From an uncultured Roseicyclus sp. (GTDB taxonomy: Bacteria > Pseudomonadota > Alphaproteobacteria > Rhodobacterales > Rhodobacteraceae): DNA of 64,000 nt. The notes under the pieces are model-generated. The model worked only from the letters and a program-made list of their open reading frames with translations. It was not told the origin of the DNA and did no database searches. The DNA lies in contig CANMRT010000002.1 in the NCBI GenBank assembly GCA_947500415.1, positions 310,001 to 374,000 of the forward strand, written 5' to 3'. A program made the translations under genes and the position numbers. Shown here piece after piece: positions 1 to 64,000 of the stretch (the first letter of the stretch is position 1; each line of letters opens with the position of its first letter).

Positions 1-1901
1 CCGCCCAACGCCATGATGATCGTGCCGCCCCAGATCCAGTTGGCAAAAGGTTTGATCCAGACCCGCAAGGCCCAACCGCCACCGTCCTGCGGATCGCCAA
101 GAGTCACGTAGACGTCGCGCGTTACGCCGTTGTTGATCCCAGCCTCTGTCGTGGGCATGCCCGCCACCGGGTAAATCCGCCGCTCCGGGTTCAGCACCGA
201 AATCTCCGCGCCCGTCTCAGGGTCGCGCACGGCGACCGAGGCCATGGTCGACAGGTAATTGGGCCCACGGATGTTTTCCTCAACGCCCAACAGCTCAATC
301 TCGTAAGCACCGACTTGATAGGTCTCCCCCTCACGCGCCACACGGATGTCTTCGATCTGATAGCCCGTCAAAGTGACCACGCCAAACATCGTGACCCCGA
401 CGCCAGCATGGGCAATCGACTTGCCCCAATCTGCCCGTGGCAGGCGCATCAGACGCCCCAACCGCCCGCCGATGGCACCCCGTCCCGTCCGCGACCAAAG
501 ATCGGTGACGGCACCGGCAACCAACCAAACGGCCAACCCCACACCGATGGGGCCAATGGCCGATTTGCCCGAATACATCGCCCAGGTCAGCAAGCCTACG
601 GCAATCGCCAGAACCGCCGCTGGCAATAGTGCACGCATCGGCTTTGCAAGCGTCGCCCGTTTCCAAGGCATCATCGCGGCAATCGGTAATGCCACAGACA
701 ACGCGAAGACAAACGGCGTGAAGGCCGCGTCAAAGAATGGAGGGCCAACCGAGAGTGTCCGGTCAAAGAACAGGTCAGCGATCAAAGGCCAGATCGTGCC
801 AATGAAAACCACAAACGTCGAAACAGCCAGGATCAGGTTATTGAAAACCAGCCCGCTTTCCCGGCTGACGATTCCAAAGACGCCCTTCGCCTCCATCGCG
901 CCGGCCCTGAGCGCGAACAGCACAAGCGCACCGCCCATGAAGATGGCAAGGATCATCAGGATGAAAACCCCCCGCTCCGGGTCATTTGCGAAGGCGTGCA
1001 CGGATGTCAGCACCCCGGAGCGCACGATAAACGTACCGATCAGCGAGAAACCGAAGGCCAGGATCGCCAGAAGGATCGTCCAGCTTTTTAGGCTTTCACG
1101 CTTCTCAACCACGATGGCCGAATGCAGCAAAGCGGCAGAGATCAGCCAAGGCATAAACGACGCATTCTCAACCGGATCCCAAAACCAGAACCCGCCCCAG
1201 CCAAGCTCATAATAGGCCCACCATGAGCCGAGCCCGATCCCGATCGTCAGAAAGACCCAGGCCGCAAGCGTCCAAGGCCGCACCCAACGGCCCCAGGCCG
1301 CATCAACGCGCCCCTCGATCAGGGCGGCAACGGCGAAAGAGAACGCCATGCTCAGACCCACGTAACCGAGGTAAAGGAACGGCGGGTGGAACGCCAATCC
1401 GGGGTCTTGCAGGAGCGGGTTTAGGTCCTGTCCGTCGAATGGCGGTGTCGCCAGCCTCAGGAATGGGTTGGAGGTGAAGAGGATGAAGGCAAAGAAGGCA
1501 ACGGCCACAGCACTCTGCACCGAAAGAACACGGGCGCGCAGGGTTGGCGGCAGGCCTTTGCCAAACCAGCTGGCGCAGGCGCCAAACAGCGTCAGGATCA
1601 GCACCCACAGAAGCAACGAGCCTTCATGATTTCCCCAAACCCCGGTGATCTTGTAGAGCAGCGGCTTGTCGGTATGGGAATTGGCGACCACAAGGCTCAG
1701 CGAAAAGTCCGACGTCACAAACGCATAGGTCAGCGCCGCAAAGCTGAAAGCGGTCAGCACGAATTGCGCCGAAGCCGCCGGATCGGCCGAAGCCATCCAA
1801 CCGCGATTGCCCGCCCATGCGCCCACCAAAGGCACGACCATCTGGAATATCGCCACGGCGAAGGCGAGGATCAGGGCGAAATGTCCGAGTTCTACGATCA
1901 T
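1..1901 (-). CDS. ccmF: Cytochrome c-type biogenesis protein CcmF (3'-truncated by window edge)
   Basis: This multi-pass inner-membrane protein belongs to the heme-handling/lyase complex that attaches heme to apocytochrome c in the periplasm (System I, with CcmH/CcmI). The reading frame is open from an ATG at 1901 to the left edge, giving 633 residues, so only the last part of a protein of about 650 residues is missing. It contains many hydrophobic segments. A tryptophan-rich WWD-type signature (YYELGWGGFWFWDPVENAS) lies near residues 225-245, followed by the conserved FxSFxPW-like context. No strong Shine-Dalgarno site is visible before the ATG. The rest of the ccm operon would lie outside the window to the left. 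Confidence 0.95.
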   Translation of the reverse strand, partial: MIVELGHFALILAFAVAIFQMVVPLVGAWAGNRGWMASADPAASAQFVLTAFSFAALTYAFVTSDFSLSLVVANSHTDKPLLYKITGVWGNHEGSLLLWVLILTLFGACASWFGKGLPPTLRARVLSVQSAVAVAFFAFILFTSNPFLRLATPPFDGQDLNPLLQDPGLAFHPPFLYLGYVGLSMAFSFAVAALIEGRVDAAWGRWVRPWTLAAWVFLTIGIGLGSWWAYYELGWGGFWFWDPVENASFMPWLISAALLHSAIVVEKRESLKSWTILLAILAFGFSLIGTFIVRSGVLTSVHAFANDPERGVFILMILAIFMGGALVLFALRAGAMEAKGVFGIVSRESGLVFNNLILAVSTFVVFIGTIWPLIADLFFDRTLSVGPPFFDAAFTPFVFALSVALPIAAMMPWKRATLAKPMRALLPAAVLAIAVGLLTWAMYSGKSAIGPIGVGLAVWLVAGAVTDLWSRTGRGAIGGRLGRLMRLPRADWGKSIAHAGVGVTMFGVVTLTGYQIEDIRVAREGETYQVGAYEIELLGVEENIRGPNYLSTMASVAVRDPETGAEISVLNPERRIYPVAGMPTTEAGINNGVTRDVYVTLGDPQDGGGWALRVWIKPFANWIWGGTIIMALG

Positions 1902-2061
1902 GGATCAGAGTGTAGGCCGCGCAGGCGGCAGTGACCATAGGATGCGGCACCGCAACGGATCGGATTTAGACCACCTGACGCAGATGTCATGTCGCAGCAC
2001 GCTGGAAGGCTGCTGCGGTGATCCAAAGGACGCATGCGGATCGTGACTTGAGCGCGTTGCT

Positions 2062-2119
2062 CATTCAGGAATGAATAGGGCAGCTGCGAAAAAGGCCCGC
2101 AACTATTCACCAGTGAATG
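2062..2119. promoter_or_regulatory. Pair of inverted 17-bp palindromic motifs upstream of ccmF
   Basis: Two 17-bp elements, CATTCAGGAATGAATAG (2062-2078) and CTATTCACCAGTGAATG (2103-2119), are inverted copies of each other with 13 of 17 bases matching. Each is itself a palindrome of the form CATTCA-N4-TGAATR. The spacing and symmetry are those of a double operator for a dimeric regulator. They lie in the 250-bp gap between the end of the HerA-like ATPase gene and ccmF, so ccmF is the likely target. No cognate regulator gene is visible nearby. Confidence 0.45.
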
Positions 2120-2153
2120 ATCAACGTGAGACCGGCGCGCGGCCTGGCCACGT

Positions 2154-3725
2154 CTAGCGTCCCCTGAAGATGCCCCCCAACACGCCGCGGACAACCGCAC
2201 GCCCCGTGCGGGTGCCAAGCTGTCGGGCAAAGCTTTTGGCGAAGGTCGTGCCAATGCTGTCGGACCGTGACGAAGACCGCCGCTGCCGCGCAGGCCGCGA
2301 AGATGAGCGGCTGACACCGCCACCGGAATACCGCCGCCCGGCACGATATTCACGTTCTGCGGCTTCCGCCTCTTCTTCGGCCTCCTCCGCTTTCTCAGCC
2401 TCTTCTGCGGCCGCTTCGGCGCGCTTCTGGAGTATTTCGAATGCGCTCTCGCGGTCTTGAACCTCCTCATATTTCCCGGCCACGGGCGACATACCCATCA
2501 GCGCCGCTCGGGTCGCAGGATCGAGCGGACCCAATTGCGAGGATGGCGGGCGGATCAAGGTCCGTTGCGCGATGCCGGGAATGCCTTTGCGTTCCAGAAG
2601 CGACGTCACGGCCTCCCCCACACCGACTTCACGGATCGCATCCTCGATGTCGAAATCCGGGTTGTCGCGGTAGTTCTGCGCGGCTTGCTTGAGATCGCGG
2701 CGGTCCTTGGCGGTGAACGCACGCAGGGCGTGCTGCACGCGATTGCCGAGCTGACCCAAAATATCTTCGGGCACATCCGCCGGGTTCTGTGTGATGAAAT
2801 AGACGCCAACGCCTTTGGAGCGGATCAGACGCGCGACTTGTTCGACCTTATCGACCAGCGCCTTGGGGGCGTCTTCGAACAGCAGATGTGCCTCATCAAA
2901 GAAGAAGACCAGCTTGGGTTTGTCTGGATCGCCCACCTCTGGCAGCGTCTCAAAAAGCTCGGACAACAGCCAAAGAAGGAAAGTCGCGTAAAGGCGCGGC
3001 GATTGCATCAGCTTGTCGGCAGCAATGATGTTGATGCGGCCTGCCCCTGCCTCATCTTTCAGGAACAAATCATCCAGCTCCAAGGCAGGCTCGCCAAAGA
3101 ACTGCGTCGCCCCCTGCCCTTCCAGAACCAGCAACCGGCGCTGGATTGCGCCGATCGAGGCGGTCGAGACGTTCCCGTAGCGCAAGCTGAGCGTCTTGCG
3201 GTTCTGCCCGACCCAGACCAGGAGCGCTTGCAGGTCTTTCAGGTCCAGCAACGCCATGCCTTCCTCATCCGCGACGCGAAAGGCAATGTTCATCACCCCT
3301 TCTTGCGCTTCGCTGAGTTCCAGCAGGCGTGACAGAAGAAGTGGCCCCATCTCAGCCACTGTTGTGCGCACGGGATGGCCTTGTTCGCCGAAGAGGTCCC
3401 AGAAGGTCACGGGGAACGCGCGGTAGGCATAATCGGTGAAGTTGATAGTAGCCGCGCGGTCCATGAAAGGTTCGTGCAACTTGAAATCAGGGGATCCGGA
3501 CTGCGCCAAACCGGAAAGATCGCCCTTCACGTCCGACAGAACCACTGGAACGCCCAGGGCGGAGAAGCTTTCGGCCAGGATTTGCAACGTGACCGTCTTG
3601 CCGGTGCCTGTAGCACCCGCGATCAGCCCATGGCGGTTCGCATAATCGGGGCGCAGCATCTGCGCTTCACCGTAGTCAGGGCCGCCGCCGCCCACAAATA
3701 TCCCGTTTTGCACCTGTTCTGGCAT
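2154..3725 (-). CDS. HerA-like ATPase/helicase of the DUF853 (YjgR) family
   Basis: This cytoplasmic P-loop ATPase of the HerA/FtsK-like superfamily is 523 residues long. Walker A (GATGTGKT) is at residues 37-44 and Walker B (FFFDEAH) near 270-277, both typical of DUF853 proteins. The C-terminal 90 residues are low complexity: an Ala/Glu-rich probable coiled coil, then an Arg/Ser-rich basic tail. The ATG at 3725 was chosen because AGGGA lies 8 nt upstream and the conserved N-terminus starts there; an upstream extension to 3800 has no comparable site. The family's cellular role is not established. It stands alone and is not tightly linked to ccmF. Confidence 0.85.
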   Translation of the reverse strand: MPEQVQNGIFVGGGGPDYGEAQMLRPDYANRHGLIAGATGTGKTVTLQILAESFSALGVPVVLSDVKGDLSGLAQSGSPDFKLHEPFMDRAATINFTDYAYRAFPVTFWDLFGEQGHPVRTTVAEMGPLLLSRLLELSEAQEGVMNIAFRVADEEGMALLDLKDLQALLVWVGQNRKTLSLRYGNVSTASIGAIQRRLLVLEGQGATQFFGEPALELDDLFLKDEAGAGRINIIAADKLMQSPRLYATFLLWLLSELFETLPEVGDPDKPKLVFFFDEAHLLFEDAPKALVDKVEQVARLIRSKGVGVYFITQNPADVPEDILGQLGNRVQHALRAFTAKDRRDLKQAAQNYRDNPDFDIEDAIREVGVGEAVTSLLERKGIPGIAQRTLIRPPSSQLGPLDPATRAALMGMSPVAGKYEEVQDRESAFEILQKRAEAAAEEAEKAEEAEEEAEAAEREYRAGRRYSGGGVSRSSSRPARQRRSSSRSDSIGTTFAKSFARQLGTRTGRAVVRGVLGGIFRGR

Positions 3726-3801
3726 CTTGTTTGTCCCTGCGATCCGTTTTTCTGCGGATACCAATACATTTTTAACCTTTGGATGCCAGTGTGAGCGCAC
3801 G

Positions 3802-3871
3802 CCACGCTGATGCGTGGTGTTGACTTCCTCCCTGTCAACTGGCCGCGCCCCGCTTGGGCGCGGTTTTTTTT
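3802..3871 (+). ncRNA. Candidate trans-acting small RNA with anti-Shine-Dalgarno loop (cuckoo-like)
   Basis: Three consecutive perfect hairpins lie in an intergenic region. The first pairs 3802-3807 with 3812-3817. The second pairs 3819-3824 with 3834-3839 and carries the loop TTCCTCCCT. The third is an 8-bp GC stem, 3843-3850 with 3856-3863, followed by eight T residues, which is a textbook intrinsic terminator on the + strand. No plus-strand protein gene precedes the terminator. A CCUCCC-type loop is the hallmark of the 'cuckoo'/CcsR anti-SD small RNAs of alphaproteobacteria. Those usually carry two such hairpins, so assignment to the family is tentative. No clear promoter was recognised. 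Confidence 0.5.
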
Positions 3872-3909
3872 GGCCAATTGGTCAATAAATACAGGGGTCT
3901 CATCACATC

Positions 3910-4026
3910 TGCATTTTTCCCCAAAAGCCCTGTTGACGGCTGGGAACGCTTCGCTTAGCGTCCCGCACATAAGTCGGCCAGTCCGACAGGGAGAGAAAAT
4001 GCAAAGGGTCCGCGTGCGGGCCCTTT
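3910..4026 (+). ncRNA. Candidate structured RNA with long closing stem and 3' hairpin
   Basis: The region folds by eye into a nested rod. TGCATTTTT (3910-3918) pairs with 3995-4003, CCCTGT (3928-3933) with ACAGGG (3986-3991), and inside is a hairpin 3942-3949/3958-3964. Immediately downstream is a 10-bp hairpin (3003-type numbering excluded: 4003-4012 with 4017-4026). The nested long-range pairing argues for a structured RNA or a leader of ialB, which starts 170 bp downstream. Alternatively AGGGAG at 3988 could drive a 9-codon peptide (ATG 3999 to TAG 4028). Strand is inferred from the position before ialB and is not certain. Confidence 0.35.
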
Positions 4027-4196
4027 AGCTATTTTGGGTCAGAGATTGCCCGATCCGCCTCGCGCATGAGCAACGATTTTTTGGCGCTGACATCCCCACC
4101 CTCTCCATGCTAGCCACACGCAGGATTGGCAGGTGCGCCCTCAGGACCGGGCGCCCGAGCAGTGCCAAAATGAATAACGCAGAGGACGCATTCAAG

Positions 4197-4859
4197 ATGA
4201 CCGTGTTCAACAAACTCGCCGCTTTTGGCCTTGTTGCCACCTTGGCATTGCCAATGGCTGCACAGGCCCAAGATGACCCACTGGTTCTTCCGAACCGCGA
4301 TGAAGTCGAAGCGGGAGAGACCTTTGTCGCCGAAATCTATCGCGATTGGCAGGTTCGTTGTATCCGAGCCGACAGTGATGAGGCCCCCGACCGCTGCGAA
4401 ATGTTCCAACTGTTGGAAGAGGAAAACGGCAACCCGGTCGCGGAATTCCGCATTAGCGTGGCGCTTGTGACCGAGGACGATGCCGTCGCCAATGCGACCG
4501 TTCTTACCCCTCTCGACACGTTGTTGAGCCCGGGTCTGCAAATGCAAATCGATGACGCGGAACCGGTAGTGCTGCCTTACGCGTTCTGCCGCCCGATCGG
4601 GTGTTTTGTGCAGATCTCGCTGACCGAGCAAAACGTTGATCTGTTCCAGAATGGCGCCGATGCCACCGTGGTGCTTTTCGCTTTGACCCGCGATGAGCTT
4701 GGCCAGATTGGTGGATTACCCGTTCCAACACAGGCCTCTTTGCGCGGCTTTACGGCGGCGTATGAGGACCTAGTCGCGCGCCGCGCAGAGATCATTACGT
4801 TCCTCGAGTCGCAAGAACCCGCCGCCGAAGAAGAAGGCGAAGCGGAAGCAACTGAGTAA
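4197..4859 (+). CDS. Invasion-associated locus B (IalB) family periplasmic protein
   Basis: This is a secreted protein of 220 residues resembling the IalB family, widespread in alphaproteobacteria and of poorly defined envelope function. The ATG at 4197 gives a good Sec signal peptide (cleavage after AQA near residue 24) and has AGAGGA about 10 nt upstream; an ATG at 4170 has no ribosome-binding site. Four cysteines are visible, one pair in the first third and one in a YAFCRPIGC-type segment, suggesting disulfides in the mature protein. The C-terminus is very acidic (Glu/Ala). The gene appears monocistronic and ends before a terminator. Confidence 0.8.
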   Translation: MTVFNKLAAFGLVATLALPMAAQAQDDPLVLPNRDEVEAGETFVAEIYRDWQVRCIRADSDEAPDRCEMFQLLEEENGNPVAEFRISVALVTEDDAVANATVLTPLDTLLSPGLQMQIDDAEPVVLPYAFCRPIGCFVQISLTEQNVDLFQNGADATVVLFALTRDELGQIGGLPVPTQASLRGFTAAYEDLVARRAEIITFLESQEPAAEEEGEAEATE

Positions 4860-4883
4860 TTCGCAACGAAGCTGAAACAACAT

Positions 4884-4916
4884 GGCCCGCCGGATCACCG
4901 TCCGCGCGGGCCTTTT
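4884..4916 (+). terminator. Intrinsic terminator of the ialB-like gene
   Basis: The stem GGCCCGC (4884-4890) pairs with GCGGGCC (4906-4912) and is followed by TTTT. It sits between two convergent genes. Confidence 0.7.
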
Positions 4917-4929
4917 CGTGGGGCCCATA

Positions 4930-6141
4930 TTAAGGCGCGGCGCGCAACGCCAAGACGGCGTTCAAACCACCGAAGGCAAATGCGTTCGAAAGGCATGCAT
5001 CAACCTTTGCCTCCCGCGCCTCATTCGGAACAACATCCAAGGCACATTCCGGATCAGCCTCTTCATAGCCAATCGTTGGTGCGATGACGCCGTCTTTCAG
5101 TGCCATGATGCAGGCCAAAAGCTCGACCGCGCCAGTGCCACCGATCAGGTGCCCATGCATCGATTTGGTGGAGGAGATCATCAGATCATCCGCGTGGTGC
5201 CCAAAGGCATGGGCAACAGCCGCACATTCTACCTTGTCATTTGCCGCCGTGCCGGTGCCGTGGGCGTTGATGTAGCACACGTCTTCCGGATTCAGCCCAC
5301 CGTCGGTCAGGGCCCCGGTGATCGCACGTGCCGCGCCCTGCTGCGATGGCATGACGATGTCTGCCGCGTCGGACGTCATCGCGAATCCGACGACCTCCGC
5401 TAGGATATTCGCACCGCGCGCGCGGGCATGGTCGTATTCCTCGAATAGGAACACCGCCGCGCCCTCACCCTGCACCATGCCGTTCCGATTGGCTGAAAAC
5501 GGGCGGCAGGCGTCCTTCGACATGACGCGTAGCCCTTCCCAGGCCTTCACGCCACCGAACGATAACATCGCTTCGGATCCGCCCGTCACCATAACATCGG
5601 CCATACCGCAGCGGATCAAGTTGAAGGCCTGCCCCATCGCGTGGTTGGACGAGGCGCAGGCGGTGGCCACCGAGAAACTCGGCCCCTTGAGGTTGTATTC
5701 CATGCTGACGTGGCTCGCTGCCGCGTTGTTCATCAACTTCGGCACGACGAAGGGGTGAACGCGGTTCTTCCCCTCCTCATACACGGAGCGGTAGTTCTCG
5801 TCCCAGGTGTTCACACCGCCGCCCGCCGTGCCAAAGACCACGCCGCTACGCGTGGCCAGCGCGCCGGAAAAATCGAGCCCGCAGCCATCCAGCGCCTGTT
5901 TGGTCGCGATCAAGGTGAACTGTGTGAACCGGTCATAAAGCGCGATCTGCTGACGGTTAAACAAGGCCTCTGGATCGTAGTCTTTGACCTGCCCCCCAAT
6001 TCTTACGCTAAGCCGGTCCACATCGCGCAGCTCCAGCGGGCCGATACCACACCGTCCCTCGCGGAACGCCTCAAGCGTCGTGGGGATATCATGGCCAAGC
6101 GCGTTGATGGTGCCCTGCCCGGTGATCACGACGCGGCGCAA
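4930..6141 (-). CDS. Beta-ketoacyl-ACP synthase (FabF-like, KAS II type)
   Basis: This condensing enzyme of 403 residues elongates an acyl chain held on an acyl carrier protein. The complete Cys-His-His triad of KAS I/II enzymes is visible: Cys in TACASSNHA near residue 161, His in NAHGTGT near 294 and His in SMHGHLIGG near 328. It starts 3 bp after its private ACP gene, with an LpxD-type acyltransferase upstream. It is therefore probably a pathway-specific synthase making an acyl chain for an envelope lipid rather than the housekeeping FabF, which normally sits with fabD/fabG/acpP. Confidence 0.9.
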   Translation of the reverse strand: MRRVVITGQGTINALGHDIPTTLEAFREGRCGIGPLELRDVDRLSVRIGGQVKDYDPEALFNRQQIALYDRFTQFTLIATKQALDGCGLDFSGALATRSGVVFGTAGGGVNTWDENYRSVYEEGKNRVHPFVVPKLMNNAAASHVSMEYNLKGPSFSVATACASSNHAMGQAFNLIRCGMADVMVTGGSEAMLSFGGVKAWEGLRVMSKDACRPFSANRNGMVQGEGAAVFLFEEYDHARARGANILAEVVGFAMTSDAADIVMPSQQGAARAITGALTDGGLNPEDVCYINAHGTGTAANDKVECAAVAHAFGHHADDLMISSTKSMHGHLIGGTGAVELLACIMALKDGVIAPTIGYEEADPECALDVVPNEAREAKVDACLSNAFAFGGLNAVLALRAAP

Positions 6142-6144
6142 GGT

Positions 6145-6411
6145 CTAAACTTTCTGCTCGGCCACAAGGCCCTCAACCGCTTTCACGATGGCAGCGACAG
6201 AGGAGATATCAAACTCACTCGCCTCAGGCTCATTCGCGTTGAAAGGCACTTGTATATCAAAGGCTTCTTCGATGGCGAAGATCGATTCAACCAGGCCAAG
6301 GCTGTCGATGCCAAGATCATCAAGGCTGTTGTCCAACGAGACATCAGACGGCTCAAGCACTGCCTGCTCAGCGATGATCGCAATGATCTTGTCCTGAACG
6401 GTCTCGCCCAT
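6145..6411 (-). CDS. Acyl carrier protein
   Basis: This is an 88-residue acidic four-helix acyl carrier protein. The phosphopantetheine attachment site GIDSLGL places the modified serine at residue 37. The ATG at 6411 was preferred because AAGGGG lies 8 nt upstream; a start at 6441 would overlap the TAA stop of the upstream gene and add ten residues (TAAATG junction), and cannot be excluded. It lies between an LpxD-type acyltransferase and a ketoacyl-ACP synthase, so it probably carries the acyl group that passes between these two enzymes. Confidence 0.9.
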   Translation of the reverse strand: MGETVQDKIIAIIAEQAVLEPSDVSLDNSLDDLGIDSLGLVESIFAIEEAFDIQVPFNANEPEASEFDISSVAAIVKAVEGLVAEQKV

Positions 6412-6441
6412 GGAATGATCCCCTTCCTCACCATTTGGCAT

Positions 6442-7539
6442 TTAGGGCGTATCATCCCGCTTTGACAGGGCTTTTTGAATTTCCGTTACGATGCGCGCGG
6501 TGCGTGGTAAACGGCGAAGCGCTTTATACATCTCAACATGTGTGTCCATCTTCACCGCCGGATGGCCCATGATCATGCGGCCCGAGGGGACGTTCGTGAA
6601 GAGCTTCGAGGCGCCTGCGGCCACCACATCGTCACCGATGGTGATATTGTCCGACACACCGCATTTGCCGCCCAGAACAACCCGGTCGCCCATCTGAACG
6701 GACCCTGCAAAGCCCGTTTGGCCACAGATCAGGCAATCCTCTCCGATCACGCAGTTATGGCCGATGTGAACAAGGTTATCGATCTTTGTTCCATTGCCGA
6801 TGGAGCTGCTTTCTATGGTGCCACGGTCAATCGCGGAGTTCGCGCCAACTTCCACGTCATCGCCGATGTGCAACCCACCAAGCGAATGGATGCGCGTCCA
6901 GCTTTGGTCCGTCGCCGCATCAGTGGCAGTGCCAAGGCTTTCTCGGGCCTTTTCGACCATGCTTTTTTCGGGCGTCACGAAAGAGAAACCATCGCCCCCC
7001 AGTACGGCACCGGGCTGCGCGATGAAACGGTCGCCAATGTGGACGCCATGGCAGATCCGCACCCCTTCAAGGATCAAGGCATCGTCGCCAATGACCGAGC
7101 CCGTCCCGATGCTGACATGAGACGCAATGCGCGCTCGCGCGCCGATCTCCACCGCCATGCCAATAACAACAAAGGGGCCAATGGCGGCACCTTCCCCGAT
7201 CTTGGCACTTTCGTGGATGACGGCCGTGGGATGAACGCCCGGCTCAATGATCGGCCCCCGATCCATTAAGGCGGTGACACCGGCCATGGCATACCGCGGG
7301 CGTGGGGCTACGATCGCCGCCTCCAGCCCCAACTCCTGCCAATCCATGCCCGTCCCGATGATCGCGGCACGCGCCCGGCTGGCCTTCATGGCGGCTGCAT
7401 ACTCCGGCTTCATCGCCAGAGCCAAATCACCCTCGGCCGCATAAGCAGGTTCGGCCACGCCATGCACCAACACATCAGCGGCGCCCAGGGCCTCTGCCCC
7501 AAGCGCCGCTGCAATGTCTCTTATCCGGTATTGAGCCAT
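6442..7539 (-). CDS. LpxD-type UDP-3-O-acylglucosamine N-acyltransferase
   Basis: This is a left-handed beta-helix acyltransferase of 365 residues. An N-terminal uridine-binding-like domain (about 1-95) is followed by many hexapeptide repeats, with the catalytic-type His in the HIGHNCVIG segment, as in LpxD of lipid A synthesis. It transfers a 3-hydroxyacyl chain from ACP to an aminosugar. The housekeeping lpxD normally sits in a bamA-lpxD-fabZ-lpxA cluster; here the neighbours are an L,D-transpeptidase upstream and an ACP plus KAS downstream. It may thus be a second copy with a dedicated acyl supply. Its SD (GGGGGTGG) is embedded in a hairpin. Confidence 0.88.
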   Translation of the reverse strand: MAQYRIRDIAAALGAEALGAADVLVHGVAEPAYAAEGDLALAMKPEYAAAMKASRARAAIIGTGMDWQELGLEAAIVAPRPRYAMAGVTALMDRGPIIEPGVHPTAVIHESAKIGEGAAIGPFVVIGMAVEIGARARIASHVSIGTGSVIGDDALILEGVRICHGVHIGDRFIAQPGAVLGGDGFSFVTPEKSMVEKARESLGTATDAATDQSWTRIHSLGGLHIGDDVEVGANSAIDRGTIESSSIGNGTKIDNLVHIGHNCVIGEDCLICGQTGFAGSVQMGDRVVLGGKCGVSDNITIGDDVVAAGASKLFTNVPSGRMIMGHPAVKMDTHVEMYKALRRLPRTARIVTEIQKALSKRDDTP

Positions 7540-7544
7540 ACCAC

Positions 7545-7560
7545 CCCCGAGTGTTCGGGG
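7545..7560 (-). promoter_or_regulatory. Hairpin overlapping the lpxD-type gene ribosome-binding site
   Basis: On the minus strand CCCCGA-ACAC-TCGGGG forms a 6-bp stem with a tetraloop between the L,D-transpeptidase stop and the acyltransferase ATG. The 3' arm runs into the Shine-Dalgarno sequence, so folding could lower translation of the downstream gene. Confidence 0.4.
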
Positions 7561-7566
7561 AGAGGA

Positions 7567-9162
7567 TTAGCTGTTCACGCCCCTGATCTCCACCCCGAGG
7601 TTGGCAATTGCCTGCCGCAGGATGGCGTTGCGCCCGTAGATGTCGTTGCGGAAGTTCAGACGGCCTTCGGTATCGACCCAGGATGTCCAGTACACAAGGT
7701 GCACTGGGATCGGCTGGACGAGGTTCACTTGCGTCTCACGGCCCGAATTCAGGATCGTGTCGAAGAAGTTTTGTGGGTCGTCTTCCTGTGCGGCCAGCAA
7801 GTGGTAGGCGAGGTCGAACGGGTCGTCCAAGCGCACACAACCGGCGGAATAGGCGCGGACCTCATGGGTCATCAGATGCTGATCGGGGCTGTCATGCAGG
7901 TAGATGTTCCACTGATTGGGGAACATGAACTTCACAAGACCCAGAGCGTTGCGCGGACCCGGGGGCTGACGCAGATCGAACGGGAAGTTCGATGCGCTGT
8001 ACCGCGACCAATCTACATTCCCCCGGCTGACGGGGCGCCCATTTGCCATCAACTGCAGGTGGTTTGCGCCACCGGCGAGGATTGACGGGATGTATCCGCG
8101 CGCGATGGAGCGCGGGACATACCAGCTTGGGTTGATGACCATATGCTCCATCGTATCGGAGAATTCCGGCGTGCGACGGTCACTGTCACGGGACCCGATG
8201 ACGGAACGGGTGATGAAGGTCACTTCGCCATCGTCAATCACACGCGTGTGGAAGTCGGGCAGGTTGACGAAGACGTGGCGATCACCACGGTCAAAGTTCA
8301 TCCAACGCTGACGTTCCATGGCCAGGATGACTTCAGACAAGTGATCTCCGGCAGAACGGTTTACCGCACGGATCGTGTCACCACCGGCGATACCGTCAGC
8401 CTCGATACCATTGTCGATTTGGAATTCCACCACGGCCTGCTGAAGCCGTGCGTCGTAGGTCGCCGTCGCGGACCGCTCCAGATAGCCCATCGCCATCAAC
8501 CGGTTGCGCAACTGCACGACAGAGTTGCCGGTGTTGCCGGGTGCAAGGCTGCCCGCCTGCACCGTTGCGCCGTAACCGCCGCGGTCGATCAGGTCTTCCA
8601 GGTGCAGCTTAGCCCGCATCAGGCGCGTGTATTCAGGGTGCTGCGGCGGCAGGGTCGCGATGTATTCGTAGGGGTTTGCGTTCACAAACTCGGTAAACAG
8701 CTCAAGTGGATCGCGGCGTGGCAATGTGTGAACGATGTCACCAACGATCTCATTGGGCTCAAGGAAGCCGGAATGGATGTCTTGCGCGTATTGCAGGAAC
8801 AGAAGGGATGCCTGCACGTCTGCGCGGCCCATCTCATACGGATTGGTCGCGTTCTCGAACGCCGCCACGAGGTCAGTGGTGTCATACCGCTGTGTCGGCA
8901 GGCCGTGGTTATGAGCTTCCGCCAACGCACTGAACAAAGCATTTCGGCGGTCTGCAGCATCAGCCGTGGTCCAGATCGGTTGGAAATCCCGCTCGCGGTA
9001 AAACGCGGCCAATTGCTCTTCTGTCGAAGATGCCTCGGCTATCGCCTGACGCAGGCTTGAGAAGGCCTGAGCCTCCGCCTGGCTTGCGGTCAGCACAAAT
9101 GTGACCGCCGGCGTTGTCGCCAATGCAAGAGAGAGAAGCGAAAGCCTCGCGTATTTCAACAT
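7567..9162 (-). CDS. L,D-transpeptidase of the YcbB/LdtD type
   Basis: This secreted murein cross-linking enzyme of 531 residues forms 3-3 bonds between peptidoglycan stems in the periplasm. It has an N-terminal signal peptide (cleavage after SQAEA near residue 31), a scaffold domain, a peptidoglycan-binding repeat near 215-275 and a YkuD catalytic domain. The catalytic motif SAGCVRLDDP is intact, with Cys near residue 441. GGGGAT lies 9 nt before the ATG. It is first in a leftward run with the LpxD-type gene 27 bp downstream, and is divergent from another envelope gene. The pairing suggests joint control of wall and outer-membrane modification. Confidence 0.92.
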   Translation of the reverse strand: MLKYARLSLLSLALATTPAVTFVLTASQAEAQAFSSLRQAIAEASSTEEQLAAFYRERDFQPIWTTADAADRRNALFSALAEAHNHGLPTQRYDTTDLVAAFENATNPYEMGRADVQASLLFLQYAQDIHSGFLEPNEIVGDIVHTLPRRDPLELFTEFVNANPYEYIATLPPQHPEYTRLMRAKLHLEDLIDRGGYGATVQAGSLAPGNTGNSVVQLRNRLMAMGYLERSATATYDARLQQAVVEFQIDNGIEADGIAGGDTIRAVNRSAGDHLSEVILAMERQRWMNFDRGDRHVFVNLPDFHTRVIDDGEVTFITRSVIGSRDSDRRTPEFSDTMEHMVINPSWYVPRSIARGYIPSILAGGANHLQLMANGRPVSRGNVDWSRYSASNFPFDLRQPPGPRNALGLVKFMFPNQWNIYLHDSPDQHLMTHEVRAYSAGCVRLDDPFDLAYHLLAAQEDDPQNFFDTILNSGRETQVNLVQPIPVHLVYWTSWVDTEGRLNFRNDIYGRNAILRQAIANLGVEIRGVNS

Positions 9163-9558
9163 GTTAACAGATCCCCAAATTGGAAAGTCGTCGGTGCAGC
9201 CGTCAATGCGTGACCTTTACGTGATGTCGCGCGCGAGTCCATTCACCTTTTCACAAGTTTTCCATTGTAGTTTCGTTGGCGCAACGGCGGGTTTCCTGAC
9301 CTGGCTCACGACAAGACGAGGTTTCGTGAACAGGCCGAAAGCCCCTTCACGTCGGCAATTTTTCGCTAAACCGGCAGAAAATCGCCGAAATTCGGGTACA
9401 TATCCACAGGCGGACGGCATCGGGGCTTCCAGAAAAGTTTCGATTGTGTCATTCAAGCCGCACTGAGCCTGTGGGGATGGCACACAAATTTGTGATGATC
9501 GCGTGGACAAGCGGTCGAGGTGCTGAAATGGAACGGGCAGAACAAGGGGCAACGACCC
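9163..9558. promoter_or_regulatory. Divergent promoter region between L,D-transpeptidase and YcbK-like genes
   Basis: This 396-bp gap has no convincing gene and must carry the promoters of two divergent envelope genes. Its base composition is lower in GC than the flanking genes. Short palindromes such as ACAAATTTGT near 9484 are present, but I could not assign -35/-10 boxes with confidence. Confidence 0.4.
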
Positions 9559-10116
9559 ATGACGAATGATTTTTCGCGGCGTGCATTGTTGCGCGCTTTC
9601 GCGGCCACCACTGTTGCGGCCGCGCCTGTGATGGCGAATGCCACTGGGCTACTTCGGGGCGCAGGCGATATCCGCCGCCTCAACATGTACAACGGACGTG
9701 CGGGCGAAAGCCTCAACATGATTTACTGGATCGAAGGCGAGTACATTGCCCCGGCCCTGGATGAGATCAACTACTTCATGCGCGACTGGCGCAATGATCA
9801 GGTGATCGACATCAACATCCGCACCATCGACATCATGACGGCCGCGCACAACCTGCTGGAGTCGTCTGAGCCGTACACGCTCCTCTCCGGCTACCGCTCG
9901 CCTGAGACCAACGCTATGCTGCGCAGCCGGTCGTCGGGTGTTGCGCGAAACTCGCGTCACATTCGTGGCGAGGCGGCTGACCTTCAGTTGCAATCGCGGT
10001 CTGTGAACCAGATCTTCAGCGCCGCACGGTCCTGTAACGCCGGGGGCGTCGGTCGCTACTCTCGTTCCAATTTCGTCCATATGGATTGCGGTCCTGTCCG
10101 CACTTGGGGTGGCTAA
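9559..10116 (+). CDS. YcbK-like DUF882 (peptidase M15-like) protein, Tat-exported
   Basis: This 185-residue protein of the DUF882/YcbK family is related to M15 zinc D,D-carboxypeptidases and Hedgehog-like folds. The metal site is recognisable as HIRGEAAD near residue 134 and HMDCG near the C-terminus. The N-terminus has twin arginines (SRRALLRAF, residues 6-14) and a hydrophobic stretch, indicating Tat export. The ATG at 9559 was chosen because AAGGGG lies about 9 nt upstream and the Tat signal begins there. It is divergent from an L,D-transpeptidase, as YcbK is often found next to YcbB, consistent with a role in peptidoglycan maturation. Confidence 0.85.
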   Translation: MTNDFSRRALLRAFAATTVAAAPVMANATGLLRGAGDIRRLNMYNGRAGESLNMIYWIEGEYIAPALDEINYFMRDWRNDQVIDINIRTIDIMTAAHNLLESSEPYTLLSGYRSPETNAMLRSRSSGVARNSRHIRGEAADLQLQSRSVNQIFSAARSCNAGGVGRYSRSNFVHMDCGPVRTWGG

Positions 10117-10151
10117 GAACACAACGCCCAACTCCCGGTCCAGTTCCCATT

Positions 10152-10177
10152 CGCCCCGCCTTGTCGCGGGGCGTTTT
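10152..10177 (+). terminator. Intrinsic terminator after the YcbK-like gene
   Basis: A perfect 8-bp stem, CGCCCCGC (10152-10159) with GCGGGGCG (10166-10173), is followed by TTTT. Confidence 0.8.
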
Positions 10178-10239
10178 CGTTTGGGATGGAAATTTGCAAT
10201 ATTGGCCCCATATCTTGCGAGCAATCAAAGGGGAGCCAC

Positions 10240-10683
10240 ATGACCGAATACACCAAGAACCCCGACGTCATCGCGACGCTGACGCCTGAGCAATATCGGG
10301 TCACTCAACAAAGCGGTACCGAACGCCCGGGCACGGGTGAGCTGCTCGCCAACAAAGAGCCGGGCATTTACGTCGATGTTGTCACGGGTGAGCCGCTGTT
10401 CGCCTCATCGGACAAATATGAAAGCGGCTGCGGCTGGCCCTCATTCACCAAGCCCATCGACAACGTAACCGAGCATCGGGACATGACCCACGGCATGGTC
10501 CGCACCGAAGTGCGCTCCAAACACGGCGACAGCCATTTGGGCCACGTCTTTCCCGACGGGCCGCAGGACCGCGGCGGTCTTCGCTATTGCATCAATTCCG
10601 CAAGCCTGCGGTTCATCCATCGCGACGACATGGAGGTCGAGGGCTACGGCAAGTATCTGGATCAAGTGGAGGACGTGGCATGA
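10240..10683 (+). CDS. msrB: Peptide-methionine (R)-S-oxide reductase MsrB
   Basis: This cytoplasmic repair enzyme reduces the R-epimer of methionine sulfoxide. It is 147 residues long, with the MsrB signatures SGCGWPSF near residue 66 and RYCINSASL, whose cysteine is the catalytic one. The CxxC zinc pairs found in many MsrB proteins are absent, so this is the zinc-free form. AGGGGAG lies just upstream of ATG 10240; an extension to 10186 has no such site. The stop overlaps the msrA start (ATGA), implying translational coupling of the two stereospecific reductases. Confidence 0.95.
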
Positions 10684-11189
10684 GCGAACGCGCAGTATTG
10701 GCTGGCGGCTGTTTCTGGGGGATGCAGGACCTGATCCGCAAGATGCCCGGCGTTGAGAAGACCCGTGTCGGCTACACCGGCGGTGACGTGCCCAATGCGA
10801 CCTATCGCAACCATGGCACCCACGCCGAAGGGATCGAGATTATCTTCAACCCTGAGGTCATCAGCTACCGCAAGCTGTTGGAGTTTTTCTTTCAAATTCA
10901 TGACCCTACGACGCTGAACCGACAGGGCAACGACCGAGGAATGAGCTATCGCTCAGCCATCTACTACGTCGACGAAGACCAAAAAGCCGTGGCGCTCGAC
11001 ACGATTGCCGACGTCAACCATAGCGGGATCTGGCCCGGCCCAGTTGTCACGGAGGTTGAGCCGGTGAGCGATTTCTGGGAAGCTGAGCCGGAACATCAGG
11101 ATTACCTGGAACGGATCCCGCACGGCTATACCTGCCACTTCGCGCGTCCCGACTGGGTGCTTCCGAAACGGACGCAAGCAGCAGAGTAG
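10680..11189 (+). CDS. msrA: Peptide-methionine (S)-S-oxide reductase MsrA
   Basis: This 169-residue enzyme is specific for the S-epimer of methionine sulfoxide. The active-site motif GCFWG lies at residues 10-14 with catalytic Cys11, and the conserved GYTGG and (H)AEGIEI segments follow. The ATG at 10680 overlaps the msrB TGA, and GGAGG precedes it inside msrB. The pair forms an oxidative-damage repair operon that continues into a small membrane protein gene. Confidence 0.95.
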
Positions 11190-11194
11190 ATACC

Positions 11195-11335
11195 ATGGCC
11201 ATTCGACATATCGCCGTTTTCCTCATTCTCGGTGCGGCGTATGCCGGATGGACCGTCCTCGCCAAACGCAAAGAAGCCGCCGCCCGGCAAGAGGCGGCGG
11301 CCAACATATCCTCGCCCAAAACGGATGACGCCTAG
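11195..11335 (+). CDS. Small single-pass membrane protein, 46 residues
   Basis: This short open frame has one hydrophobic helix (residues 5-20, IAVFLILGAAYAGWTVL region) followed by a basic, Ala/Glu/Arg-rich helix. It starts 5 bp after msrA and its stop overlaps the stop of the convergent dehydrogenase gene. The clean signal-anchor pattern and operon spacing suggest a real gene. No function is recognised, and no strong Shine-Dalgarno site is seen, so translation may depend on msrA. Confidence 0.55.
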   Translation: MAIRHIAVFLILGAAYAGWTVLAKRKEAAARQEAAANISSPKTDDA

Positions 11336-12318
11336 GCAGCCGCCAGGGCCTGCGTCTGCGCCCAGAGCGCATCGGGCACATCAACCGGGTCGAGGTGCCT
11401 GCGCGCAGCACCGGGAATACGCCCGCCCCCCCCATCAGACGCAATCGCGTCGGCCACACGCCCCAACCGCGCACGCATGACGTCGCCGCCCGCGTGGGCA
11501 TCCGGGTCAATCAACAGATAGGTTTGTCCAAGATCGTGGGGCGCGCCATTGGGGAGTTTCAGGCCCTTCACGTCCAGCGAATTCACCGATCCCGTCAGGC
11601 CCGCCGCCATCACCTCCACCAGTAGACCAAATGCCCACCCTTTAGGCCCTGCCGCGCTGACCAACGCGCCCTTTATCGCAGCCTCTGGGTCAGTGGTGGG
11701 TTGCCCCTCCGCATCAACGGCCCATCCAAGCGGTATCTTTTCGCCAGCGGCCTTGGCCATTGTGATCTTTCCAAGGGCCACAGCAGAGGTCGAAAAATCG
11801 GCGTGCATCACCGGTGCGCCTTCGCCCGGGATCGTCATGGCAATCGGGTTTGTGCCCAGAACAGGTGCCCGCCCGCCGGGGGCCGCAACAATGGCCGATG
11901 CATTCGTGAAGCCAATGCCAATCAAGCCCTTCGCCGCGATCTGTTCGGTAAAAAACCCGAGCGAGGTGCAGGTATGGGCATGGGCCACGCAAAGTGTCGC
12001 GACGCCGTTTTCACGTGCGGCTTCAATGGCTTCCGGTAAGGCGCGCGAAAACGCGGGCTGCGCGAAACCTAACTTCGCATCCGCACGGACGGTTCCGGGT
12101 TTGGGCCGCGAGAGCTCAGGCTCGACTGTTCCGTTCACCCGGCCCGATCGCAGTTGGGTGCAGTAGCTCTCAAGATAATAGAGCCCGCAGATGATATTCC
12201 CGGTCTCCTCCGCGCGGGCGACCGCCTTCGCGACCTCAGCGGCCTGGAACGCACCTGCGCCATGGGCCAGCAAAGCGGCCTCTGCCGTTGCGCGGATATC
12301 GGATACGGAAACATGCAC
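11332..12318 (-). CDS. Malate/L-lactate dehydrogenase family oxidoreductase
   Basis: This NAD(P)-dependent oxidoreductase of the LDH2/MDH2 family (MdH, AllD, YbiC and DpkA types) is 328 residues long. Family features are visible: AHTCTSLGFF near residue 113, a GTNPIA motif near 158 and a GPKGWAFGLLVEVMA motif near 230. It probably starts with GTG at 12318, since AAAGG lies 8 nt upstream. The substrate cannot be told from sequence; candidates are 2-hydroxyacids or cyclic imino acids. It converges on the msr operon with overlapping stops. A second family member lies at 28940-30028 in the catabolic cluster. Confidence 0.85.
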   Translation of the reverse strand: MHVSVSDIRATAEAALLAHGAGAFQAAEVAKAVARAEETGNIICGLYYLESYCTQLRSGRVNGTVEPELSRPKPGTVRADAKLGFAQPAFSRALPEAIEAARENGVATLCVAHAHTCTSLGFFTEQIAAKGLIGIGFTNASAIVAAPGGRAPVLGTNPIAMTIPGEGAPVMHADFSTSAVALGKITMAKAAGEKIPLGWAVDAEGQPTTDPEAAIKGALVSAAGPKGWAFGLLVEVMAAGLTGSVNSLDVKGLKLPNGAPHDLGQTYLLIDPDAHAGGDVMRARLGRVADAIASDGGGGRIPGAARRHLDPVDVPDALWAQTQALAAA

Positions 12319-12391
12319 GGGCGACGCCTTTCAGGAACTTCAAATCTGCCGCGCAGACAAACCGAGTGGCCGTGGTCATGCAAGGAAAGAA

Positions 12392-12468
<77 letters not shown>

Positions 12469-12521
12469 CGTGCCGCGCGGTATAGCCCTGCCCCAGCAGC
12501 ATCGCAATCGGAAATCACCGT

Positions 12522-13544
12522 CTAAGCGGCGTGCTGCGTGACGTGACCAAGTGCTTGCAGAACCACCTCTGGCCCCGCCCCATCGCGGTGAGCCTGTTCC
12601 GAAAGCGTGCGTTTCCAACCCCGCGCGCCGGGACGTCCCGCGAATAGGCCCAACATATGCCGCGTGATCTGGTTGAGACGCCCACCCGCGCCAAGATGCG
12701 TTTCGATATATGGCAACATCGCAAGCGCCACGTCCTCTGCGCACCGGCCCGGTGCAGCTTCGCCAAAAATGGCGGCATCGGCGCTCAAGAGAATCTCAGC
12801 GGGTGTGTGATAGGCCGCCCGACCAATCATAACACCGTCTATTCCTTCCGCCAGATGCCCCTGCGCTTCATCCAGCGTAGCAATGCCACCGTTAATCGAA
12901 AGATGCAGCTCCGGGAATTCGCGCTTCATGCGGTAGACGAGCGGATAATCCAACGGCGGCACATCGCGGTTCTGCTTCGGGCTCAATCCCTCCAACCACG
13001 CCTTGCGGGCATGGACCGTCATGCGTTTGACACCTGCCCCGACCATCGCCTCGATGAAACCAGGCAAGACAACTTCAGGGTCCTGTTCATCCACACCAAT
13101 GCGGCATTTTACGGTGACCTCGACCGGGCTTTGATCCAGCATCGCCTTCACGCAATCGGCCACGAGGTCGGGCTGACGCATCAGAACTGCCCCGAAGCAG
13201 CCCGACTGCACCCGATCTGACGGGCAGCCGACATTCAGGTTGATCTCATCATACCCATACCTGCCCGCAATCCGGGTTGCCTCGGCTAGTTCCACCGGGT
13301 CAGACCCGCCCAGTTGCAGGGCAACAGGATGCTCCGCGTCATCGTATTCCAACAGGCGCGCCGCATCACCACGCACAACCGCAGCAGCCGTCACCATCTC
13401 GGTGTACAGCAATGCCTCACGCGACATCAGCCGGTGGAAATACCGACAGTGCCGGTCCGTCCAATCCATCATCGGGGCAACAGAGAGGCGCGCGGCGGCG
13501 CGGACGTTAGGAGTGTCCAATCTCAAGCCTTCCACACCATTCAA
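12522..13544 (-). CDS. dusA: tRNA-dihydrouridine synthase A
   Basis: This FMN-dependent enzyme of 340 residues reduces uridines in the D loop of tRNA. The N-terminal RLSVAPMMDWTDRHC and the NVGCPSDRVQSGCFGA motif with the catalytic Cys are both present. The 5' part of dusA is a known target of integrative elements, which enter at the codons for PMMDW and bring a replacement 5' end. A direct copy of this 22-bp core occurs at 43925-43946 within a stray dusA-like fragment, so the present 5' end may have been supplied by an inserted island. The start is taken as 13544, without a clear SD. Confidence 0.95.
   Translation of the reverse strand: MNGVEGLRLDTPNVRAAARLSVAPMMDWTDRHCRYFHRLMSREALLYTEMVTAAAVVRGDAARLLEYDDAEHPVALQLGGSDPVELAEATRIAGRYGYDEINLNVGCPSDRVQSGCFGAVLMRQPDLVADCVKAMLDQSPVEVTVKCRIGVDEQDPEVVLPGFIEAMVGAGVKRMTVHARKAWLEGLSPKQNRDVPPLDYPLVYRMKREFPELHLSINGGIATLDEAQGHLAEGIDGVMIGRAAYHTPAEILLSADAAIFGEAAPGRCAEDVALAMLPYIETHLGAGGRLNQITRHMLGLFAGRPGARGWKRTLSEQAHRDGAGPEVVLQALGHVTQHAA
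13457..13478. repeat. Left copy of putative dusA attachment core (22 bp)
   Basis: The + strand reads CCGTCCAATCCATCATCGGGGC within codons for APMMDWT of dusA. It matches 19 of 22 bases with 43925-43946 in the same orientation, including a 12-bp identical block CCAATCCATCAT. The two copies bracket 30.4 kb containing the whole catabolic cluster. Confidence 0.6.
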
Positions 13545-13590
13545 CCCAACTTATGCAAAACCATTCGCCGTGATACCGTTGCCAAACAGA

Positions 13591-15264
13591 TCACTCAAGT
13601 TGAATGGTCTTGCAATGTGTGCCGCCTTTTTGTGAAGACGCCGTCACTGTGATCCGCGCGTCCGTCCTGTCAGCCTTCACAAGCCATTCCACCTTCTTTG
13701 ACACCGCAGACCATTGCTGACCCCAATTGGAATAGGCGTAACGGCGTTCGTTGCGACCGGCCAGATTTCCCAGTTTGACCGACGGTGGGTTCATCACCAC
13801 GTCCGCACCTTCGCAAACAACGGCAAGCTCCACCGGTTTTGCGACCCCGTTTTTGACGGCCACATCGGACAGGTTTGTTGGCAGGTACCCATGGTTTGAA
13901 ACCACTGCGGTGACACGGTGAAGATCTGCCCCGAGCGCCTCAGCCTTCAGGCTGTCTACCGCAACGCGCGGCGCGGCGGCGGCATGGCGTAGGTTGAACA
14001 GAACGTTCTTTTGGCAAATCTCTTCGAGCATGGTGCCCGGTGGATTCCGGTAGCTCCAGATATAGACCATGCCGCCGACCTCGACCGGGCCCAGTTGCGG
14101 ATGGTCAAAGGTGGTCCATGGCCTGAAGCCATGCTCTCCCACATTTTCGACCACCCAATTGTGGACCAGCCGCTGGGTCGCAGCATCGCGTGGGCCTAGG
14201 TTGTAGTAACCTTCCTTGGGCACACCCGCGGTGCGTTCCAAATCCCAAAGCTCAGTCGCGAAGGAGATGATACCAATCTCTTCATAGGTCCAGTCGGTCA
14301 GTGAACCGTGACGGGCCTTTGACTTGTCCGGAGTGAAATCTTCGTACACGGATATCGTCGGATAGCCGGTCAGGCGTTCCCCAACCTCGCCGAGCGCCTT
14401 ATAGAGCGACAGGTCAGGCGGGCTCATGGCGCTGTCGGGTTCCAGCATCGAAGGGCGCAGGATGATGCCGCCATGGGTGTGGTAGGCGCACATGCCGGTG
14501 ATGTTGGGATGGCCCAGGATCACATCGCGCATCCCCGCCGCCTCGGGCTCACTGAAAGGATAGTCGCCCGCGCCGTATTCTTGCGGGGTCCAATTCGTCG
14601 GGAAGTTGCGGTTCATGTTCCCGTCTTGCTGCATCTCGATCTGCACGTGAACGCCGTCGTAATTCCGGATCATGCCTTCGGGATAGAGGCGGAAGTAGTT
14701 GCCGCCTTCCTCGCCCGGTTCGCGCTGGACCATGATGTCCGGGTTTCCGGCATCGCATTTCCACTCACCCTTGGTGTCGGGAACCCGCATTTGCACGATG
14801 TAGCCATCACCTGTGATGTCTTGCGGAATCAAGCCTTCGATACGGTCCTCGCCGGGCAGGAAACGGCCGTTTCCGCACCATGGATGGTAGGGCGCTGTCA
14901 TGGCGTATTCGGCGCCATCGGGGTTCACGCGCGGGATGATGTAGAACACCTGTCCGTCAACAAGGCGCGTTACCTCTTCGTCCTCGCCGTATTTGGTCAG
15001 CAGGTACCAACACGCATAAAGCGCGGTCGCGCTGGTCGCGTGTTCTTCGGCATGGATCTGCGCGTCGATGTAGAAGCCCGGCTTTTCAAGTGCCGGGCCG
15101 GTTTCAGAGTTAGTGATGGTCATGAACCAGACGTCCCTGCCCCGGAAACTCTTGGCGATGGAAGTTAGCGTGCACAGGCTCGGATAAGCGTCCGCCAGCG
15201 CATGAAGGTGCGCCGTCATGGCGTCGTACGTGTGGTAGGTATCGAAGGGGATTTGAACGGTCAT
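13591..15264 (-). CDS. M14-family zinc carboxypeptidase
   Basis: This metallocarboxypeptidase of the M14 family is 557 residues long. Zinc ligands are visible as His71 and Glu74 in QIHAEEHA and the later His in YHTHGG near 262; an ExW-type segment with a catalytic Glu follows near 340. No signal peptide is seen, so it should act in the cytoplasm on an imported substrate. The C-terminal 150 residues form an extra domain not needed for the M14 fold. The ATG at 15264 has AAGGAG 7 nt upstream. It is the last gene of a leftward 13-gene operon and starts 10 bp after the M20 peptidase gene. Confidence 0.85.
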   Translation of the reverse strand: MTVQIPFDTYHTYDAMTAHLHALADAYPSLCTLTSIAKSFRGRDVWFMTITNSETGPALEKPGFYIDAQIHAEEHATSATALYACWYLLTKYGEDEEVTRLVDGQVFYIIPRVNPDGAEYAMTAPYHPWCGNGRFLPGEDRIEGLIPQDITGDGYIVQMRVPDTKGEWKCDAGNPDIMVQREPGEEGGNYFRLYPEGMIRNYDGVHVQIEMQQDGNMNRNFPTNWTPQEYGAGDYPFSEPEAAGMRDVILGHPNITGMCAYHTHGGIILRPSMLEPDSAMSPPDLSLYKALGEVGERLTGYPTISVYEDFTPDKSKARHGSLTDWTYEEIGIISFATELWDLERTAGVPKEGYYNLGPRDAATQRLVHNWVVENVGEHGFRPWTTFDHPQLGPVEVGGMVYIWSYRNPPGTMLEEICQKNVLFNLRHAAAAPRVAVDSLKAEALGADLHRVTAVVSNHGYLPTNLSDVAVKNGVAKPVELAVVCEGADVVMNPPSVKLGNLAGRNERRYAYSNWGQQWSAVSKKVEWLVKADRTDARITVTASSQKGGTHCKTIQLE

Positions 15265-15274
15265 TGCAGGCTCC

Positions 15275-16627
15275 TTATGAGCGGCCAAAGTGGTCCATGA
15301 TGGCGGCAGCGTATTTGATGCCCTGTATGTACTTATCGATATGAATGTTCTCGTCGGGCGCGTGAAGATTGCAGCCGGGATTGGCAAAACCGGTCAGCAC
15401 GCAAGGGATCCAGACATGTTTCAGGATTGCCCCTTCTGCGGAGACACCGTTGACGATCGGGGGCTCTCCGTAGACCTCATGGGCGGCCGCGATGATCGAC
15501 TGGCTGATGTCTTCGCGCGCCGAGATCTTGTAAGGTTCTTCCACACGAGGCTCGCCGATGACCTCAATGTTGTCAAAGCCTTGATCCACCAGATGAGCCT
15601 TAAGCTTTGCCATCGCTTTGGCCGGAGAGATGTTGGGGATCAGACGGAAGTCCATCCGCACGCGTGCTTCCGCCGGCACAATCGTTTTGGTGCCTTTGCC
15701 GATATAGCCGCCCGTGATGCCTTGGATATTCGCCGTTGGCTCGTAGGTGCGTGCCCGCAAAGCATCCACACCATCGCGTTCCAATGCGAAGGCATCAACG
15801 CCCATTTCATCCTTCAACAGATTGAAGTCGATGCGTGCGGCCTTGTCTTCCAGATACCCCATGTCTTCTGGCGTCGGCTCATAGAGCCCTTCGGCCCAAT
15901 CGGGGATCAGGATGTTCTTGTCGCGATCCATGATCGTGGCGAGTGCATGGACTAGATCCCACACCGGGTTCGGCACCAAGGGCGCGTTCAGGGAATGCAC
16001 ATCCGTGCGCGGGCCACGCGCGACCAGTTCTACGAACAGCACCGATTTCAGCCCAAGCGAGACGTCTGGGACTTCAACCCCGATCTCGAGCGAGCCATCG
16101 AGGCAATGCATCCCATCGGCTTCCAGCATCTTGGCGTTCTTCTTCGCCCACGGACCAAGGTTTGGAGAGCCGATTTCCTCCTCTCCTTCAATCAGGATTT
16201 TGAGTCCCACCGGCACTTCACCCCGCACCGCAAGAAACGCCCGAGCGGCCATGTTGAACGCCAAAACGCCCGATTTGTTGTCCGTCGCGCCGCGCCCATA
16301 CAACACGCCATCCACCACCGCGCCGGACCATGGGCCACCGTGGGTCCAAGCCTCAATCGGTTCGGGTGGTTGGACATCATAGTGCGAGTAGCACAGGAGC
16401 GTCTTGGACGAGGTCGATGGGATCTCACCGTAGACAACGGGTGGACCGTCTTCCAACTCATGGAATTCGGCTGGCAAACCATCGCGGTGCATCATGTCAC
16501 GGATCAACGCCGCGCAGTCGCGCAATCCGATGTCTTGGGCGGAAACGGACGGCTGCTGCACGAAGGCCTGTAAATCCGCGACGAAATCGTCTGCGTGGGC
16601 GTCGATGTAATCGTAGATCTCTTTCAC
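15275..16627 (-). CDS. M20-family dipeptidase/deacylase
   Basis: This is a dinuclear zinc amidohydrolase of the M20 family (CNDP/PepV-like), 450 residues. The motifs are SHYDVQPPEP near residue 82, GRGATDNKSG with the bridging Asp near 117, the catalytic Glu-Glu in EGEEEIGS near 150, and a dimerisation insert. The start is a GTG at 16627, which overlaps the upstream TGA (GTGA) and has AGGAG 8 nt upstream; an ATG at 16654 lies inside the neighbour without a site. It probably cleaves a dipeptide-like or N-acyl bond in a product of the imported compound. Confidence 0.88.
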   Translation of the reverse strand: MKEIYDYIDAHADDFVADLQAFVQQPSVSAQDIGLRDCAALIRDMMHRDGLPAEFHELEDGPPVVYGEIPSTSSKTLLCYSHYDVQPPEPIEAWTHGGPWSGAVVDGVLYGRGATDNKSGVLAFNMAARAFLAVRGEVPVGLKILIEGEEEIGSPNLGPWAKKNAKMLEADGMHCLDGSLEIGVEVPDVSLGLKSVLFVELVARGPRTDVHSLNAPLVPNPVWDLVHALATIMDRDKNILIPDWAEGLYEPTPEDMGYLEDKAARIDFNLLKDEMGVDAFALERDGVDALRARTYEPTANIQGITGGYIGKGTKTIVPAEARVRMDFRLIPNISPAKAMAKLKAHLVDQGFDNIEVIGEPRVEEPYKISAREDISQSIIAAAHEVYGEPPIVNGVSAEGAILKHVWIPCVLTGFANPGCNLHAPDENIHIDKYIQGIKYAAAIMDHFGRS

Positions 16628-17325
16628 AGCGGATGCTCCTGCGACAGGTCCCATGCATTCAGACGTTGCCCTGACAACGCGGGATCGCGGCTGCGGGCGA
16701 TATGGGCGAACGCGGGTGCCAGCAGATCAGGGGCGATCCAGTCGGCCTTCAATTCAGGTGGATAATTGCGCTCAGACATCGGGGTGTGCATGGGCTTGCC
16801 CGGCGTCACGGTGCACGAGATTATCCCGTGCGCCTCCCCCTCTAGCGCCAAACATTTCGAAAGCCCTTCAACCGCGTGTTTTGCTGCGCAGTAGGCGGTT
16901 TCATCCACGAACCCCTTGATGCCCGATTGCGACGACACAAAGATCAGCGCTCCACCACCCTGCCCCTTCATGCCCGACCACACGGCTTGGCTTAATTGAA
17001 ACGCCGCCTGAATGCCGACATCGAGCGTGGCGCGAAAGGTCTTGAGGCTCACATCCTCTATCGGTTCGGGCAGCAGGATCGCTGCGTTATGGATCATCGT
17101 GTCAACAGGACCGTCCAGCTGGTTGATGGCGCCCTCGGTGTCCTCAGCATCCGCCAGATCGACCTTGATGAAAGTCGCGTTCACGCCGGCCACGTCCCAA
17201 TCCGGCGCATCGCGATCCATCAGGATCAACTCGGCACCCGTACGACCAAAGACCCGTGCAATGCCAGCGCCAAGCCCGGTCGATGCGCCGGTGATCACAA
17301 CCCTTTGCCCGGCCAGATCCGCCAT
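16624..17325 (-). CDS. Short-chain dehydrogenase/reductase
   Basis: This 233-residue classical SDR has the cofactor motif TGASTGLG at residues 13-20, NAA near 84, a catalytic Ser in FVSSQSG and YxxxK in the AYCAAKH segment. An Asp after beta-2 (LILMDRD) suggests NAD preference. The substrate is unknown. Its start overlaps the stop of the preceding Gfo/Idh/MocA gene (TGATG), and its stop overlaps the M20 start, so it is translationally coupled within the operon. With two Gfo/Idh/MocA enzymes and an epimerase-like protein, it points to oxidation of a hydroxylated, possibly sugar-like moiety. Confidence 0.88.
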   Translation of the reverse strand: MADLAGQRVVITGASTGLGAGIARVFGRTGAELILMDRDAPDWDVAGVNATFIKVDLADAEDTEGAINQLDGPVDTMIHNAAILLPEPIEDVSLKTFRATLDVGIQAAFQLSQAVWSGMKGQGGGALIFVSSQSGIKGFVDETAYCAAKHAVEGLSKCLALEGEAHGIISCTVTPGKPMHTPMSERNYPPELKADWIAPDLLAPAFAHIARSRDPALSGQRLNAWDLSQEHPL

Positions 17326-18407
17326 CAGACGGCACTTTCCATATCAAGGTCTTCCCACTTGCGGCTTTGGGTTGAGGCAAACACCGCATCAACGACCATC
17401 TGGTTGCGCAGACCGTCCACAAAACTCGCGCCCTGGCTCAATCCGCGATCCTGTGAAATCGCACTGCAAAGTTCCTGCAAGGCGGCCAGGACGGAGACGT
17501 TCCATATGCCCTCGTTCAAACCGTCCAAAGTGGCGTTGGGGTCCTCGACGCTGATATCTTTGAAGCTTTCACCGGCCTTGGCAAAGTAAAGCTTTTCGTC
17601 GCTGTTGCTGAGCGTCAGGCTGCCCTTGGTGCCAAATATCTGCGTCTCATTGCCCATGTTCGCTGCGGCAACCCCTGACATGAAGACCTGAGCGAGCGCG
17701 CCCGATTGCATCTCCAACGTCATATGCGACAGGTCATCCGCTGTTGCGGTCCACGGCTCGCCGGTGTGCTTACACACGCGATCCGGCACAACCGTGAGCG
17801 CTTGCCCCATCACCGAGGCAGGCTCCCCCAGCCACCAGCGAAGCATATCCACCTGATGCGAGCCGTTGGCCCCCATTCGACCACCACCCATTGCCGCGTC
17901 AGACCACCAATCGCCTTTGGGTCGTGACGCAGGGTTGGCCCAGGAGGCGCCGATATTGCTGATGTTCACGTGCCGGATGTCGCCCAGATCACCGCCGTGG
18001 ATCAGCTCCGCAATGCGCATACGGGTGGGGTTGAAGCGAAGTTCATGGTCGATCATGTGCAGCCGGTTCGCCCCGCGGGCCGCATCCAGCATTTGGCGCG
18101 CTTCGCCGGCATTCATTGCGGTCGGTTTCTCACACAGTACATGGGCACCTTTGGCGATTGCAGCTAGCGTCATGGGTGCGTGCATGATCGTGGGGGTCGC
18201 GATGCAGACCAGATCCAGCTTCTGCGCATCCAACATCGCTTGCCAATCGTCGAAAACTGCGTCGATCCCATGGGGGTCTGCGGCTGCCTTCGCACTTTCG
18301 AGACGGCCGGACGCCAGTGCAACAACCTGGGCTCCTTCGATATGGGCGAAGGCTGGCAAATAGGCGTCGCGCGCGAAACTGGCACCGATGATACCGACGT
18401 TGATCAT
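17325..18407 (-). CDS. Gfo/Idh/MocA-family oxidoreductase (first copy)
   Basis: This NAD(P)-dependent oxidoreductase is 360 residues long. It has an N-terminal Rossmann fold (GIIGASFARDAYLPAF, residues 5-20), the CEKPTAMN motif near 93 whose Lys is conserved in the family, and a catalytic-type His/Asp segment GSHQVDMLRWW near 187. Members act on sugars, inositols and sugar acids, so a polyol-like substrate is likely. It overlaps the neighbouring second Gfo/Idh/MocA gene by ATGA. The two are only distantly similar and may catalyse successive or opposite steps, as in keto-intermediate epimerisation pathways. Confidence 0.88.
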   Translation of the reverse strand: MINVGIIGASFARDAYLPAFAHIEGAQVVALASGRLESAKAAADPHGIDAVFDDWQAMLDAQKLDLVCIATPTIMHAPMTLAAIAKGAHVLCEKPTAMNAGEARQMLDAARGANRLHMIDHELRFNPTRMRIAELIHGGDLGDIRHVNISNIGASWANPASRPKGDWWSDAAMGGGRMGANGSHQVDMLRWWLGEPASVMGQALTVVPDRVCKHTGEPWTATADDLSHMTLEMQSGALAQVFMSGVAAANMGNETQIFGTKGSLTLSNSDEKLYFAKAGESFKDISVEDPNATLDGLNEGIWNVSVLAALQELCSAISQDRGLSQGASFVDGLRNQMVVDAVFASTQSRKWEDLDMESAV

Positions 18408-19444
18408 GAGATCTCCTTTGATGTCGAAAGGGCGCGGACCTCGTCAATCGTGACAGCCGCGTGGCGGTCAGAGGCAAGGATGCAAGCCTCCAACATGAAA
18501 AGCGATTGTAGATGATCACGCCCGGTGCATTCCGGCGCAGCGGTGCCTCGCACGGTGGCCACGAAGCTGCGCAACAGTGCTTCGGCGTCCGTGATCCAAG
18601 CGACGTGTTCGGGCAGGGGAACCGAAGTCAGGTCCTTCTCCATCCGTTTGGCCCATGCCAGATCCCCGAACATGGCACGTTGCACTGTGATCCCTTCTGA
18701 GCCGTCTGTGCGCCAATTGAAATTCATTGGCTCGTGGCCTGATTGCCACGTGCCCTGATAGGTCATATGGAATCCGCCCTGAAAGGCGATCAGCGCCGAG
18801 ACGTTCGTGTCGCCCGCATACATCGTCCAAGACGGGTTGAAGGTATGCGCCTGCACATGGATCGGCTCGCGCCGATAGACAAAGCGCATCAGATCGAAAT
18901 GGTGGATAGATTGCTCCCACAACATGGGATGATCCATCGTCAGCGGGTAGGAGTTCAGCCAATCCTGTGTGCCATCCCGCCAACGCTCGTAAATGAAGCG
19001 TCCAAATTCCGGGCGACCAATCGCCCCCGCATCCAGCAGCCGGCGCATTTCGCGGGTCACGGCAAGGTATCGGAAGTTGAGGCCAACGATGAGGTGCACG
19101 TTGGCAGCTTCGGCCACCTCCACAAACCGCTTCGCCATGGCGACATTATCAGACAGCGGCTTTTCCGCGAGGATCGCAAGCCCATGGGTGCAGCACGCCT
19201 CAATCTGCGCGAGCCGGTTGCCCGGAGGCGTTGCCAGCAACACAGCGTCGGCGGCGGTTCCAATGATATCCGTGATGTCCGCCCCGATCGGCAGCTTCGG
19301 AAACTGCTCCGCCGCCTTGTCCCGAGCTGCAGGGTCGGGATCACATAAGGCGACGATCTCGATATCCGGGTTTGCCTGCGCGACCCGCATCCACGTGCGC
19401 GCCCGTGCCCCGAGGCCAACAATGATCAGCCTAATTGGCGTCAT
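18404..19444 (-). CDS. Gfo/Idh/MocA-family oxidoreductase (second copy)
   Basis: This 346-residue protein has the same fold as its neighbour. The Rossmann motif is VGLGARARTW near residue 8, EKPLSDN lies near 94, and QSIHHFDLMRF near 180 supplies the candidate catalytic His and Asp. The ATG at 19444 overlaps the TGA of the epimerase-like gene (ATGA); a longer start at 19498 would lie deep inside that gene. The paired occurrence of two such enzymes with an SDR and an epimerase suggests several redox steps on a sugar-like or polyhydroxy intermediate. The substrate is not known. Confidence 0.88.
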   Translation of the reverse strand: MTPIRLIIVGLGARARTWMRVAQANPDIEIVALCDPDPAARDKAAEQFPKLPIGADITDIIGTAADAVLLATPPGNRLAQIEACCTHGLAILAEKPLSDNVAMAKRFVEVAEAANVHLIVGLNFRYLAVTREMRRLLDAGAIGRPEFGRFIYERWRDGTQDWLNSYPLTMDHPMLWEQSIHHFDLMRFVYRREPIHVQAHTFNPSWTMYAGDTNVSALIAFQGGFHMTYQGTWQSGHEPMNFNWRTDGSEGITVQRAMFGDLAWAKRMEKDLTSVPLPEHVAWITDAEALLRSFVATVRGTAAPECTGRDHLQSLFMLEACILASDRHAAVTIDEVRALSTSKEIS

Positions 19445-20376
19445 GTCGTGACCTCGACGCGAAGGAGTTGATCGAGGGCGGCGGACATATCCGTCCATTC
19501 AACACCACTGAACGCGCTGGCCACGTCGCTCGCCATGGCGGGGCGGATATCGGCATGGGGGCGCGCGGCCACCTGGATTGTCGTGCCGGGCATCCGATCC
19601 GCGATCAGACGCGCCACGGCGAGGTCGCCAATCACCGGTGGTGAGCCCGCGTGCCATACGCGGAGGCCATCTCGGGGAAGGCCTTCGTCCATCAAGCGCA
19701 CGACAGCGTTTGCAAGGTCAGGCAACCAAGACCATTCTCGTTGCGCCTGAGGTGTGTGCACAGTGATGACATGCGTCTCCCGTGCCTCTGCAACCATGCG
19801 CGCAATAAGGCACAGATGCTGGCGCGTTTCGCGGATCGCCTCATGGGGTCCGAAGATGTTTCCCAGACGAAGGCTGAGCGTTGTGAACCCGCCATCGGCG
19901 GCGGATGCGGTCAGCAATTCGCCCGCATGTTTCGCAGCACAGTAGGTACAATCAGCGGTTGGCCGCGTCGCCTCGGTAAAGCGACCGTCGTGGGGTTGGT
20001 CATTGGGTTCGAACACACCCATCGAGCTGAGGAAAAGAAACTGTTGCGCGCCAGCTTCCTTTGCGCCTTCTAGCGTGGCAGTCAGCATGTCCATGTTACG
20101 GCGAATATGCGCAGCGCGACTGATGCCCAGACTTTCTGGGCTCGCAGTGATGGCCGCGCCATGAATGACCGCTGAAATCCGGCCGAGCCCACCATCTAGC
20201 ACCTGCAAAAGGCCGCCTTCAATCCGCCGAACATCTGCAAGTCGCTTGGTTGTTTCCGTATCGAAGTGCTGATCGACCGCAATGACATCGGCCCCGATGC
20301 GGGCCAACGCCGAAGCGATCTCTGAGCAGACGAAGCCACCCGCACCGGTGACAAGGATTGGACCATTTTGTATCAC
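19441..20376 (-). CDS. NAD-dependent epimerase/dehydratase (extended SDR)
   Basis: This is a 311-residue extended short-chain dehydrogenase. TGAGGFVCS near residue 10 binds the dinucleotide, and LFLSSMGVF and YCAAKHAGE near 144 give the Ser-Tyr-Lys triad. The family acts on nucleotide sugars and also on free sugar acids such as uronates; no transferase or nucleotide-sugar genes are nearby, which favours a catabolic substrate. It overlaps both neighbours by four bases, so it is a core member of the 13-gene operon. Confidence 0.87.
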   Translation of the reverse strand: MIQNGPILVTGAGGFVCSEIASALARIGADVIAVDQHFDTETTKRLADVRRIEGGLLQVLDGGLGRISAVIHGAAITASPESLGISRAAHIRRNMDMLTATLEGAKEAGAQQFLFLSSMGVFEPNDQPHDGRFTEATRPTADCTYCAAKHAGELLTASAADGGFTTLSLRLGNIFGPHEAIRETRQHLCLIARMVAEARETHVITVHTPQAQREWSWLPDLANAVVRLMDEGLPRDGLRVWHAGSPPVIGDLAVARLIADRMPGTTIQVAARPHADIRPAMASDVASAFSGVEWTDMSAALDQLLRVEVTT

Positions 20377-21272
20377 GCGCCCTGCGGTCCCGCGATCTGT
20401 ACCGCCTGCGCGATGGCATCGGCGTGGTCAGGCCCTGCACTGATCAGCGGCGGCCTGACACGGGCGTAAGCATCATCCCCCATCTGAGCCGCCACAGCGC
20501 CCTTTATCGCGGGGATCAGGGGCAGCCCCTCGAAGATCTTGCGCACGGAACTGACCTGCGCGTGAAGCGCCTCTTGATCCAACCCGTTAAGCCCCTCGAC
20601 CAGTGCCCGGATGCCCCGAGGGTTCACGTTCAGACTTGCGCTGATGCAGCCGGCCCCGCCAGCGGCGACGTTCTGGGGTATGAGCGCCTCGGAAGCAGAA
20701 TAGGTGTCAATCTGCGGAAAAGCGGCGATCACGGCCGCGGTATTGGACCAATCTCCAGAGCTGTCTTTCAAGCCTGCGATCTGATCGCCGAAACGGTCAA
20801 TCAACCGTCCAATAAGCGGCAAGGTGATTGGCACGCCAGACATTTGCGGGATGTGATAAAGGTACACGCGCAGATCGCGCCCCACGATGTCGATCACATG
20901 GGCGTAAGCCTCACAAACCCCCTCATCACTCACGCCCTTATAGAAGAAGGGCGGCAACATCAGCGCGCCGCGACACCCCCGTTCCATCGCATGGGCGGAC
21001 AGGGATATCGTATCATCGGCAGCGCAACATCCGGTGCCGGGGATTAGCTGATTGGGATCAATGCCGCTGTCGATCAACGCATCCAGCGCGTCCATACGTT
21101 CAGACACACTCAGCGAATTCGCCTCGCTGGTGGTGCCGAAAGGGGCAAGGCCGTGAGCACCGTTGGTCAGAAGCGATTTCGCCAGTGCGACAAGTCTTCT
21201 TGTGTCCACCGACGCGTCATCCGCGAAAGGCGTAATCACCGGGACGAAAAGTTCGATCTTTCGGGACGTCAT
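20373..21272 (-). CDS. Dihydrodipicolinate synthase/N-acetylneuraminate lyase-family aldolase
   Basis: This class I aldolase of the DapA/NanA superfamily is 299 residues long. Signature residues include GTTSE near 46, the Tyr in YLYHIP near 138, and the Schiff-base Lys in AGLKDSSGD near 165. Members split or form 2-oxo-acids such as 2-keto-3-deoxysugar acids, hydroxyproline-derived oxoglutarates or sialic acid. Placement beside dehydrogenases and an epimerase suggests the retro-aldol step that releases pyruvate or a similar unit. It is not the biosynthetic DapA, which has no reason to be in this cluster. Confidence 0.88.
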   Translation of the reverse strand: MTSRKIELFVPVITPFADDASVDTRRLVALAKSLLTNGAHGLAPFGTTSEANSLSVSERMDALDALIDSGIDPNQLIPGTGCCAADDTISLSAHAMERGCRGALMLPPFFYKGVSDEGVCEAYAHVIDIVGRDLRVYLYHIPQMSGVPITLPLIGRLIDRFGDQIAGLKDSSGDWSNTAAVIAAFPQIDTYSASEALIPQNVAAGGAGCISASLNVNPRGIRALVEGLNGLDQEALHAQVSSVRKIFEGLPLIPAIKGAVAAQMGDDAYARVRPPLISAGPDHADAIAQAVQIAGPQGA

Positions 21273-21297
21273 GGTGCTTGTCTTTCAATTATGGCGG

Positions 21298-21798
21298 TTA
21301 GCCTGGTGCGCTTGCATCGGGCGCAACCAGTGTGAGGGGGGGGATGGTTCTGAAGTCGTCGTCCTGTTGCGGACCACCGCGCCACATCAAGACAGTGAAA
21401 TGGCCAGGGCGGTCCAGCACGGTGGCCCCCAGATGCCAGACACCCTGATTGAAGATGACACCTATGGTGCCGGGCATAAGAAACGCGAGACCGCTGCCCA
21501 GGATCGGGTCGCCTTCGTCGTCTGATGGAAAAACCAAAACCGCATAGCGTGAGACATTTGCGGGGAAAAAACACTGTGCGGCGTGGGGGTGGCGTTCAAT
21601 TCCAATGACCTTGATGGGGAGCGACGAGGGAAGAACATGGTTCGTATGCAGCATCGGCGCGCTGCCGTCTGGACGTGTTTGAAGGGTTTCGCTGTAGAAC
21701 CGTCGCTTACCCGCCTCATCGGGTGGCAAAACCAGGTGCCCGAATGGGGCGAAGGCAACCGGGTCCGGAGGGCGCAAAGGGATTTCAATGGCGCTCAT
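21298..21798 (-). CDS. Ureidoglycolate lyase family protein (AllA-like)
   Basis: This cupin-fold protein of 166 residues resembles ureidoglycolate lyase, which splits ureidoglycolate to glyoxylate and urea. The family segment ERHPHAAQCFFP lies near residue 70, and a late GVWHLG segment supplies further active-site residues. The ATG at 21798 overlaps the stop of the PuuE-like gene (ATGA). A GTG six bases earlier is also possible. Tight coupling with an allantoinase-like gene supports a ureide substrate, but no allantoicase is present, so the true substrate may be a ureidoglycolate analogue. Confidence 0.82.
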   Translation of the reverse strand: MSAIEIPLRPPDPVAFAPFGHLVLPPDEAGKRRFYSETLQTRPDGSAPMLHTNHVLPSSLPIKVIGIERHPHAAQCFFPANVSRYAVLVFPSDDEGDPILGSGLAFLMPGTIGVIFNQGVWHLGATVLDRPGHFTVLMWRGGPQQDDDFRTIPPLTLVAPDASAPG

Positions 21799-22706
21799 GT
21801 GCACTGCCCCGGCGGCGACACCTCGCGCCAGTGCGCCGCAATCTGATCCCTGCCACAGATCCAGATGTCATCATATTGGTTGATGTGATCGATGGCACGC
21901 ACCAGCCCCGCCAGTCGACCCGGATGTCCGATGATACGGCTATGGAGGCCGATGGACATCATCCGCGGCTTTTGCACGGCTTCGGCGCGCAGCACATCGA
22001 AGCTATCGATCAGAAATTCCGAGAATTCCCGGGCTGAGAAGACATCACCAGACAGGAATTTGGCGTCGTTTATGACCATCGTGTAGGGCAGCACCAGGTG
22101 CGACGTGCCGTTGACCTCGGTCCAGTAGGGCAGATCATCGTTGTAGGCGTCGCTGTCATAGCCGTAACCACCGTGGGCCACGACGAGGCCGCGTGTGGCG
22201 GTTGAAGCGGAATATCGCGAATACCAGCCCTGCGGCGCCCGTCCGATCGTCCGTAGAATGCTGTCATGCGCCCTTGCGATGTGTTCGGCCTCGACCTCTG
22301 GGGTCAGGTGGTAATGCTCGATCCACCGATAGCCGTGGGCACAGATATCCCAATCCGTTGCGGCAATGGCTTCCGCAGTCTGTGGGGTGCGCTCCAGCGC
22401 GAGGGCGCTGGCGAAGATCGTCAGCGGCAGATTGCGTCCACGGAAAAGATCGTGGATGCGCCAGAAGCCCACGCGACTGCCGTATTCGTACATCGACTCG
22501 GCCGCCAGATCGCGGTCGCCCGGCGGAATGCGGGACGCGCGAACCTCGCTCAATGCGCTCTCAGATCGCCCATCGCCATCGCCGATTGAATACTCAGACC
22601 CCTCTTCGACATTCAAAACGAAATTTACAGCCAGCCCCGCGCCGCCCGGCCACCGAACATCGGGGGGATTGGCCCCGTATCCCACCAGGTCGCGGGCGCG
22701 GTTCAC
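21795..22706 (-). CDS. PuuE-like allantoinase / polysaccharide deacetylase-family hydrolase
   Basis: This 303-residue protein has the NodB/polysaccharide-deacetylase fold, and its N-terminus (RDLVGYGANPPDVRWPG) is typical of the PuuE subgroup of cofactor-free allantoinases. The NVEEGSE segment near residue 32 and CAHGYRWIEHY near 122 match conserved active-site stretches. PuuE opens the hydantoin ring of allantoin. It is translationally coupled to the AllA-like gene. Within this cluster it could open a related cyclic ureide rather than allantoin itself. Confidence 0.82.
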   Translation of the reverse strand: MNRARDLVGYGANPPDVRWPGGAGLAVNFVLNVEEGSEYSIGDGDGRSESALSEVRASRIPPGDRDLAAESMYEYGSRVGFWRIHDLFRGRNLPLTIFASALALERTPQTAEAIAATDWDICAHGYRWIEHYHLTPEVEAEHIARAHDSILRTIGRAPQGWYSRYSASTATRGLVVAHGGYGYDSDAYNDDLPYWTEVNGTSHLVLPYTMVINDAKFLSGDVFSAREFSEFLIDSFDVLRAEAVQKPRMMSIGLHSRIIGHPGRLAGLVRAIDHINQYDDIWICGRDQIAAHWREVSPPGQCT

Positions 22707-22733
22707 CGGATATCTCCTCGCTTTTGGGCGCTT

Positions 22734-23732
22734 CTAGTCACGCGGCCCCTCCACCTTGTTGAAGAAGCAGCACCAGTCGCCCTGGTTCACGTTCGGCAGC
22801 GCACGCAGGCCAAAGAACATCCCATCGGCGGGAGCGTGCAGCACGCCAACTTCGTCTCCGAAGATGTTGATAATGCGTGCAATTACTTCCCCTTTGTCCA
22901 TCATGGTCAGGAAATCAACACCCGGTTCGGGCAGGAAGATGCCCGAAGCCGGGGCAAGAAGGGCCTCTTGTTGGCCGATGGTGGCATCCGTCGGATGCGT
23001 CGCCACGCCATCCAGCATGTCGTAATGGTAGCAGATATTGAGGATGGATTTCGCCAACTCCTCGCCCACGTATCGGAACCGTTCGGGCGAGGTATAGGAC
23101 CGCCCGCCAAGTTCCACCGTGATCCCGACCTTGCCTGCGTTGTTCATCGCGGCCATTGGGCTGCCAGCCTTGGTGAAGTTGGACATGATGCAGCCCCACC
23201 CTTCCCCCATGGCCTTGGCCAGTTCCACACTTTCGGGGCGTTCATCGACGAAGATCGCTTTATCGAGGAAAGAATGCGCGCCGCCGGAGTGGATCGAGAT
23301 CTCTAGATCGGCCACGTCTTTCATCGCTTGCCAATGGGCGTTGCACACGCGATCGCTGAAATACCCATCGGGCTTACCAGGATAGATCCGGTTCATGTCG
23401 TAGGTGAACGTATCGAGCGGGTTGCCCCGTTCGGCGGCAGAAAAGGCAAGCGGGTTTACGCAGGGCACCATGACCACCGCGCCGCGCAGCTTGGCCGGGT
23501 CAATCTGCTTGCTGGCTAGCGCGCAGGCCAGCGGCCCTTCGGGTTCATCACCGTGGATCGCCGCGTTGACCCAGAACGTGGGACCAGCCTCCGCCCCGTT
23601 AATAACAACCACGGGGATTTCGACCTTCACGCCGCCGGCCAGATCACCCGCCGGGATCGCACCGCGTACGACCTCACCGGCGGCTGCCGTGGCTGTGCCG
23701 ACCGTGACGCTTTCGCCCGCCGAGGTGCTCAT
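22734..23732 (-). CDS. Succinylglutamate desuccinylase/aspartoacylase-family (AstE-like) deacylase
   Basis: This is a zinc-dependent deacylase of 332 residues. The zinc motif HGDEPEG near residue 60 and a later SIHSGG near 147 fit the AstE/AspA family, and the length with a C-terminal beta-rich extension fits the group including DoeB of ectoine breakdown and related N-acyl amino acid deacylases. The reaction is expected to remove an acyl group from an amino acid derivative. The start at 23732 overlaps the preceding stop (ATGA) and has GGAGG upstream. A gap of 27 bp separates it from the PuuE-like gene. Confidence 0.82.
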   Translation of the reverse strand: MSTSAGESVTVGTATAAAGEVVRGAIPAGDLAGGVKVEIPVVVINGAEAGPTFWVNAAIHGDEPEGPLACALASKQIDPAKLRGAVVMVPCVNPLAFSAAERGNPLDTFTYDMNRIYPGKPDGYFSDRVCNAHWQAMKDVADLEISIHSGGAHSFLDKAIFVDERPESVELAKAMGEGWGCIMSNFTKAGSPMAAMNNAGKVGITVELGGRSYTSPERFRYVGEELAKSILNICYHYDMLDGVATHPTDATIGQQEALLAPASGIFLPEPGVDFLTMMDKGEVIARIINIFGDEVGVLHAPADGMFFGLRALPNVNQGDWCCFFNKVEGPRD

Positions 23733-24220
23733 ACCGCCTCCGCGGCGCTGTCTTCCCACGCCTTCAGCTGCGCGGGCGTGTAGACCTGCATGAACTCGAT
23801 CTCGATCCCGCCTGCGTCGTTGTCGAGAAAGGCAACCCACCCTTCCGGATGCGCGTGCGAGCCGGTTTTCTTGCAGGCCTTACATTCGCGCAAACTGGCC
23901 CCTTGAGCCTGCGCATGGGCAAGTGCTGCGTCGATATCATCAACTTCATAGCAGATGTGGTGCAAGCCTTCTGCGCCGCGCTCCTTGATCCAGGCATCAA
24001 ACCGGCCGCCTTCCTGCGTAGACTGGCAGAGCTGATACTCGATGCCGCCCAGGTAGAAGAGCGCAACCTTGTTGCCGGATTTCGGGAAATGCGTGATCTC
24101 TGTGTCAGACGGCACGTGGAGGAACTTGGCGTAGGCCTCCAACGCCTTCTCTGCATCGCTCACGGCAAAGGCCATGTGCTTGATACTTTTGACATTCGGA
24201 TTGTCTGATTTCACGTCCAT
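23729..24220 (-). CDS. VOC (glyoxalase/methylmalonyl-CoA epimerase-like) superfamily protein
   Basis: This metalloprotein of 163 residues has two beta-alpha-beta-beta-beta modules. Metal-ligand candidates are the His in IKHMAFAV near residue 15, the His pair in GLHHICYEV near 87 and the Glu in IEIEFMQ near 147, a pattern close to methylmalonyl-CoA epimerase. It might epimerise, isomerise or lyase-cleave a cluster intermediate. ATG 24220 has GAGGATC upstream and was preferred to a start 57 bp earlier. It is coupled to the AstE-like gene by ATGA. Confidence 0.8.
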   Translation of the reverse strand: MDVKSDNPNVKSIKHMAFAVSDAEKALEAYAKFLHVPSDTEITHFPKSGNKVALFYLGGIEYQLCQSTQEGGRFDAWIKERGAEGLHHICYEVDDIDAALAHAQAQGASLRECKACKKTGSHAHPEGWVAFLDNDAGGIEIEFMQVYTPAQLKAWEDSAAEAV

Positions 24221-24230
24221 CGTTTGATCC

Positions 24231-25433
24231 TCATTCGGCAGGTTGGCTGTGCTCGGCACGGAAACTGTCGACGACACGGGCCATGCGTTGCATTGCTATT
24301 TCGATCCGTTCGACGGGCTGGGTCATCGACATCCGCACGAAATCATCCGTGTGATCGCCATAAATGGTGCCGGGATACATCATGACCTGACCCTGGGCCA
24401 AAAGCCGTTCGCAAAAGGCTCCGGCGGTGATCCCAAGACCGAGGCTGGCGACATTAGCATAGACGTAGAACGCACCCTGTGGCTCGGCATAGCCCATGCC
24501 AATCGCATCGAGTCCTTTGCAGATCGCGGCGCGGCGCGCGTCGTAAATCTGGCGCATATCCTCCACGCATTGCTGATCGCCGGTCATCGCGGCAAGTGCT
24601 GCATGTTGGCTGACGGCGGCGGTGGAAATGGCGAAGGCGTGGTTTACCTCGGACATCGGCATGATCAGATCGCGCGGCCCCGCAAGATATCCGATGCGCC
24701 AGCCGGTCATGGCATAGGCCTTAGAGAAGCCGCTGAGCGTGATTGTGTGGCCCTTCATGCCGGGCAAAGACGCCACGGGCAGGACCATATTGTTGCCGAA
24801 GGTCAGGCGCGAATAGATTTCATCGGAGATCACGATCAGGTCGTGTTTCTTGGCCACTTCCGCAATCTTGCGCACCTCATCGGGCGGCGTCACGGAGCCG
24901 GTGGGGTTGTTGGGGTTGATGAGCACAAGGATCTTCGACTTGGGCGTGATATGCTCCTCCACCATCTCGGCGGTCAGGGTGAAATTGGTCTCCATCGTCA
25001 TGGGGACCTTCACGACCACAGCGTCCGACATTTCGGCCGCCTGCTGGTAAGGGTTGTAGCCCGGACACGGGACGATGATTTCGTCACCGGGATCGAGCAA
25101 CGAGAGCGCGATGATAAACATACCTTGCTGGCCACCAGGCGTGATCATGACCTCATCAACGCCATAGTCCGCACCGCCATAGGTTCGGATGTTGTCGGCA
25201 ATCGCCTCACGCAAGGGCAATATACCGAGGGGGTGCGTGTAGTGCGTCGCCCCATTGGCCAGCGCCTCTTGCCCCGCCTTGATGATGTGGTCGGGCGTAT
25301 CCAGATCCGGATCGCCGCGCCCCAGCTTGATCACATCATCCAGACCCTCAGCGATATCGAGCATCCGCGTGATCAATGCCCCGTCGGACAATTTCACACG
25401 TTTGGCTAGGCGAGGCGAAATGGATGAGGTCAT
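24231..25433 (-). CDS. PLP-dependent class I/II aminotransferase (first of two)
   Basis: This fold-type I aminotransferase is 400 residues long. The motifs are INPNNPTGSVTPP near residue 173, the DEIYSRL Asp/Tyr that contact PLP near 204, and the Schiff-base Lys in GFSKAYAMTGWR near 238; a late Arg in FVRMSMT binds the carboxylate. It resembles aspartate/aromatic aminotransferases of the AspC-like I-gamma group. A clearly related enzyme lies at 32423-33607 in the divergent operon, sharing LGRGDPD near the N-terminus and GFSK(A/T)YAMTGWR. The two may act on different intermediates or enantiomers. Confidence 0.9.
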   Translation of the reverse strand: MTSSISPRLAKRVKLSDGALITRMLDIAEGLDDVIKLGRGDPDLDTPDHIIKAGQEALANGATHYTHPLGILPLREAIADNIRTYGGADYGVDEVMITPGGQQGMFIIALSLLDPGDEIIVPCPGYNPYQQAAEMSDAVVVKVPMTMETNFTLTAEMVEEHITPKSKILVLINPNNPTGSVTPPDEVRKIAEVAKKHDLIVISDEIYSRLTFGNNMVLPVASLPGMKGHTITLSGFSKAYAMTGWRIGYLAGPRDLIMPMSEVNHAFAISTAAVSQHAALAAMTGDQQCVEDMRQIYDARRAAICKGLDAIGMGYAEPQGAFYVYANVASLGLGITAGAFCERLLAQGQVMMYPGTIYGDHTDDFVRMSMTQPVERIEIAMQRMARVVDSFRAEHSQPAE

Positions 25434-25452
25434 GGAAAGTAACGTTCCCGGT

Positions 25453-26982
25453 TTAGGCCAATGCGTAGATGTCTGAGTATTTAGTGGTCAGGTGCGCCAG
25501 ATAGGGCTCGGGGTCGAGGGTGCGGCCCGTCGCCTTTTCCAACAGTTCATCGCGAGAGAACCGGCGACCGTGCTGTGCGACGTTGTCGGTCAGCCAATTG
25601 CGCAACGGGGCGTAGTCGGCCCTATCGAGCGACGCATGAATGTCAGGCGTCGTGCGGGTCGCGGTCTCAAACAGCTGCGCGGCCATAATATTACCGATCG
25701 TGTAATTGCAGAACGTCCCAATCTGGCCCGACGACCAATGCACGTCCTGCAACACGCCCTGCTTGCCATCATTTGGCACGTCGATCCCCAGATAGTCCTT
25801 GATCGTGGCGTTCCACGCCTCCGGCAGGTCCGCCACCTCAAGGGAGCCGTCGACCATTTTTGCCTCCAACTCGCAGCGCACCATGATGTGAAAATCATAG
25901 GTCAGCTCGTCAGCCTCAACCCGGATGAATGAAGGCTCGGACCGGTTCACCGCGCGGTAGAATTCCTCTTCATCGACATCGTCAAGAAGCCCCGGATAGG
26001 CTACACGGATGTCGCCCATATGATTTGCCCAGAACGCGCGCGACCGCCCGACGTGGTTTTCCCACAGACGAGACTGGCTTTCGTGTGCGCCGAAACTGAC
26101 ACCGCCCACGGCGTAAAGGCTGACAAGGTCCGTCGCCAATGGCGTGCGCGTATAAGCCGGATCAACGCCCTGCTCATACATTGCGTGCCCTGCCTCATGC
26201 AGGGCCCCAAACAACGACATCGGCAAGTAATCGCGGCTGACCCGAGTGGTGATGCGCACATCATTGCGGGTGAAGGACACCTCGAACGGGTGCACGGTCG
26301 TATCGAGCCGCCCGCGGTCCGTGTCGTAGCCAATCCGCTTGGCCATATCGAGCGCGAAGCCCATCTGGGCATCTTCCGGGAAGTCCCTAAACAAGAAGTC
26401 CGACCGGGGCTTTTCGGCCTCGCTGATCGCGCGCACCAACGGGATCATGCCGTCGCGCAAGCGCGCGAACAGGGTCGCGAGGCCTTCATGCGTCGTGCCC
26501 GGCTCAAACCGGTACATAAGCGCGTCGTAGGGATGCGCCTCAAACCCGATCGCGTGGGCCATTTCGCGGTTGATATCCACCATGTCCGTCAGCGCCGGCG
26601 CAAAGATCGAGAAATCGGCCTTTTCCCGCGCGTCCGCCCAAACTTCATGGGCGGCAGAACCCAATTCGGTCTTGCGGTGCAACAGAGCGGCAGGAATGCG
26701 TTCGTGGTAATCAATGGCCTCCCGCACCTGCGCGACAATCCGGGCCTCGGGGCTGTCGTCAGACTTTCCGGCCACGTCACGCGCCGCCCCGTCGAGCGCG
26801 CGTTTCATCTCATCCGAGCACAACAGATTGCGCGCCGCGACGGCCAGCGTCGCCAACTGTTTTGATCGGCTCTCAGCCCCGCCCTTGGGCATCATGGTCC
26901 GCGCGTCCCACGACAAGACCGAGCCTGCGTTGAGGAAATCGTTCACCCGACCCGTGACTTCGATTAGATCATCATAGCTCAT
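25453..26982 (-). CDS. M32-family carboxypeptidase (Taq type)
   Basis: This metallocarboxypeptidase of 509 residues has the HExxH zinc motif in GALHEAGHAMYEQG near residue 258 and the distal conserved ES(Q)SRLWEN segment near 300 that supplies the third ligand. The family removes C-terminal amino acids from peptides with broad specificity and acts in the cytoplasm. It is the first gene of the leftward 13-gene operon, whose promoter region (26983-27199) contains a GntR-type operator shared with the divergent operon. Together with M14 and M20 enzymes it suggests that the imported substrate contains peptide bonds. Confidence 0.92.
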   Translation of the reverse strand: MSYDDLIEVTGRVNDFLNAGSVLSWDARTMMPKGGAESRSKQLATLAVAARNLLCSDEMKRALDGAARDVAGKSDDSPEARIVAQVREAIDYHERIPAALLHRKTELGSAAHEVWADAREKADFSIFAPALTDMVDINREMAHAIGFEAHPYDALMYRFEPGTTHEGLATLFARLRDGMIPLVRAISEAEKPRSDFLFRDFPEDAQMGFALDMAKRIGYDTDRGRLDTTVHPFEVSFTRNDVRITTRVSRDYLPMSLFGALHEAGHAMYEQGVDPAYTRTPLATDLVSLYAVGGVSFGAHESQSRLWENHVGRSRAFWANHMGDIRVAYPGLLDDVDEEEFYRAVNRSEPSFIRVEADELTYDFHIMVRCELEAKMVDGSLEVADLPEAWNATIKDYLGIDVPNDGKQGVLQDVHWSSGQIGTFCNYTIGNIMAAQLFETATRTTPDIHASLDRADYAPLRNWLTDNVAQHGRRFSRDELLEKATGRTLDPEPYLAHLTTKYSDIYALA

Positions 26983-27102
26983 ATCGGGCCGCTCTCTGCT
27001 CAGGTTTCTTGCGGAACTCTATCGGGTTTTCTGGAAACCAGCCGGTTCGACGCAGGGTGCTTGACTATCCATTTCGCTCGTGTATCCCATTTCTACAAGC
27101 GC

Positions 27103-27114
27103 AATGTCGACAAT
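27103..27114. promoter_or_regulatory. GntR/FCD-type operator 1 between the two divergent operons
   Basis: AATGTCGACAAT matches the palindrome ATTGTCGACAAT at 11 of 12 positions. It lies 42 bp after a TTGACT -35-like hexamer (27061) reading right, and overlaps a TATATT box reading left. It is thus placed to block both operons. Identical-quality sites occur at 38510 and 40793. Confidence 0.6.
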
Positions 27115-27199
27115 ATACTGATGGCAAGGAAGCCGTCGGGTGTCAAACCAAAACATTGCCTGAATTTGCCGCTTCTGCCTGCAAAGGATGCGCTGCCTC

Positions 27200-28063
27200 A
27201 TGCCGAGCCCTGCAACCAACGAGTCCGCCCTAGTCGAGATGGCTGTATCAGGTGTGATCACCACGCCAGCAGTGCGCCCGGGCCAGTATATCCCCTATCC
27301 CGATGGCACGGCGACGGTGCTTCCGGGGATGTATGGGATCACGTACAATGTGCGCTGCGGCGACAGGGCGTTCGGATGGGCGGGCGACCATGTGGAGCCG
27401 GGCGTTTCAATCGACGAAGATGGCGACCTGGGCCGCCACCATGCTTTGCATTACCTCAATTGTATCGGCAACGAAGCGCTCGTGACCTCAGGCATGGCGG
27501 CGGGTGCGCGCGGGATCGTCGTTGGAGAACACGCGCGTATACTGTTGCAATTTGACCGCGACGCCCATGATGTCATGGCCCCCGGCGACCGCATTCAGGT
27601 AATGACCAAAGGTCAGGGTCTCGCGTTGACGCACTACCCCGATGTCGCGCTCAAGAAGATGAGCCCGCGCCTGTTTCACGCCCTTGGCATCACCGAAGCC
27701 GACAGTCGATTGCATGTGAACGTTGCGATGGAATTGCCGATACAGATCATGGGATCCGGCGCCGAGCTGAACTCGGAATACGTCGACCAGGATCTGATGT
27801 CGGGCGACCGCGCGTTGATGGCGGAGCTTGGCATTGATCAAATGCGCCTGGGCGACGTGATTGCCATACGCCACGCCGATCATCATTGGGGCCGGTCCTA
27901 TCGCGAGGGCGCAATCTCCATCTGCCTCTGCATCCACGGGGACAGTGTCATGACGGGCCATGGCCCCGGCATTCTGACTCTGATGACAGCGCGCAATGGC
28001 GAGATCGACTTCACCGTGGATCCTGCCGCCAATCTTGCCACCCTCCTCGACCTCGGAGCCTGA
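27200..28063 (+). CDS. DUF4438-like protein A
   Basis: This 287-residue protein is rich in beta-strands and Gly/Asp turns, and appears to belong to the DUF4438 family (uncharacterised; assignment from memory of the sequence style). A distinctive block GITYNVRCGDRAFGWAGDHVEPGVSI is shared with the next gene product, followed by a conserved 'CxGNEALVTSG' segment. Conserved His, Cys and Asp residues could bind a metal, but no known catalytic signature is seen. It is the first gene of the rightward 8-gene operon. The start at 27200 has AAAGGA about 11 nt upstream; 27188 is an alternative. Confidence 0.65.
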   Translation: MPSPATNESALVEMAVSGVITTPAVRPGQYIPYPDGTATVLPGMYGITYNVRCGDRAFGWAGDHVEPGVSIDEDGDLGRHHALHYLNCIGNEALVTSGMAAGARGIVVGEHARILLQFDRDAHDVMAPGDRIQVMTKGQGLALTHYPDVALKKMSPRLFHALGITEADSRLHVNVAMELPIQIMGSGAELNSEYVDQDLMSGDRALMAELGIDQMRLGDVIAIRHADHHWGRSYREGAISICLCIHGDSVMTGHGPGILTLMTARNGEIDFTVDPAANLATLLDLGA

Positions 28064-28064
28064 C

Positions 28065-28943
28065 ATGAGCATCCAGACCAACGCCTCCGATATCGTAACC
28101 GTGTCCGTCATGGGCAAGGTTGCCAACCCGTCGCTGTCAGGCCTGCCCGCGGAACCCTACCGCCTTGATGCGGACGGCAAAGCGTTCCTTTGGCCCACGT
28201 TCGGCGGGATCGTCTATAACGTGACCGTAGGCGACAGTGCCTTCGGTTGGGCTGGTGATTGCATTCACCCGTCCGTGTCCATCGCACACCCCGATGCCAA
28301 CAAGAACCGGGGCCTGAACGTCTTTGCCTGTGTCGGGAACGAGGCGATGATCACCAGCGGAGCCGCCAAGGGCGCGCGCGGCGTGGTAACGGGCAAATCG
28401 GGGCGGTTTTCCGATCAGGTGATCGTACATTTCGACGTGGAAACACGCCGCAGGATCGCTGTGGACGACAGTATCCTTGTCAAAAGCGAAGGCGTAGGTC
28501 TTGCGGCGCCCGACTGCCCTGAGGTTGCGTTCAAATCCATCTCCCCTGCCCTGTTCGATGCCCTGCCCAAGCGGATGGACGACGGCGTTCTGAAGATTGG
28601 CGTGGTCGCAACTGTGCCGCCCCATTTCGTTGGCGCGGGCGCGGGTCTGACATCCGAAGGCGGATCGCTTCATATCCAATCAACCGATCGGCCGGCCTTG
28701 GCGGAGCATGGCCTCGATCAGCTTCGCCTTGGCGATGTAGTCGCCATTCAGGACACCGACAGCCGATATAACCACGGCTACCTACGCGGCGCGATGAGCA
28801 TCGGGATTGTCGGCCAAACCGACGGTCCTCGCGCAGGCTACGGGCCTGGAATGACGGTGGTCATGGCCGCGCCGTCCGGCCAGCTGGGCTGCTTCGACGC
28901 ACCCGGCACCAATATCGCAGACATCCTCGGGCTTTCGGCATGA
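28065..28943 (+). CDS. DUF4438-like protein B (tandem paralogue)
   Basis: This 292-residue paralogue of the preceding protein shares the GIVYNVTVGDSAFGWAGDCIHPSVSI block, the CVGNEAMITSG segment and the C-terminal GPGM(T)VVMAA stretch. Starting one base after its neighbour's stop and overlapping the next start by ATGA, it is certainly co-translated. Divergence between the two is large enough to suggest a heteromeric pair or two related catalytic steps rather than a recent duplication. Function is unknown. Confidence 0.65.
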   Translation: MSIQTNASDIVTVSVMGKVANPSLSGLPAEPYRLDADGKAFLWPTFGGIVYNVTVGDSAFGWAGDCIHPSVSIAHPDANKNRGLNVFACVGNEAMITSGAAKGARGVVTGKSGRFSDQVIVHFDVETRRRIAVDDSILVKSEGVGLAAPDCPEVAFKSISPALFDALPKRMDDGVLKIGVVATVPPHFVGAGAGLTSEGGSLHIQSTDRPALAEHGLDQLRLGDVVAIQDTDSRYNHGYLRGAMSIGIVGQTDGPRAGYGPGMTVVMAAPSGQLGCFDAPGTNIADILGLSA

Positions 28944-30028
28944 GCCAACCCATCCCCATGACCAACGTGGACCGCGCACAACTAGGCGCCTTTGTGTCGG
29001 AGGGATTTGAAACGCTGGGCCTAACGGCGGAAGACGCAGGTATCTTTGCCGATGCCCTGATCTTTTCGGAACTGCGATTCCACCCCGGCCAAGGACAAGG
29101 CGTGGCCCGCTTGCGGCGATACCATGAGCGCATCGGTAATGGAGAGGTGAACCCGCGCGCGGGATGGTCTGTGGTCAAGGAAGGCCCTGCGCTTGCTTTG
29201 GTTGACGCCCACAACGGGATCGGCACCGTTGCAGCCTCCAAGGCGATGGATCTGGCAATCAGGAAGGCGAAAGAGGGCGGTATTGGCACCGTTATCGTCC
29301 GCAATTCCACCCACTATGGCTCCAGCGCAGTTCATGCTTGCCGTGCGCTGGATCACGGCTGCATCGGCATCGCCTTCACCAATGCGGGCCCCGAGATGGC
29401 GCCATGGGGCGGGCGCGAAGGGGTCACGGGCACGAACCCCTGGTCCATCGCCGCGCCCTCGGATCAGGGCTTTCCGACTGTACTCGACGTTGCGATCACG
29501 ACGGCAGGCAAAGGCATGATGAATTGGCTGGTCCGCGAGGGAAAAAAGATGCCGCTCGATTGGGCCATCACGCCCGAGGGTGAAGAAACGGATGACCCGG
29601 CGGCAGCGCTGAAAGGGCCCTTGCTGGGGATCGGCGGGCATAAGGGGTATGGGCTTGCGTTCATGACCGAAGCGCTGACCGGCGTTCTGTCGGGTGGCGG
29701 TTTTGGCCTGACCCCCTATTCGGACCCCAAAAAACTCGACGTGAGCCATTACTTCCAAGCCATTGATATCGCTTGGTTCATGGACCCTGACGATTACGCC
29801 AGCCGGATGGGCGAATTCGTCCAGATGGCCAAGACGCGCGCCTTGCGCCCTGGGTTCGACGAAATCCTAGTTCCCGGCGAACAGGAAGCGCGGCGGACTG
29901 CGACGAAATCGGAAAACGGCGTGCCGATCGATGATGTTGTCTTGGCCGACATGCAGGCCTTGGGCCGCGAATTGGGTCTGCAGACCAAACTCGATCTTAT
30001 CAGCCCTTACACCGGCGACACGCTGTGA
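28940..30028 (+). CDS. LDH2/MDH2-family oxidoreductase (AllD-related)
   Basis: This is a 362-residue member of the malate/L-lactate dehydrogenase family that includes ureidoglycolate dehydrogenase AllD, Mdh and DpkA. Family landmarks are the SELRFHPGQG region near residue 44, the catalytic-type His in STHYGSSAV near 124, a GTNPWSIA segment near 160 and GHKGYGLAFMTEAL near 236. With AllA-, PuuE- and hydantoinase-like genes in the same cluster, an AllD-like role on a ureide or 2-hydroxyacid is plausible but not shown. It overlaps both neighbours by four bases. Confidence 0.85.
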   Translation: MSQPIPMTNVDRAQLGAFVSEGFETLGLTAEDAGIFADALIFSELRFHPGQGQGVARLRRYHERIGNGEVNPRAGWSVVKEGPALALVDAHNGIGTVAASKAMDLAIRKAKEGGIGTVIVRNSTHYGSSAVHACRALDHGCIGIAFTNAGPEMAPWGGREGVTGTNPWSIAAPSDQGFPTVLDVAITTAGKGMMNWLVREGKKMPLDWAITPEGEETDDPAAALKGPLLGIGGHKGYGLAFMTEALTGVLSGGGFGLTPYSDPKKLDVSHYFQAIDIAWFMDPDDYASRMGEFVQMAKTRALRPGFDEILVPGEQEARRTATKSENGVPIDDVVLADMQALGRELGLQTKLDLISPYTGDTL

Positions 30029-31182
30029 GCGTCGCACCCCTTGATGCAAGTTTTTTCGCCCGTGCACGCGACCGGTTGCGAACACGGGCACAATCTGCGG
30101 GCCTTGATGGATTGCTATTGTTGCGTGGGCCTAACCTTGCCTATGCCACCGGCCTGTTTCTGTCCGCCAATGAGCGGCCCATGGGAGTATGGATCCCCGT
30201 AGAGAATGAGCCGATCTTGATGCTGCCGGGGTTGGAGCGTGAAAATGCCGAAGGCACTGGCCTGAACGACCTCCGTTTCTATGAAGAGTTTCCAGGCGAC
30301 GTGCCCGCCGTTTTGTGGATGCTTGATCAAATTGGCAGCAAGCGTGTTGCAATCGACGCGCTCGATGCCGCTCTGCTGGACGCCGCACGCGACAAAGTCA
30401 GCTTGTTGGACCTGACCGATCACGCGATGGCAGTGCGCACAATCAAAGAGCCGGAAGAAATTGCACTGACCGAGGAAGCCGCACGGTTCGCCGATCTTTT
30501 CCTCACCCGCCTCCACGCCACGGCGGCTGATATCATTTCCGCCAACGGCACGGAAGCCGATCTTATGGCCGACGCCATGGTTCATGCCCGTGGCGCATTG
30601 TTTGCGCAGCACAAGCAGGCATTTGCGGGCACGCCGATGGGCATCACGGCCTCGGTCCATTCCGGCCCGCGCGCGGCCCTGCCCCATGGCGCGGTGTTGG
30701 AACGCGTCCCTCAACACGGCGAAACGCTGATCGCTGGCATCGGCGCCAGTCTTGGCGGCTATCACGCCGAAAGCGGGGTCACGTTGATTGTCGGCGAGAT
30801 TAGCGGCGAGCAGCGCCGGATCATGCAGGCGATGGAGGCCTGCAATGACGCCGCAATTAACGCCTGTGCGGAGCGCCGAACCTGCACCCAAGCCAACGAA
30901 GCCGCGCTCGGCACGCTGCGCGATGCTGATCTAGGCGATGCCGTCCGCCACAGGATTGGCCACGGAATGGGGTTGGCGGGCCATGAGGCGCCTTGGCTGG
31001 CCCCGGGCGACAGCACAGTCATCCAAGCCAACATGATTTTCTCCAACGAACCCGGAGTCTACCGCCCCGGCCTCGACGGATACCGGACCATCAACACCAT
31101 GGTCGTAACCGAGAATGGGGTCGATATCCCGTCGAGGTTCCAAGCAAACACACCCATCGACGAGCGCGTCATCGCCATCTGA
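30025..31182 (+). CDS. M24-fold (creatinase/Xaa-Pro peptidase-like) protein with altered metal site
   Basis: This 385-residue protein has a creatinase-type N-terminal domain and a C-terminal pita-bread domain. The usual metal ligands of M24 peptidases are damaged: the first Asp (DIGA) is Gly in AGIGASLGGYH near residue 240, the second Asp is Glu, and the last Glu (RxEDT) is Ile in YRTINTM near 355. The His of GHGMGLAGHE near 313 and the Glu of NEPGVY near 342 remain. This pattern fits metal-free creatinase-like C-N hydrolases better than a prolidase. The GTG start overlaps the previous stop (GTGA). Confidence 0.8.
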   Translation: MSVAPLDASFFARARDRLRTRAQSAGLDGLLLLRGPNLAYATGLFLSANERPMGVWIPVENEPILMLPGLERENAEGTGLNDLRFYEEFPGDVPAVLWMLDQIGSKRVAIDALDAALLDAARDKVSLLDLTDHAMAVRTIKEPEEIALTEEAARFADLFLTRLHATAADIISANGTEADLMADAMVHARGALFAQHKQAFAGTPMGITASVHSGPRAALPHGAVLERVPQHGETLIAGIGASLGGYHAESGVTLIVGEISGEQRRIMQAMEACNDAAINACAERRTCTQANEAALGTLRDADLGDAVRHRIGHGMGLAGHEAPWLAPGDSTVIQANMIFSNEPGVYRPGLDGYRTINTMVVTENGVDIPSRFQANTPIDERVIAI

Positions 31183-31195
31183 AGGAGCCTACGAC

Positions 31196-32422
31196 ATGCC
31201 TGAACCAGCCGCCTGGAAATATCAGAAGATCACCAAGCCGATGTTCGAGGCTGTGGCCGTGGATTGCGTGTTCTTCGGTCGGGTCGTCACATGCGTCGGC
31301 GACGACGTGTTCGAAGACGGGTTTATCCATCTGAAGGACGGCAAGATTGCAGCGGTAGGTGAGCGTAGGGATGCGCCAGAAGTCGCGGACAAGGTCGACA
31401 CCGGTGGCAAGACGCTCATGCCCGGCATGATGAACAGCCACGCGCATCTGTCTTGGGACGGCATCCATGAACTCAGCCAACAAAGCATATTCGATCCGCC
31501 GGAAATCCGCGCCTACAAGGCGGCAGGCAACATGCTGAAATCCTTGCGTGCAGGCATCACGCTGGTCCGCGATCTGGGCGTGCATGACGCCAACCTGTTC
31601 ACCAAGCAGGCTGTGGCGCAGGGCATCTTTCCGGGCCCGCGCCTTTTGGTATCTGGAGAGAGCATCATCCAGACTGGTGGCCACACCTACTGGGTCTGCC
31701 GTGAGGCCTCGGGCGCTGACGAGATGCGTCGGGCTGTGCGCGACCAGGTGAAGGGCGGTGCCGATCTTATCAAGATCATGGCCTGCCACGATACATTGGA
31801 ATTCACCGACGACGAGCTTCACGCCGTCATAGACGAGGCCCACCGTAATCGGCTGCCGATCACGGCGCATGCCACCTACAACGATTGCATCGCTCGGGTA
31901 GCGGAATTCGGCGTCGACTGCATCGAACATGGCGGATCAATGTCGGACGATACCATTAAAATTTTATTGGATAAAGAGCTGCCCATCGTGACAACTTTCT
32001 CAGCTCTCGTCATTCAGGCCAACGAGGAAATCGCCCGCGCCTTTGGAATTCCCGAGTGGAAGATCGAAGAGCGTAAGAGAGCCGTTGCAGACAAATCACG
32101 TTTCGACGGTTTGGTGCGGGCCGCAAAGGCGGGTGTGCCCATCGTGTTCGGGACTGACGCAGGATCGCCCGCCGTCGAACATGATCGCATTGTTCCGGAA
32201 CTGGGGTTCATGGTGGAGGTCGGGGTTTGCCCAGACAACCTTGACGCCCTGCGCGCGATTACGGCGCGTGCAGCTGTTTTGAACGGCTTCGGTGATACGC
32301 TTGGCACGCTTGAGGCGGGGAAGCTGGCCGACATGATCGTTGTCGACGGCAAGCCGGATCAGGACCTGGCCGCGCTGGAAAAGGTCGAGATGACATTCAT
32401 TGACGGCAAAAGGATGCATTGA
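31196..32422 (+). CDS. Metal-dependent amidohydrolase (imidazolonepropionase/prolidase-like)
   Basis: This TIM-barrel amidohydrolase is 408 residues long. Metal-binding motifs are NSHAHLSW near residue 80, a Lys in ADLIKIMACHD near 195 that may be carbamylated, TAHATYND near 222, CIEHGGS near 242 and FGTDAGSP near 317. It is closest in style to the AHS group that hydrolyses Xaa-Pro dipeptides, cyclic imides or imidazolones. AAGGAG lies 9 nt before the ATG at 31196. It lies between the creatinase-like gene and the second aminotransferase, consistent with sequential opening of C-N bonds. Confidence 0.87.
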   Translation: MPEPAAWKYQKITKPMFEAVAVDCVFFGRVVTCVGDDVFEDGFIHLKDGKIAAVGERRDAPEVADKVDTGGKTLMPGMMNSHAHLSWDGIHELSQQSIFDPPEIRAYKAAGNMLKSLRAGITLVRDLGVHDANLFTKQAVAQGIFPGPRLLVSGESIIQTGGHTYWVCREASGADEMRRAVRDQVKGGADLIKIMACHDTLEFTDDELHAVIDEAHRNRLPITAHATYNDCIARVAEFGVDCIEHGGSMSDDTIKILLDKELPIVTTFSALVIQANEEIARAFGIPEWKIEERKRAVADKSRFDGLVRAAKAGVPIVFGTDAGSPAVEHDRIVPELGFMVEVGVCPDNLDALRAITARAAVLNGFGDTLGTLEAGKLADMIVVDGKPDQDLAALEKVEMTFIDGKRMH

Positions 32423-33607
32423 ATGAGTTCGCTTCTGTTTCAACGCACCGCCCCGCGCATTGTCGAAGAAGATGGTGCATTCCGCACGAGGATGCTGGAA
32501 ATCGCGACAGGCCTCGACAATGTCATAGCTCTTGGTCGGGGTGACCCGGATTTCCACACGCCAAAACATGTGGTGGAGGCCGCAAAGCAAGCGCTTGATG
32601 ACAACCAGCATCACTATACCGGGCCCACAGGTCTGCCCCAGCTGCGCGCAGCCATCTGTGACAATCTGAAGTCCCGATACGGGCTGGATTACACGGCCGA
32701 CGAAATCATCGTCACTGCAGGTGTTCAGGAAAGCATCATGCTGTGCATGTTAGGTCTGGTGCAGGCGGGGGATGAGGTTCTGATCACCTCACCTCGGTTC
32801 ACCACCTACGACACGGCCGTCCAGCTGTGTGGTGGCACGCCAATGCCTGTGCCGACCCACCAAAAGGACGATTTCGCGCTGGATGTGGCAGAGATCGAAA
32901 GCCGTATCACTGACAAAACGCGCATGTTCGTGTTGGTCTCGCCCAATAACCCGACGGGCGCAGTCACGCCGCCTGATGTGATCCGCAAGATCGCAGATCT
33001 GGCCATCGCGCACGACATCCTGATCATCGCGGATGAGATCTATGCCGCCCTGATCTATCCACCCCACGAGCATCTGTCGCTCGCCACCCTGCCCGGCATG
33101 AAAGAACGGACAATCACGTTGAACGGGTTTTCCAAGACTTATGCGATGACCGGCTGGCGCGTTGGATACATGGCTGCCCCGGCCGATTTCGTCGACAAGC
33201 TGACCGAGCCGCGCCACACGCTTTCGATCAACACCTGCACCGTGTCGCAATTCGCAGCCCTAGCGGCGCTCACCGGCCCGCAAGATGAGATGCAGGCGAC
33301 GTTCCGCGAATACGCCGAGCGGCGCGACTATCTGATGGGCGCGTTGACCGAAGCAGGCTTCAGCTACGGAGCACCGGGCGGCGCGTTCTACATCTACACC
33401 AACATTTCCAGCAGCGGAATGAAGGCGAAGGAGTTTTGCGAAACGCTGCTGCGCCAGACCGGTGTAATGGTCTTTCCGGGCGACATGTTTGGCGAGCCCA
33501 ATAGCGATTTCATCCGTATCTCCTACCTCCAGCCGCTGCCCCTCATCGAAGAAGCCATGAGACGGATCAAGGCATTTGTCGCAAGCCGAACGGAGGCAAG
33601 CGCATGA
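32423..33607 (+). CDS. PLP-dependent class I/II aminotransferase (second of two)
   Basis: This 394-residue aminotransferase is related to the one at 24231-25433. It shows VSPNNPTGAVTPP near residue 173, DEIYAAL near 206, the PLP Lys in GFSKTYAMTGWR near 237 and the substrate-binding Arg in FIRISYL near 369. It begins directly after the amidohydrolase stop and overlaps the next start by ATGA. Having one aminotransferase in each divergent operon suggests that the pathway removes or exchanges two amino groups, or handles two branches. Confidence 0.9.
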   Translation: MSSLLFQRTAPRIVEEDGAFRTRMLEIATGLDNVIALGRGDPDFHTPKHVVEAAKQALDDNQHHYTGPTGLPQLRAAICDNLKSRYGLDYTADEIIVTAGVQESIMLCMLGLVQAGDEVLITSPRFTTYDTAVQLCGGTPMPVPTHQKDDFALDVAEIESRITDKTRMFVLVSPNNPTGAVTPPDVIRKIADLAIAHDILIIADEIYAALIYPPHEHLSLATLPGMKERTITLNGFSKTYAMTGWRVGYMAAPADFVDKLTEPRHTLSINTCTVSQFAALAALTGPQDEMQATFREYAERRDYLMGALTEAGFSYGAPGGAFYIYTNISSSGMKAKEFCETLLRQTGVMVFPGDMFGEPNSDFIRISYLQPLPLIEEAMRRIKAFVASRTEASA

Positions 33608-35034
33608 ATAATATGGCTCCAGACCCCGCTGAGAAATTCGTGGGCATTCAAGTAAGCCCGATCAGCTTCATCGACGAAGGTGTTGATGGCGTGCTCGACA
33701 CTTTGCAGGACCGTGTCGGCGTCAACGTCCTGATGCTCGGCACCGTCTCATGGCTTGGGCTGAAGACCGGGCGCAGCATCAGCCATGAGTTGGACGGGTG
33801 GCCCGACCACGGAGTGCCGGAGCCATTCACGATGAAAGGCGGCGCCTATTTCAACCCCGATCCACGCTACTACACCAAGACACTAATCAAGGATTTCCGC
33901 GCCAGTGATCCCGAGATGGAGGGGGTGGATATCCTCGATCTGGTGATCCCCGAGGCCCACAAGCGTGGCATGAAAGTCTATGTCGAGTTGATGGAGCCGT
34001 TCTTCAAATACGCAGGCCACGGATCCGCCAGCGCCGTCGATATCCCGAACCTCGCCACCTGCATGGAGGTCGATGTGTTTGGCCGCCGCAAGGATGAACC
34101 CAGCACGTCAAACCCCGACTACCGCAACTGGATGCATGCGATCATCGAGGATCAGGTGCGCAACTATGATCTGGACGGGATCATGTGGTGCAATGAGCGG
34201 AACTCACCCCTCGATCAGATGATGCAAGGACAAGCGCCCGGCGATTTCTCGGAAGCCGCCCGGACAGAGGCCATTGCGCGGGGCATTGATGTCGAAGCCT
34301 GCCGCCGGGCCTGCATTGCGATGTACGAATTCATGCAGGACGCGCTATCCGAAAAGACCTTTGACGACGGCACGTTCATCACCTTCGTGCGCACCCTGCT
34401 TGAGCATCCCGAAATGCTGATCTGGGAACGCTTCTGGTTGGAGAGGAACAAGGACCTCGACCGGGAACTCTACGGGTTGGTCAAATGGTGCAAGCCGGAT
34501 CTACCGTTTGGGCTAAACATCTGGAACCGCAATCACTTCAACCTATTCCGCCGCGCGCAATGGCCATGGCATGAACAGACGATGTATGCCGATTGGGTCA
34601 AACCCATCACCTACCAGCACCAGTCTGGCGAGATCTGGCACAAGGAATTCGGGTTCTTCCAGAAAACGATCCTGCGTGATTTCGACCCGGCGGTGGCGAT
34701 GAAGGTCATGGACGGTATCTTGGGCATCAAAGGCGCGGGGTTGGAGAGCGTCATACAAGACGGCCTTGACCCTGATACCTATGTCTACGGCCAGTGTGAG
34801 GCTGCGCTGACGGGTGTTCACGGTGAGGCTAAAGTCTTCATGGGCCTTGGCATCGATGCGCCGAGGGTCAGGGCGGACCAGGCGAAATGTACCCCTGACA
34901 TCGCGTACCGGTCCGTCATGGCGACCTACCGTGCTGGCGGGCATGGGGTGGTATTGTCGCCCAACTATGCATCGATGAAGCTGGAAAACCTCGACGGTGT
35001 GGCCAAAGCCCTGACCGAGTTGGGCCTGAAATGA
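33604..35034 (+). CDS. Unrecognised TIM-barrel-like protein, possibly glycoside-hydrolase-related
   Basis: I do not recognise a named family for this 476-residue protein. Its pattern of alternating strands and helices, with segments such as RGMKVYVELMEPFF near residue 117, NYDLDGIMWCNERNSP near 187, FGLNIWNRNHFN near 303 and YASMKLENLDG at the end, resembles GH-like (beta/alpha)8 barrels in which Glu or Asp at strand ends are catalytic. It has many Trp, Tyr and His residues suited to a carbohydrate-like pocket. No signal peptide is present. It overlaps both neighbours by four bases, so it belongs to the pathway. Confidence 0.6.
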   Translation: MNNMAPDPAEKFVGIQVSPISFIDEGVDGVLDTLQDRVGVNVLMLGTVSWLGLKTGRSISHELDGWPDHGVPEPFTMKGGAYFNPDPRYYTKTLIKDFRASDPEMEGVDILDLVIPEAHKRGMKVYVELMEPFFKYAGHGSASAVDIPNLATCMEVDVFGRRKDEPSTSNPDYRNWMHAIIEDQVRNYDLDGIMWCNERNSPLDQMMQGQAPGDFSEAARTEAIARGIDVEACRRACIAMYEFMQDALSEKTFDDGTFITFVRTLLEHPEMLIWERFWLERNKDLDRELYGLVKWCKPDLPFGLNIWNRNHFNLFRRAQWPWHEQTMYADWVKPITYQHQSGEIWHKEFGFFQKTILRDFDPAVAMKVMDGILGIKGAGLESVIQDGLDPDTYVYGQCEAALTGVHGEAKVFMGLGIDAPRVRADQAKCTPDIAYRSVMATYRAGGHGVVLSPNYASMKLENLDGVAKALTELGLK

Positions 35035-36419
35035 GCGTGCTCGAAACAGTGATTACTGGCGGTGAAGTGCTGCTGCCAGACGGTCTGCATCCCGTCGATC
35101 TGGGGCTGTCGGACGGCAAGGTTGCCGACCTCTACGCGCGCGGCACGGCGCCATCGGCAACCGAAACGGTCGATGCGGCGGGCAAGACGGTTCTGCCTGG
35201 TATTGTCGACATCCATTTCCACGTGCGCGCCCCCGCCTACCCGGAGCGTGGGACCGTTCAATCAGAAACCCGCGCAGCGGCGGCGGGCGGCGTGACCACG
35301 CTTTTCGAGATGCCAATCTCCAAACCCTGCTGCTCTACACCGGAAGAGCTTGCCCGCAGGCGTGATCATTTCTCCGAGAATGCCGTGATCGACTTCGCAC
35401 TCTACGCCGCGCCCGGCGATCTGACCGAGGCCAGCCGGGACCGGATGATCGAGTTGGGTTGCATCGCCTGGAAGATTTTCACCACGCCGTCACCGCCCGG
35501 TCGGGGCGATGAATTCGAAGGGCTGGCCTTTCCAGACGAAGCCGACCAGTTGCGGGCGCTCACCCTGCTGGCCGAAACTGACCTGCCCGTGGTGGTTCAT
35601 GCTGAAAGCGCGCAACTTCTGGCGCATTTCGAAGAAGCGGCCAAAGCGCTCGACCCCGCTGATGCGGCCACTCACAATAAATCCCGCCCGGCGATCTGCG
35701 AGTCTGTTGCCGTCGCCAAACTGCTCACGATGAACATGACGGCGCAGGCGAAATTGCACATCGCCCATGTCACAAACGCCCAGACTGTCGCCGTCCTACG
35801 AGCGTTTGTCGGCACCTCCAACTTCAGTGCGGAGACCTGCCCTCAGTACCTTTTCACGACGGAAGAAGACGTCGCAAAGGCGGGCATTTACGCCAAGGTA
35901 AACCCGCCGATCCGTTTTCAATCCGATCAGGATGCCTTGTGGCAGGCGATCGAGGACGGCGTGATCACCTTCATCACCACCGATCATGCGCCCTTCGCCA
36001 AGGCAGAAAAACAGACCTCTGAAGGCGATTTTCGAGGTGCGCCTCCGGGGGTGCCGGGAATCGAATTCATCGTGCCTGCGATGTTGGATGCCGTCGCCGC
36101 AGGACGATTGAACCTGAAACAGGCCCACGATCTGGTCTGCGCGAACGGGGCCAAGCGATACGGGCTCTACCCGCTCAAGGGCGCGCTACTTCCGGGAAGC
36201 TCGGCCGATGTCACCATTGTCGATCTGAACGGTGAGACCACGTTCAGCCCAAAGACGATGCACACCCATGCCCGAGAGGTCGCGCACCTGTTCTACGGCC
36301 GGACACTGCGCGGGAAGGTCGTGCGGACGGTCGTTGCTGGTAAGACAGTGTTTCTGGATGGAGAGATCTTAGGCCCCGCAGGCGCCGGTCGCTACATCAC
36401 GCCTGCATTCGCCCCCTAG
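35031..36419 (+). CDS. Allantoinase/dihydroorotase/hydantoinase-family cyclic amidohydrolase
   Basis: This 462-residue enzyme opens cyclic amides or ureides. The motifs are DIHFHVRAPAYPERG near residue 60, the Lys expected to be carbamylated in IAWKIFTT near 149, VVHAES near 185, IAHVTNAQ near 243 and TTDHAPFAK near 317. The pattern is that of the allantoinase AllB/hydantoinase group. It is the last gene of the rightward operon, and its stop overlaps the stop of the convergent permease gene. Together with PuuE- and AllA-like proteins in the opposite operon it is the strongest hint of a cyclic-ureide substrate. Confidence 0.87.
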   Translation: MSVLETVITGGEVLLPDGLHPVDLGLSDGKVADLYARGTAPSATETVDAAGKTVLPGIVDIHFHVRAPAYPERGTVQSETRAAAAGGVTTLFEMPISKPCCSTPEELARRRDHFSENAVIDFALYAAPGDLTEASRDRMIELGCIAWKIFTTPSPPGRGDEFEGLAFPDEADQLRALTLLAETDLPVVVHAESAQLLAHFEEAAKALDPADAATHNKSRPAICESVAVAKLLTMNMTAQAKLHIAHVTNAQTVAVLRAFVGTSNFSAETCPQYLFTTEEDVAKAGIYAKVNPPIRFQSDQDALWQAIEDGVITFITTDHAPFAKAEKQTSEGDFRGAPPGVPGIEFIVPAMLDAVAAGRLNLKQAHDLVCANGAKRYGLYPLKGALLPGSSADVTIVDLNGETTFSPKTMHTHAREVAHLFYGRTLRGKVVRTVVAGKTVFLDGEILGPAGAGRYITPAFAP

Positions 36420-37354
36420 CCGTTCTCCTTCAGCCTTGGGTCAAGGAAATCGCGCAGCCAATCGCCGATGATGTTGAACGCCAGTACCGTGAACACGATC
36501 GCCAAGCCGGGGAAGACGGCCATCCACCACTTGTTCGACAACAGGTGATCGCGGCTTTCCGACAGCATGGAGCCCCAGGTGGGCACATCGGGCGGCACGC
36601 CGAGACCGAGGAAAGACAGGGCGGCCTCTGACAGGATCACGCCCGCCACGTTGAACGACGCGATCACGGTTAGGGGCGCGATAATATTGGGCAGGATGGT
36701 GCGAAAGAGGATGGAGAAGGTGCTGTCACCCATGGCGCGCGCGGCCTCCACATATTCCTTTTCCCGAAGCGACAGCGTCTGCGCCCTCACGATCCGCGCA
36801 TAGGTGATCCACTGCCCGATCCCAAGCACAAGGATGATGTTCACCAATCCCGGACCCAGCACGACGAGGAACATGATCGCCAGCAGGATGAACGGAAACG
36901 CCAGCTGAATGTCGCCCAGACGCATGATCACATCGTCGACCCACCCGCCGAAATAGCCCGAGACAAGCCCTGCGATAGTTCCCAACGTGCCACCCACAGC
37001 AATCGCGGCCACACCCACCAAAAGCGAAACCCGCGCGCCATAGAGCAGCCGTGACAGCACGTCCCGGCCCAATTGGTCTGAGCCAAGCCAATAGGTCAGA
37101 TCCCCCGCGGCCGGCATACCCGGTTCGCGCAGGCGCATGATCAGATTTTGGCGGTTTGGATCAAACGGTGCCAACCACGGACCGAAAATCGCAACGAACG
37201 TCACGATCAAAAGGATCAACATACCAATCAGCGCCCAACGGCTTGTGACCATGCTTTCAAACGCACGGCGCAGTTCCTTGCGGCGATAGGATACCGCCAT
37301 GCCACCAACGGCCTGTGTGGAGGTCGCGCTTGGGGCTGGTGTGATCTCGGACAT
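36416..37354 (-). CDS. Dipeptide-type ABC transporter permease (DppC family)
   Basis: This inner-membrane permease of 312 residues belongs to the DppC/OppC family. It has an N-terminal cytoplasmic tail, about six membrane helices, and the EAA loop (EAARAMGDSTFSILFRTILPN near residue 202) that docks to the ATPases. AAGGGG lies 7 nt before the ATG. It forms a leftward pair with the DppB-like gene 10 bp upstream, divergent from the ATPase pair. The substrate is probably an oligopeptide-sized compound used by the flanking catabolic operons. Confidence 0.9.
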   Translation of the reverse strand: MSEITPAPSATSTQAVGGMAVSYRRKELRRAFESMVTSRWALIGMLILLIVTFVAIFGPWLAPFDPNRQNLIMRLREPGMPAAGDLTYWLGSDQLGRDVLSRLLYGARVSLLVGVAAIAVGGTLGTIAGLVSGYFGGWVDDVIMRLGDIQLAFPFILLAIMFLVVLGPGLVNIILVLGIGQWITYARIVRAQTLSLREKEYVEAARAMGDSTFSILFRTILPNIIAPLTVIASFNVAGVILSEAALSFLGLGVPPDVPTWGSMLSESRDHLLSNKWWMAVFPGLAIVFTVLAFNIIGDWLRDFLDPRLKENG

Positions 37355-37364
37355 TGGCGGCCCC

Positions 37365-38339
37365 TTACAGCTTCACGCGCGGATCGAGGCGCGCGTAGAT
37401 CAGATCGACGATCAGGTTGAGAAGGATGAAGATGCCCGCAAGCAGAATGACCGACGCTTGCACGACCGGAATATCGCGCTGGTTGATCGCATTGAACACC
37501 AGCCGCCCGATACCGGGATAGGAAAACACTGTCTCCACCACGACCACGCCGCCCAGTAGGAAGCCGAACTCCAACCCGATCATGGTAACAACTGGCAGCC
37601 ATGCATTCCGCATGGCGTGGTGCATCACAACCCGGCGTTCAGAAATGCCCTTGGACCGCGCGGTACGGACGTAGTCCTGTTGCAAAACCTCCAGCATCGA
37701 CGACCGCACAAGCCGCGCATTGCGCGCCAGCGTGTATGTGCCCACGGCCAATGCGGGCAAAACCATATGGTGCAGCGACGATGGCAGGTTCGCGAAGGCT
37801 TCCGCATATTCGCCCTCAAACAACGGCTCAAGAAATGGGACGTGTCCGGAGATTGGGAACCAACCCAGGTAGAGACCGAAGTAGAGGAACATCATGATGC
37901 CCATCCAGAAATTGGGGATCGATTGACCCAACATCGCGACCGTCATGATACCGCCATCGACTGGCTTTCCCCGGTGTAGCGCCGCGTAGATGCCCAATGG
38001 GATGGATAGTCCAATCGCCAGAACGAGGGAGAAGGCCGTCAACTCAATCGTTGCAGGCATTGCGTCCAGCACGATTTCCATCGCTGGCTGGCGGTAGCTT
38101 AGCGAATTGCCAAAATCGCCCTGAAACACATTCCAGATGTAGCTGGTATACTGAATATAGAGCGGGCGGTCGAACCCGAGCGCGATGCGCGCCGCCTCAA
38201 TCTCTTCCGTCGTCGCATTCTCTGAGACGAAAAGATATGTCGGGTCGCCCCCGATCTGCAGCGAGATAAAGCTGATCAGCGTTACGCCGATCATGACAAT
38301 GATGCTTTGCAACAGCCGCCTGACGAGGAAGGTCCACAT
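37365..38339 (-). CDS. Dipeptide-type ABC transporter permease (DppB family)
   Basis: This 324-residue permease has the classic DppB N-terminus (TFLVRRLLQSIIVMIGV), six predicted helices and an EAA-type loop near residue 210 (YVRTARSKGISERRVVMHHA). The ATG at 38339 was chosen; a GTG two codons upstream at 38345, nearer to GGAGG, is equally possible. It is the first gene of the leftward permease operon, whose promoter lies in the 320-bp gap shared with the ATPase genes and containing a GntR-type operator. Confidence 0.9.
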   Translation of the reverse strand: MWTFLVRRLLQSIIVMIGVTLISFISLQIGGDPTYLFVSENATTEEIEAARIALGFDRPLYIQYTSYIWNVFQGDFGNSLSYRQPAMEIVLDAMPATIELTAFSLVLAIGLSIPLGIYAALHRGKPVDGGIMTVAMLGQSIPNFWMGIMMFLYFGLYLGWFPISGHVPFLEPLFEGEYAEAFANLPSSLHHMVLPALAVGTYTLARNARLVRSSMLEVLQQDYVRTARSKGISERRVVMHHAMRNAWLPVVTMIGLEFGFLLGGVVVVETVFSYPGIGRLVFNAINQRDIPVVQASVILLAGIFILLNLIVDLIYARLDPRVKL

Positions 38340-38509
38340 GGTCACGTGCCTCCGCCATTTATGGGGTCACTGATGGCCGACGGATTCTCTAAAGACGCCA
38401 AATAGTTCATCAAATCTGCCGACAGGTTGAGCCGTCGCTGCACAAGCGACAGCTGGCCGATTGGAGATGCTTGACAATCAATTCGCTGTTCTCCCAATGT
38501 GGATGATAG

Positions 38510-38521
38510 ATTGTCGACAGT
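38510..38521. promoter_or_regulatory. GntR/FCD-type operator 2 in the transporter divergent promoter
   Basis: ATTGTCGACAGT matches ATTGTCGACAAT at 11 of 12 positions. It lies 39 bp after TTGACA (38471). The gap 38340-38668 separates the permease operon (left) from the ATPase operon (right), so one site could control import as a whole. Confidence 0.6.
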
Positions 38522-38668
38522 AGAACAATACCACCATGCCGGCGCACATCGGTCAAGCAGTCAAGTTGATGCGCGCGGCTTTGATTAGCCACTTGGCAAT
38601 GCCGCTGGTCGGCGCAGCACCACGGATTAAAAAAATGGCATATTCCGCATCAGACGTCCCGGCAGCCC

Positions 38669-39682
38669 ATGGCTTCTGACACGCCCGTGCTGGAGGTGCG
38701 TGACCTTCAAACGACCTTTGATCTCAGCAAATCCCTTTCGATTTGCGCGGTCAATGGTGTCAGCTTCTCGGTTCATGCCGGTGAAACTCTGGCAATCGTG
38801 GGTGAAAGCGGATCAGGCAAGTCGGTGACAAGCCTTTCGATCATGGGTCTGTTGCCGAAAGATGTCGGACGGATCTCTGGCGGAAGCATCAAGTTGGATG
38901 GCCGCGACATTACCAACCTAAACGACGCGCAAATGCGCGATATCCGCGGCAAAGAGATCGGGATGATCTTTCAGGAGCCGATGACCAGCCTGAACCCGGT
39001 CCACACTGTCGGCCAGCAAATCGCCGAGATGGTGATCCGACACGAGAAGGTTTCAAAAGCCAAGGCCCGTACGCGCGCGATCGAGATGCTGGATTTGGTG
39101 GGCATCCCGGAACCCACCAGCCGCGTCGACAACTATCCCCATGAGATGTCCGGCGGGATGCGCCAACGCGCAATGATCGCCATGGCGCTGGCTTGTGAGC
39201 CCCGCATCCTGATCGCTGATGAACCGACAACGGCGCTGGACGTGACCATCCAGGCGCAGATGCTCGAACTGATGCAGGATCTCCAGAAAAAGCTCGGCAT
39301 GGCGATTATCTTTATCACCCACGATCTGGGCGTGGTCGCTGAGGTCGCGGACCGTGTGGTGGTCATGTATGCAGCGCAAGTCGTTGAAACGGCCAGCGTC
39401 GAAGACATTTTCGAGAAGCCCAGAATGCCCTACACGGCTGGTCTGTTGAACTCGATCCCGCGCCTTGGCTCGTCCATAAACAAAGTCCGGCTTGAGGCGA
39501 TCCCGGGCAGTGTCCCCGCTTTGACGAATTTGCCGGAAGGCTGCCGATTTCACCCCCGCTGCGCGTTCGCGACAGATCTATGCAAAACCACCGAACCGGC
39601 CCTTGAGACTGCGGATGAAGCCCACATGATACGCTGCGTCCGTTGGCGCGAGTTGAACCTCAATGAACGGAAAGTCTCATGA
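38669..39682 (+). CDS. Dipeptide-type ABC transporter ATPase (DppD family)
   Basis: This 337-residue ATPase has Walker A GESGSGKS at residues 45-52, the signature MSGGMRQR near 163, Walker [13 protein letters not shown] near 182 and the C-terminal oligopeptide-ABC domain with the Cys-rich [14 protein letters not shown] motif. It pairs with the following DppF-like ATPase, whose start overlaps its stop by four bases. Both energise the permeases encoded on the opposite strand. No strong Shine-Dalgarno is seen before the ATG. Confidence 0.92.
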
Positions 39683-40647
39683 GCGCCCCCCTTCTCGAGG
39701 TCGAGGCTTTACGGAAATACTTTCCGATCCGCGGCGGCGTGCTGCAACGTATAGTCAACAACGTGAAGGCGGTTGACGACATCTCGTTCGAGATCAATGC
39801 CGGAGAGGTCGTAGGTTTGGTTGGGGAAAGTGGCTCGGGCAAAACCACTGTCGGGCGCACGCTCTTGCGATTGGAAGAGGCCACCAGCGGAAATGTCCGC
39901 TTTGACGGCACGGATGTGATGGCGCTGAACGCCAGCGACCTGCGCAAATACCGCAAGCGCATGCAGATCATCTTTCAGGATCCCTATGCCAGCCTGAACC
40001 CCCGCGAAAAAATCCGCGAAATCCTGACCCATCCCCTTCGCCTGCATTCTATTGGCGACGTCAGCGATCACGAAGACCGGGCCGTCAAGCTGCTTGAGAC
40101 GGTCGGTCTGGCCCGCGATCACTTGGATCGGTTTCCCCATGAGTTTTCGGGCGGACAAAGACAGCGGATCGGCATAGCCCGTGCCTTGGCAGTGCAACCC
40201 GAATTCATCGTCGCGGACGAGCCCGTGTCGGCCTTGGACGTGTCGATCCAGGCGCAAGTCATAAACCTGTTGGAAGACCTCAAAACCGACCTCAACCTGA
40301 CGATGCTGTTCATTGCGCATGATCTGGGCGTCGTGGAACACATCTGCGACCGGGTGATCGTCATGTATCTTGGACGCGTGATGGAAGTTGGGCCTGTCGC
40401 CGAGCTTTATGCGCGGCCCAACCATCCATACACCAAGGCGCTGCTGTCGGCGGTTCCGATCCCCAAACCCGGTCGCCGAAAGGATCGCGTGGTCCTGAAA
40501 GGCGACATTCCCAGCCCGATCAATCCGCCCTCTGGCTGTGTTTTCAGAACACGCTGCCCCATTGCAACACCGGAATGTGCAACATCTGTACCCGTTCTGA
40601 CGGACGTGAGCGCCGGTCACCTGAGCGCCTGCGTCCACACAACCTGA
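39679..40647 (+). CDS. Dipeptide-type ABC transporter ATPase (DppF family)
   Basis: This 322-residue ATPase has Walker A GESGSGKT at residues 49-56, the signature FSGGQRQRIGIARAL near 156, Walker B FIVADEPVSALD near 175 and a C-terminal C(V)FRTRCP motif. It is the second ATPase of the importer and is coupled by ATGA to the first. A 359-bp gap follows before the regulator gene. Confidence 0.92.
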   Translation: MSAPLLEVEALRKYFPIRGGVLQRIVNNVKAVDDISFEINAGEVVGLVGESGSGKTTVGRTLLRLEEATSGNVRFDGTDVMALNASDLRKYRKRMQIIFQDPYASLNPREKIREILTHPLRLHSIGDVSDHEDRAVKLLETVGLARDHLDRFPHEFSGGQRQRIGIARALAVQPEFIVADEPVSALDVSIQAQVINLLEDLKTDLNLTMLFIAHDLGVVEHICDRVIVMYLGRVMEVGPVAELYARPNHPYTKALLSAVPIPKPGRRKDRVVLKGDIPSPINPPSGCVFRTRCPIATPECATSVPVLTDVSAGHLSACVHTT

Positions 40648-40792
40648 GGCCCGTTGCGGCATGTCAGACTTAGCGCGGGACAGACCTCACAGACAGAACC
40701 GCCCAAAAACAAGGCATTGCGGTTCCCGGCCCTGCGCAACCCGTCAGAAAGCTTGACAAGAATAAATGCCTCACTCCATTGTCTTCTTATGC

Positions 40793-40804
40793 ATTGTCGA
40801 CATT
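40793..40804. promoter_or_regulatory. GntR/FCD-type operator 3 upstream of the regulator gene
   Basis: ATTGTCGACATT matches ATTGTCGACAAT at 11 of 12 positions, 40 bp after TTGACA (40753) and 203 bp before the GntR start. This suggests autoregulation. The rest of the 40648-41006 gap shows no gene. Confidence 0.6.
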
Positions 40805-41006
40805 CCACAATCAGTCAGTCCGGCCGATTTCTTGGATTTGGCACCACACGTTGTATCCAATCGACGTTGGGATTGCTGATTGGTGTTGCCAGTGTCGGGT
40901 TCTCGCCTTTTAACGTCTGCCACCTTTCCGTCGGATGCTGTGTCCTTCCCCAGCGATCTCAGCCTTCACACCGGATGGGCCGTGACGTTTGCAGAGGATC
41001 CCCAGG

Positions 41007-41702
41007 ATGACGAACTTGAAGGCGGCCATTCCCGCCACCCAACCCCATCTGATTGCTCCAATTGAAAATGTGCCCTTGCGCGTTCAGGTCGCCGACAGAT
41101 TGCGCGGTGAGATTTTGAGCGGGCGCTTGCGGCCTGGCACGGGTTTGGTGGAAACGGCCTTGGCCGAGCAACTGAATGTCTCGCGTGCACCGATCCGAGA
41201 GGCGATCCAGATTCTTGAAAACGACGGGCTTGTGGAAACGATTGCCTACAAAGGCAAACGCGTGAAGCCGCTGACCGCGCGCGAAGTGGCCGAGACCTAT
41301 TCCCTGCGTGAAGTGTTCGAAGTTATGGCGGTCACGCGAATTCTCGAGAGCGGAGCGCCGCTCGACGGGTTGTACCAGCATTGCGATGAGATGACCGCGG
41401 CCGCGAAAGCGGGCAACTACGCGGCATTGGTCGCGGCCGACGAAGCCTTCCACCACACGCTCATCCGCCTGGCCGACCACGATTTGCTGATGGCATCGTG
41501 GCGCAACCTCTACATGCGCATTCACCAGATCATGGCGCTGCGCAATCGTGACGAAGAAAACTTGGAGGAAATCGCGGGCAATCACCCGCCCATCGTTCAA
41601 GCCCTGGCCGACCGCGATGCGGAGCGCGCCATGTCCCTGATATCTGAGCATACCCGCATTCTCGCCGCCTTCGACCCGGACGGCATTGTGCAGGCACTGT
41701 GA
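41007..41702 (+). CDS. GntR-family regulator, FCD (FadR) subgroup
   Basis: This 231-residue DNA-binding protein has a winged helix-turn-helix at about residues 20-80 (LRVQVADRLRGEILSGRLRPG, then LAEQLNVSRAPIREAIQILENDGLV) and an all-helical FCD ligand domain. Histidines suited to metal or ligand binding occur in FHHTL near 146 and EHTRI at the end. FCD regulators usually bind short palindromes of the type TTGT-N-ACAA and release on binding an organic acid, fitting the three nearby sites. ATG 41007 has AGAGGA about 9 nt upstream; a TTG six codons earlier is less likely. Confidence 0.92.
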   Translation: MTNLKAAIPATQPHLIAPIENVPLRVQVADRLRGEILSGRLRPGTGLVETALAEQLNVSRAPIREAIQILENDGLVETIAYKGKRVKPLTAREVAETYSLREVFEVMAVTRILESGAPLDGLYQHCDEMTAAAKAGNYAALVAADEAFHHTLIRLADHDLLMASWRNLYMRIHQIMALRNRDEENLEEIAGNHPPIVQALADRDAERAMSLISEHTRILAAFDPDGIVQAL

Positions 41703-41704
41703 CT

Positions 41705-41752
41705 CCGAAGTCATGACACCCAAGGCACCGCTCGCCTGAAGGATGACTTCGG
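41705..41752 (+). promoter_or_regulatory. Long stem-loop between gntR and the binding-protein gene
   Basis: CCGAAGTCAT (41705-41714) pairs perfectly with ATGACTTCGG (41743-41752). The loop contains a second stem AGGC/GCCT. It starts two bases after the regulator stop and is followed by TTCTT. It may act as a weak terminator or an mRNA-stabilising element ahead of the abundant binding protein. Confidence 0.5.
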
Positions 41753-41837
41753 TTCTTACCGAGACCGAACTGACAAAGCCGATAAAAAGACTACCCGCAG
41801 TTCGTTGTCGTTCATCCAACAGGTGAAAGGAAAGCTA

Positions 41838-43388
41838 ATGCCAAGATTACATCATATGCTTGCTGCAGGTGCCGCGAGCCTTGCATTGACCACGGGGGCC
41901 ATTGCACAGGAAGACAGCACGCTTGTTGTGGGTTTGAGTACCGATATCAGCACGCTTGACCCGGCGCCGATTTCGTCGCGCGACAACTCCAATGTTGCAC
42001 GCCACATATTCGCAACGCTCTACACCATGAGCGGCGATGGCGAGGCATTGCCTGTATTGGCCAACAACCTCGAAATCTCGGATGATGGGTTGGAATATGT
42101 CTACACGCTGAACGAGGGCCTCACCTGCCATGATGGAGAAGCGCTGACAGCGGAGGATGCGGCCTATTCGTTCAACCGCGCCGCCGATCCCGAAAACGCC
42201 TTTACGGGCAACACGCCGGGCTTTGTCTTCAGCTCTATCGACTTCCAAAGCGCTGAAGCGCTTGATGATCTGCGCGTCCAGATCAACATCGGCGCGCCGA
42301 ACCCCATCGCGTTCGGCCTGATTGCCGAAGTGTTCATCCACTGCATGGACAGCTACGAGGCGATGACGCTTGACGAAGCGGCCAGCAACCCCGTCGGATC
42401 TGGTCTGTACCGCCTGGCCGAATGGCGTCGCGGGTCTGAGGTCGTGCTTGAGGCCGTCGAAGGCGCTGATGTGGGCTTCCAGAACATCATCTGGCGCATC
42501 ATTCCCGAAGCCTCCACCCGCTCGGCCGAGTTGATGGCTGGCAACGTGGACATCATCACCAATGTCGCGCCCGACCAAATGGATGTGATCAATGCCTCTG
42601 GCGTGGCGGAAGTGAACCCGATCCAGGGGACACGCCGCATGTATGTGGGCTTCAACCTGTCGGAGACCATGGCGCAAGAACCCGGTGGAGATGCGATCCA
42701 GGACCCCGATGTGCGCCGCGCGCTGCAATATGCGGTGGACGTGCCGACCATCTGTTCCGCCCTGCTCAATTTCGAGTGTGAGCGGATGACTGGCATCGTG
42801 AACCCGCCAAATGCCAACCAGAGCATTGAGCCCTACCCCTACGATCCGGAACTTGCTGAACAGCTTCTGGATGAAGCAGGCTGGCCCCGTGGCGATGATG
42901 GCATTCGCTTCTCCATCGCCTTCCAGGCCGGTCAGGGTCGCTACTTGAACGATGCCAATGTCGTGCAGGCCATCGCGCAGTACCTCAGCGATGTGGGTCT
43001 GGATGTTGATTTGCAGATCATGGAATGGTCCAGCGTCTATATCCCGATTATCCGCGAGCGGAACGCAGGCCCGCTCTACTTCATCGGGTCCGGTGGTGCA
43101 CTTTGGAGCCCGCTATACGACATGACCGATCTGGCGGCAGTCGACGCAGGTACCAACTACACCCATTGGGATGATCCGCGCTGGTTCGACCGTTGGGCGG
43201 ACATTGCGGCCGCCGAGACAGAGGAAGAGACCCGCGAAATTGTGGATGAGATGCTTCAGGTCTTCTACGACGACGGTCCTTGGTTGCACCTCTATTTCCA
43301 GCCGGACTTCTATGGTGTGAGCAATCGCATCAACTGGACCCCGCGACCGGATGAAAAGGTCTATCTCTGGGACGCCACGCTCAACTGA
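41838..43388 (+). CDS. Dipeptide-type ABC transporter substrate-binding protein
   Basis: This periplasmic binding protein of family 5 (DppA/OppA type) is 516 residues long. The N-terminal signal peptide is cleaved near residue 23 (TGAIA-QED), and there is no lipobox Cys. The conserved family-5 start, STLVVGLSTDISTLDP, follows. The ATG at 41838 has AAAGGA upstream; an earlier start at 41805 does not. It lies downstream of the regulator and completes the split importer (permeases left, ATPases right). It is followed by a terminator that marks the end of the cluster. Confidence 0.92.
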   Translation: MPRLHHMLAAGAASLALTTGAIAQEDSTLVVGLSTDISTLDPAPISSRDNSNVARHIFATLYTMSGDGEALPVLANNLEISDDGLEYVYTLNEGLTCHDGEALTAEDAAYSFNRAADPENAFTGNTPGFVFSSIDFQSAEALDDLRVQINIGAPNPIAFGLIAEVFIHCMDSYEAMTLDEAASNPVGSGLYRLAEWRRGSEVVLEAVEGADVGFQNIIWRIIPEASTRSAELMAGNVDIITNVAPDQMDVINASGVAEVNPIQGTRRMYVGFNLSETMAQEPGGDAIQDPDVRRALQYAVDVPTICSALLNFECERMTGIVNPPNANQSIEPYPYDPELAEQLLDEAGWPRGDDGIRFSIAFQAGQGRYLNDANVVQAIAQYLSDVGLDVDLQIMEWSSVYIPIIRERNAGPLYFIGSGGALWSPLYDMTDLAAVDAGTNYTHWDDPRWFDRWADIAAAETEEETREIVDEMLQVFYDDGPWLHLYFQPDFYGVSNRINWTPRPDEKVYLWDATLN

Positions 43389-43411
43389 TCCGAGCCTCTG
43401 ATGAAATGAAT

Positions 43412-43442
43412 GGGTGTCCGGCGTTCTGTCGGGCACCCTTTT
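43412..43442 (+). terminator. Intrinsic terminator of the binding-protein gene
   Basis: GGGTGTCC (43412-43419) pairs with GGGCACCC (43431-43438), with one G-U pair, and is followed by TTTT. Confidence 0.75.
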
Positions 43443-43898
43443 CGCTTTCGTTCAGGTGACCCCAGAACTCGTGAATTCAAGCGCCCATATCGGTGAAATC
43501 GAGCCAAAGTGCTTCGGGTCAACGATCCATTCCGAATGCGATACCCATGCGTCTCAGACAGTTGCCGAAAGTGCCCGGACATTGCGGGGATCGTGATCAA
43601 TCATCCTTAGTTCACGCTTGCGCAGCCAGCCAACCATCAAACGACCCACGATGATCTGAGCCCTGCGATATGAGCAAGTTTTGCCGTAGCACTTTAGCCA
43701 GGCTGACATACAACACACTGATATCTGATGGGCGCGGCGAGGCGTACTTTCCGCTATCATACCCTCAGCTTGGTGAGATCTCGGAGCCGTTCCAGACGCA
43801 ACGTTTTCAGTACGATCAAATCCCCACAACCGCCAAACTCCCGACAGAGTTCGCTAGAGGGCGATTTCATGTTGCACACATGGTGCACACGGCGCCAT

Positions 43899-43988
43899 TC
43901 AGCCCGGTGAAACTATGAAGGAACCCGCCCAATCCATCATTGGTGCGCAAGATAATCTCGCTGCCACAGAGGCTGTATTGGTAGGCAT
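43899..43988 (-). pseudogene. Stray dusA 5'-end fragment (attachment-site relic)
   Basis: A 29-codon frame beginning with ATG encodes SVAARLSCAPMMDW, matching the DusA N-terminus (AAARLSVAPMMDWTDRHC), then departs into AGSFIVSPG and a stop. The break point is immediately after the MMDW codons, where dusA-targeting elements recombine. Codon use is A/T-richer (AGA, TTA, GCA) than in the intact gene, while the encoded residues agree, so it is a diverged homologue and not a recent copy. It lies in the same orientation as dusA, 30.4 kb away. Confidence 0.7.
43925..43946. repeat. Right copy of putative dusA attachment core (22 bp)
   Basis: The + strand reads CCGCCCAATCCATCATTGGTGC. It matches the left copy at 13457-13478 in 19 of 22 bases and in the same orientation, as expected for attL/attR repeats flanking an integrated element. 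Confidence 0.6.
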
Positions 43989-44639
43989 TCTTGGGTCTTC
44001 TATGGTCCACGGGCCGGTCTTCGCGTCCAGGTTGCTCACATACTGCACATGAATTGGCGTGGTCTACCCCACCGAGCGCGAAGACAGGCGAATGGCGATG
44101 ATTGGGTGGGTTTGCGAACTCGCCGCTACCCCATCGCACAATCCCGAAGGATAACGAACGTTAAGAAACCGTGGCAGAGTTGCCCTGTAGCTTGCGATTT
44201 TCTCGTGCACGCAAACCGCTCTCTGGTTGGTGCAATTTCTGTGTCGCCCTACTCCTCCGTAGGCTACAAGGATTTCGCTTCTTGACCCACCGCCGATACC
44301 GGCCCTTCACGAGGCAAGCATCAAATGAGGGCATTCCAAAGAACACAGGGCAAAAGGCGCTCCGTCTCGACACACCGGGCGGCATGCTTTCATTTGCTGA
44401 AGGTGCAAAACGCAAGAGATTGGGGCGCAAGACCACTACTAACAACCGATCGCCAAGTGAGAGAAAGAAGCGTTCTCCCGTTGCAATTGCGATTGAGCGA
44501 AGATTGCGCAGCCTGGATCAAATCACCTTCGACCGGGGCTCTGAGAGCACGGAACGTGCGCAGCGCTTAGTTCGCAATTTGACTAGGTCATTTCTTGCGA
44601 GAGGACTAGAAAATTGCACTCGGGCTTTTCGACGTGTCA

Positions 44640-45344
44640 CTAAGTGCGCGAAGCCTCAAATTCCGCCCAGGCGGCGGTGAGTTTTTCGATATCGAAATCT
44701 GCACTTCGTGCCGGGCCAAGCACAATGGCCTCGCTGGCAATAACGGTCTCGATCGCTTGCTTGAGATCTCCGATGACATCCTCAGGGACTACCAATGCGC
44801 CATGGCGGTCGGCGTGGATCAACTCGTCCTGGCGCACTTCCATCCCCATGATCGAGACAGGGCCGCCAATATCGACCACATGCACAAAGCCGTGGCTGAC
44901 CCCAATGGAGCCCGCTAGAACCGGGAAACCCTCATCAATCACATCCAGATCGCGCATCACGCCATTGGTGACGGCACCCGCAAGGCCAAGGCCCTTGTGG
45001 ACGGCGACATGCACCTCGCCCCACCACCCGGCAATGCAATTGGGGTAGTCGCGGTCCTCGACCACAGCTGCCGTGGGCCCGTCGCCCTCGGCCATGGAGC
45101 GGAAGTACTCCATCCGCCGCGCGCGGATCGTAGCGGGGTCCTCATTGGGCGGGGCGAGGCCCGCAATACGCGCCGTGCGGGCACGCCCCACGATGGGTGG
45201 ATCGCCCGGTTTCGAATGCTGCATGGTGCCGCGCGTGAAGCGGTTGAAGCCGCGTTTGCCGTAGGCCACCTCGATGGCATTGCAGACCGTGGGCGTGTCG
45301 ACCTTGCGCAAAACGTCCAGCAAATCTTGGGGGATTTGGGTCAT
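44640..45344 (-). CDS. RraA-family protein (HMG/CHA aldolase-like)
   Basis: This 234-residue protein of the RraA/dimethylmenaquinone methyltransferase-like fold includes 4-hydroxy-4-methyl-2-oxoglutarate aldolases and oxaloacetate decarboxylases. The motif GAVTNGVMRDLDVI near residue 122 carries the Arg-Asp pair that binds substrate and metal in aldolases, and HADRHGALVVPED near 176 is also typical. As the last gene of a sugar-importer operon with a bicupin, a metabolic aldolase or decarboxylase role is more likely than RNase regulation. Its start overlaps the bicupin stop. Confidence 0.85.
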   Translation of the reverse strand: MTQIPQDLLDVLRKVDTPTVCNAIEVAYGKRGFNRFTRGTMQHSKPGDPPIVGRARTARIAGLAPPNEDPATIRARRMEYFRSMAEGDGPTAAVVEDRDYPNCIAGWWGEVHVAVHKGLGLAGAVTNGVMRDLDVIDEGFPVLAGSIGVSHGFVHVVDIGGPVSIMGMEVRQDELIHADRHGALVVPEDVIGDLKQAIETVIASEAIVLGPARSADFDIEKLTAAWAEFEASRT

Positions 45345-46315
45345 GTGAGCTCCATCGTGGGGCCTGCGGGATCGTCGGTGGTGCGGATGCGATAAAGACT
45401 TGCCTCGCCCGTCATCGACGGTGTGAGGCTGCGTTTGAGGCCCACGGGCACGTTGCAGGTATCACCCGGGTTCAGCAGCGCCTCGCCGCCGTCCCATTCC
45501 AGCCGCCAATGGCCGCGCATCGGCATCAGCACCTCGGGCAAGTCGCAGGTGTAGGCCTCGGACAGAGAGCCTCGGGTGATGCAATCCACTTCAAACCCCG
45601 GACGGTCGCGCAGCTTTGCCTCTGCGCCGATCACTTTGGCGGGCGCGCGGTCGGCCAGCGCCATCAGGTCCAGATAGCGGGCCACGTAATGGGGCACGAC
45701 TTGCGCCGTCGTGGGCTCGGGGAAGGCTTTCAGCTCATCGTCTGTCAGCAGCGGCATAGGGTTCACGCCGTCGGGCAGCGCCTCGCCCTTCTTGGTGTCG
45801 TAGAGCCGCCCGGTCTCGGCCAGCACCAGCCCATGATCCGCCGCGTCCTGGATCACCTGAGGTGCCCAAAGCACGCCGCCACCCGCATCATCGCCGCCAA
45901 GGACGGCCATGATCATTCCATAGTCGGTCCCGATATTCTCGAACCCGCGGAAAATGCCGGTGGGGATGTTGATGATATCGCCTTCTTCCAGCGTGACTTC
46001 GCCCGCATCGCCCCAGCGGCCCCAGAAGAACCGCCAGCGGCCCTTGAGGACGAAGAACACCTCCGCCGTGCGGTGCGAATGGAGCGAGTTCCGGCACTTG
46101 GGCGGTTGCCCCGCAGCCCCGATGTTGAAGCCGATTTTGTCGGCGATATGGACGTGCTGATCGGGGGATTCAGAGACGCCCCCGCCAATGATGGTGAAGT
46201 TCTCTTTCTGGTCGCTGCCCGGCGTATGGGCGTCGATAAACGCTGTTTTACAAGGCTTTAGATCGCCGTAGCGGACGATGTTCTGCTCCATCTGGAGCAC
46301 GTTAAGGTCTTTCAT
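45341..46315 (-). CDS. Bicupin-domain protein
   Basis: This 324-residue protein has two cupin barrels. The first, near residues 60-130, has the metal-type motif HSHRTAEVFFVLKGRWRFFWG then GDIINIPTGIFRGFEN; the second, near 245-300, is degenerate, with no clear His pair. Such proteins include ring-cleaving dioxygenases (gentisate type), isomerases and lyases, so the activity cannot be named. ATG 46315 has an excellent AAAGGAGG 6 nt upstream; a longer frame to 46543 lies inside the neighbouring gene and is rejected. Confidence 0.8.
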   Translation of the reverse strand: MKDLNVLQMEQNIVRYGDLKPCKTAFIDAHTPGSDQKENFTIIGGGVSESPDQHVHIADKIGFNIGAAGQPPKCRNSLHSHRTAEVFFVLKGRWRFFWGRWGDAGEVTLEEGDIINIPTGIFRGFENIGTDYGMIMAVLGGDDAGGGVLWAPQVIQDAADHGLVLAETGRLYDTKKGEALPDGVNPMPLLTDDELKAFPEPTTAQVVPHYVARYLDLMALADRAPAKVIGAEAKLRDRPGFEVDCITRGSLSEAYTCDLPEVLMPMRGHWRLEWDGGEALLNPGDTCNVPVGLKRSLTPSMTGEASLYRIRTTDDPAGPTMELT

Positions 46316-46334
46316 GTCGTCCTCCTTTAATGCC

Positions 46335-47477
46335 TCAGACCACGGGGTCCGGTGCCAGTTGCCGCAGCAGGTCAAATTCGTTGAACTGCATCCATTCCTC
46401 AGTGATCGTCTCGCCCACGATCTTGTGTTGGGTGATGCCCCAGATGCGGACCTCGCGGCCCGTGGGCGCGCCATAGGGGCCGTGCCCGCCGTGGGTGGCC
46501 GTGGCGCTCCAGCGTAGGGACGACCACGTCGTGCCCTGGCCATCCTCCATGTAATACAGCGCCTCGGGCTCGAAGCTCAGGTCGGGGAACATCGCCAGTA
46601 GCGACAGTAGTGCGGACTGGTACTGCGCGAGGCTGCGGTAGCTGCGGTTCGTGGGGCCTTGGTAATTCAGCGCGGGCGCATAGGCGCGGGTGAGCCGCGA
46701 GAGCATTCGGCGGTTCCACACGTCCTGCGTCATGGAACAGAGGAAATCAGCGACATCAAACGGCCCGTCGCCGCGCAGGGCACCATGGGCGGGCTTTCCC
46801 TGCCCCGGCACGCGCGTGCGTCCAGAGGCTGCGAAAAGCGGATCAGTGTCGATGTTCGTGGCCCGTGCCGCGGCGGCCAAGGCCCTGAGATCAAAGCCCA
46901 ATTGCTGCAGAGTCGCGCCGAGGTTGTACTGGACGTGTTCCTCGAAGATCTCGTTCTCACGGGCGACGCAATTGGCGATGCACCAGACGTTGACGGGCCG
47001 CATGGTGGGTGGCCCCCAGCGTGAGAACCCGGTGTTGGTGCCCTTGATGACGGTGCGGTGGGAAGTGTGGAAACCAGTGGCGGCATCACCGGCCCAGATC
47101 ACCTCATCGGCGTAGAGTTTCACATCGGGAAACGCGTTGATCGTGTGGGTGGTGTCGGCCACGATCTTGTCGCGCCCATATTGCAGGCCAACGTCATCCC
47201 ACACCCGGCAATTATGCGCGTAGGTGTCGTAGATGTAACCGATGTCCTTCTCTTCCCAGATCTGGTGGGTGATGCGGACGATGTAGTCGATGATGTTGAG
47301 GTACTGGTCCTCAAACCCGGTCATGTCTTGCTTGGTGCCTTGGCCTTTGGCCAAGAACCTGTCCGTGCCGCCGCGCGTGTAATCGTGCAGCGAGACGCTG
47401 AGGTCGCGCGGCATCAGCTCGCGCGGGACGGCGAGCAGGGCGTGATCGGGTCTGGCTTTTGCGGGGACTTTGGCCAT
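46335..47477 (-). CDS. SnoaL-like (ester cyclase/NTF2-fold) double-domain protein
   Basis: This 380-residue protein has two repeats of the NTF2-like cone fold. Each contains a YxxxxH/W-type entrance and phrases like HKIVGETITEEW(MQFNE) and (ARENEIFEEHVQYN), which are typical of SnoaL-like polyketide cyclases and related hydratases. Related genes are often linked to sugar or aromatic catabolism with unknown activity. ATG 47477 overlaps the preceding stop (TGATG) and has GGGAGG upstream. It sits directly after the ABC ATPase in the operon. Confidence 0.75.
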   Translation of the reverse strand: MAKVPAKARPDHALLAVPRELMPRDLSVSLHDYTRGGTDRFLAKGQGTKQDMTGFEDQYLNIIDYIVRITHQIWEEKDIGYIYDTYAHNCRVWDDVGLQYGRDKIVADTTHTINAFPDVKLYADEVIWAGDAATGFHTSHRTVIKGTNTGFSRWGPPTMRPVNVWCIANCVARENEIFEEHVQYNLGATLQQLGFDLRALAAAARATNIDTDPLFAASGRTRVPGQGKPAHGALRGDGPFDVADFLCSMTQDVWNRRMLSRLTRAYAPALNYQGPTNRSYRSLAQYQSALLSLLAMFPDLSFEPEALYYMEDGQGTTWSSLRWSATATHGGHGPYGAPTGREVRIWGITQHKIVGETITEEWMQFNEFDLLRQLAPDPVV

Positions 47478-48544
47478 CAGGCGCCTCCCATGCGGATGCG
47501 GTCGCCGCTTTCGGGATCGAACAGATAAAGGTGGTCGGGATTCAGCTTGATGCCCACCACATCGTCCTGCTCTTTGCGCAGGTGGCGGTCGCCCCGCGCA
47601 ATGACGCGCTGCTTGCCCCATTGCACCGTCAGAAGCGTGCTTTCACCTGTGTTCTCAAAGGCATAGATCGTCACGTCAATGTCGCCTTCGCCCGCGTCAT
47701 GGACGCTCATGTCATCCGCGCGGACGCCCAGAATGGCGCTTTCGCGGTCGGGGCCGCCGATGCCTACCAGCTTGGTGCCGCCGGTGGTGATGAACATGCC
47801 GGATTGGACGGAACCGTTGATCAAATTCATTGCCGGAGAGCCGATGAAGCCTGCGACGAACATGTTGGCGGGGTCGTTGTAGATGTCGTCGGGTGTTCCG
47901 AGCTGCTGGATGATCCCGTGGCGCATAACGGCGACGCGGTCGGCCAGTGTCATCGCCTCAATCTGGTCGTGGGTGACGTAGACCGTGGTAATCTGCAATG
48001 CGCGAGAGAGGTGCTTCAGTTCGGCCCGCATAGTCACGCGCAGCTTGGCGTCGAGGTTGGACAGAGGCTCATCCATCAGGAACACTTTGGGTGTGCGTAC
48101 AATGGCGCGGGCGAGCGCTACGCGTTGGCGTTGACCACCGGAGAGCGCTTTGGGCTTTCTGTGAAGAAATTCAGTGAGTTCCACCTGTTCCGCGGCACGT
48201 TCTACCCTCGGCTTGATATCCGCCTTGGGGGTGCCGCGCACCTTCAGCGGATAGGCGATATTGTCGTAGATCGTCATGTGCGGATAGAGGCCGTAGTTCT
48301 GAAAAACCATTGCCACATCACGGTCCTTCGGCAGGTCGTCGTTGACCATGCGGTCGCCGATCCAGATCTCTCCTGCCGTGGGGTCTTCCAGCCCCGCAAT
48401 CATCCGCATTGTCGTTGTCTTGCCGCAGCCTGAGGGGCCAAGCAGAACAAGAAATTCCTCGTCGTGGATATCGAGCGACTGGTCATCAACCCCGATGAAA
48501 TCGCCCCAGCGTTTGGTAAGGTTTTTGAGCCGGATTTCAGCCAT
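47477..48544 (-). CDS. Carbohydrate ABC transporter ATPase (UgpC/MalK family)
   Basis: This 355-residue ATPase has Walker A GPSGCGKT at residues 36-43, the signature LSGGQRQRVALARAI near 135, Walker B VFLMDEPLSNLD near 155, and a C-terminal TOBE/regulatory region. It energises the two permeases encoded upstream. A 99-bp gap with an array of phased repeats separates it from the permease gene, unlike the tight junctions elsewhere in this operon, so it may have its own control. Confidence 0.92.
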   Translation of the reverse strand: MAEIRLKNLTKRWGDFIGVDDQSLDIHDEEFLVLLGPSGCGKTTTMRMIAGLEDPTAGEIWIGDRMVNDDLPKDRDVAMVFQNYGLYPHMTIYDNIAYPLKVRGTPKADIKPRVERAAEQVELTEFLHRKPKALSGGQRQRVALARAIVRTPKVFLMDEPLSNLDAKLRVTMRAELKHLSRALQITTVYVTHDQIEAMTLADRVAVMRHGIIQQLGTPDDIYNDPANMFVAGFIGSPAMNLINGSVQSGMFITTGGTKLVGIGGPDRESAILGVRADDMSVHDAGEGDIDVTIYAFENTGESTLLTVQWGKQRVIARGDRHLRKEQDDVVGIKLNPDHLYLFDPESGDRIRMGGA

Positions 48545-48563
48545 GGAATGGGGCCTTTCGCGG

Positions 48564-48614
48564 TGTAGTGAACCTGTAGTTTTTCTGTAGTTTTTCTGTA
48601 ACTACACTTGTAGT
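48564..48614. repeat. Array of helically phased TGTAGT repeats in the operon gap
   Basis: TGTAGT occurs at 48564, 48575 and 48586, a variant TGTAAC at 48597, and TGTAGT again at 48609: spacings 11, 11, 11 and 12 bp, about one DNA turn. The last two units also make the palindrome ACTACA-CT-TGTAGT (48601-48614). Direct repeats with 11-bp period are the binding pattern of OmpR/PhoB-type response regulators, whose box is CTGTCAT-N4. The array lies upstream of the ATPase ATG, inverted relative to transcription. Confidence 0.6.
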
Positions 48615-48643
48615 GCACCTTGCGGCGCCCGATTGACCCGAAA

Positions 48644-49528
48644 TCATCGCACGGCCCCCATCGTCATGCCCTGAACGAAGTACTTTCGGATCGCCAAAGC
48701 GAGCACGAACATCGGCGCCATGATGATGATCCCGGCAGCCGACAGCAGGTTCCACAAGTCGCCCTCCTCGCCCCTAAACAGTGCCAAGCCGATGGGGAGT
48801 GTCACGGCGTCCCGGTTCGTAAGGAACAGCGCAAAGAGGAACTCGTTCCACGCCAAGATGAAGCAGAAGATCGAGGCCGTGACCAAGCCGGGGGCGGCCA
48901 TTGGCAAGACGATGTTCTTGATGACCTGCAACCGGGAGGAGCCGTCGACCATAGCGGCCTCTTCCGTGTCCATGGGGATGCCGTCGATGAAGCCTTTGAT
49001 CATCCAGATCGCGAAGGGCATGACGATAGCGAGGTTCACCATAATGAGACCGATGCGGGTGTCCAGCAGCCCGAGGTCGCGGAACATGATGAAAAACGGG
49101 AGGATGATCACAACCGCAGGCACGAATTGCGTGGCGAGGATGACAACGAGGATCGTTGTTTCGAACTTCAGGCGGAAGCGTGAGAATGAATAGGCTGCCA
49201 TGGTCGCGATGGGAATGGCGAAGGCGACGGTGACGAAAGCCACAATGGTCGAGTTGTAGAGCTTTGCGCCGAGATTGTAGGGCTCTTCAAAAACGGTGCC
49301 GTAGTTCTCTAGCGTTGGGGTGAAGAACAGGCGCAGTTGGTAGACCTCGACGTGGGATTTGAACGACGCGAGGAAGATCCAGATGATCGGGACGAGCATG
49401 ACGAAGGCGGCAAGCACAATCAGGATCGCTTGAATGCTGCGCCAGAACCGCTGTTTGCGTTTGCCGGTCCAGAATTCCGAGGCCTGCGCTTCGGACAATT
49501 CGATTTCGGGCGTGGTTTGATCTGTCAT
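48644..49528 (-). CDS. Carbohydrate ABC transporter permease (MalG/UgpE type)
   Basis: This 294-residue permease has six predicted helices and the EAA motif EEAAMVDGSSRLQVIKNIVLPMAAPG near residue 190. It forms the membrane channel together with the upstream permease, whose stop overlaps its start (ATGA). The N-terminal 30 residues are polar and cytoplasmic. The family imports sugars, polyols or glycerol-3-phosphate, and the substrate here is unknown. Confidence 0.9.
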   Translation of the reverse strand: MTDQTTPEIELSEAQASEFWTGKRKQRFWRSIQAILIVLAAFVMLVPIIWIFLASFKSHVEVYQLRLFFTPTLENYGTVFEEPYNLGAKLYNSTIVAFVTVAFAIPIATMAAYSFSRFRLKFETTILVVILATQFVPAVVIILPFFIMFRDLGLLDTRIGLIMVNLAIVMPFAIWMIKGFIDGIPMDTEEAAMVDGSSRLQVIKNIVLPMAAPGLVTASIFCFILAWNEFLFALFLTNRDAVTLPIGLALFRGEEGDLWNLLSAAGIIIMAPMFVLALAIRKYFVQGMTMGAVR

Positions 49529-50433
49529 GCGCCGTCATCCTTCTTGAAGACAAACTTGGCGTAGAAATACGTCAGCACCATCATCGGGATCACCATCAGC
49601 CACGCCACCGAAGCCGCGTAGCCGACCTGCCCGTAGCGGGTGGAGGTGATGTAGATGTAGTGGCTAAGGGTTTGCGTCGCGGTGCCGGGCCCGCCGTTTG
49701 TCAGCATGAAGACCTGGTCAAACGTCTTGAGGCTGAAAATCGCCTTTAGAATGATGACGACGGCCAGAACCGGCAGAAGCTGCGGCAGGGTCACGTCCTT
49801 GAAGACGCGCCAGCCGCTCGCGCCATCAACCTGAGCAGCCTCGATTGTATCTTGCGGAACGGACGCGAGGCCCCCGATCAGCACGAGGGTCAGGAACGGG
49901 ATCCAGCCCCAGACGTCGGCCATGACAATGACGGCGAAAGCGAGGTCCGGGTTGGCGAGCCAGCTGACATCGGCCAAAGGCGGGAACACCACGCCGAAGA
50001 AGGCGTCGAACAGACCAAATTCGGGATTGAACATGAAGCGGAAGGACACGCCGATCAGCGCGGGGGACATGGCGAAAGGCAGGATCAACAGGGTCTGCAC
50101 CCCGGACCGCAGCTTTCCGCCCGGCGCTAGAAGCATCGCCAGGCCAAGGGCGAAGGCGGTGGTCAGGACCACCGTCACGACGGTGTAAAGGCCCGTGACG
50201 TAGACGGAATTCCAGAATGGCGGCTCGTATAGGAACGCCCAAGTGTAGTTTTCAAACCCCAGCCAGTTCTGGGGAAAATCACCTCGGTCCGTGCGGCCTT
50301 GGTAAAACGAAAAGCGCAAGCTTTCGATCAAGGGCCAGACGGCAGTCGCAAAGACCACCAAGACCGCTGGCAACACCAGCAGGTATTTCAGGGTTCGATC
50401 ACGCATGGTGGGCATGGGCGGGATGTGTGACAC
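49525..50433 (-). CDS. Carbohydrate ABC transporter permease (MalF/UgpA type)
   Basis: This 302-residue permease has six predicted helices and the EAA loop (TIEAAQVDGASGWRVFKDVTLPQL near residue 200). The start is uncertain: a GTG at 50433 has GAGGGGG about 5 nt upstream, while ATGs at 50415 and 50406 lack a site. The upstream neighbour is the binding-protein gene, which ends 20 bp away. Confidence 0.88.
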   Translation of the reverse strand: MSHIPPMPTMRDRTLKYLLVLPAVLVVFATAVWPLIESLRFSFYQGRTDRGDFPQNWLGFENYTWAFLYEPPFWNSVYVTGLYTVVTVVLTTAFALGLAMLLAPGGKLRSGVQTLLILPFAMSPALIGVSFRFMFNPEFGLFDAFFGVVFPPLADVSWLANPDLAFAVIVMADVWGWIPFLTLVLIGGLASVPQDTIEAAQVDGASGWRVFKDVTLPQLLPVLAVVIILKAIFSLKTFDQVFMLTNGGPGTATQTLSHYIYITSTRYGQVGYAASVAWLMVIPMMVLTYFYAKFVFKKDDGA

Positions 50434-50452
50434 CCCGCCCCCTCATCTGAGG

Positions 50453-51775
50453 TTACTCGATACGACCGGCGCGGCGCAGCACACGGTCGGATTGCTCGGC
50501 GGCGGCCAGCATCAGCTCGCGCACGTTGCCACCGGCGGCAGCCTCCGCAATAGCGGCGGACAGGATGTCGCCCACCTCCGGCCATTCCGGGATTTGCGGC
50601 ATGATGTCGGAATTCCGAAGGCTGTCGTAAGCGGCAGCTTGAATATCGGCATTGGCCGCGTTCACATCAGGGTCTGTCAAGGACGAGATATGCGTCACGA
50701 CGTTGTTGACGATGCTCTCGCCGCCCACTTCCCGCTCGATCGCATTGGCGCGGTCCATATCGGGGTTCGACAGCCACTTGAGGAATTCCCAAGCTGCTTC
50801 CTGGTTCTGGCTGTAGGTCGAGATCGAGAACGGCATGGAGATCGCGTAGGTCGCGGTCGTGCCCTGGTAGGATGGCATACCGACGAAGCCCACCTGATCG
50901 GCAGTCAACGTCGAGCTGTCGGGGTTGATAAAGCCCGAATATGCCCACCACCACACGGGGATCATCGCTGAGTTACCTTGCATGAATGACTGGCGCGCGT
51001 CTTGCTCCACGAACGCGAGGGAGTTCGGGTTGGTCACGCCATGCTCGGTATGCAGCGCAATGTAGGCCTCGGTCGCGGCAAGGGCTTCTTCGGACGTCCA
51101 CGCGGCGGTGAAGTCGTCGTTGAAGATCGCACCACCGGCGGCCCAAAGGAAGTTGATCCAGATGAACAGGTTCTGCCGGTTTCCGTCGTTGTTGTAGTAG
51201 AGCGCGAGGGGTGCGATGTCGGGGTGGCTTTCGGCCAGCTCGCCACCGATCCGGATGACATCGTCCCACGTGGCGGGTGGTGTTTCGATCAGGTCCTTGC
51301 GGTAGAACATCAGCTGCGCGTGGGCGCGCAGCGGGAAGCCAAGCGTTTCGCCCTCAAACTGGGCGGAGCGTGCAAACGCTGGCGGATAGCGGTCCATCGA
51401 GATGCCGTCGCGTTCCATCAGCTCGTCGATGCGCGTCAGCCAATGGGCGTTGGGCGGGCCCCAGCTGTCGAGGTAATTCACAACATCGAATGCGCCGTTG
51501 GCAGCGATGCCTTCGGCGTTCACACGTTCCTGCAGGGAGCCGAAAGGAATGAACGTCCATTCCACGTTGATGCCGGTGAGTTCGGTAAATTCGGCGTCGC
51601 GTAGGCGCAGGCCGTCGAATTGCGGTGTTACCACGGAAAGCACATTGATTGTGGTGCCTTCATAGGGGCGACCGGGGGTCAGACCGTAGGCAAGCTCTTG
51701 CGCGAGCGCCAGTTTCGGTGCTGCCGCAACCATAGCAGCCGCTGATACCGTCGTGAGGAATGTCCGTCTATGCAT
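50453..51775 (-). CDS. Carbohydrate ABC transporter substrate-binding protein (family 1)
   Basis: This periplasmic binding protein is 440 residues long. The N-terminus MHRRTFLTTVSAAAMVAAA has twin Arg followed by a hydrophobic stretch, a probable Tat signal cleaved after ALA near residue 25. The body follows the family-1 pattern (INVLSVVTPQFDGL, a FDVVNYLDSWG segment and SQNQEAAWEFLKWL near the end). AGGT precedes the ATG. It is the first gene of a leftward operon of seven (binding protein, two permeases, ATPase, SnoaL-like, bicupin, RraA-like). Confidence 0.9.
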   Translation of the reverse strand: MHRRTFLTTVSAAAMVAAAPKLALAQELAYGLTPGRPYEGTTINVLSVVTPQFDGLRLRDAEFTELTGINVEWTFIPFGSLQERVNAEGIAANGAFDVVNYLDSWGPPNAHWLTRIDELMERDGISMDRYPPAFARSAQFEGETLGFPLRAHAQLMFYRKDLIETPPATWDDVIRIGGELAESHPDIAPLALYYNNDGNRQNLFIWINFLWAAGGAIFNDDFTAAWTSEEALAATEAYIALHTEHGVTNPNSLAFVEQDARQSFMQGNSAMIPVWWWAYSGFINPDSSTLTADQVGFVGMPSYQGTTATYAISMPFSISTYSQNQEAAWEFLKWLSNPDMDRANAIEREVGGESIVNNVVTHISSLTDPDVNAANADIQAAAYDSLRNSDIMPQIPEWPEVGDILSAAIAEAAAGGNVRELMLAAAEQSDRVLRRAGRIE

Positions 51776-52288
51776 CGCGTTACCTCCCAGTTTGCGATTC
51801 TAAGTCAGATTTCAACCTTAGGACTGGTTTAGCGCTGCTCAAAGCGTTTTTTGCATTCGTATGCATTCCTTGATGAAAGCTGGATTTGCATGCAGCCGCA
51901 GAAAGTCGACATCCGCCAACAGGCTTTTGAAGGGCCAAGCCACGCAATTATGGCCGACAACTTGGTTCTCCGCCGCCTGCGGATCCCGTGCCTACAGAGC
52001 AGAACGACGGACCAGAGATGGGCCCCTAACCGCTCAAAAGGAACGTGGACGGGTCCGTTGAATCCAAGGGGATCCGAACTGGCGTTGGGCAAGCTAGGTA
52101 TCGGAAAGCGGCACGGGAAAACCTCTCAGTGCATCGTTTCACTGCGCCCGTCTTGGGCACTTACGAGACTGGCTTCACCATTTGGATCGCCGCGCGTCGA
52201 ACAACAGCAATGCGGGCTGCAAGTGCTGCAGGCTTGAGGCGGCACCAAGGTCTGCTCAGGGGCGTCACGAGGCGACAGCCCAGAAGGT
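51776..52288. other. 513-bp gap upstream of the sugar-importer operon
   Basis: It holds the importer promoter and a palindrome TGCAT-TCGT-ATGCA (51852-51865), a plausible repressor site 77 bp before the binding-protein start. The rest has lower GC and short frames without recognisable products. Together with the recombinase relic that follows, it looks like decayed mobile DNA. Confidence 0.45.
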
Positions 52289-52603
52289 TCAGATTTCGAT
52301 GGCCTCAGCGATGGCCAGTGCAACTTCAAGCTCAACGCTAAGGTATCGCGCTGTGCCGCTCGTCTTCGTGTGTCCGGATAGAAGCTGAACAGCACTCAAG
52401 TTGCCTGTCTTTTTGTAGATCTGGGTTACCTTTGTCCGACCCATCGCATGTGTGCCATATGCACTCGCCTCTAGGCCGATTGACGTTACCCAACCCCTGA
52501 CATTCCGCGCATGCTGGCGGGCTGAGATATGAAGACACTTGTGGAAGCGACCGAGCCAAAGGCACTCTGAGCTGACCATAAACGCATCTTCCATCCACTG
52601 CCC
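52289..52603 (-). pseudogene. Truncated tyrosine recombinase (integrase) C-terminal remnant
   Basis: About 100 residues match the C-terminal half of a phage-type integrase: GRFHKCLHISARQ, then YGTHAMGRTK, IYKKTGN, QLLSGHTK and ARYLSVELE with the catalytic Tyr. The N-terminal half is missing (stop at about 52604), and the first residue of the catalytic HxxR motif context is damaged, with Gly where the family has Arg (HAMG instead of HSMR). It is a dead fragment marking former integration in this area. Confidence 0.8.
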
Positions 52604-52654
52604 GGATGACGATCAACGTCCGTCTCGACCGACCTGTAGAGCGGGTGATTGGCG

Positions 52655-55237
52655 CTAACGCCTTGATGCCGCCAAAACAGCAAACAGTTTTTCTGTTAAG
52701 CTCTCTTTTGTGAACGGTTTTTGAACAACCGGCGCGTCAGGATACCCGCTTAGGATGCTTCCAACATCGCCGTAGCCCGTAGCCAAAACAAACGGGATAT
52801 TCATCGAGTGCAGTTTTTGAGCCACAGGTAGTGATGTTTGATCCCCCAAGTTGATGTCTAGAACCGCGAGGGAGATTTCTTCGTTTTCAATAATCTTAAG
52901 CGCATCATCGACCGAGCTGGCGAGTTTAACGGCAGTATCACCATGAGCCGTGATGATATCGGACGCGTCAAGCGCGATCACCATATTGTCTTCGAGAACT
53001 AGGATCGTTCCGGACAATGCGACGTGGGCATGAATGTCTTCGGCGCTCTCATCACCGGAGCTTGCCATGTCCGCCACTTCGCCTTCGGTTACAAACTTCG
53101 ACGGTATCATGATGTCGGCTTCGAAGCCGGTTAGTTTGTAGCGCGTTTCGACCTGGCCATTCAGTTCAAACGGCACTGTGCGTTCGATGATGGTGGAACC
53201 AAAACCCCGACGCGTCGGGGCCTGAACGGGGGGGCCTGCCACTTCGCGCCACTTGATGAGCAGAGCCCCGTCTTCGGCAATCTTCAGATCGATGGTAACG
53301 CGGCCAGAGCGATCGGTAAGGGCGCCGTATTTGGCCGAATTTGTCACCATCTCATGAATGACCAAGGCAAGCGTTGAGAAGGCCTCGGGCGCGAGGAGTG
53401 GCGCATCCCCCGTTATTGCAAGACGGTCGCGTTCACCGTTCAGGAAGGCATTTACTTCCACCCCGATAAGGTCCCGCAGGGCGGTGGGGGCCCATTCCTG
53501 TCGGGTCAATTGATCATGGGCCCGCGCAAGGGATTGGATCCGACCGTCGAGAACCTTGGTATAGCCCTCGATACTTGTTGCGCCTGATTTGCTTTGCGAA
53601 ACAAGGCCTTGGATCAAGTTGAGGATATTGCGAACCCGGTGGTTGAGTTCGGCAATCAGCAGTTCTTGCTTTTCAGCCGCAGATTTTCGATCGGCGTTGG
53701 CTTCATCAGTCAGCTTCAGAACGACCTCGATCAGTGAAATCCTCAGCGCTTCCGTTGCGCGAAGTTCACTGTCTGACCAAGGTGCGGATGTTTGGCGGAC
53801 GATCTCTGTCCAGGCATCAAAGCTCTTGCGGGGTGTCAGGCGGATGCCGTTGGGTCCGACTTCAGCGGGTTTTTCGGGGTTCCCGGCCCATCGCACGGAA
53901 CGCGCAATCTCGTGCCGGAAGAAAACGATATAGTCGCGCGGGGTGCGAGAGATTGGCACCGCAAGCAAACCCGCTACGCGGTCTCCGATGACCTCTGCGT
54001 CTGGATAATTCTCAACCAGGCAGTCGGTGGCAAATACCTTCCCGGTCGGCGCGGTGTTGAGGAAACGGGCGAGGCGCTTGAACTCCTCATCTGTAGGGGC
54101 CGAGCCGCGCGCGGCGTAGCGCCCCTCGGAAAACACGGCGACGCCGTCGCTTGCGACGATGCCAGACAACTCGTCCACGATAATGTCGAAGCTGTCGACC
54201 AGATCACCACCGGAAGACAAGCGCACCATGAGATGATCGTGCAACGCCCGCGAGGCGCGTTCTTCCTCGCGGATCTCGGCCTCTACCTTGCGCTCCAATT
54301 CGTAGGAAAACATCTGCGCAAATAGTTCAATCGCGGTGCGACGCTCATAATCCACGTAGCGCGCACAGCGGTGGTGGCAGGCAAACAGCCCCCACAATTC
54401 CCCATCCTTCATGATGGAGACGGACATAGACGCCGCGACCCCCATATTGCGCAGATATTCGAGGTGGATCGGCGATACGGCACGCGTCACCGAAAGCGAA
54501 AGGTCCAAGGGCTCGCCATTGGCATTTTTCTCCGGGATCAGCGGCGAGACCTCGCCTTCCACATCTGCGATCAGGCGAAGTATGCTGCGCTTATAAAGCT
54601 CCCGGGCCTGTTTGGGGATATCGCTGGCGGGATACCGAAGCCCAAGGAACGGTTCCATCCCCGATGCGTGCACTTCTGCGACGACCTCGCCCGAATGGTC
54701 CTGCGCAAAGCGGTATACCATCACGCGGTCAAAGCCGGACATAACCTGCATCGCCTGCGCCGCTTCTTGTGCGGCAGCGAGCACGGTATCCTTCTTGTTC
54801 ACCCGTGAGATGAGCGGTTGAACCAGAGCCAGATCATCCCGATTTTCTTCACTTACCTTCGGTTCGAACTCAAAGATGAAGGATTGGCCGGATGCGTGGA
54901 TGGAAACGTCAAAAAGCGTGCCGTTCTCCAGAACATCATATCCAAAGAGGCGGCTGATGCTCGTGCGGGCACTGCTGCTGATCTGCAGCTTCGTTCGCAG
55001 ATCATGGACCGTCTGGGCGGGCAAAAGGTCTGTCAGACGTTGACCCACGACGTCTTCGGGCGCGAGGCCCAGGATCGTCGCGCAATTCTGTGACAGATGG
55101 TTGACCATCAAGTCAGCCGAGGTGGAGATCAGGCAGCCGTAGGCCTGCACTTGCCCAAGGATGTGGATCGGTTCGCGATCGCAGTTTGTGAGATCGACGG
55201 TTTGAGCGGGCGTCATGTCGGCGTCATCGGTTCTCAT
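52655..55237 (-). CDS. bphP: Bacteriophytochrome histidine kinase (HWE type) with C-terminal receiver
   Basis: This red/far-red light sensor is 860 residues long. The N-terminal Cys19 in LTNCDREPIH is the biliverdin attachment site. PAS, GAF (YPASDIP near residue 206) and PHY domains follow. The kinase is of the HWE/HisKA_2 class, with His in ELNHRVRN near 530 and an ATPase segment with HEMVTNSAKYGAL near 610. The C-terminal receiver has its phospho-acceptor Asp in LAVLDINLG near 793. The start overlaps the heme-oxygenase stop by four bases, so chromophore enzyme and apoprotein are co-translated. No DNA-binding response regulator is adjacent. Confidence 0.93.
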   Translation of the reverse strand: MRTDDADMTPAQTVDLTNCDREPIHILGQVQAYGCLISTSADLMVNHLSQNCATILGLAPEDVVGQRLTDLLPAQTVHDLRTKLQISSSARTSISRLFGYDVLENGTLFDVSIHASGQSFIFEFEPKVSEENRDDLALVQPLISRVNKKDTVLAAAQEAAQAMQVMSGFDRVMVYRFAQDHSGEVVAEVHASGMEPFLGLRYPASDIPKQARELYKRSILRLIADVEGEVSPLIPEKNANGEPLDLSLSVTRAVSPIHLEYLRNMGVAASMSVSIMKDGELWGLFACHHRCARYVDYERRTAIELFAQMFSYELERKVEAEIREEERASRALHDHLMVRLSSGGDLVDSFDIIVDELSGIVASDGVAVFSEGRYAARGSAPTDEEFKRLARFLNTAPTGKVFATDCLVENYPDAEVIGDRVAGLLAVPISRTPRDYIVFFRHEIARSVRWAGNPEKPAEVGPNGIRLTPRKSFDAWTEIVRQTSAPWSDSELRATEALRISLIEVVLKLTDEANADRKSAAEKQELLIAELNHRVRNILNLIQGLVSQSKSGATSIEGYTKVLDGRIQSLARAHDQLTRQEWAPTALRDLIGVEVNAFLNGERDRLAITGDAPLLAPEAFSTLALVIHEMVTNSAKYGALTDRSGRVTIDLKIAEDGALLIKWREVAGPPVQAPTRRGFGSTIIERTVPFELNGQVETRYKLTGFEADIMIPSKFVTEGEVADMASSGDESAEDIHAHVALSGTILVLEDNMVIALDASDIITAHGDTAVKLASSVDDALKIIENEEISLAVLDINLGDQTSLPVAQKLHSMNIPFVLATGYGDVGSILSGYPDAPVVQKPFTKESLTEKLFAVLAASRR

Positions 55238-55803
55238 ACTGCGGGCTCCAATAGCCGGATTGTTTGGCCGAGCTGGGTTCTTGCGGTATTGTAGAACAGG
55301 CCAAACAGAAATCTCGTATCTTCAACAATCGCCTCTGCCCGGTCGCTTTGCGCTGGCACCGCAGAAAGTTGATCGCAAACAGCGCGCCACCGCTGCGGAT
55401 CCGGCGGGAGCGAGAAGTAGGCGGTTGCATTCCGGATCCGCGGATCCTCGGCCGCCATCCATCGCCGCTTGAGGATTTGGCTCCCGAGGCGTGATCCTTC
55501 AATGAGATAGTCGATCGCGAGTCCATCGATATTTTTAGCACTCGGGACAACGAAGTCGGCTTCAGCAGCACCCAAGGTTGCCAGATCAGCACTTAGCCGC
55601 TGAACCATTTCATCCAACGCGAGCCGCGTAGGACTGTCAGCGGTGGCGAAATATTGGATCGCCCGGAATGAGCTGTGATGTATCGCGAGGAAACCGGAAA
55701 AGCCTTTGAGGGTCGTCAGATCAAATCGTGACATCACCCTATCAACATTCTCGTGGTCGGACTGCGTCCGGTGCCTCAAGTGATGCCTTAGATCTTGGTT
55801 CAT
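55234..55803 (-). CDS. bphO: Biliverdin-producing heme oxygenase
   Basis: This 189-residue all-helical heme oxygenase of the BphO type makes biliverdin for the phytochrome encoded next to it. The N-terminal helix LRHRTQSDHENVDRVM contains the proximal heme His near residue 14. A distal-helix segment rich in Gly (EGSRLGSQIL) is also present. ATG 55803 has AAGGG 8 nt upstream; ten extra residues from 55833 are possible but less likely. Confidence 0.88.
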   Translation of the reverse strand: MNQDLRHHLRHRTQSDHENVDRVMSRFDLTTLKGFSGFLAIHHSSFRAIQYFATADSPTRLALDEMVQRLSADLATLGAAEADFVVPSAKNIDGLAIDYLIEGSRLGSQILKRRWMAAEDPRIRNATAYFSLPPDPQRWRAVCDQLSAVPAQSDRAEAIVEDTRFLFGLFYNTARTQLGQTIRLLEPAV

Positions 55804-56237
55804 AGATGATGCCCTTATACCACTGCCGCTCACATAGGTGGTTTCTGCGGTCCCTCACACGCTCAACCGCCTTAAGTCACCAATCATCATCCAGCCGTCA
55901 ATTAACTATGACATAGCGGTGAGGAGAGCAGAAGTCTGATCCATCATCGAAATCGCAAACGATCCAAGGTGCGAAGCTAGACCCAATCGTAGCTCGGAGA
56001 ATGCTCCTCCTATCGCAAGCGGGACCCGTTCTGCTCAGCTTATTCTTTCGCGTTCAATTCGTGTTCCGATGGCACAAGCTGGCATATTCGCGGGTTCGTC
56101 CGATAAGCCATTTTTGACATCAGCAGAATTTTGATCCGACTATCAACGTCCACTTCTAAGAAGCTGCACTGCAACGACGGTAGTCGCTACGGATGGTAGC
56201 AATGGGTCGTTGGTCACAGGAGCGACAACGCAACCCA
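55804..56237. other. 434-bp gap between bphO and the CoA-transferase gene
   Basis: This must contain the bphO-bphP promoter. I see no gene, no repeat and no clear terminator for either side. Confidence 0.4.
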
Positions 56238-57362
56238 TTACTTCCAAACCTTCCCTTCGGATTGTCCCAGCGTTTCGGGCGCGGTCAGTTTGCGGTCACC
56301 TGATCCGATCCTGACCGGTGTTGCGGGCGTGAGCGCGCCGTCCGCATCCCAGAGGAACCCCCGGCCCGCTGCCTGCGCTGAAGCCAAGGCCTCGGGCAAT
56401 TCGCGCAGTGAGGCCGCGGGAACACCCGCCTTGAGGAGGAGGCGCTCCCAAGTCTCTGCGTCGCGGGTCAGCAGGACCGTGGCAAGAAAATCGCCAAGCA
56501 CGCGACCATTGGCCTGTCGGGATTCCGGTGTCGCGAAGCGCGGATCATCCAGCCACTGAAGCTTCCCAAGCGCGCGAGCGAGGCGGTCGAATTGGGTGGC
56601 TTCGGACACACCGAGGCTCAGATGCCCTGTCTTGCAGGCAAAGACGCCGGACGAGGGCGAGCGACTGTTCGCGGCGTTCCCTCTACGCTTGGGTGCGTTG
56701 CCGGTTAGGGCGTGGTCGACAATGGTCGATGACATAAGCGTAAAGGCCACATCCATCATAGCAACATCAACAAAGCCACCACTTCCAGTGTGGCTGCGTT
56801 CTACCAATGCAGCACAAATGCCGAAGCTCGCGGCTAGAGCCGTTGCGTAGTCGATGACCGGCGCGCCGACGCGGGTTGGTCCGCTTTCGGCGGTCCCGGT
56901 CAGCGCCATGAGGCCTGAAGCGGCTTGGATATTGATGTCATAAGCCGGCGCATCTTCCAGTGCATGACCACGCCCGTACCCTGTGATCGCGCAATGGATG
57001 AGGCTGGGGTGGCGGGTGGTTAGATCGGTCAATCCGAGACGTTCCAGCGTGCTCGGGCGGTGGTTCTCGACGAGGACGTCGGCGGCCTCCAGCAAGGCGT
57101 CGAAGGTGGCGCGGTCTTCCGCGCTTTCCAGGTCCAGCGCGAGCGACCGTTTGCCCGCGGCCTGTGTCAGGTAAGCAGTGGACATACCTGCAGCGGCTCG
57201 AACTGGATCCGTTCCGCTCCGATGGCGTATCGCGTCACCGCGACCCGGTTTCTCGACCTTGATGACATCCGCGCCCATCAAGCCCAGGTGGTAGGCGCAG
57301 GCGGGCCCGGCGAGGACATGGGTGAAGTCGATCACCCGGATACCCGCGAGTGGCCCGCTCAT
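56238..57362 (-). CDS. CaiB/BaiF-family CoA transferase (class III)
   Basis: This 374-residue class III CoA transferase moves CoA between carboxylic acids. The N-terminus LAGIRVIDFTHVLAGPACAYHLGLMGADVIKVEKPG is diagnostic, and the catalytic Asp should lie in the GAPVIDYATALAAS region near residue 166. It is the last gene of a tctC-tctB-tctA-CoA-transferase operon, overlapping tctA by four bases. It probably activates the carboxylate imported by the Tct system. Confidence 0.92.
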   Translation of the reverse strand: MSGPLAGIRVIDFTHVLAGPACAYHLGLMGADVIKVEKPGRGDAIRHRSGTDPVRAAAGMSTAYLTQAAGKRSLALDLESAEDRATFDALLEAADVLVENHRPSTLERLGLTDLTTRHPSLIHCAITGYGRGHALEDAPAYDINIQAASGLMALTGTAESGPTRVGAPVIDYATALAASFGICAALVERSHTGSGGFVDVAMMDVAFTLMSSTIVDHALTGNAPKRRGNAANSRSPSSGVFACKTGHLSLGVSEATQFDRLARALGKLQWLDDPRFATPESRQANGRVLGDFLATVLLTRDAETWERLLLKAGVPAASLRELPEALASAQAAGRGFLWDADGALTPATPVRIGSGDRKLTAPETLGQSEGKVWK

Positions 57363-58849
57363 GTTGTCACCTCGCGCCGTGCCTTACGGGTGCGGCGAAC
57401 GCGGTGGACCAGGATCCCGACCGCGAGGATCAGGAAGCCCGCTGCAACAGGGCGTTCCAGGAAGATGAGCGTGCCGTTGTCCGACAAAAGCAGCGATTGG
57501 CGCAGCGCCTGTTCCGCCCCGCCAGTCAACACGAAGGCGATGACGAAGGCCGCTGGGTTCAGGCCCGTGCGCCGCATTGCGTAACCCACGACGCCGGCGC
57601 CGATCGCCACCCAAACGTCAAACATGTTGCCGCGCGCGGCGTAGGAAGCACCGATGGCGAGCAGTAAGACAATCGGGTAGAGCAGCCTAGTTTCAACCCG
57701 AGCGATGATCCGGCCTAGCGATGCCGCGCCGAAATACCCGATAAGCCCGTAGGCGGCGATACCGATCAGTCCGCTGGCGAAGAGGGCATAGACCAAGTCA
57801 CCGTTCGTCAGAAACAGGGTCGGGCCGATCTGGATGCCATGGACGAGGAAGACGCCCACAAGGATCGCGCCGATGGTGGACCCGGGGATACCGAGGGTTA
57901 GAAGTGGCGCCATGGACGGGCCGGAGACGGCATTGTTTGCGGCCTCGGGGGCGGCGACGCCTTGGAGCGCGCCTTGGCCCCACTCGTCCGTGTTATTCGC
58001 CCGCCGCTTGCCCTCGCCATAGGCTACGAAGGCCGCGATGGCCGAACCCAGGCCCGGCAGCATCCCGATGAAGGCCCCGATGACGGACGAGCGCACGACG
58101 TGCGGCAGGCAGGGGCGATATTCATCCCACGTCAGGCGATTACGGGCGGCTTCGCCCTGCTGCACTTTCGGCGGGGCGTCGGGGCGGACGGCTTGCGACA
58201 TGACCTCGCCAATGACGAACATGCCGATCATTAGCGGCACCAGGTTGAAGCCGCCCGTAAGGTCATAGGACCCGAAGGTGAAGCGCGGCGTTCCGGTGAT
58301 TGGGTCAAAGCCGACGGTCGCCAGCAACACGCCAAGCGCTGCCGAGGCGATGCCGCGCGCGGGACTAGCACCGATCACCGAACCGATCACGACGAAGGCC
58401 GCGAAATAGACGCCGAAGAGCTCCGGCGGGCCAAGCCGCAGTGCCACCCAAGCGATCCAACCGACGAAGAGGATCAGCAACAGATCGCCAATATAGTCCC
58501 CAATAACTGACGAGATCGTGGCGACCTTCATCGCTTTGCCCGCGAGCCCCTTGCGCGCCAGCGGGTAGCCGTCGATCTGTGTCGCGGCGCTGGCTGCTGT
58601 GCCTGGCGTGTTGAAGAGGATCGCTGCGATCGACCCTCCGTAGCGGCCTGATTTGCCAATGACGTAGAGGAAGGCAAGGGCGGCCAGCGGCTCCATCGCG
58701 AAGGTCAGCGGCAAGATCATGGCGATGGCCGCGGACGCCGTAAGCCCGGGAATCGCACCCACAACCGTTCCGACGAGGGCGGCCAGAACGATCCAGCACA
58801 GAAGTGCGGGGGAGTCCAGAACCGTGGCGAAGCCCGTGAAGATCTCCAT
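57359..58849 (-). CDS. tctA: Tripartite tricarboxylate transporter large membrane subunit (TctA)
   Basis: This 496-residue integral membrane protein is the usual length for TctA. It has about twelve helices, the conserved GTVVGAIPGLTASAAIAMILPLTF near residue 25, LFNTPGTAASAATQIDGYP near 80 and a second internal copy including GMLPGLGSAIAAFVAYGEGK near 255. It carries a cation-coupled organic anion across the inner membrane, delivered by TctC. Confidence 0.95.
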   Translation of the reverse strand: MEIFTGFATVLDSPALLCWIVLAALVGTVVGAIPGLTASAAIAMILPLTFAMEPLAALAFLYVIGKSGRYGGSIAAILFNTPGTAASAATQIDGYPLARKGLAGKAMKVATISSVIGDYIGDLLLILFVGWIAWVALRLGPPELFGVYFAAFVVIGSVIGASPARGIASAALGVLLATVGFDPITGTPRFTFGSYDLTGGFNLVPLMIGMFVIGEVMSQAVRPDAPPKVQQGEAARNRLTWDEYRPCLPHVVRSSVIGAFIGMLPGLGSAIAAFVAYGEGKRRANNTDEWGQGALQGVAAPEAANNAVSGPSMAPLLTLGIPGSTIGAILVGVFLVHGIQIGPTLFLTNGDLVYALFASGLIGIAAYGLIGYFGAASLGRIIARVETRLLYPIVLLLAIGASYAARGNMFDVWVAIGAGVVGYAMRRTGLNPAAFVIAFVLTGGAEQALRQSLLLSDNGTLIFLERPVAAGFLILAVGILVHRVRRTRKARREVTT

Positions 58850-58852
58850 AGG

Positions 58853-59311
58853 TCAGACCGGCAAGTAATCGGCCAGGTCCCAGACCGCGCGGGGCGGGAA
58901 GATGCCGAGGAGTTCGAAGAAGAAGAGGTGCAGCAGGATTGGCGCAACAACCATTCCGGCGATCAGGCGTATCCGCGAGCGCACTCCGAATAGCCATAGG
59001 AACGCAGGCGCGGCAATTGCTGTTGCCACGATGTAGCCGACCCATCCAATGATCAGAACGTAGAGTGCGGAAAGCACGACCAGCCAGACCGCGTTGATCT
59101 CGCGCCCTTCACCGGCAGGTTTGGTGATCGTGGGCCGCTCCAATGTGACCGCAAGCCCCGTAACCAGCATCACAGCACCGGCGAGCATCGGCACCGTTCT
59201 GGGGCCCCAGGCTGACGCGCCCGACCCAATAGTCAGTGCGGTGAGCATCGCGCCACCGCCCAAAAGGACGATGGCACTGCCAAGTATCTTGGGGGAGAAC
59301 GTACCGGACAT
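58853..59311 (-). CDS. tctB: Tripartite tricarboxylate transporter small membrane subunit (TctB)
   Basis: This 152-residue protein has four predicted helices, as in TctB. The sequence is poorly conserved in this family, so the call rests on size, topology and position between tctC and tctA. Confidence 0.88.
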   Translation of the reverse strand: MSGTFSPKILGSAIVLLGGGAMLTALTIGSGASAWGPRTVPMLAGAVMLVTGLAVTLERPTITKPAGEGREINAVWLVVLSALYVLIIGWVGYIVATAIAAPAFLWLFGVRSRIRLIAGMVVAPILLHLFFFELLGIFPPRAVWDLADYLPV

Positions 59312-59333
59312 GCCTCGGCCTTCGTATCAGGGT

Positions 59334-60290
59334 TCAGCGGAGGCTGTCGATGACGTCGGTCGTGGCGGCCTGCAAGACCTCGAGCCGCACTCGAGCCTCT
59401 GTTCCGACAAGAAATTCCGGCACGTTTCCGCGTTCCCGCATGGCAACGGCAAAATCGTCAGATGTGGCGACCTGCTGGAAAAGGTTTTCCATGCTTGCAA
59501 GTATCTCGGGATCGGTGCCAAGCGGCGCGAAGACGACAATGGGCGAAGAAACCTCGACATAATCGAAGCCCTGTTCAGGGACGGTTGGAACCTCCGCCGC
59601 GATCCCGTCGCGTTCGGGGGCGAGCAAACCGAGAACGCGCAGCTCGCTTTCGAAGCCCGCCGCTTGCTGGATACCGACGACGCCGAAATCGACCTGCGCC
59701 CCGATCACGGCCGCGCGGGTCGGACCGCCGCCTTGAAAGGGCACGCCGGTCGCCTCGACGCCATTGGCGTTCAAGAAGCTTTGACCGGCGACGTTGTGCG
59801 CGCCGCCCACGCCATTATGCGCCCAGCGGAGGCTGCCGGGATCCGCCTCGAGAGCGGCGATCAGGTCTGGGAGTGTCTGGAAAGGGCTCTCCATCGGTAC
59901 AAGGATTGCCGGGTCCAAGTCGCCGATCTGCGCCACGATCTCGTAGTTCTCGAGCGGGCTGACGGGTGTATCCTGCAACATGGAGGTCAAGAGGAACGAC
60001 CCGGCCGAGGTTATCATGATCGTCTGTCCATCGGGCCGCGCTCCCGCGGCCTCGGCAGCACCGGTGATACCACCGGCGCCGGGCAGATTGTTGACCACCA
60101 TGGGTACGTCCAGCAGACCTTGTGCCTCGACCGCAGCCGCAACAGCGCGCGCGAAGGCATCGGTACCGCCACCTGCCGAATAGGGCAGGATGACGTTGAT
60201 GGGCCGGTCGGGTGCCCAGTCGGCCACGGCCGGCGTCGCGAATGCAAAACCAGCAAGGACAATGCCCGCGAAAAGATCGCGTCGTTTCAT
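59334..60290 (-). CDS. tctC: Tripartite tricarboxylate transporter receptor (TctC/Bug family)
   Basis: This 318-residue periplasmic receptor has a signal peptide cleaved near residue 22 (TPAVA-DWAPD). It shows the Bug-family stretches INVILPYSAGGGTDAFAR near residue 30 and VVNNLPGAGGITGAAE near 62, which grip carboxylates. ATG 60290 has AGGATTAACT upstream, and the frame further upstream is not preceded by a site. It is the first gene of the operon and divergent from a LysR regulator. Confidence 0.93.
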   Translation of the reverse strand: MKRRDLFAGIVLAGFAFATPAVADWAPDRPINVILPYSAGGGTDAFARAVAAAVEAQGLLDVPMVVNNLPGAGGITGAAEAAGARPDGQTIMITSAGSFLLTSMLQDTPVSPLENYEIVAQIGDLDPAILVPMESPFQTLPDLIAALEADPGSLRWAHNGVGGAHNVAGQSFLNANGVEATGVPFQGGGPTRAAVIGAQVDFGVVGIQQAAGFESELRVLGLLAPERDGIAAEVPTVPEQGFDYVEVSSPIVVFAPLGTDPEILASMENLFQQVATSDDFAVAMRERGNVPEFLVGTEARVRLEVLQAATTDVIDSLR

Positions 60291-60369
60291 AGTTAATCCT
60301 CCCGTTGTGTTCGTCCCCATTCGGGGCTTTGACTCGAAGCTAGACGGGCGGGAAACTTTTGTATAACGC

Positions 60370-60400
60370 AATTAGTCGAAGAAATGATCGAATTAGTCGA
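60370..60400. promoter_or_regulatory. LysR-type binding site: direct repeats two helical turns apart
   Basis: AATTAGTCGA occurs at 60370-60379 and again at 60391-60400, exactly 21 bp apart, in the 113-bp gap between tctC and the divergent LysR gene and ending 3 bp before the regulator's ATG. It is a likely regulator binding site covering both promoters. Confidence 0.55.
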
Positions 60401-60403
60401 TAG

Positions 60404-61285
60404 ATGAATTTGCGTGGGCTGGAAATCTTTGCCGGGGTCATGGACCTCGGCACATTGACTGATGCGGCGGCAGCACGGAACCTCAGCCAGTCTGCCGCCT
60501 CGCGACTCTTGTCGCTTCTTGAAGGCGAGATGGGAACGCCGCTCTTCGTTCGCGAAAAGCGCCATCTTGTTCCGACCGAGGCAGGCGAGGCACTCTATCC
60601 AGAGGCCTTGCGCATCCTCGCGCAGGTCGCGGCGCTGCCCGAAGTGGCCTCGGGCGCGAAATCCTCGACCGCACTGCGCGTGATTTGCCATTCGCGCCTC
60701 GCAGGGCAGCTGGTGGTGCCCGCCCTTACAGAGTTCATCCATGAGAACCCCGGCCAAAGCATCCGGCTGGAAACAGCTCCAAGGCGCGAACTTGCGCGTC
60801 GCGTTTTGGCCGGACGATACGACTTTGCCGTTGCCGCCTTGCCGCTGTCGATTGGTGCACTGCCCGTCAAAACACTGGGTTCGGTCCATTTGGGGATTGT
60901 CTTGCCGGCAACCGATCCGCGTTCGGGCGCTGAAGTCCTGACGCTGGGGGATGTGGCCGACCTTCAGTATATCGCGCTGGATGAAACCACGGCAGTCCGC
61001 CGCGCGATCGATGCGGTCCTCGAGACGTCAGATACAAACATCACCCCGACGCACGAGGTTTCAACAGGGACCAATGCCTACCGCATGGTCGCCGCGGGCC
61101 TGGGCTTCACTTTCGCCGACCCCATCGCGCTCGATCCGGAACTCACGGACCGGGTAAAACTTGTCCGCTGGGATAAAGATGTGCGGATGGAGATTGGTGT
61201 CTTCCGGCTGGGGCACGGAGAGGCGGCTTCACATAATGCCTTCGAAAACTGTCTTCGGGCAGCGATTCCGACGATACAGTGCTGA
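60404..61285 (+). CDS. LysR-family regulator of the tct operon
   Basis: This 293-residue LysR-type regulator has a helix-turn-helix at residues 18-37 (TDAAAARNLSQSAASRLLSLLE) and a two-lobed ligand domain from about residue 90. Divergent placement 113 bp from tctC makes it the probable activator that senses the transported carboxylate. The ATG at 60404 directly follows the second operator repeat, so binding could block its own transcription. No clear Shine-Dalgarno is visible. Confidence 0.9.
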   Translation: MNLRGLEIFAGVMDLGTLTDAAAARNLSQSAASRLLSLLEGEMGTPLFVREKRHLVPTEAGEALYPEALRILAQVAALPEVASGAKSSTALRVICHSRLAGQLVVPALTEFIHENPGQSIRLETAPRRELARRVLAGRYDFAVAALPLSIGALPVKTLGSVHLGIVLPATDPRSGAEVLTLGDVADLQYIALDETTAVRRAIDAVLETSDTNITPTHEVSTGTNAYRMVAAGLGFTFADPIALDPELTDRVKLVRWDKDVRMEIGVFRLGHGEAASHNAFENCLRAAIPTIQC

Positions 61286-62027
61286 CATTCGGCCGAAAAA
61301 CTCGAAAGATCAGGGTCGGCGTATGCTCTTGCCAATTGAGCCCTGCGTGGTCCCTAGGTTGCCGCTGACGTTGCCCTTACGCGCAAGTTCCATACGCAGA
61401 ACGGCCATTGCGAAGAAACGATTGTCCGCGATGTCCGGGCCCAAGGAGATGACTGGGTGATCTTCCGAAAAGCGTTCTGACATAAGTGTTCTTCGTCTCG
61501 GCAAAAGCGAACTGCGACTAAACCCGACATTTCTTGAGACGGAGAAGTAGTGATCCCGGCTTCAAGTCGCGAGCTCGCCGCCTGCTTTGCGAAAACCGGC
61601 CCTTCCTTGTCGACGGGCGGCGATAAATCTCGGTTGTCGTTTTGCCAAGGGCTCGAAGAACAATTCCAGTCGAACAAAGCTATTCTCGAGGCAAACTGAG
61701 GCGCGCCGACAAATGGACACTACCGGATAGTGCCAGTGCATCTTGTTTGTTCACCGCCTAAGCGGGTTCCATGTTGCCAAGCGGCACAAAAACGAAACAC
61801 GTCGAAGACTGCCCAACCTTCAAGACTATCATTGCCGCTTGGCTGGCAATTCCCACGAAAGCGGATTTTCGGCGAAGGGGAGCGAATGATCGGTCCGTCC
61901 CCCCTCCCCTGACTTCGGAGCATTTGAAGCAGCGCGCGAGCGCAACGAAGATCTGCTTCGAGGCCATATTACCGGGTGCCGCGGAGCGCACGAACGGCGG
62001 CTTTCATGATCAATCTGATCAAGACGC
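61286..62027. other. 742-bp region without convincing genes
   Basis: No recognisable product occurs on either strand. A 57-codon frame on the minus strand (61310-61483, SLGPDIADNRFFAMAVLRME) has natural-looking composition and could be a gene fragment. GC content is lower than in the flanks. Confidence 0.4.
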
Positions 62028-62058
62028 TTGACCTGAAGTGGCTTCAGGTCGGTATGAA
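62028..62058 (+). promoter_or_regulatory. MerR-type promoter with 19-bp spacer and perfect dyad
   Basis: The -35 TTGACC (62028-62033) and -10 TATGAA (62053-62058) are separated by 19 bp instead of 17. The spacer holds the perfect dyad ACCTGAAG-TGG-CTTCAGGT (62031-62049). This is the classic MerR architecture, in which the regulator untwists DNA to activate the promoter. Confidence 0.85.
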
Positions 62059-62081
62059 CCTGCGTGAAAGGGTGCGGCCAT

Positions 62082-62444
62082 ATGAAGATTTCAGAAGTAG
62101 CTGAGCTGACTGGGCTGAGCGTTTCAACGATCCGCTTCTATGAGAAATCCGGACTCTGTCCGATCATCCAACGCGGCACAGACGGAAAGCGTAGGTTTTC
62201 CAAGACAGATGCCGACTGGCTGGATTTGCTGGCATCACTGCGCGCGACTGGGATGCGCATGTCTGAAATGCGCATCTTTGCCGACTTGTATGCATCAGGC
62301 GATGCAACAATCCCAAAACGTAAGGACGCGCTTCTGGCGCACCGGCAAAGCCTGGCGGCTCGACAAGCAGAGTTGGAACGCTATCGAACCATCCTCGACC
62401 GAAAACTGCAAAAGTACGATGAGATAATGAAGGATCAGAAATGA
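62082..62444 (+). CDS. MerR-family transcriptional regulator
   Basis: This 120-residue regulator has an N-terminal winged helix (MKISEVAELTGLSVSTIRFYEKSGLCP) with the RFYE signature, and a C-terminal coiled-coil dimerisation helix (about 80-118). No Cys-rich metal loop is present, so it senses something other than a heavy metal. It lies 24 bp after its own MerR-type promoter, and its stop overlaps the SDR start by four bases, so both are expressed together. Confidence 0.9.
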   Translation: MKISEVAELTGLSVSTIRFYEKSGLCPIIQRGTDGKRRFSKTDADWLDLLASLRATGMRMSEMRIFADLYASGDATIPKRKDALLAHRQSLAARQAELERYRTILDRKLQKYDEIMKDQK

Positions 62445-63040
62445 AAATAATCGTCGTAGGTGCGTTTGGGGATATTGGGCGAGCCGCCTGCAAAGAACTT
62501 GAACAGAGGCATGAAATCGTCACGGTCGGCCGGTCCGCCGGAGACTTTCAGGTCGATGTGGGCGACTTGCATGCGGTGACGTCACTCTACGAAAAGGTCG
62601 GCACCGTTGATGCAGTGGTGTCTTGCGCGGGCGATGCGACCTTTGCGCCCTTGTCAGACATGGACCAAGAGAAGTTCATGGTCGGTCTGCGGCAAAAGGT
62701 GATGGGGCAGGTGAACCTCGTCCTCGCCGGGTTGAATATCATGTCAGATGGCGGGTCATTCACGCTGACAAGCGGCGTCCTTGATCGTGATCCAATCCGC
62801 ATGGGGTCAAATGCCGCGACCGCCAATGGGGCGCTGGCTGGCTTCGTCAAAGCTGCGGCAATAGAGATGCCGCGCGGATTGAGAGTGAATGTCGTCAGCC
62901 CTGGAATGCTGGATGTGTCGGCCCCGCGCTACGGTGCCTGGTTTCACGGTCACAGGCCTGTGTCGTCGCATTACGCTGGCCTCGCATATGCAAAATGTGT
63001 TGAGGGCGCCCTGACAGGGCAAGTGGTGATTGTGGAGTGA
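62441..63040 (+). CDS. Short SDR-family protein lacking the usual catalytic tyrosine
   Basis: This 199-residue Rossmann protein has GAFGDIGRAA at residues 7-16 and NVVSPG near 149. The region where YxxxK is expected reads NAATANGALAGFVKAAA, with no Tyr, as in a known group of short SDR-like proteins. It could bind NAD(P) with a different mechanism or a sensory function. Coupling to the MerR gene implies it is the regulated effector of a small stress-response unit. Confidence 0.75.
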   Translation: MKIIVVGAFGDIGRAACKELEQRHEIVTVGRSAGDFQVDVGDLHAVTSLYEKVGTVDAVVSCAGDATFAPLSDMDQEKFMVGLRQKVMGQVNLVLAGLNIMSDGGSFTLTSGVLDRDPIRMGSNAATANGALAGFVKAAAIEMPRGLRVNVVSPGMLDVSAPRYGAWFHGHRPVSSHYAGLAYAKCVEGALTGQVVIVE

Positions 63041-63249
63041 TCGGCCAGCCAGCGAAGCGTACCTTCGCGCAGCAGCAGCAAAAGGCCGCTTGGTCCCGCA
63101 AAGCCGTTCTCGACATCAGTGAAATGCCACACCGACTATCGGCCTCCGCTTCGGCGAGGCAGCATTGTAGCGACAATGACCGCTGCGGACGGCTTTGGGT
63201 CGGAAGTGGCTGACGTACCAACCTCTTCATGTCCTGCCAATGGTTAGGA

Positions 63250-64000
63250 CTAGCCTTCTATCTGGCTCGCCATGATCGCGATGGCGCGCTGATAAACCGG
63301 CGCCGCATTCCATGCCTGGATTGCCGCAAAGTTGCGCTGGCCTTCCTGATAGCCTTGGCCCGGCCGCCAGCCATTCTGACGCAGAAAGTTCGCGGTCGAG
63401 GCCAGGGCATCGGTCAGATTGTTCAGGTCTATGCGCCCGTCGCCATTACCATCTACGCCGTAGCGTAGAACGTTTCCTGGCAAGAATTGCGTGTGTCCCA
63501 GTTCACCATGCATCGCGCCGATCGAATTGGGACTGATGGCGCCGCGATCCACGAGCCTAAGTGCTGCCAGCGCATGTTCGCTGAAAAATTCGGAGCGGCG
63601 GCAGTCATAGGCAAGCGTTGCAATCGCCGAGAGGACGTTTGCGTCGCCCATGAAGTTGCCAAATCCGGTTTCCATTCCGTGAATGGCGACGATCACTGCC
63701 GCGGGAACGCCGAAAGCACGTTCGAGCGAGGCGTAAAATTCAGGGTTTGCAGCGATCCGCTGTCGGCCTTGCTGAACAATCGTAGCAGCGCCGCGAACGC
63801 GCATGAACTCTTCGAGCGAATAGCTGAAGGAGCGCTGGTTGCGGTCTGCCGAGATCGTGCGCGTGGCGTAAGTCGTGCCGGCCAGAGCTTGCAATCCGGC
63901 TGGACCGATACCTGCGGCGGCTGCTTCCGCTGCAAATTCCTGCTGCCAGCGGGAGAAACCGGAGGCGTCATTGCCGCAGGTGGCGGCCATGGACGCTACG
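63250..64000 (-). CDS. Lytic murein transglycosylase, MltB type (5' end cut by window edge)
   Basis: This is a peptidoglycan-cleaving enzyme of the SLT/MltB family. The catalytic Glu is in AIHGMETGFGNF, with the following GELGHTQFLPG and DGNGDGRIDLNNLTDALASTANFLRQNGW segments typical of MltB. About 246 residues are visible after an internal ATG at 63990, but the frame stays open to the window edge and a signal peptide is expected before ATCGND, so the true start lies outside. The gene appears to be monocistronic here. Confidence 0.9.
   Translation of the reverse strand, partial: VASMAATCGNDASGFSRWQQEFAAEAAAAGIGPAGLQALAGTTYATRTISADRNQRSFSYSLEEFMRVRGAATIVQQGRQRIAANPEFYASLERAFGVPAAVIVAIHGMETGFGNFMGDANVLSAIATLAYDCRRSEFFSEHALAALRLVDRGAISPNSIGAMHGELGHTQFLPGNVLRYGVDGNGDGRIDLNNLTDALASTANFLRQNGWRPGQGYQEGQRNFAAIQAWNAAPVYQRAIAIMASQIEG

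Follow-up and report, generated by a model that had tools for sequence, protein, structure and literature searches.

A row of integrase-less islands at the dusA gene of an uncultured Roseicyclus, probably moved in trans

Rows of units that have no recombinase of their own, the newest adjoining a fixed site, are familiar from integron gene cassettes and from staphylococcal pseudo-SCC elements. The units described here differ from these in having their core within dusA and in reaching tens of kb. Islands and prophages specific for dusA, as described by Farrugia et al. 2015 (PMC4482086), insert into the 5' end of the gene between imperfect 21-bp repeats, give it a new 5' end, and carry highly variable cargo; the integrase is the sole gene common to all 94 islands examined there, and its main text nowhere uses the word 'tandem'. 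Insertion at the 5' end with imperfect repeats of ~21 bp is found here too, but the common feature of the units is their ends, and an integrase is what they lack. The IMEVchUSA3-type islands of Vibrio, in the account of PMC8409611, likewise target dusA and supply it with a promoter and reading frame, and one tandem pair of dusA islands, IEVpaBan1a/b, is mentioned; unlike the units here, they encode an integrase and the directionality factor RdfN, and those studied are mobilized by IncC plasmids. The microcin H47 island of E. coli, described in PMC3191183, has att repeats and no recombinase of its own, and excises and integrates by means of factors from elsewhere, but it occupies another site and is a single island type without rows of units. 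The closest known kind is the CIME. In ICESt1-type accretion, as set out in PMC5704250, CIMEs lack integration genes, retain both att sites and form tandem accretions with other elements at a single site; they are described there as decayed ICEs or IMEs, whereas the units here share standard ends across many genera and exchange the cargo between them.

We read the window—64,000 nucleotides from an uncultured Roseicyclus sp.—as part of a tandem array of integrase-less islands that were mobilized in trans and accumulated at the 5' end of dusA, and we put the probability of this reading at about 70%. What carries it are hybrid junctions, conserved ends, rows of units in many genomes, exchange of cargo, and the absence of intact integrases from the units examined; the mobility of the islands in this array is deduced from sequence comparison. 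The target, dusA, recognized by translation and by homologs in 12 congeners, lies at 12522–13520 on the minus strand with its 5' end on the right, the first three plus-strand bases being its stop codon. It has no ATG at the usual place; in translation, a TTG at 13520 is a possible start. The attachment core inside the gene (13457–13478, minus strand) is the dusA-proximal junction, and homology with 11 congeners stops at 13478–13500.

An earlier, sequence-only reading had noticed that a minus-strand frame at 43899–43988 (stop codon included) encodes MPTNTASVAARLSCAPMMDWAGSFIVSPG, a displaced 5' end of dusA whose 29 codons occupy 43902–43988 and which loses homology past MMDW, and that 22 bp within it (43925–43946) are identical to the core in dusA at 19 of 22 positions, in the same orientation. 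Both observations are borne out, and the match is not due to chance. On a position matrix built from the dusA genes of 13 congeneric genomes, with the fragments left out, the 43.9-kb site scores 35.4; the best unrelated sites in 150 kb score 16.0 on the same strand and 15.0 on the other. Across the whole genome, the core pattern occurs with at most one mismatch at four sites, all on the minus strand: dusA itself and three displaced copies, at 43.93, 68.53 and 97.23 kb in window-style coordinates, the latter two outside the window. The reversed pattern, used as a control, occurs at no site in any of the 13 genomes. The 43.9-kb dusA fragment is genuine, and is the seam between two adjoining islands.

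All three displaced junctions are hybrids, with one island's right end overlapping the next one's left end at the dusA core: a conserved right end of ~110 bp, then a conserved left end of ~170 bp with its replacement dusA 5' end (the three sites were also in the training sets of the end models). The right end of unit 1, at 43861–43946 on the plus strand, scores 99.3 bits with nhmmer, as a member of the training set, and contains the arm GCACACATGGTGCACA at 43874–43889; it has independent DNA matches in G008, G107, G081, G343 and others. Identity with the far junction of the dusA island of G008, a congener with an intact integrase adjoining dusA and its far junction 50 kb off, is 77% over the 118 bp up to and including the core (43829–43946); 43770–43946 is 72% identical to the far junction of the 53-kb dusA island of G107, a member of another genus whose integrase is 93% identical to that of G008. 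Right ends, then, are common to this array and to these integrase-bearing islands. The displaced left end of unit 2 follows at 43929–44097 on the plus strand (122.6 bits with the R1 model, this site again being in training), with the arm GCTCACATACTGCACA at 44034–44049; 8 of 394 genomes, its own not counted, have independent DNA matches to it. The ends of the units appear to be double-strand-like att sites with arm repeats.

The sequence-only reading had proposed a single mobile island of 30 kb at dusA, its integrase lost, with the caution that the fragment might be the end of a different element. To judge by its similarity to the right ends of G008 and G107, the fragment does mark the far junction of an element targeted at dusA, and the cluster lies between it and dusA, with no integrase; the island is not alone, however, and the fragment both ends unit 1 and starts a different island. 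No congener has the empty site that had been predicted, in which dusA runs on into the sequence right of 43.99 kb. A second island's left end stands there instead, and backbone common with the closest relatives restarts only at window-style 123.3 kb, 110 kb from dusA, compared with 5.4 kb in G005 and 15.4 kb in G001. These two relatives lack the cluster, and what adjoins their dusA bears no relation to the 44-kb region; the cluster itself is found at other loci. Both outcomes had been named beforehand as ones that would refute the proposal. The proposal was only partly right: a second island adjoins the first, seven congeners have the cluster at places without dusA ends, and the left arm of unit 1 is missing.

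The window covers unit 1 and most of unit 2, whose cargo runs from 44098 to the window's end at 64000 and on to the next junction at window-style 68458–68566. It comprises an ABC importer module (44640–51866), a phytochrome-like kinase, TctA/TctB, a CoA-transferase and, at 52289–52594 on the minus strand, a 101-aa C-terminal remnant of a tyrosine recombinase (HMM E=1e-14; PF00589 at 24 bits, under the Pfam cut-off of 27.1). Such a remnant is what a decayed ordinary island might carry, and to that extent it tells against our main reading.

Unit 1 spans 30.5 kb. Its left end (13479–13605) matches the left-end model at 24 bits and at positions 1–47 of 170 only, which is to say the core and the dusA codons; the putative integrase arm is not recognizable with this model. 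The end is probably truncated, and its start codon is uncertain. The cargo, a catabolic cluster at 13591–43388, encodes by Pfam peptidases of families M14, M20, M32 and M24, two aminotransferases, amidohydrolases, Gfo/Idh/MocA, DHDPS-family and Ldh_2 enzymes and a DUF4438 pair, together with a GntR-family regulator (40989–41702) and an Opp-type importer (36416–40647 plus 41805–43388). That one complete cluster, with regulator and importer, lies between the repeats was correctly seen: 13612–43392 is colinear with a single cluster in 7 of 12 congeners.

In those seven congeners the cluster occupies five different chromosomal contexts, its boundaries hardly differing (about 13610 and 43390), and no recognizable dusA end adjoins it in the flanks examined. 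When 30 loci surrounding the cluster and dusA were searched with nhmmer, nothing came up apart from the G004 junction already known and two matches at 8.6–8.7 bits. Near-core matches at G004 C1:86610 and G010 C3:671759 lie inside cluster homologs, where they read as the coding sequence of another gene, and were set aside. In codon third positions the cluster genes of this genome are not unusually similar to those of others, and so provide no separate evidence of a recent transfer; other genome pairs, too, show raised identity in the cluster (five pairs gave no value). The missing arm of unit 1 and the occurrence of the cluster elsewhere without dusA ends both count against our main reading. 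Together with the unremarkable sequence identity, they suit a different history: a genuine array, in which the cargo and left arm of an old dusA unit disappeared and ordinary recombination or rearrangement brought the cluster to this place. We think this history rather doubtful: the cluster fills unit 1 almost exactly, starting ~110–130 bp from the left core and stopping ~470 bp from the right end; it is absent from the closest congeners, G001, G003 and G005, and also from G007 (83% complete) and G008; and in other units comparable metabolic cargo lies directly behind the left end.

The reading of the array as one of trans-mobilized units draws on the ends found in other genomes. The left-end arm pattern has 11 matches in 84,980 species genomes, all in Rhodobacteraceae or relatives by title; at every one of these named loci the arm is 86–87 bp from the dusA core and the replacement 5' end has an in-frame ATG, 5 of the 11 being the sites that supplied the pattern. 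The left-end model matches 38 of 394 family genomes, 12 of which have two or more copies, up to five, on one contig and strand; its rows came from at least 10 of the 38 matched genomes, but from only 2 of the 12 tandem ones. Both ends are recognized in 18 units of 1.6 to 35.7 kb—units 2 and 3 of this array and 16 elsewhere—so that these keep both att sites as CIMEs do, while unit 1 keeps only its right end in full. No left end was found in viral contigs, and 43850–44110 has no match in plasmid or phage collections; this want of a vehicle is a point against the main reading.

Intact integrases are absent from the units examined. A home-made HMM that does find known integrases detects no intact one in the 18 two-ended units, and the flanks examined at 36 distinct left-end sites contain neither integrase nor remnant (0/36), whereas seven control loci at dusA with other left ends have four intact and three decayed integrases. 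Units 1–3 have no dusA-associated integrase gene next to dusA, the remnant in unit 2 being all there is, and the HMM finds none within 12–20 kb around dusA in G232, G320, G088, G220 and G023, genomes that each have one or two further, weak PF00589 matches. Of this genome's 12 integrase matches, the nine compared include none of dusA type; two of the remaining three, from their size and ubiquity, are probably Xer, and the third is the unit 2 remnant. No parent element combining this left-end type with an integrase was found, nor were conjugation genes recognized in the few units whose cargo was inspected. To say that the integrase of one island had been lost was thus correct as to its absence, but too narrow for a left-end type with which no integrase is found at any of 36 sites.

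Each unit might nevertheless be a classic CIME that began as an autonomous dusA island and lost its integrase independently of the others, the shared ends being leftovers of selection on dusA and of history. G004, G009 and G011 still show decayed integrases at dusA, there is the remnant in unit 2, and tandem CIMEs are an established outcome in PMC5704250. Separate decay is nonetheless unlikely to have left 36 distinct sites free even of remnants, units as small as 1.6 kb, and left ends whose pairwise homology stops at about the same place, mostly at 170–190 bp and beyond 220 bp in only 3 of 336 pairs. It fits no better with near-identical ends around unrelated cargo: two units in G314 are alike at their ends (306 bp at 96%, 258 bp at 99%) and unrelated in their middles, and units of G190 and G407, from two genera, are 89% identical at both ends while their dusA genes are 72% identical. 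Chance resemblance of the 22-bp repeats, for which only their short length speaks, is refuted by the matrix score far over background, two more copies in line, and homologous flanks on both sides.

In our main reading, each unit consists of a left end of ~170 bp, comprising the core, a replacement dusA start codon, a ribosome-binding site and a TTGCACACATACTGCACA-like arm 86–87 bp from the core; a right end of ~110 bp with the same arm repeat and the core; and, between them, any cargo. If the array arose in trans, as we favor, a tyrosine integrase of the dusA family, provided by a helper such as an island of the G008/G107 type, would bind the arms, cut the unit out as a circle, and put the circle into the core of dusA. 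The left end of the incoming unit would become the new 5' end of dusA, and the former 5' end would be shifted outward as a stray fragment. Repeated insertion would build rows, with the newest unit adjoining dusA. Unit 1 would have delivered the 30-kb catabolic cluster in this way, its own left arm probably being deleted later.

Similar rows in related bacteria, whose units have standard ends and varied cargo but lack a recombinase of their own, suggest a little-noticed trade in sets of genes. More tentatively, and with the odds somewhat against it, they may make up a cassette-like class of element in marine Rhodobacteraceae/Roseobacteraceae: recombinase-less att ends around arbitrary operons of 1.6 to 36 kb, standing in rows at dusA, exchanging cargo between identical ends, the newest unit taking over dusA expression—integron-like capture with borrowed integrases. 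Because dusA islands were defined by their integrase, rows without one would escape integrase-based searches and be annotated as ordinary chromosome. Should the units move in trans, marine Rhodobacteraceae would be swapping whole catabolic operons at a predictable address. The left- and right-end models allow such units to be found and helper integrases to be tested directly.

Under the same condition, the displaced dusA ends would form an ordered, readable record of insertions. The left-end score drops from first to last in all eight rows with dusA in the stretch. Of the rows with dusA outside the stretch, those of G000 and G420 also show a drop, that of G314 shows no trend, and that of G209 shows a rise. 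A falling score gives weak support to an order of age, since the first end, coding for dusA, is under selection. In ten other rows the crossover codon is W at all 10 first sites and G at all 13 later ones; at the three sites of this genome it is W, W and C.

At 43.9 kb in the window, a sequence-only reading had noted a minus-strand frame resembling the 5′ end of dusA. That frame, its 22-bp match to dusA (19 of 22 bases) and the orientation of the match were all reproduced, and the match is well above chance expectation. The observation is genuine, and the array is wider than that reading could detect. Whole-genome search of the source genome finds four such core sites—attachment sites within the dusA 5′ end—all on a single strand: one in dusA, one in the fragment at 43.9 kb, and two others lying 24.6 and 53.3 kb beyond the fragment. 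Translated, the additional sites give AARLSCAPTMDW and AARLSVAPMMDC, both dusA 5′ ends. Each displaced core has a conserved right end (~110 bp: arm repeat, core) on its left side, and a conserved left end (~170 bp: core, replacement dusA start, arm repeat) on its right. The two best window matches to the arm repeat, GCACAYANNNTGCACA, flank the displaced core, at 43874 (no mismatches) and 44034 (one mismatch). With up to two mismatches this repeat occurs four times in the window against 2.7 expected, no rarer than chance, and so it is position and conservation that count.

The ends are shared widely. The 43.9-kb right end matches the far junctions of a 50-kb island in the congener G008, where an intact integrase begins beside dusA, and of a 53-kb island in G107, which belongs to another genus and whose integrase also adjoins dusA and is 93% identical to that of G008. 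By DNA search, related right ends occur in 12 of 394 family genomes, and matches to the left end adjoining the fragment on its right in nine, the source genome counted each time; the left-end matches cover mostly the first 160–166 bp of the 694-bp query. A left-arm pattern drawn from junction sites and scanned over 84,980 species genomes gave 11 matches, five of them sites used to draw it. In each of the 11, a dusA core lies 86–87 bp away and is accompanied by an in-frame ATG; the genomes include Nioella, Marivivens, Sulfitobacter, Tateyamaria, Roseobacter sp. CCS2 and Rhodalgimonas. A sequence model built from 22 left ends (E ≤ 1e-6) matches 38 of the 394 family genomes, 12 of them with at least two copies on one contig and strand; its rows came from at least 10 of the 38, but among the 12 only from the source genome and G407, which has five copies inside 43 kb. 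Among the 30 left-end loci listed, 21 lie directly at dusA.

All 12 congeners have dusA, and the closest of them are colinear with the window along its left flank. Homology breaks at 13478–13500, within or just before dusA, in 11 of the 11 congeners compared. In window numbering extended along the contig, the dusA-upstream DNA of G005 and G001 begins at 123.3 and 124.8 kb; thus these relatives do not share, at this locus, the ~110 kb that separate dusA from the backbone. Three displaced ends split the first 84 kb into units—islands with a conserved end on either side of their cargo—of 30.5, 24.6 and 28.7 kb, and no right end was recognised in the remaining 26 kb. The 5.2 kb adjoining dusA in G005 is also present in G001 (85% identity), and was not found in the 184 kb of the source genome examined. 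G012 can stand as the unoccupied counterpart of G008: the DNA upstream of its dusA lies 64.7 kb farther out in G008.

Right and left ends also alternate head to tail in ten further genomes, with exceptions: no right end was recognised in G178 and only part of one in G348, G215 and G184, and G209 has no complete unit. The array and its shared ends are firmly established. Eighteen units have both ends (1.6–35.7 kb): 16 from the row survey, two of these from the source genome, and one each from G010 and G267. Searched with an HMM for tyrosine recombinases, trained on nine integrases, the 18 units yielded no intact integrase; the only match within a unit was a remnant at 52.3 kb of the window. Neither integrase nor remnant was found in the flank, mostly 1.5 kb and up to several kb, adjoining 36 distinct left-end sites. 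Neighbouring genes there are ordinary by Pfam (10 of 24 ORFs covered): MatE, GNAT, flotillin, aldehyde dehydrogenase, MscS channel, Lrp-type regulator and GcvT-like. Among the comparison loci, the integrase is intact in G003, G008, G019 and G107, and decayed in G004, G009 and G011. Mobilization of the units in trans is what we would best infer.

Shared ends around differing middles are the strongest sign that the ends travel as modules between hosts. Two units in the family genome G314 are 96% identical over their first 306 bp and 99% over their last 258 bp, with unrelated middles of different lengths. Units of G190 and G407, from different genera, are 89% identical over the first 518 and last 749 bp and differ in between, whereas their dusA genes are only 72% identical. 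Small units of 2.5–2.8 kb in these two genomes (loci L205 and L203) match in their first and last genes, which we take to be CopG-like and AlkB-like, and differ in the middle ones. A G003-type integrase (68% identical) lies outside the units of G314, beyond the second (L206, row 4074–18349); integrase-less and integrase-bearing units seem to be accreting there at one site. DNA with ACAACAT-type repeats precedes the first left end of this row, like that before G003-type integrases.

Farrugia et al. (PMC4482086) take a shared integrase as the mark of dusA islands and describe the replacement 5′ end that dusA receives. A single case of two islands in tandem at dusA, both with integrases, is reported in PMC8409611. 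Cis-mobilizable elements (CIMEs) and their tandem accretion are defined in PMC5704250, and an island mobile without its own recombinase is described in PMC3191183. Among the matches listed in the open-access literature, there was no account of integrase-less rows at dusA in Rhodobacteraceae. The array's general kind is already known; the form it takes here is one we have not found described.

Unit 1, of 30.5 kb, carries the catabolic cluster. Its right end has the top score (99 bits; the site was in the training set), and at its left end the model match is limited to the core and dusA codons. In the source genome, dusA lacks an ATG at its normal start position, and the final cluster gene stops ~110 bp away from the core. 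Loss of the left arm by deletion, once the unit had inserted, would account for these features, and dusA may now be transcribed from the upstream catabolic operon. Seven of the 12 congeners have the cluster, at 78–80% DNA identity and with boundaries nearly alike, across five distinct contexts; it is missing from G001, G003, G005, G007 and G008. No dusA ends were found in the flanks examined in those seven, and so the cluster has more than one way of moving or being moved. Its arrival at dusA was likely by way of the dusA-end system. Within it, two neighbouring DUF4438 genes with overlapping frames (27188–28943, plus strand) are probably a duplication.

Unit 2, beginning at 43.9 kb, includes an ABC importer module (RraA-like, cupin, SnoaL and ABC genes; 44640–51866) that is located 3′ of dusA in G009 and G010, and elsewhere in G001, G005, G008 and G011. 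The integrase remnant (52289–52594, minus strand) has 70% DNA identity to the decayed piece adjoining dusA in G004; its identity to integrase genes elsewhere in the genus, with open frames of ~230–300 aa, reaches 79%. Next to it, the cargo has a phytochrome-type HWE histidine kinase (PHY, GAF, PAS_2, HWE_HK and receiver domains; 52655–55237, minus strand). An SLT_2 transglycosylase-like gene (63250–63990, minus strand) has 81–91% DNA identity to single copies distant from dusA in several congeners, and this stretch is far more conserved than the DNA surrounding it.
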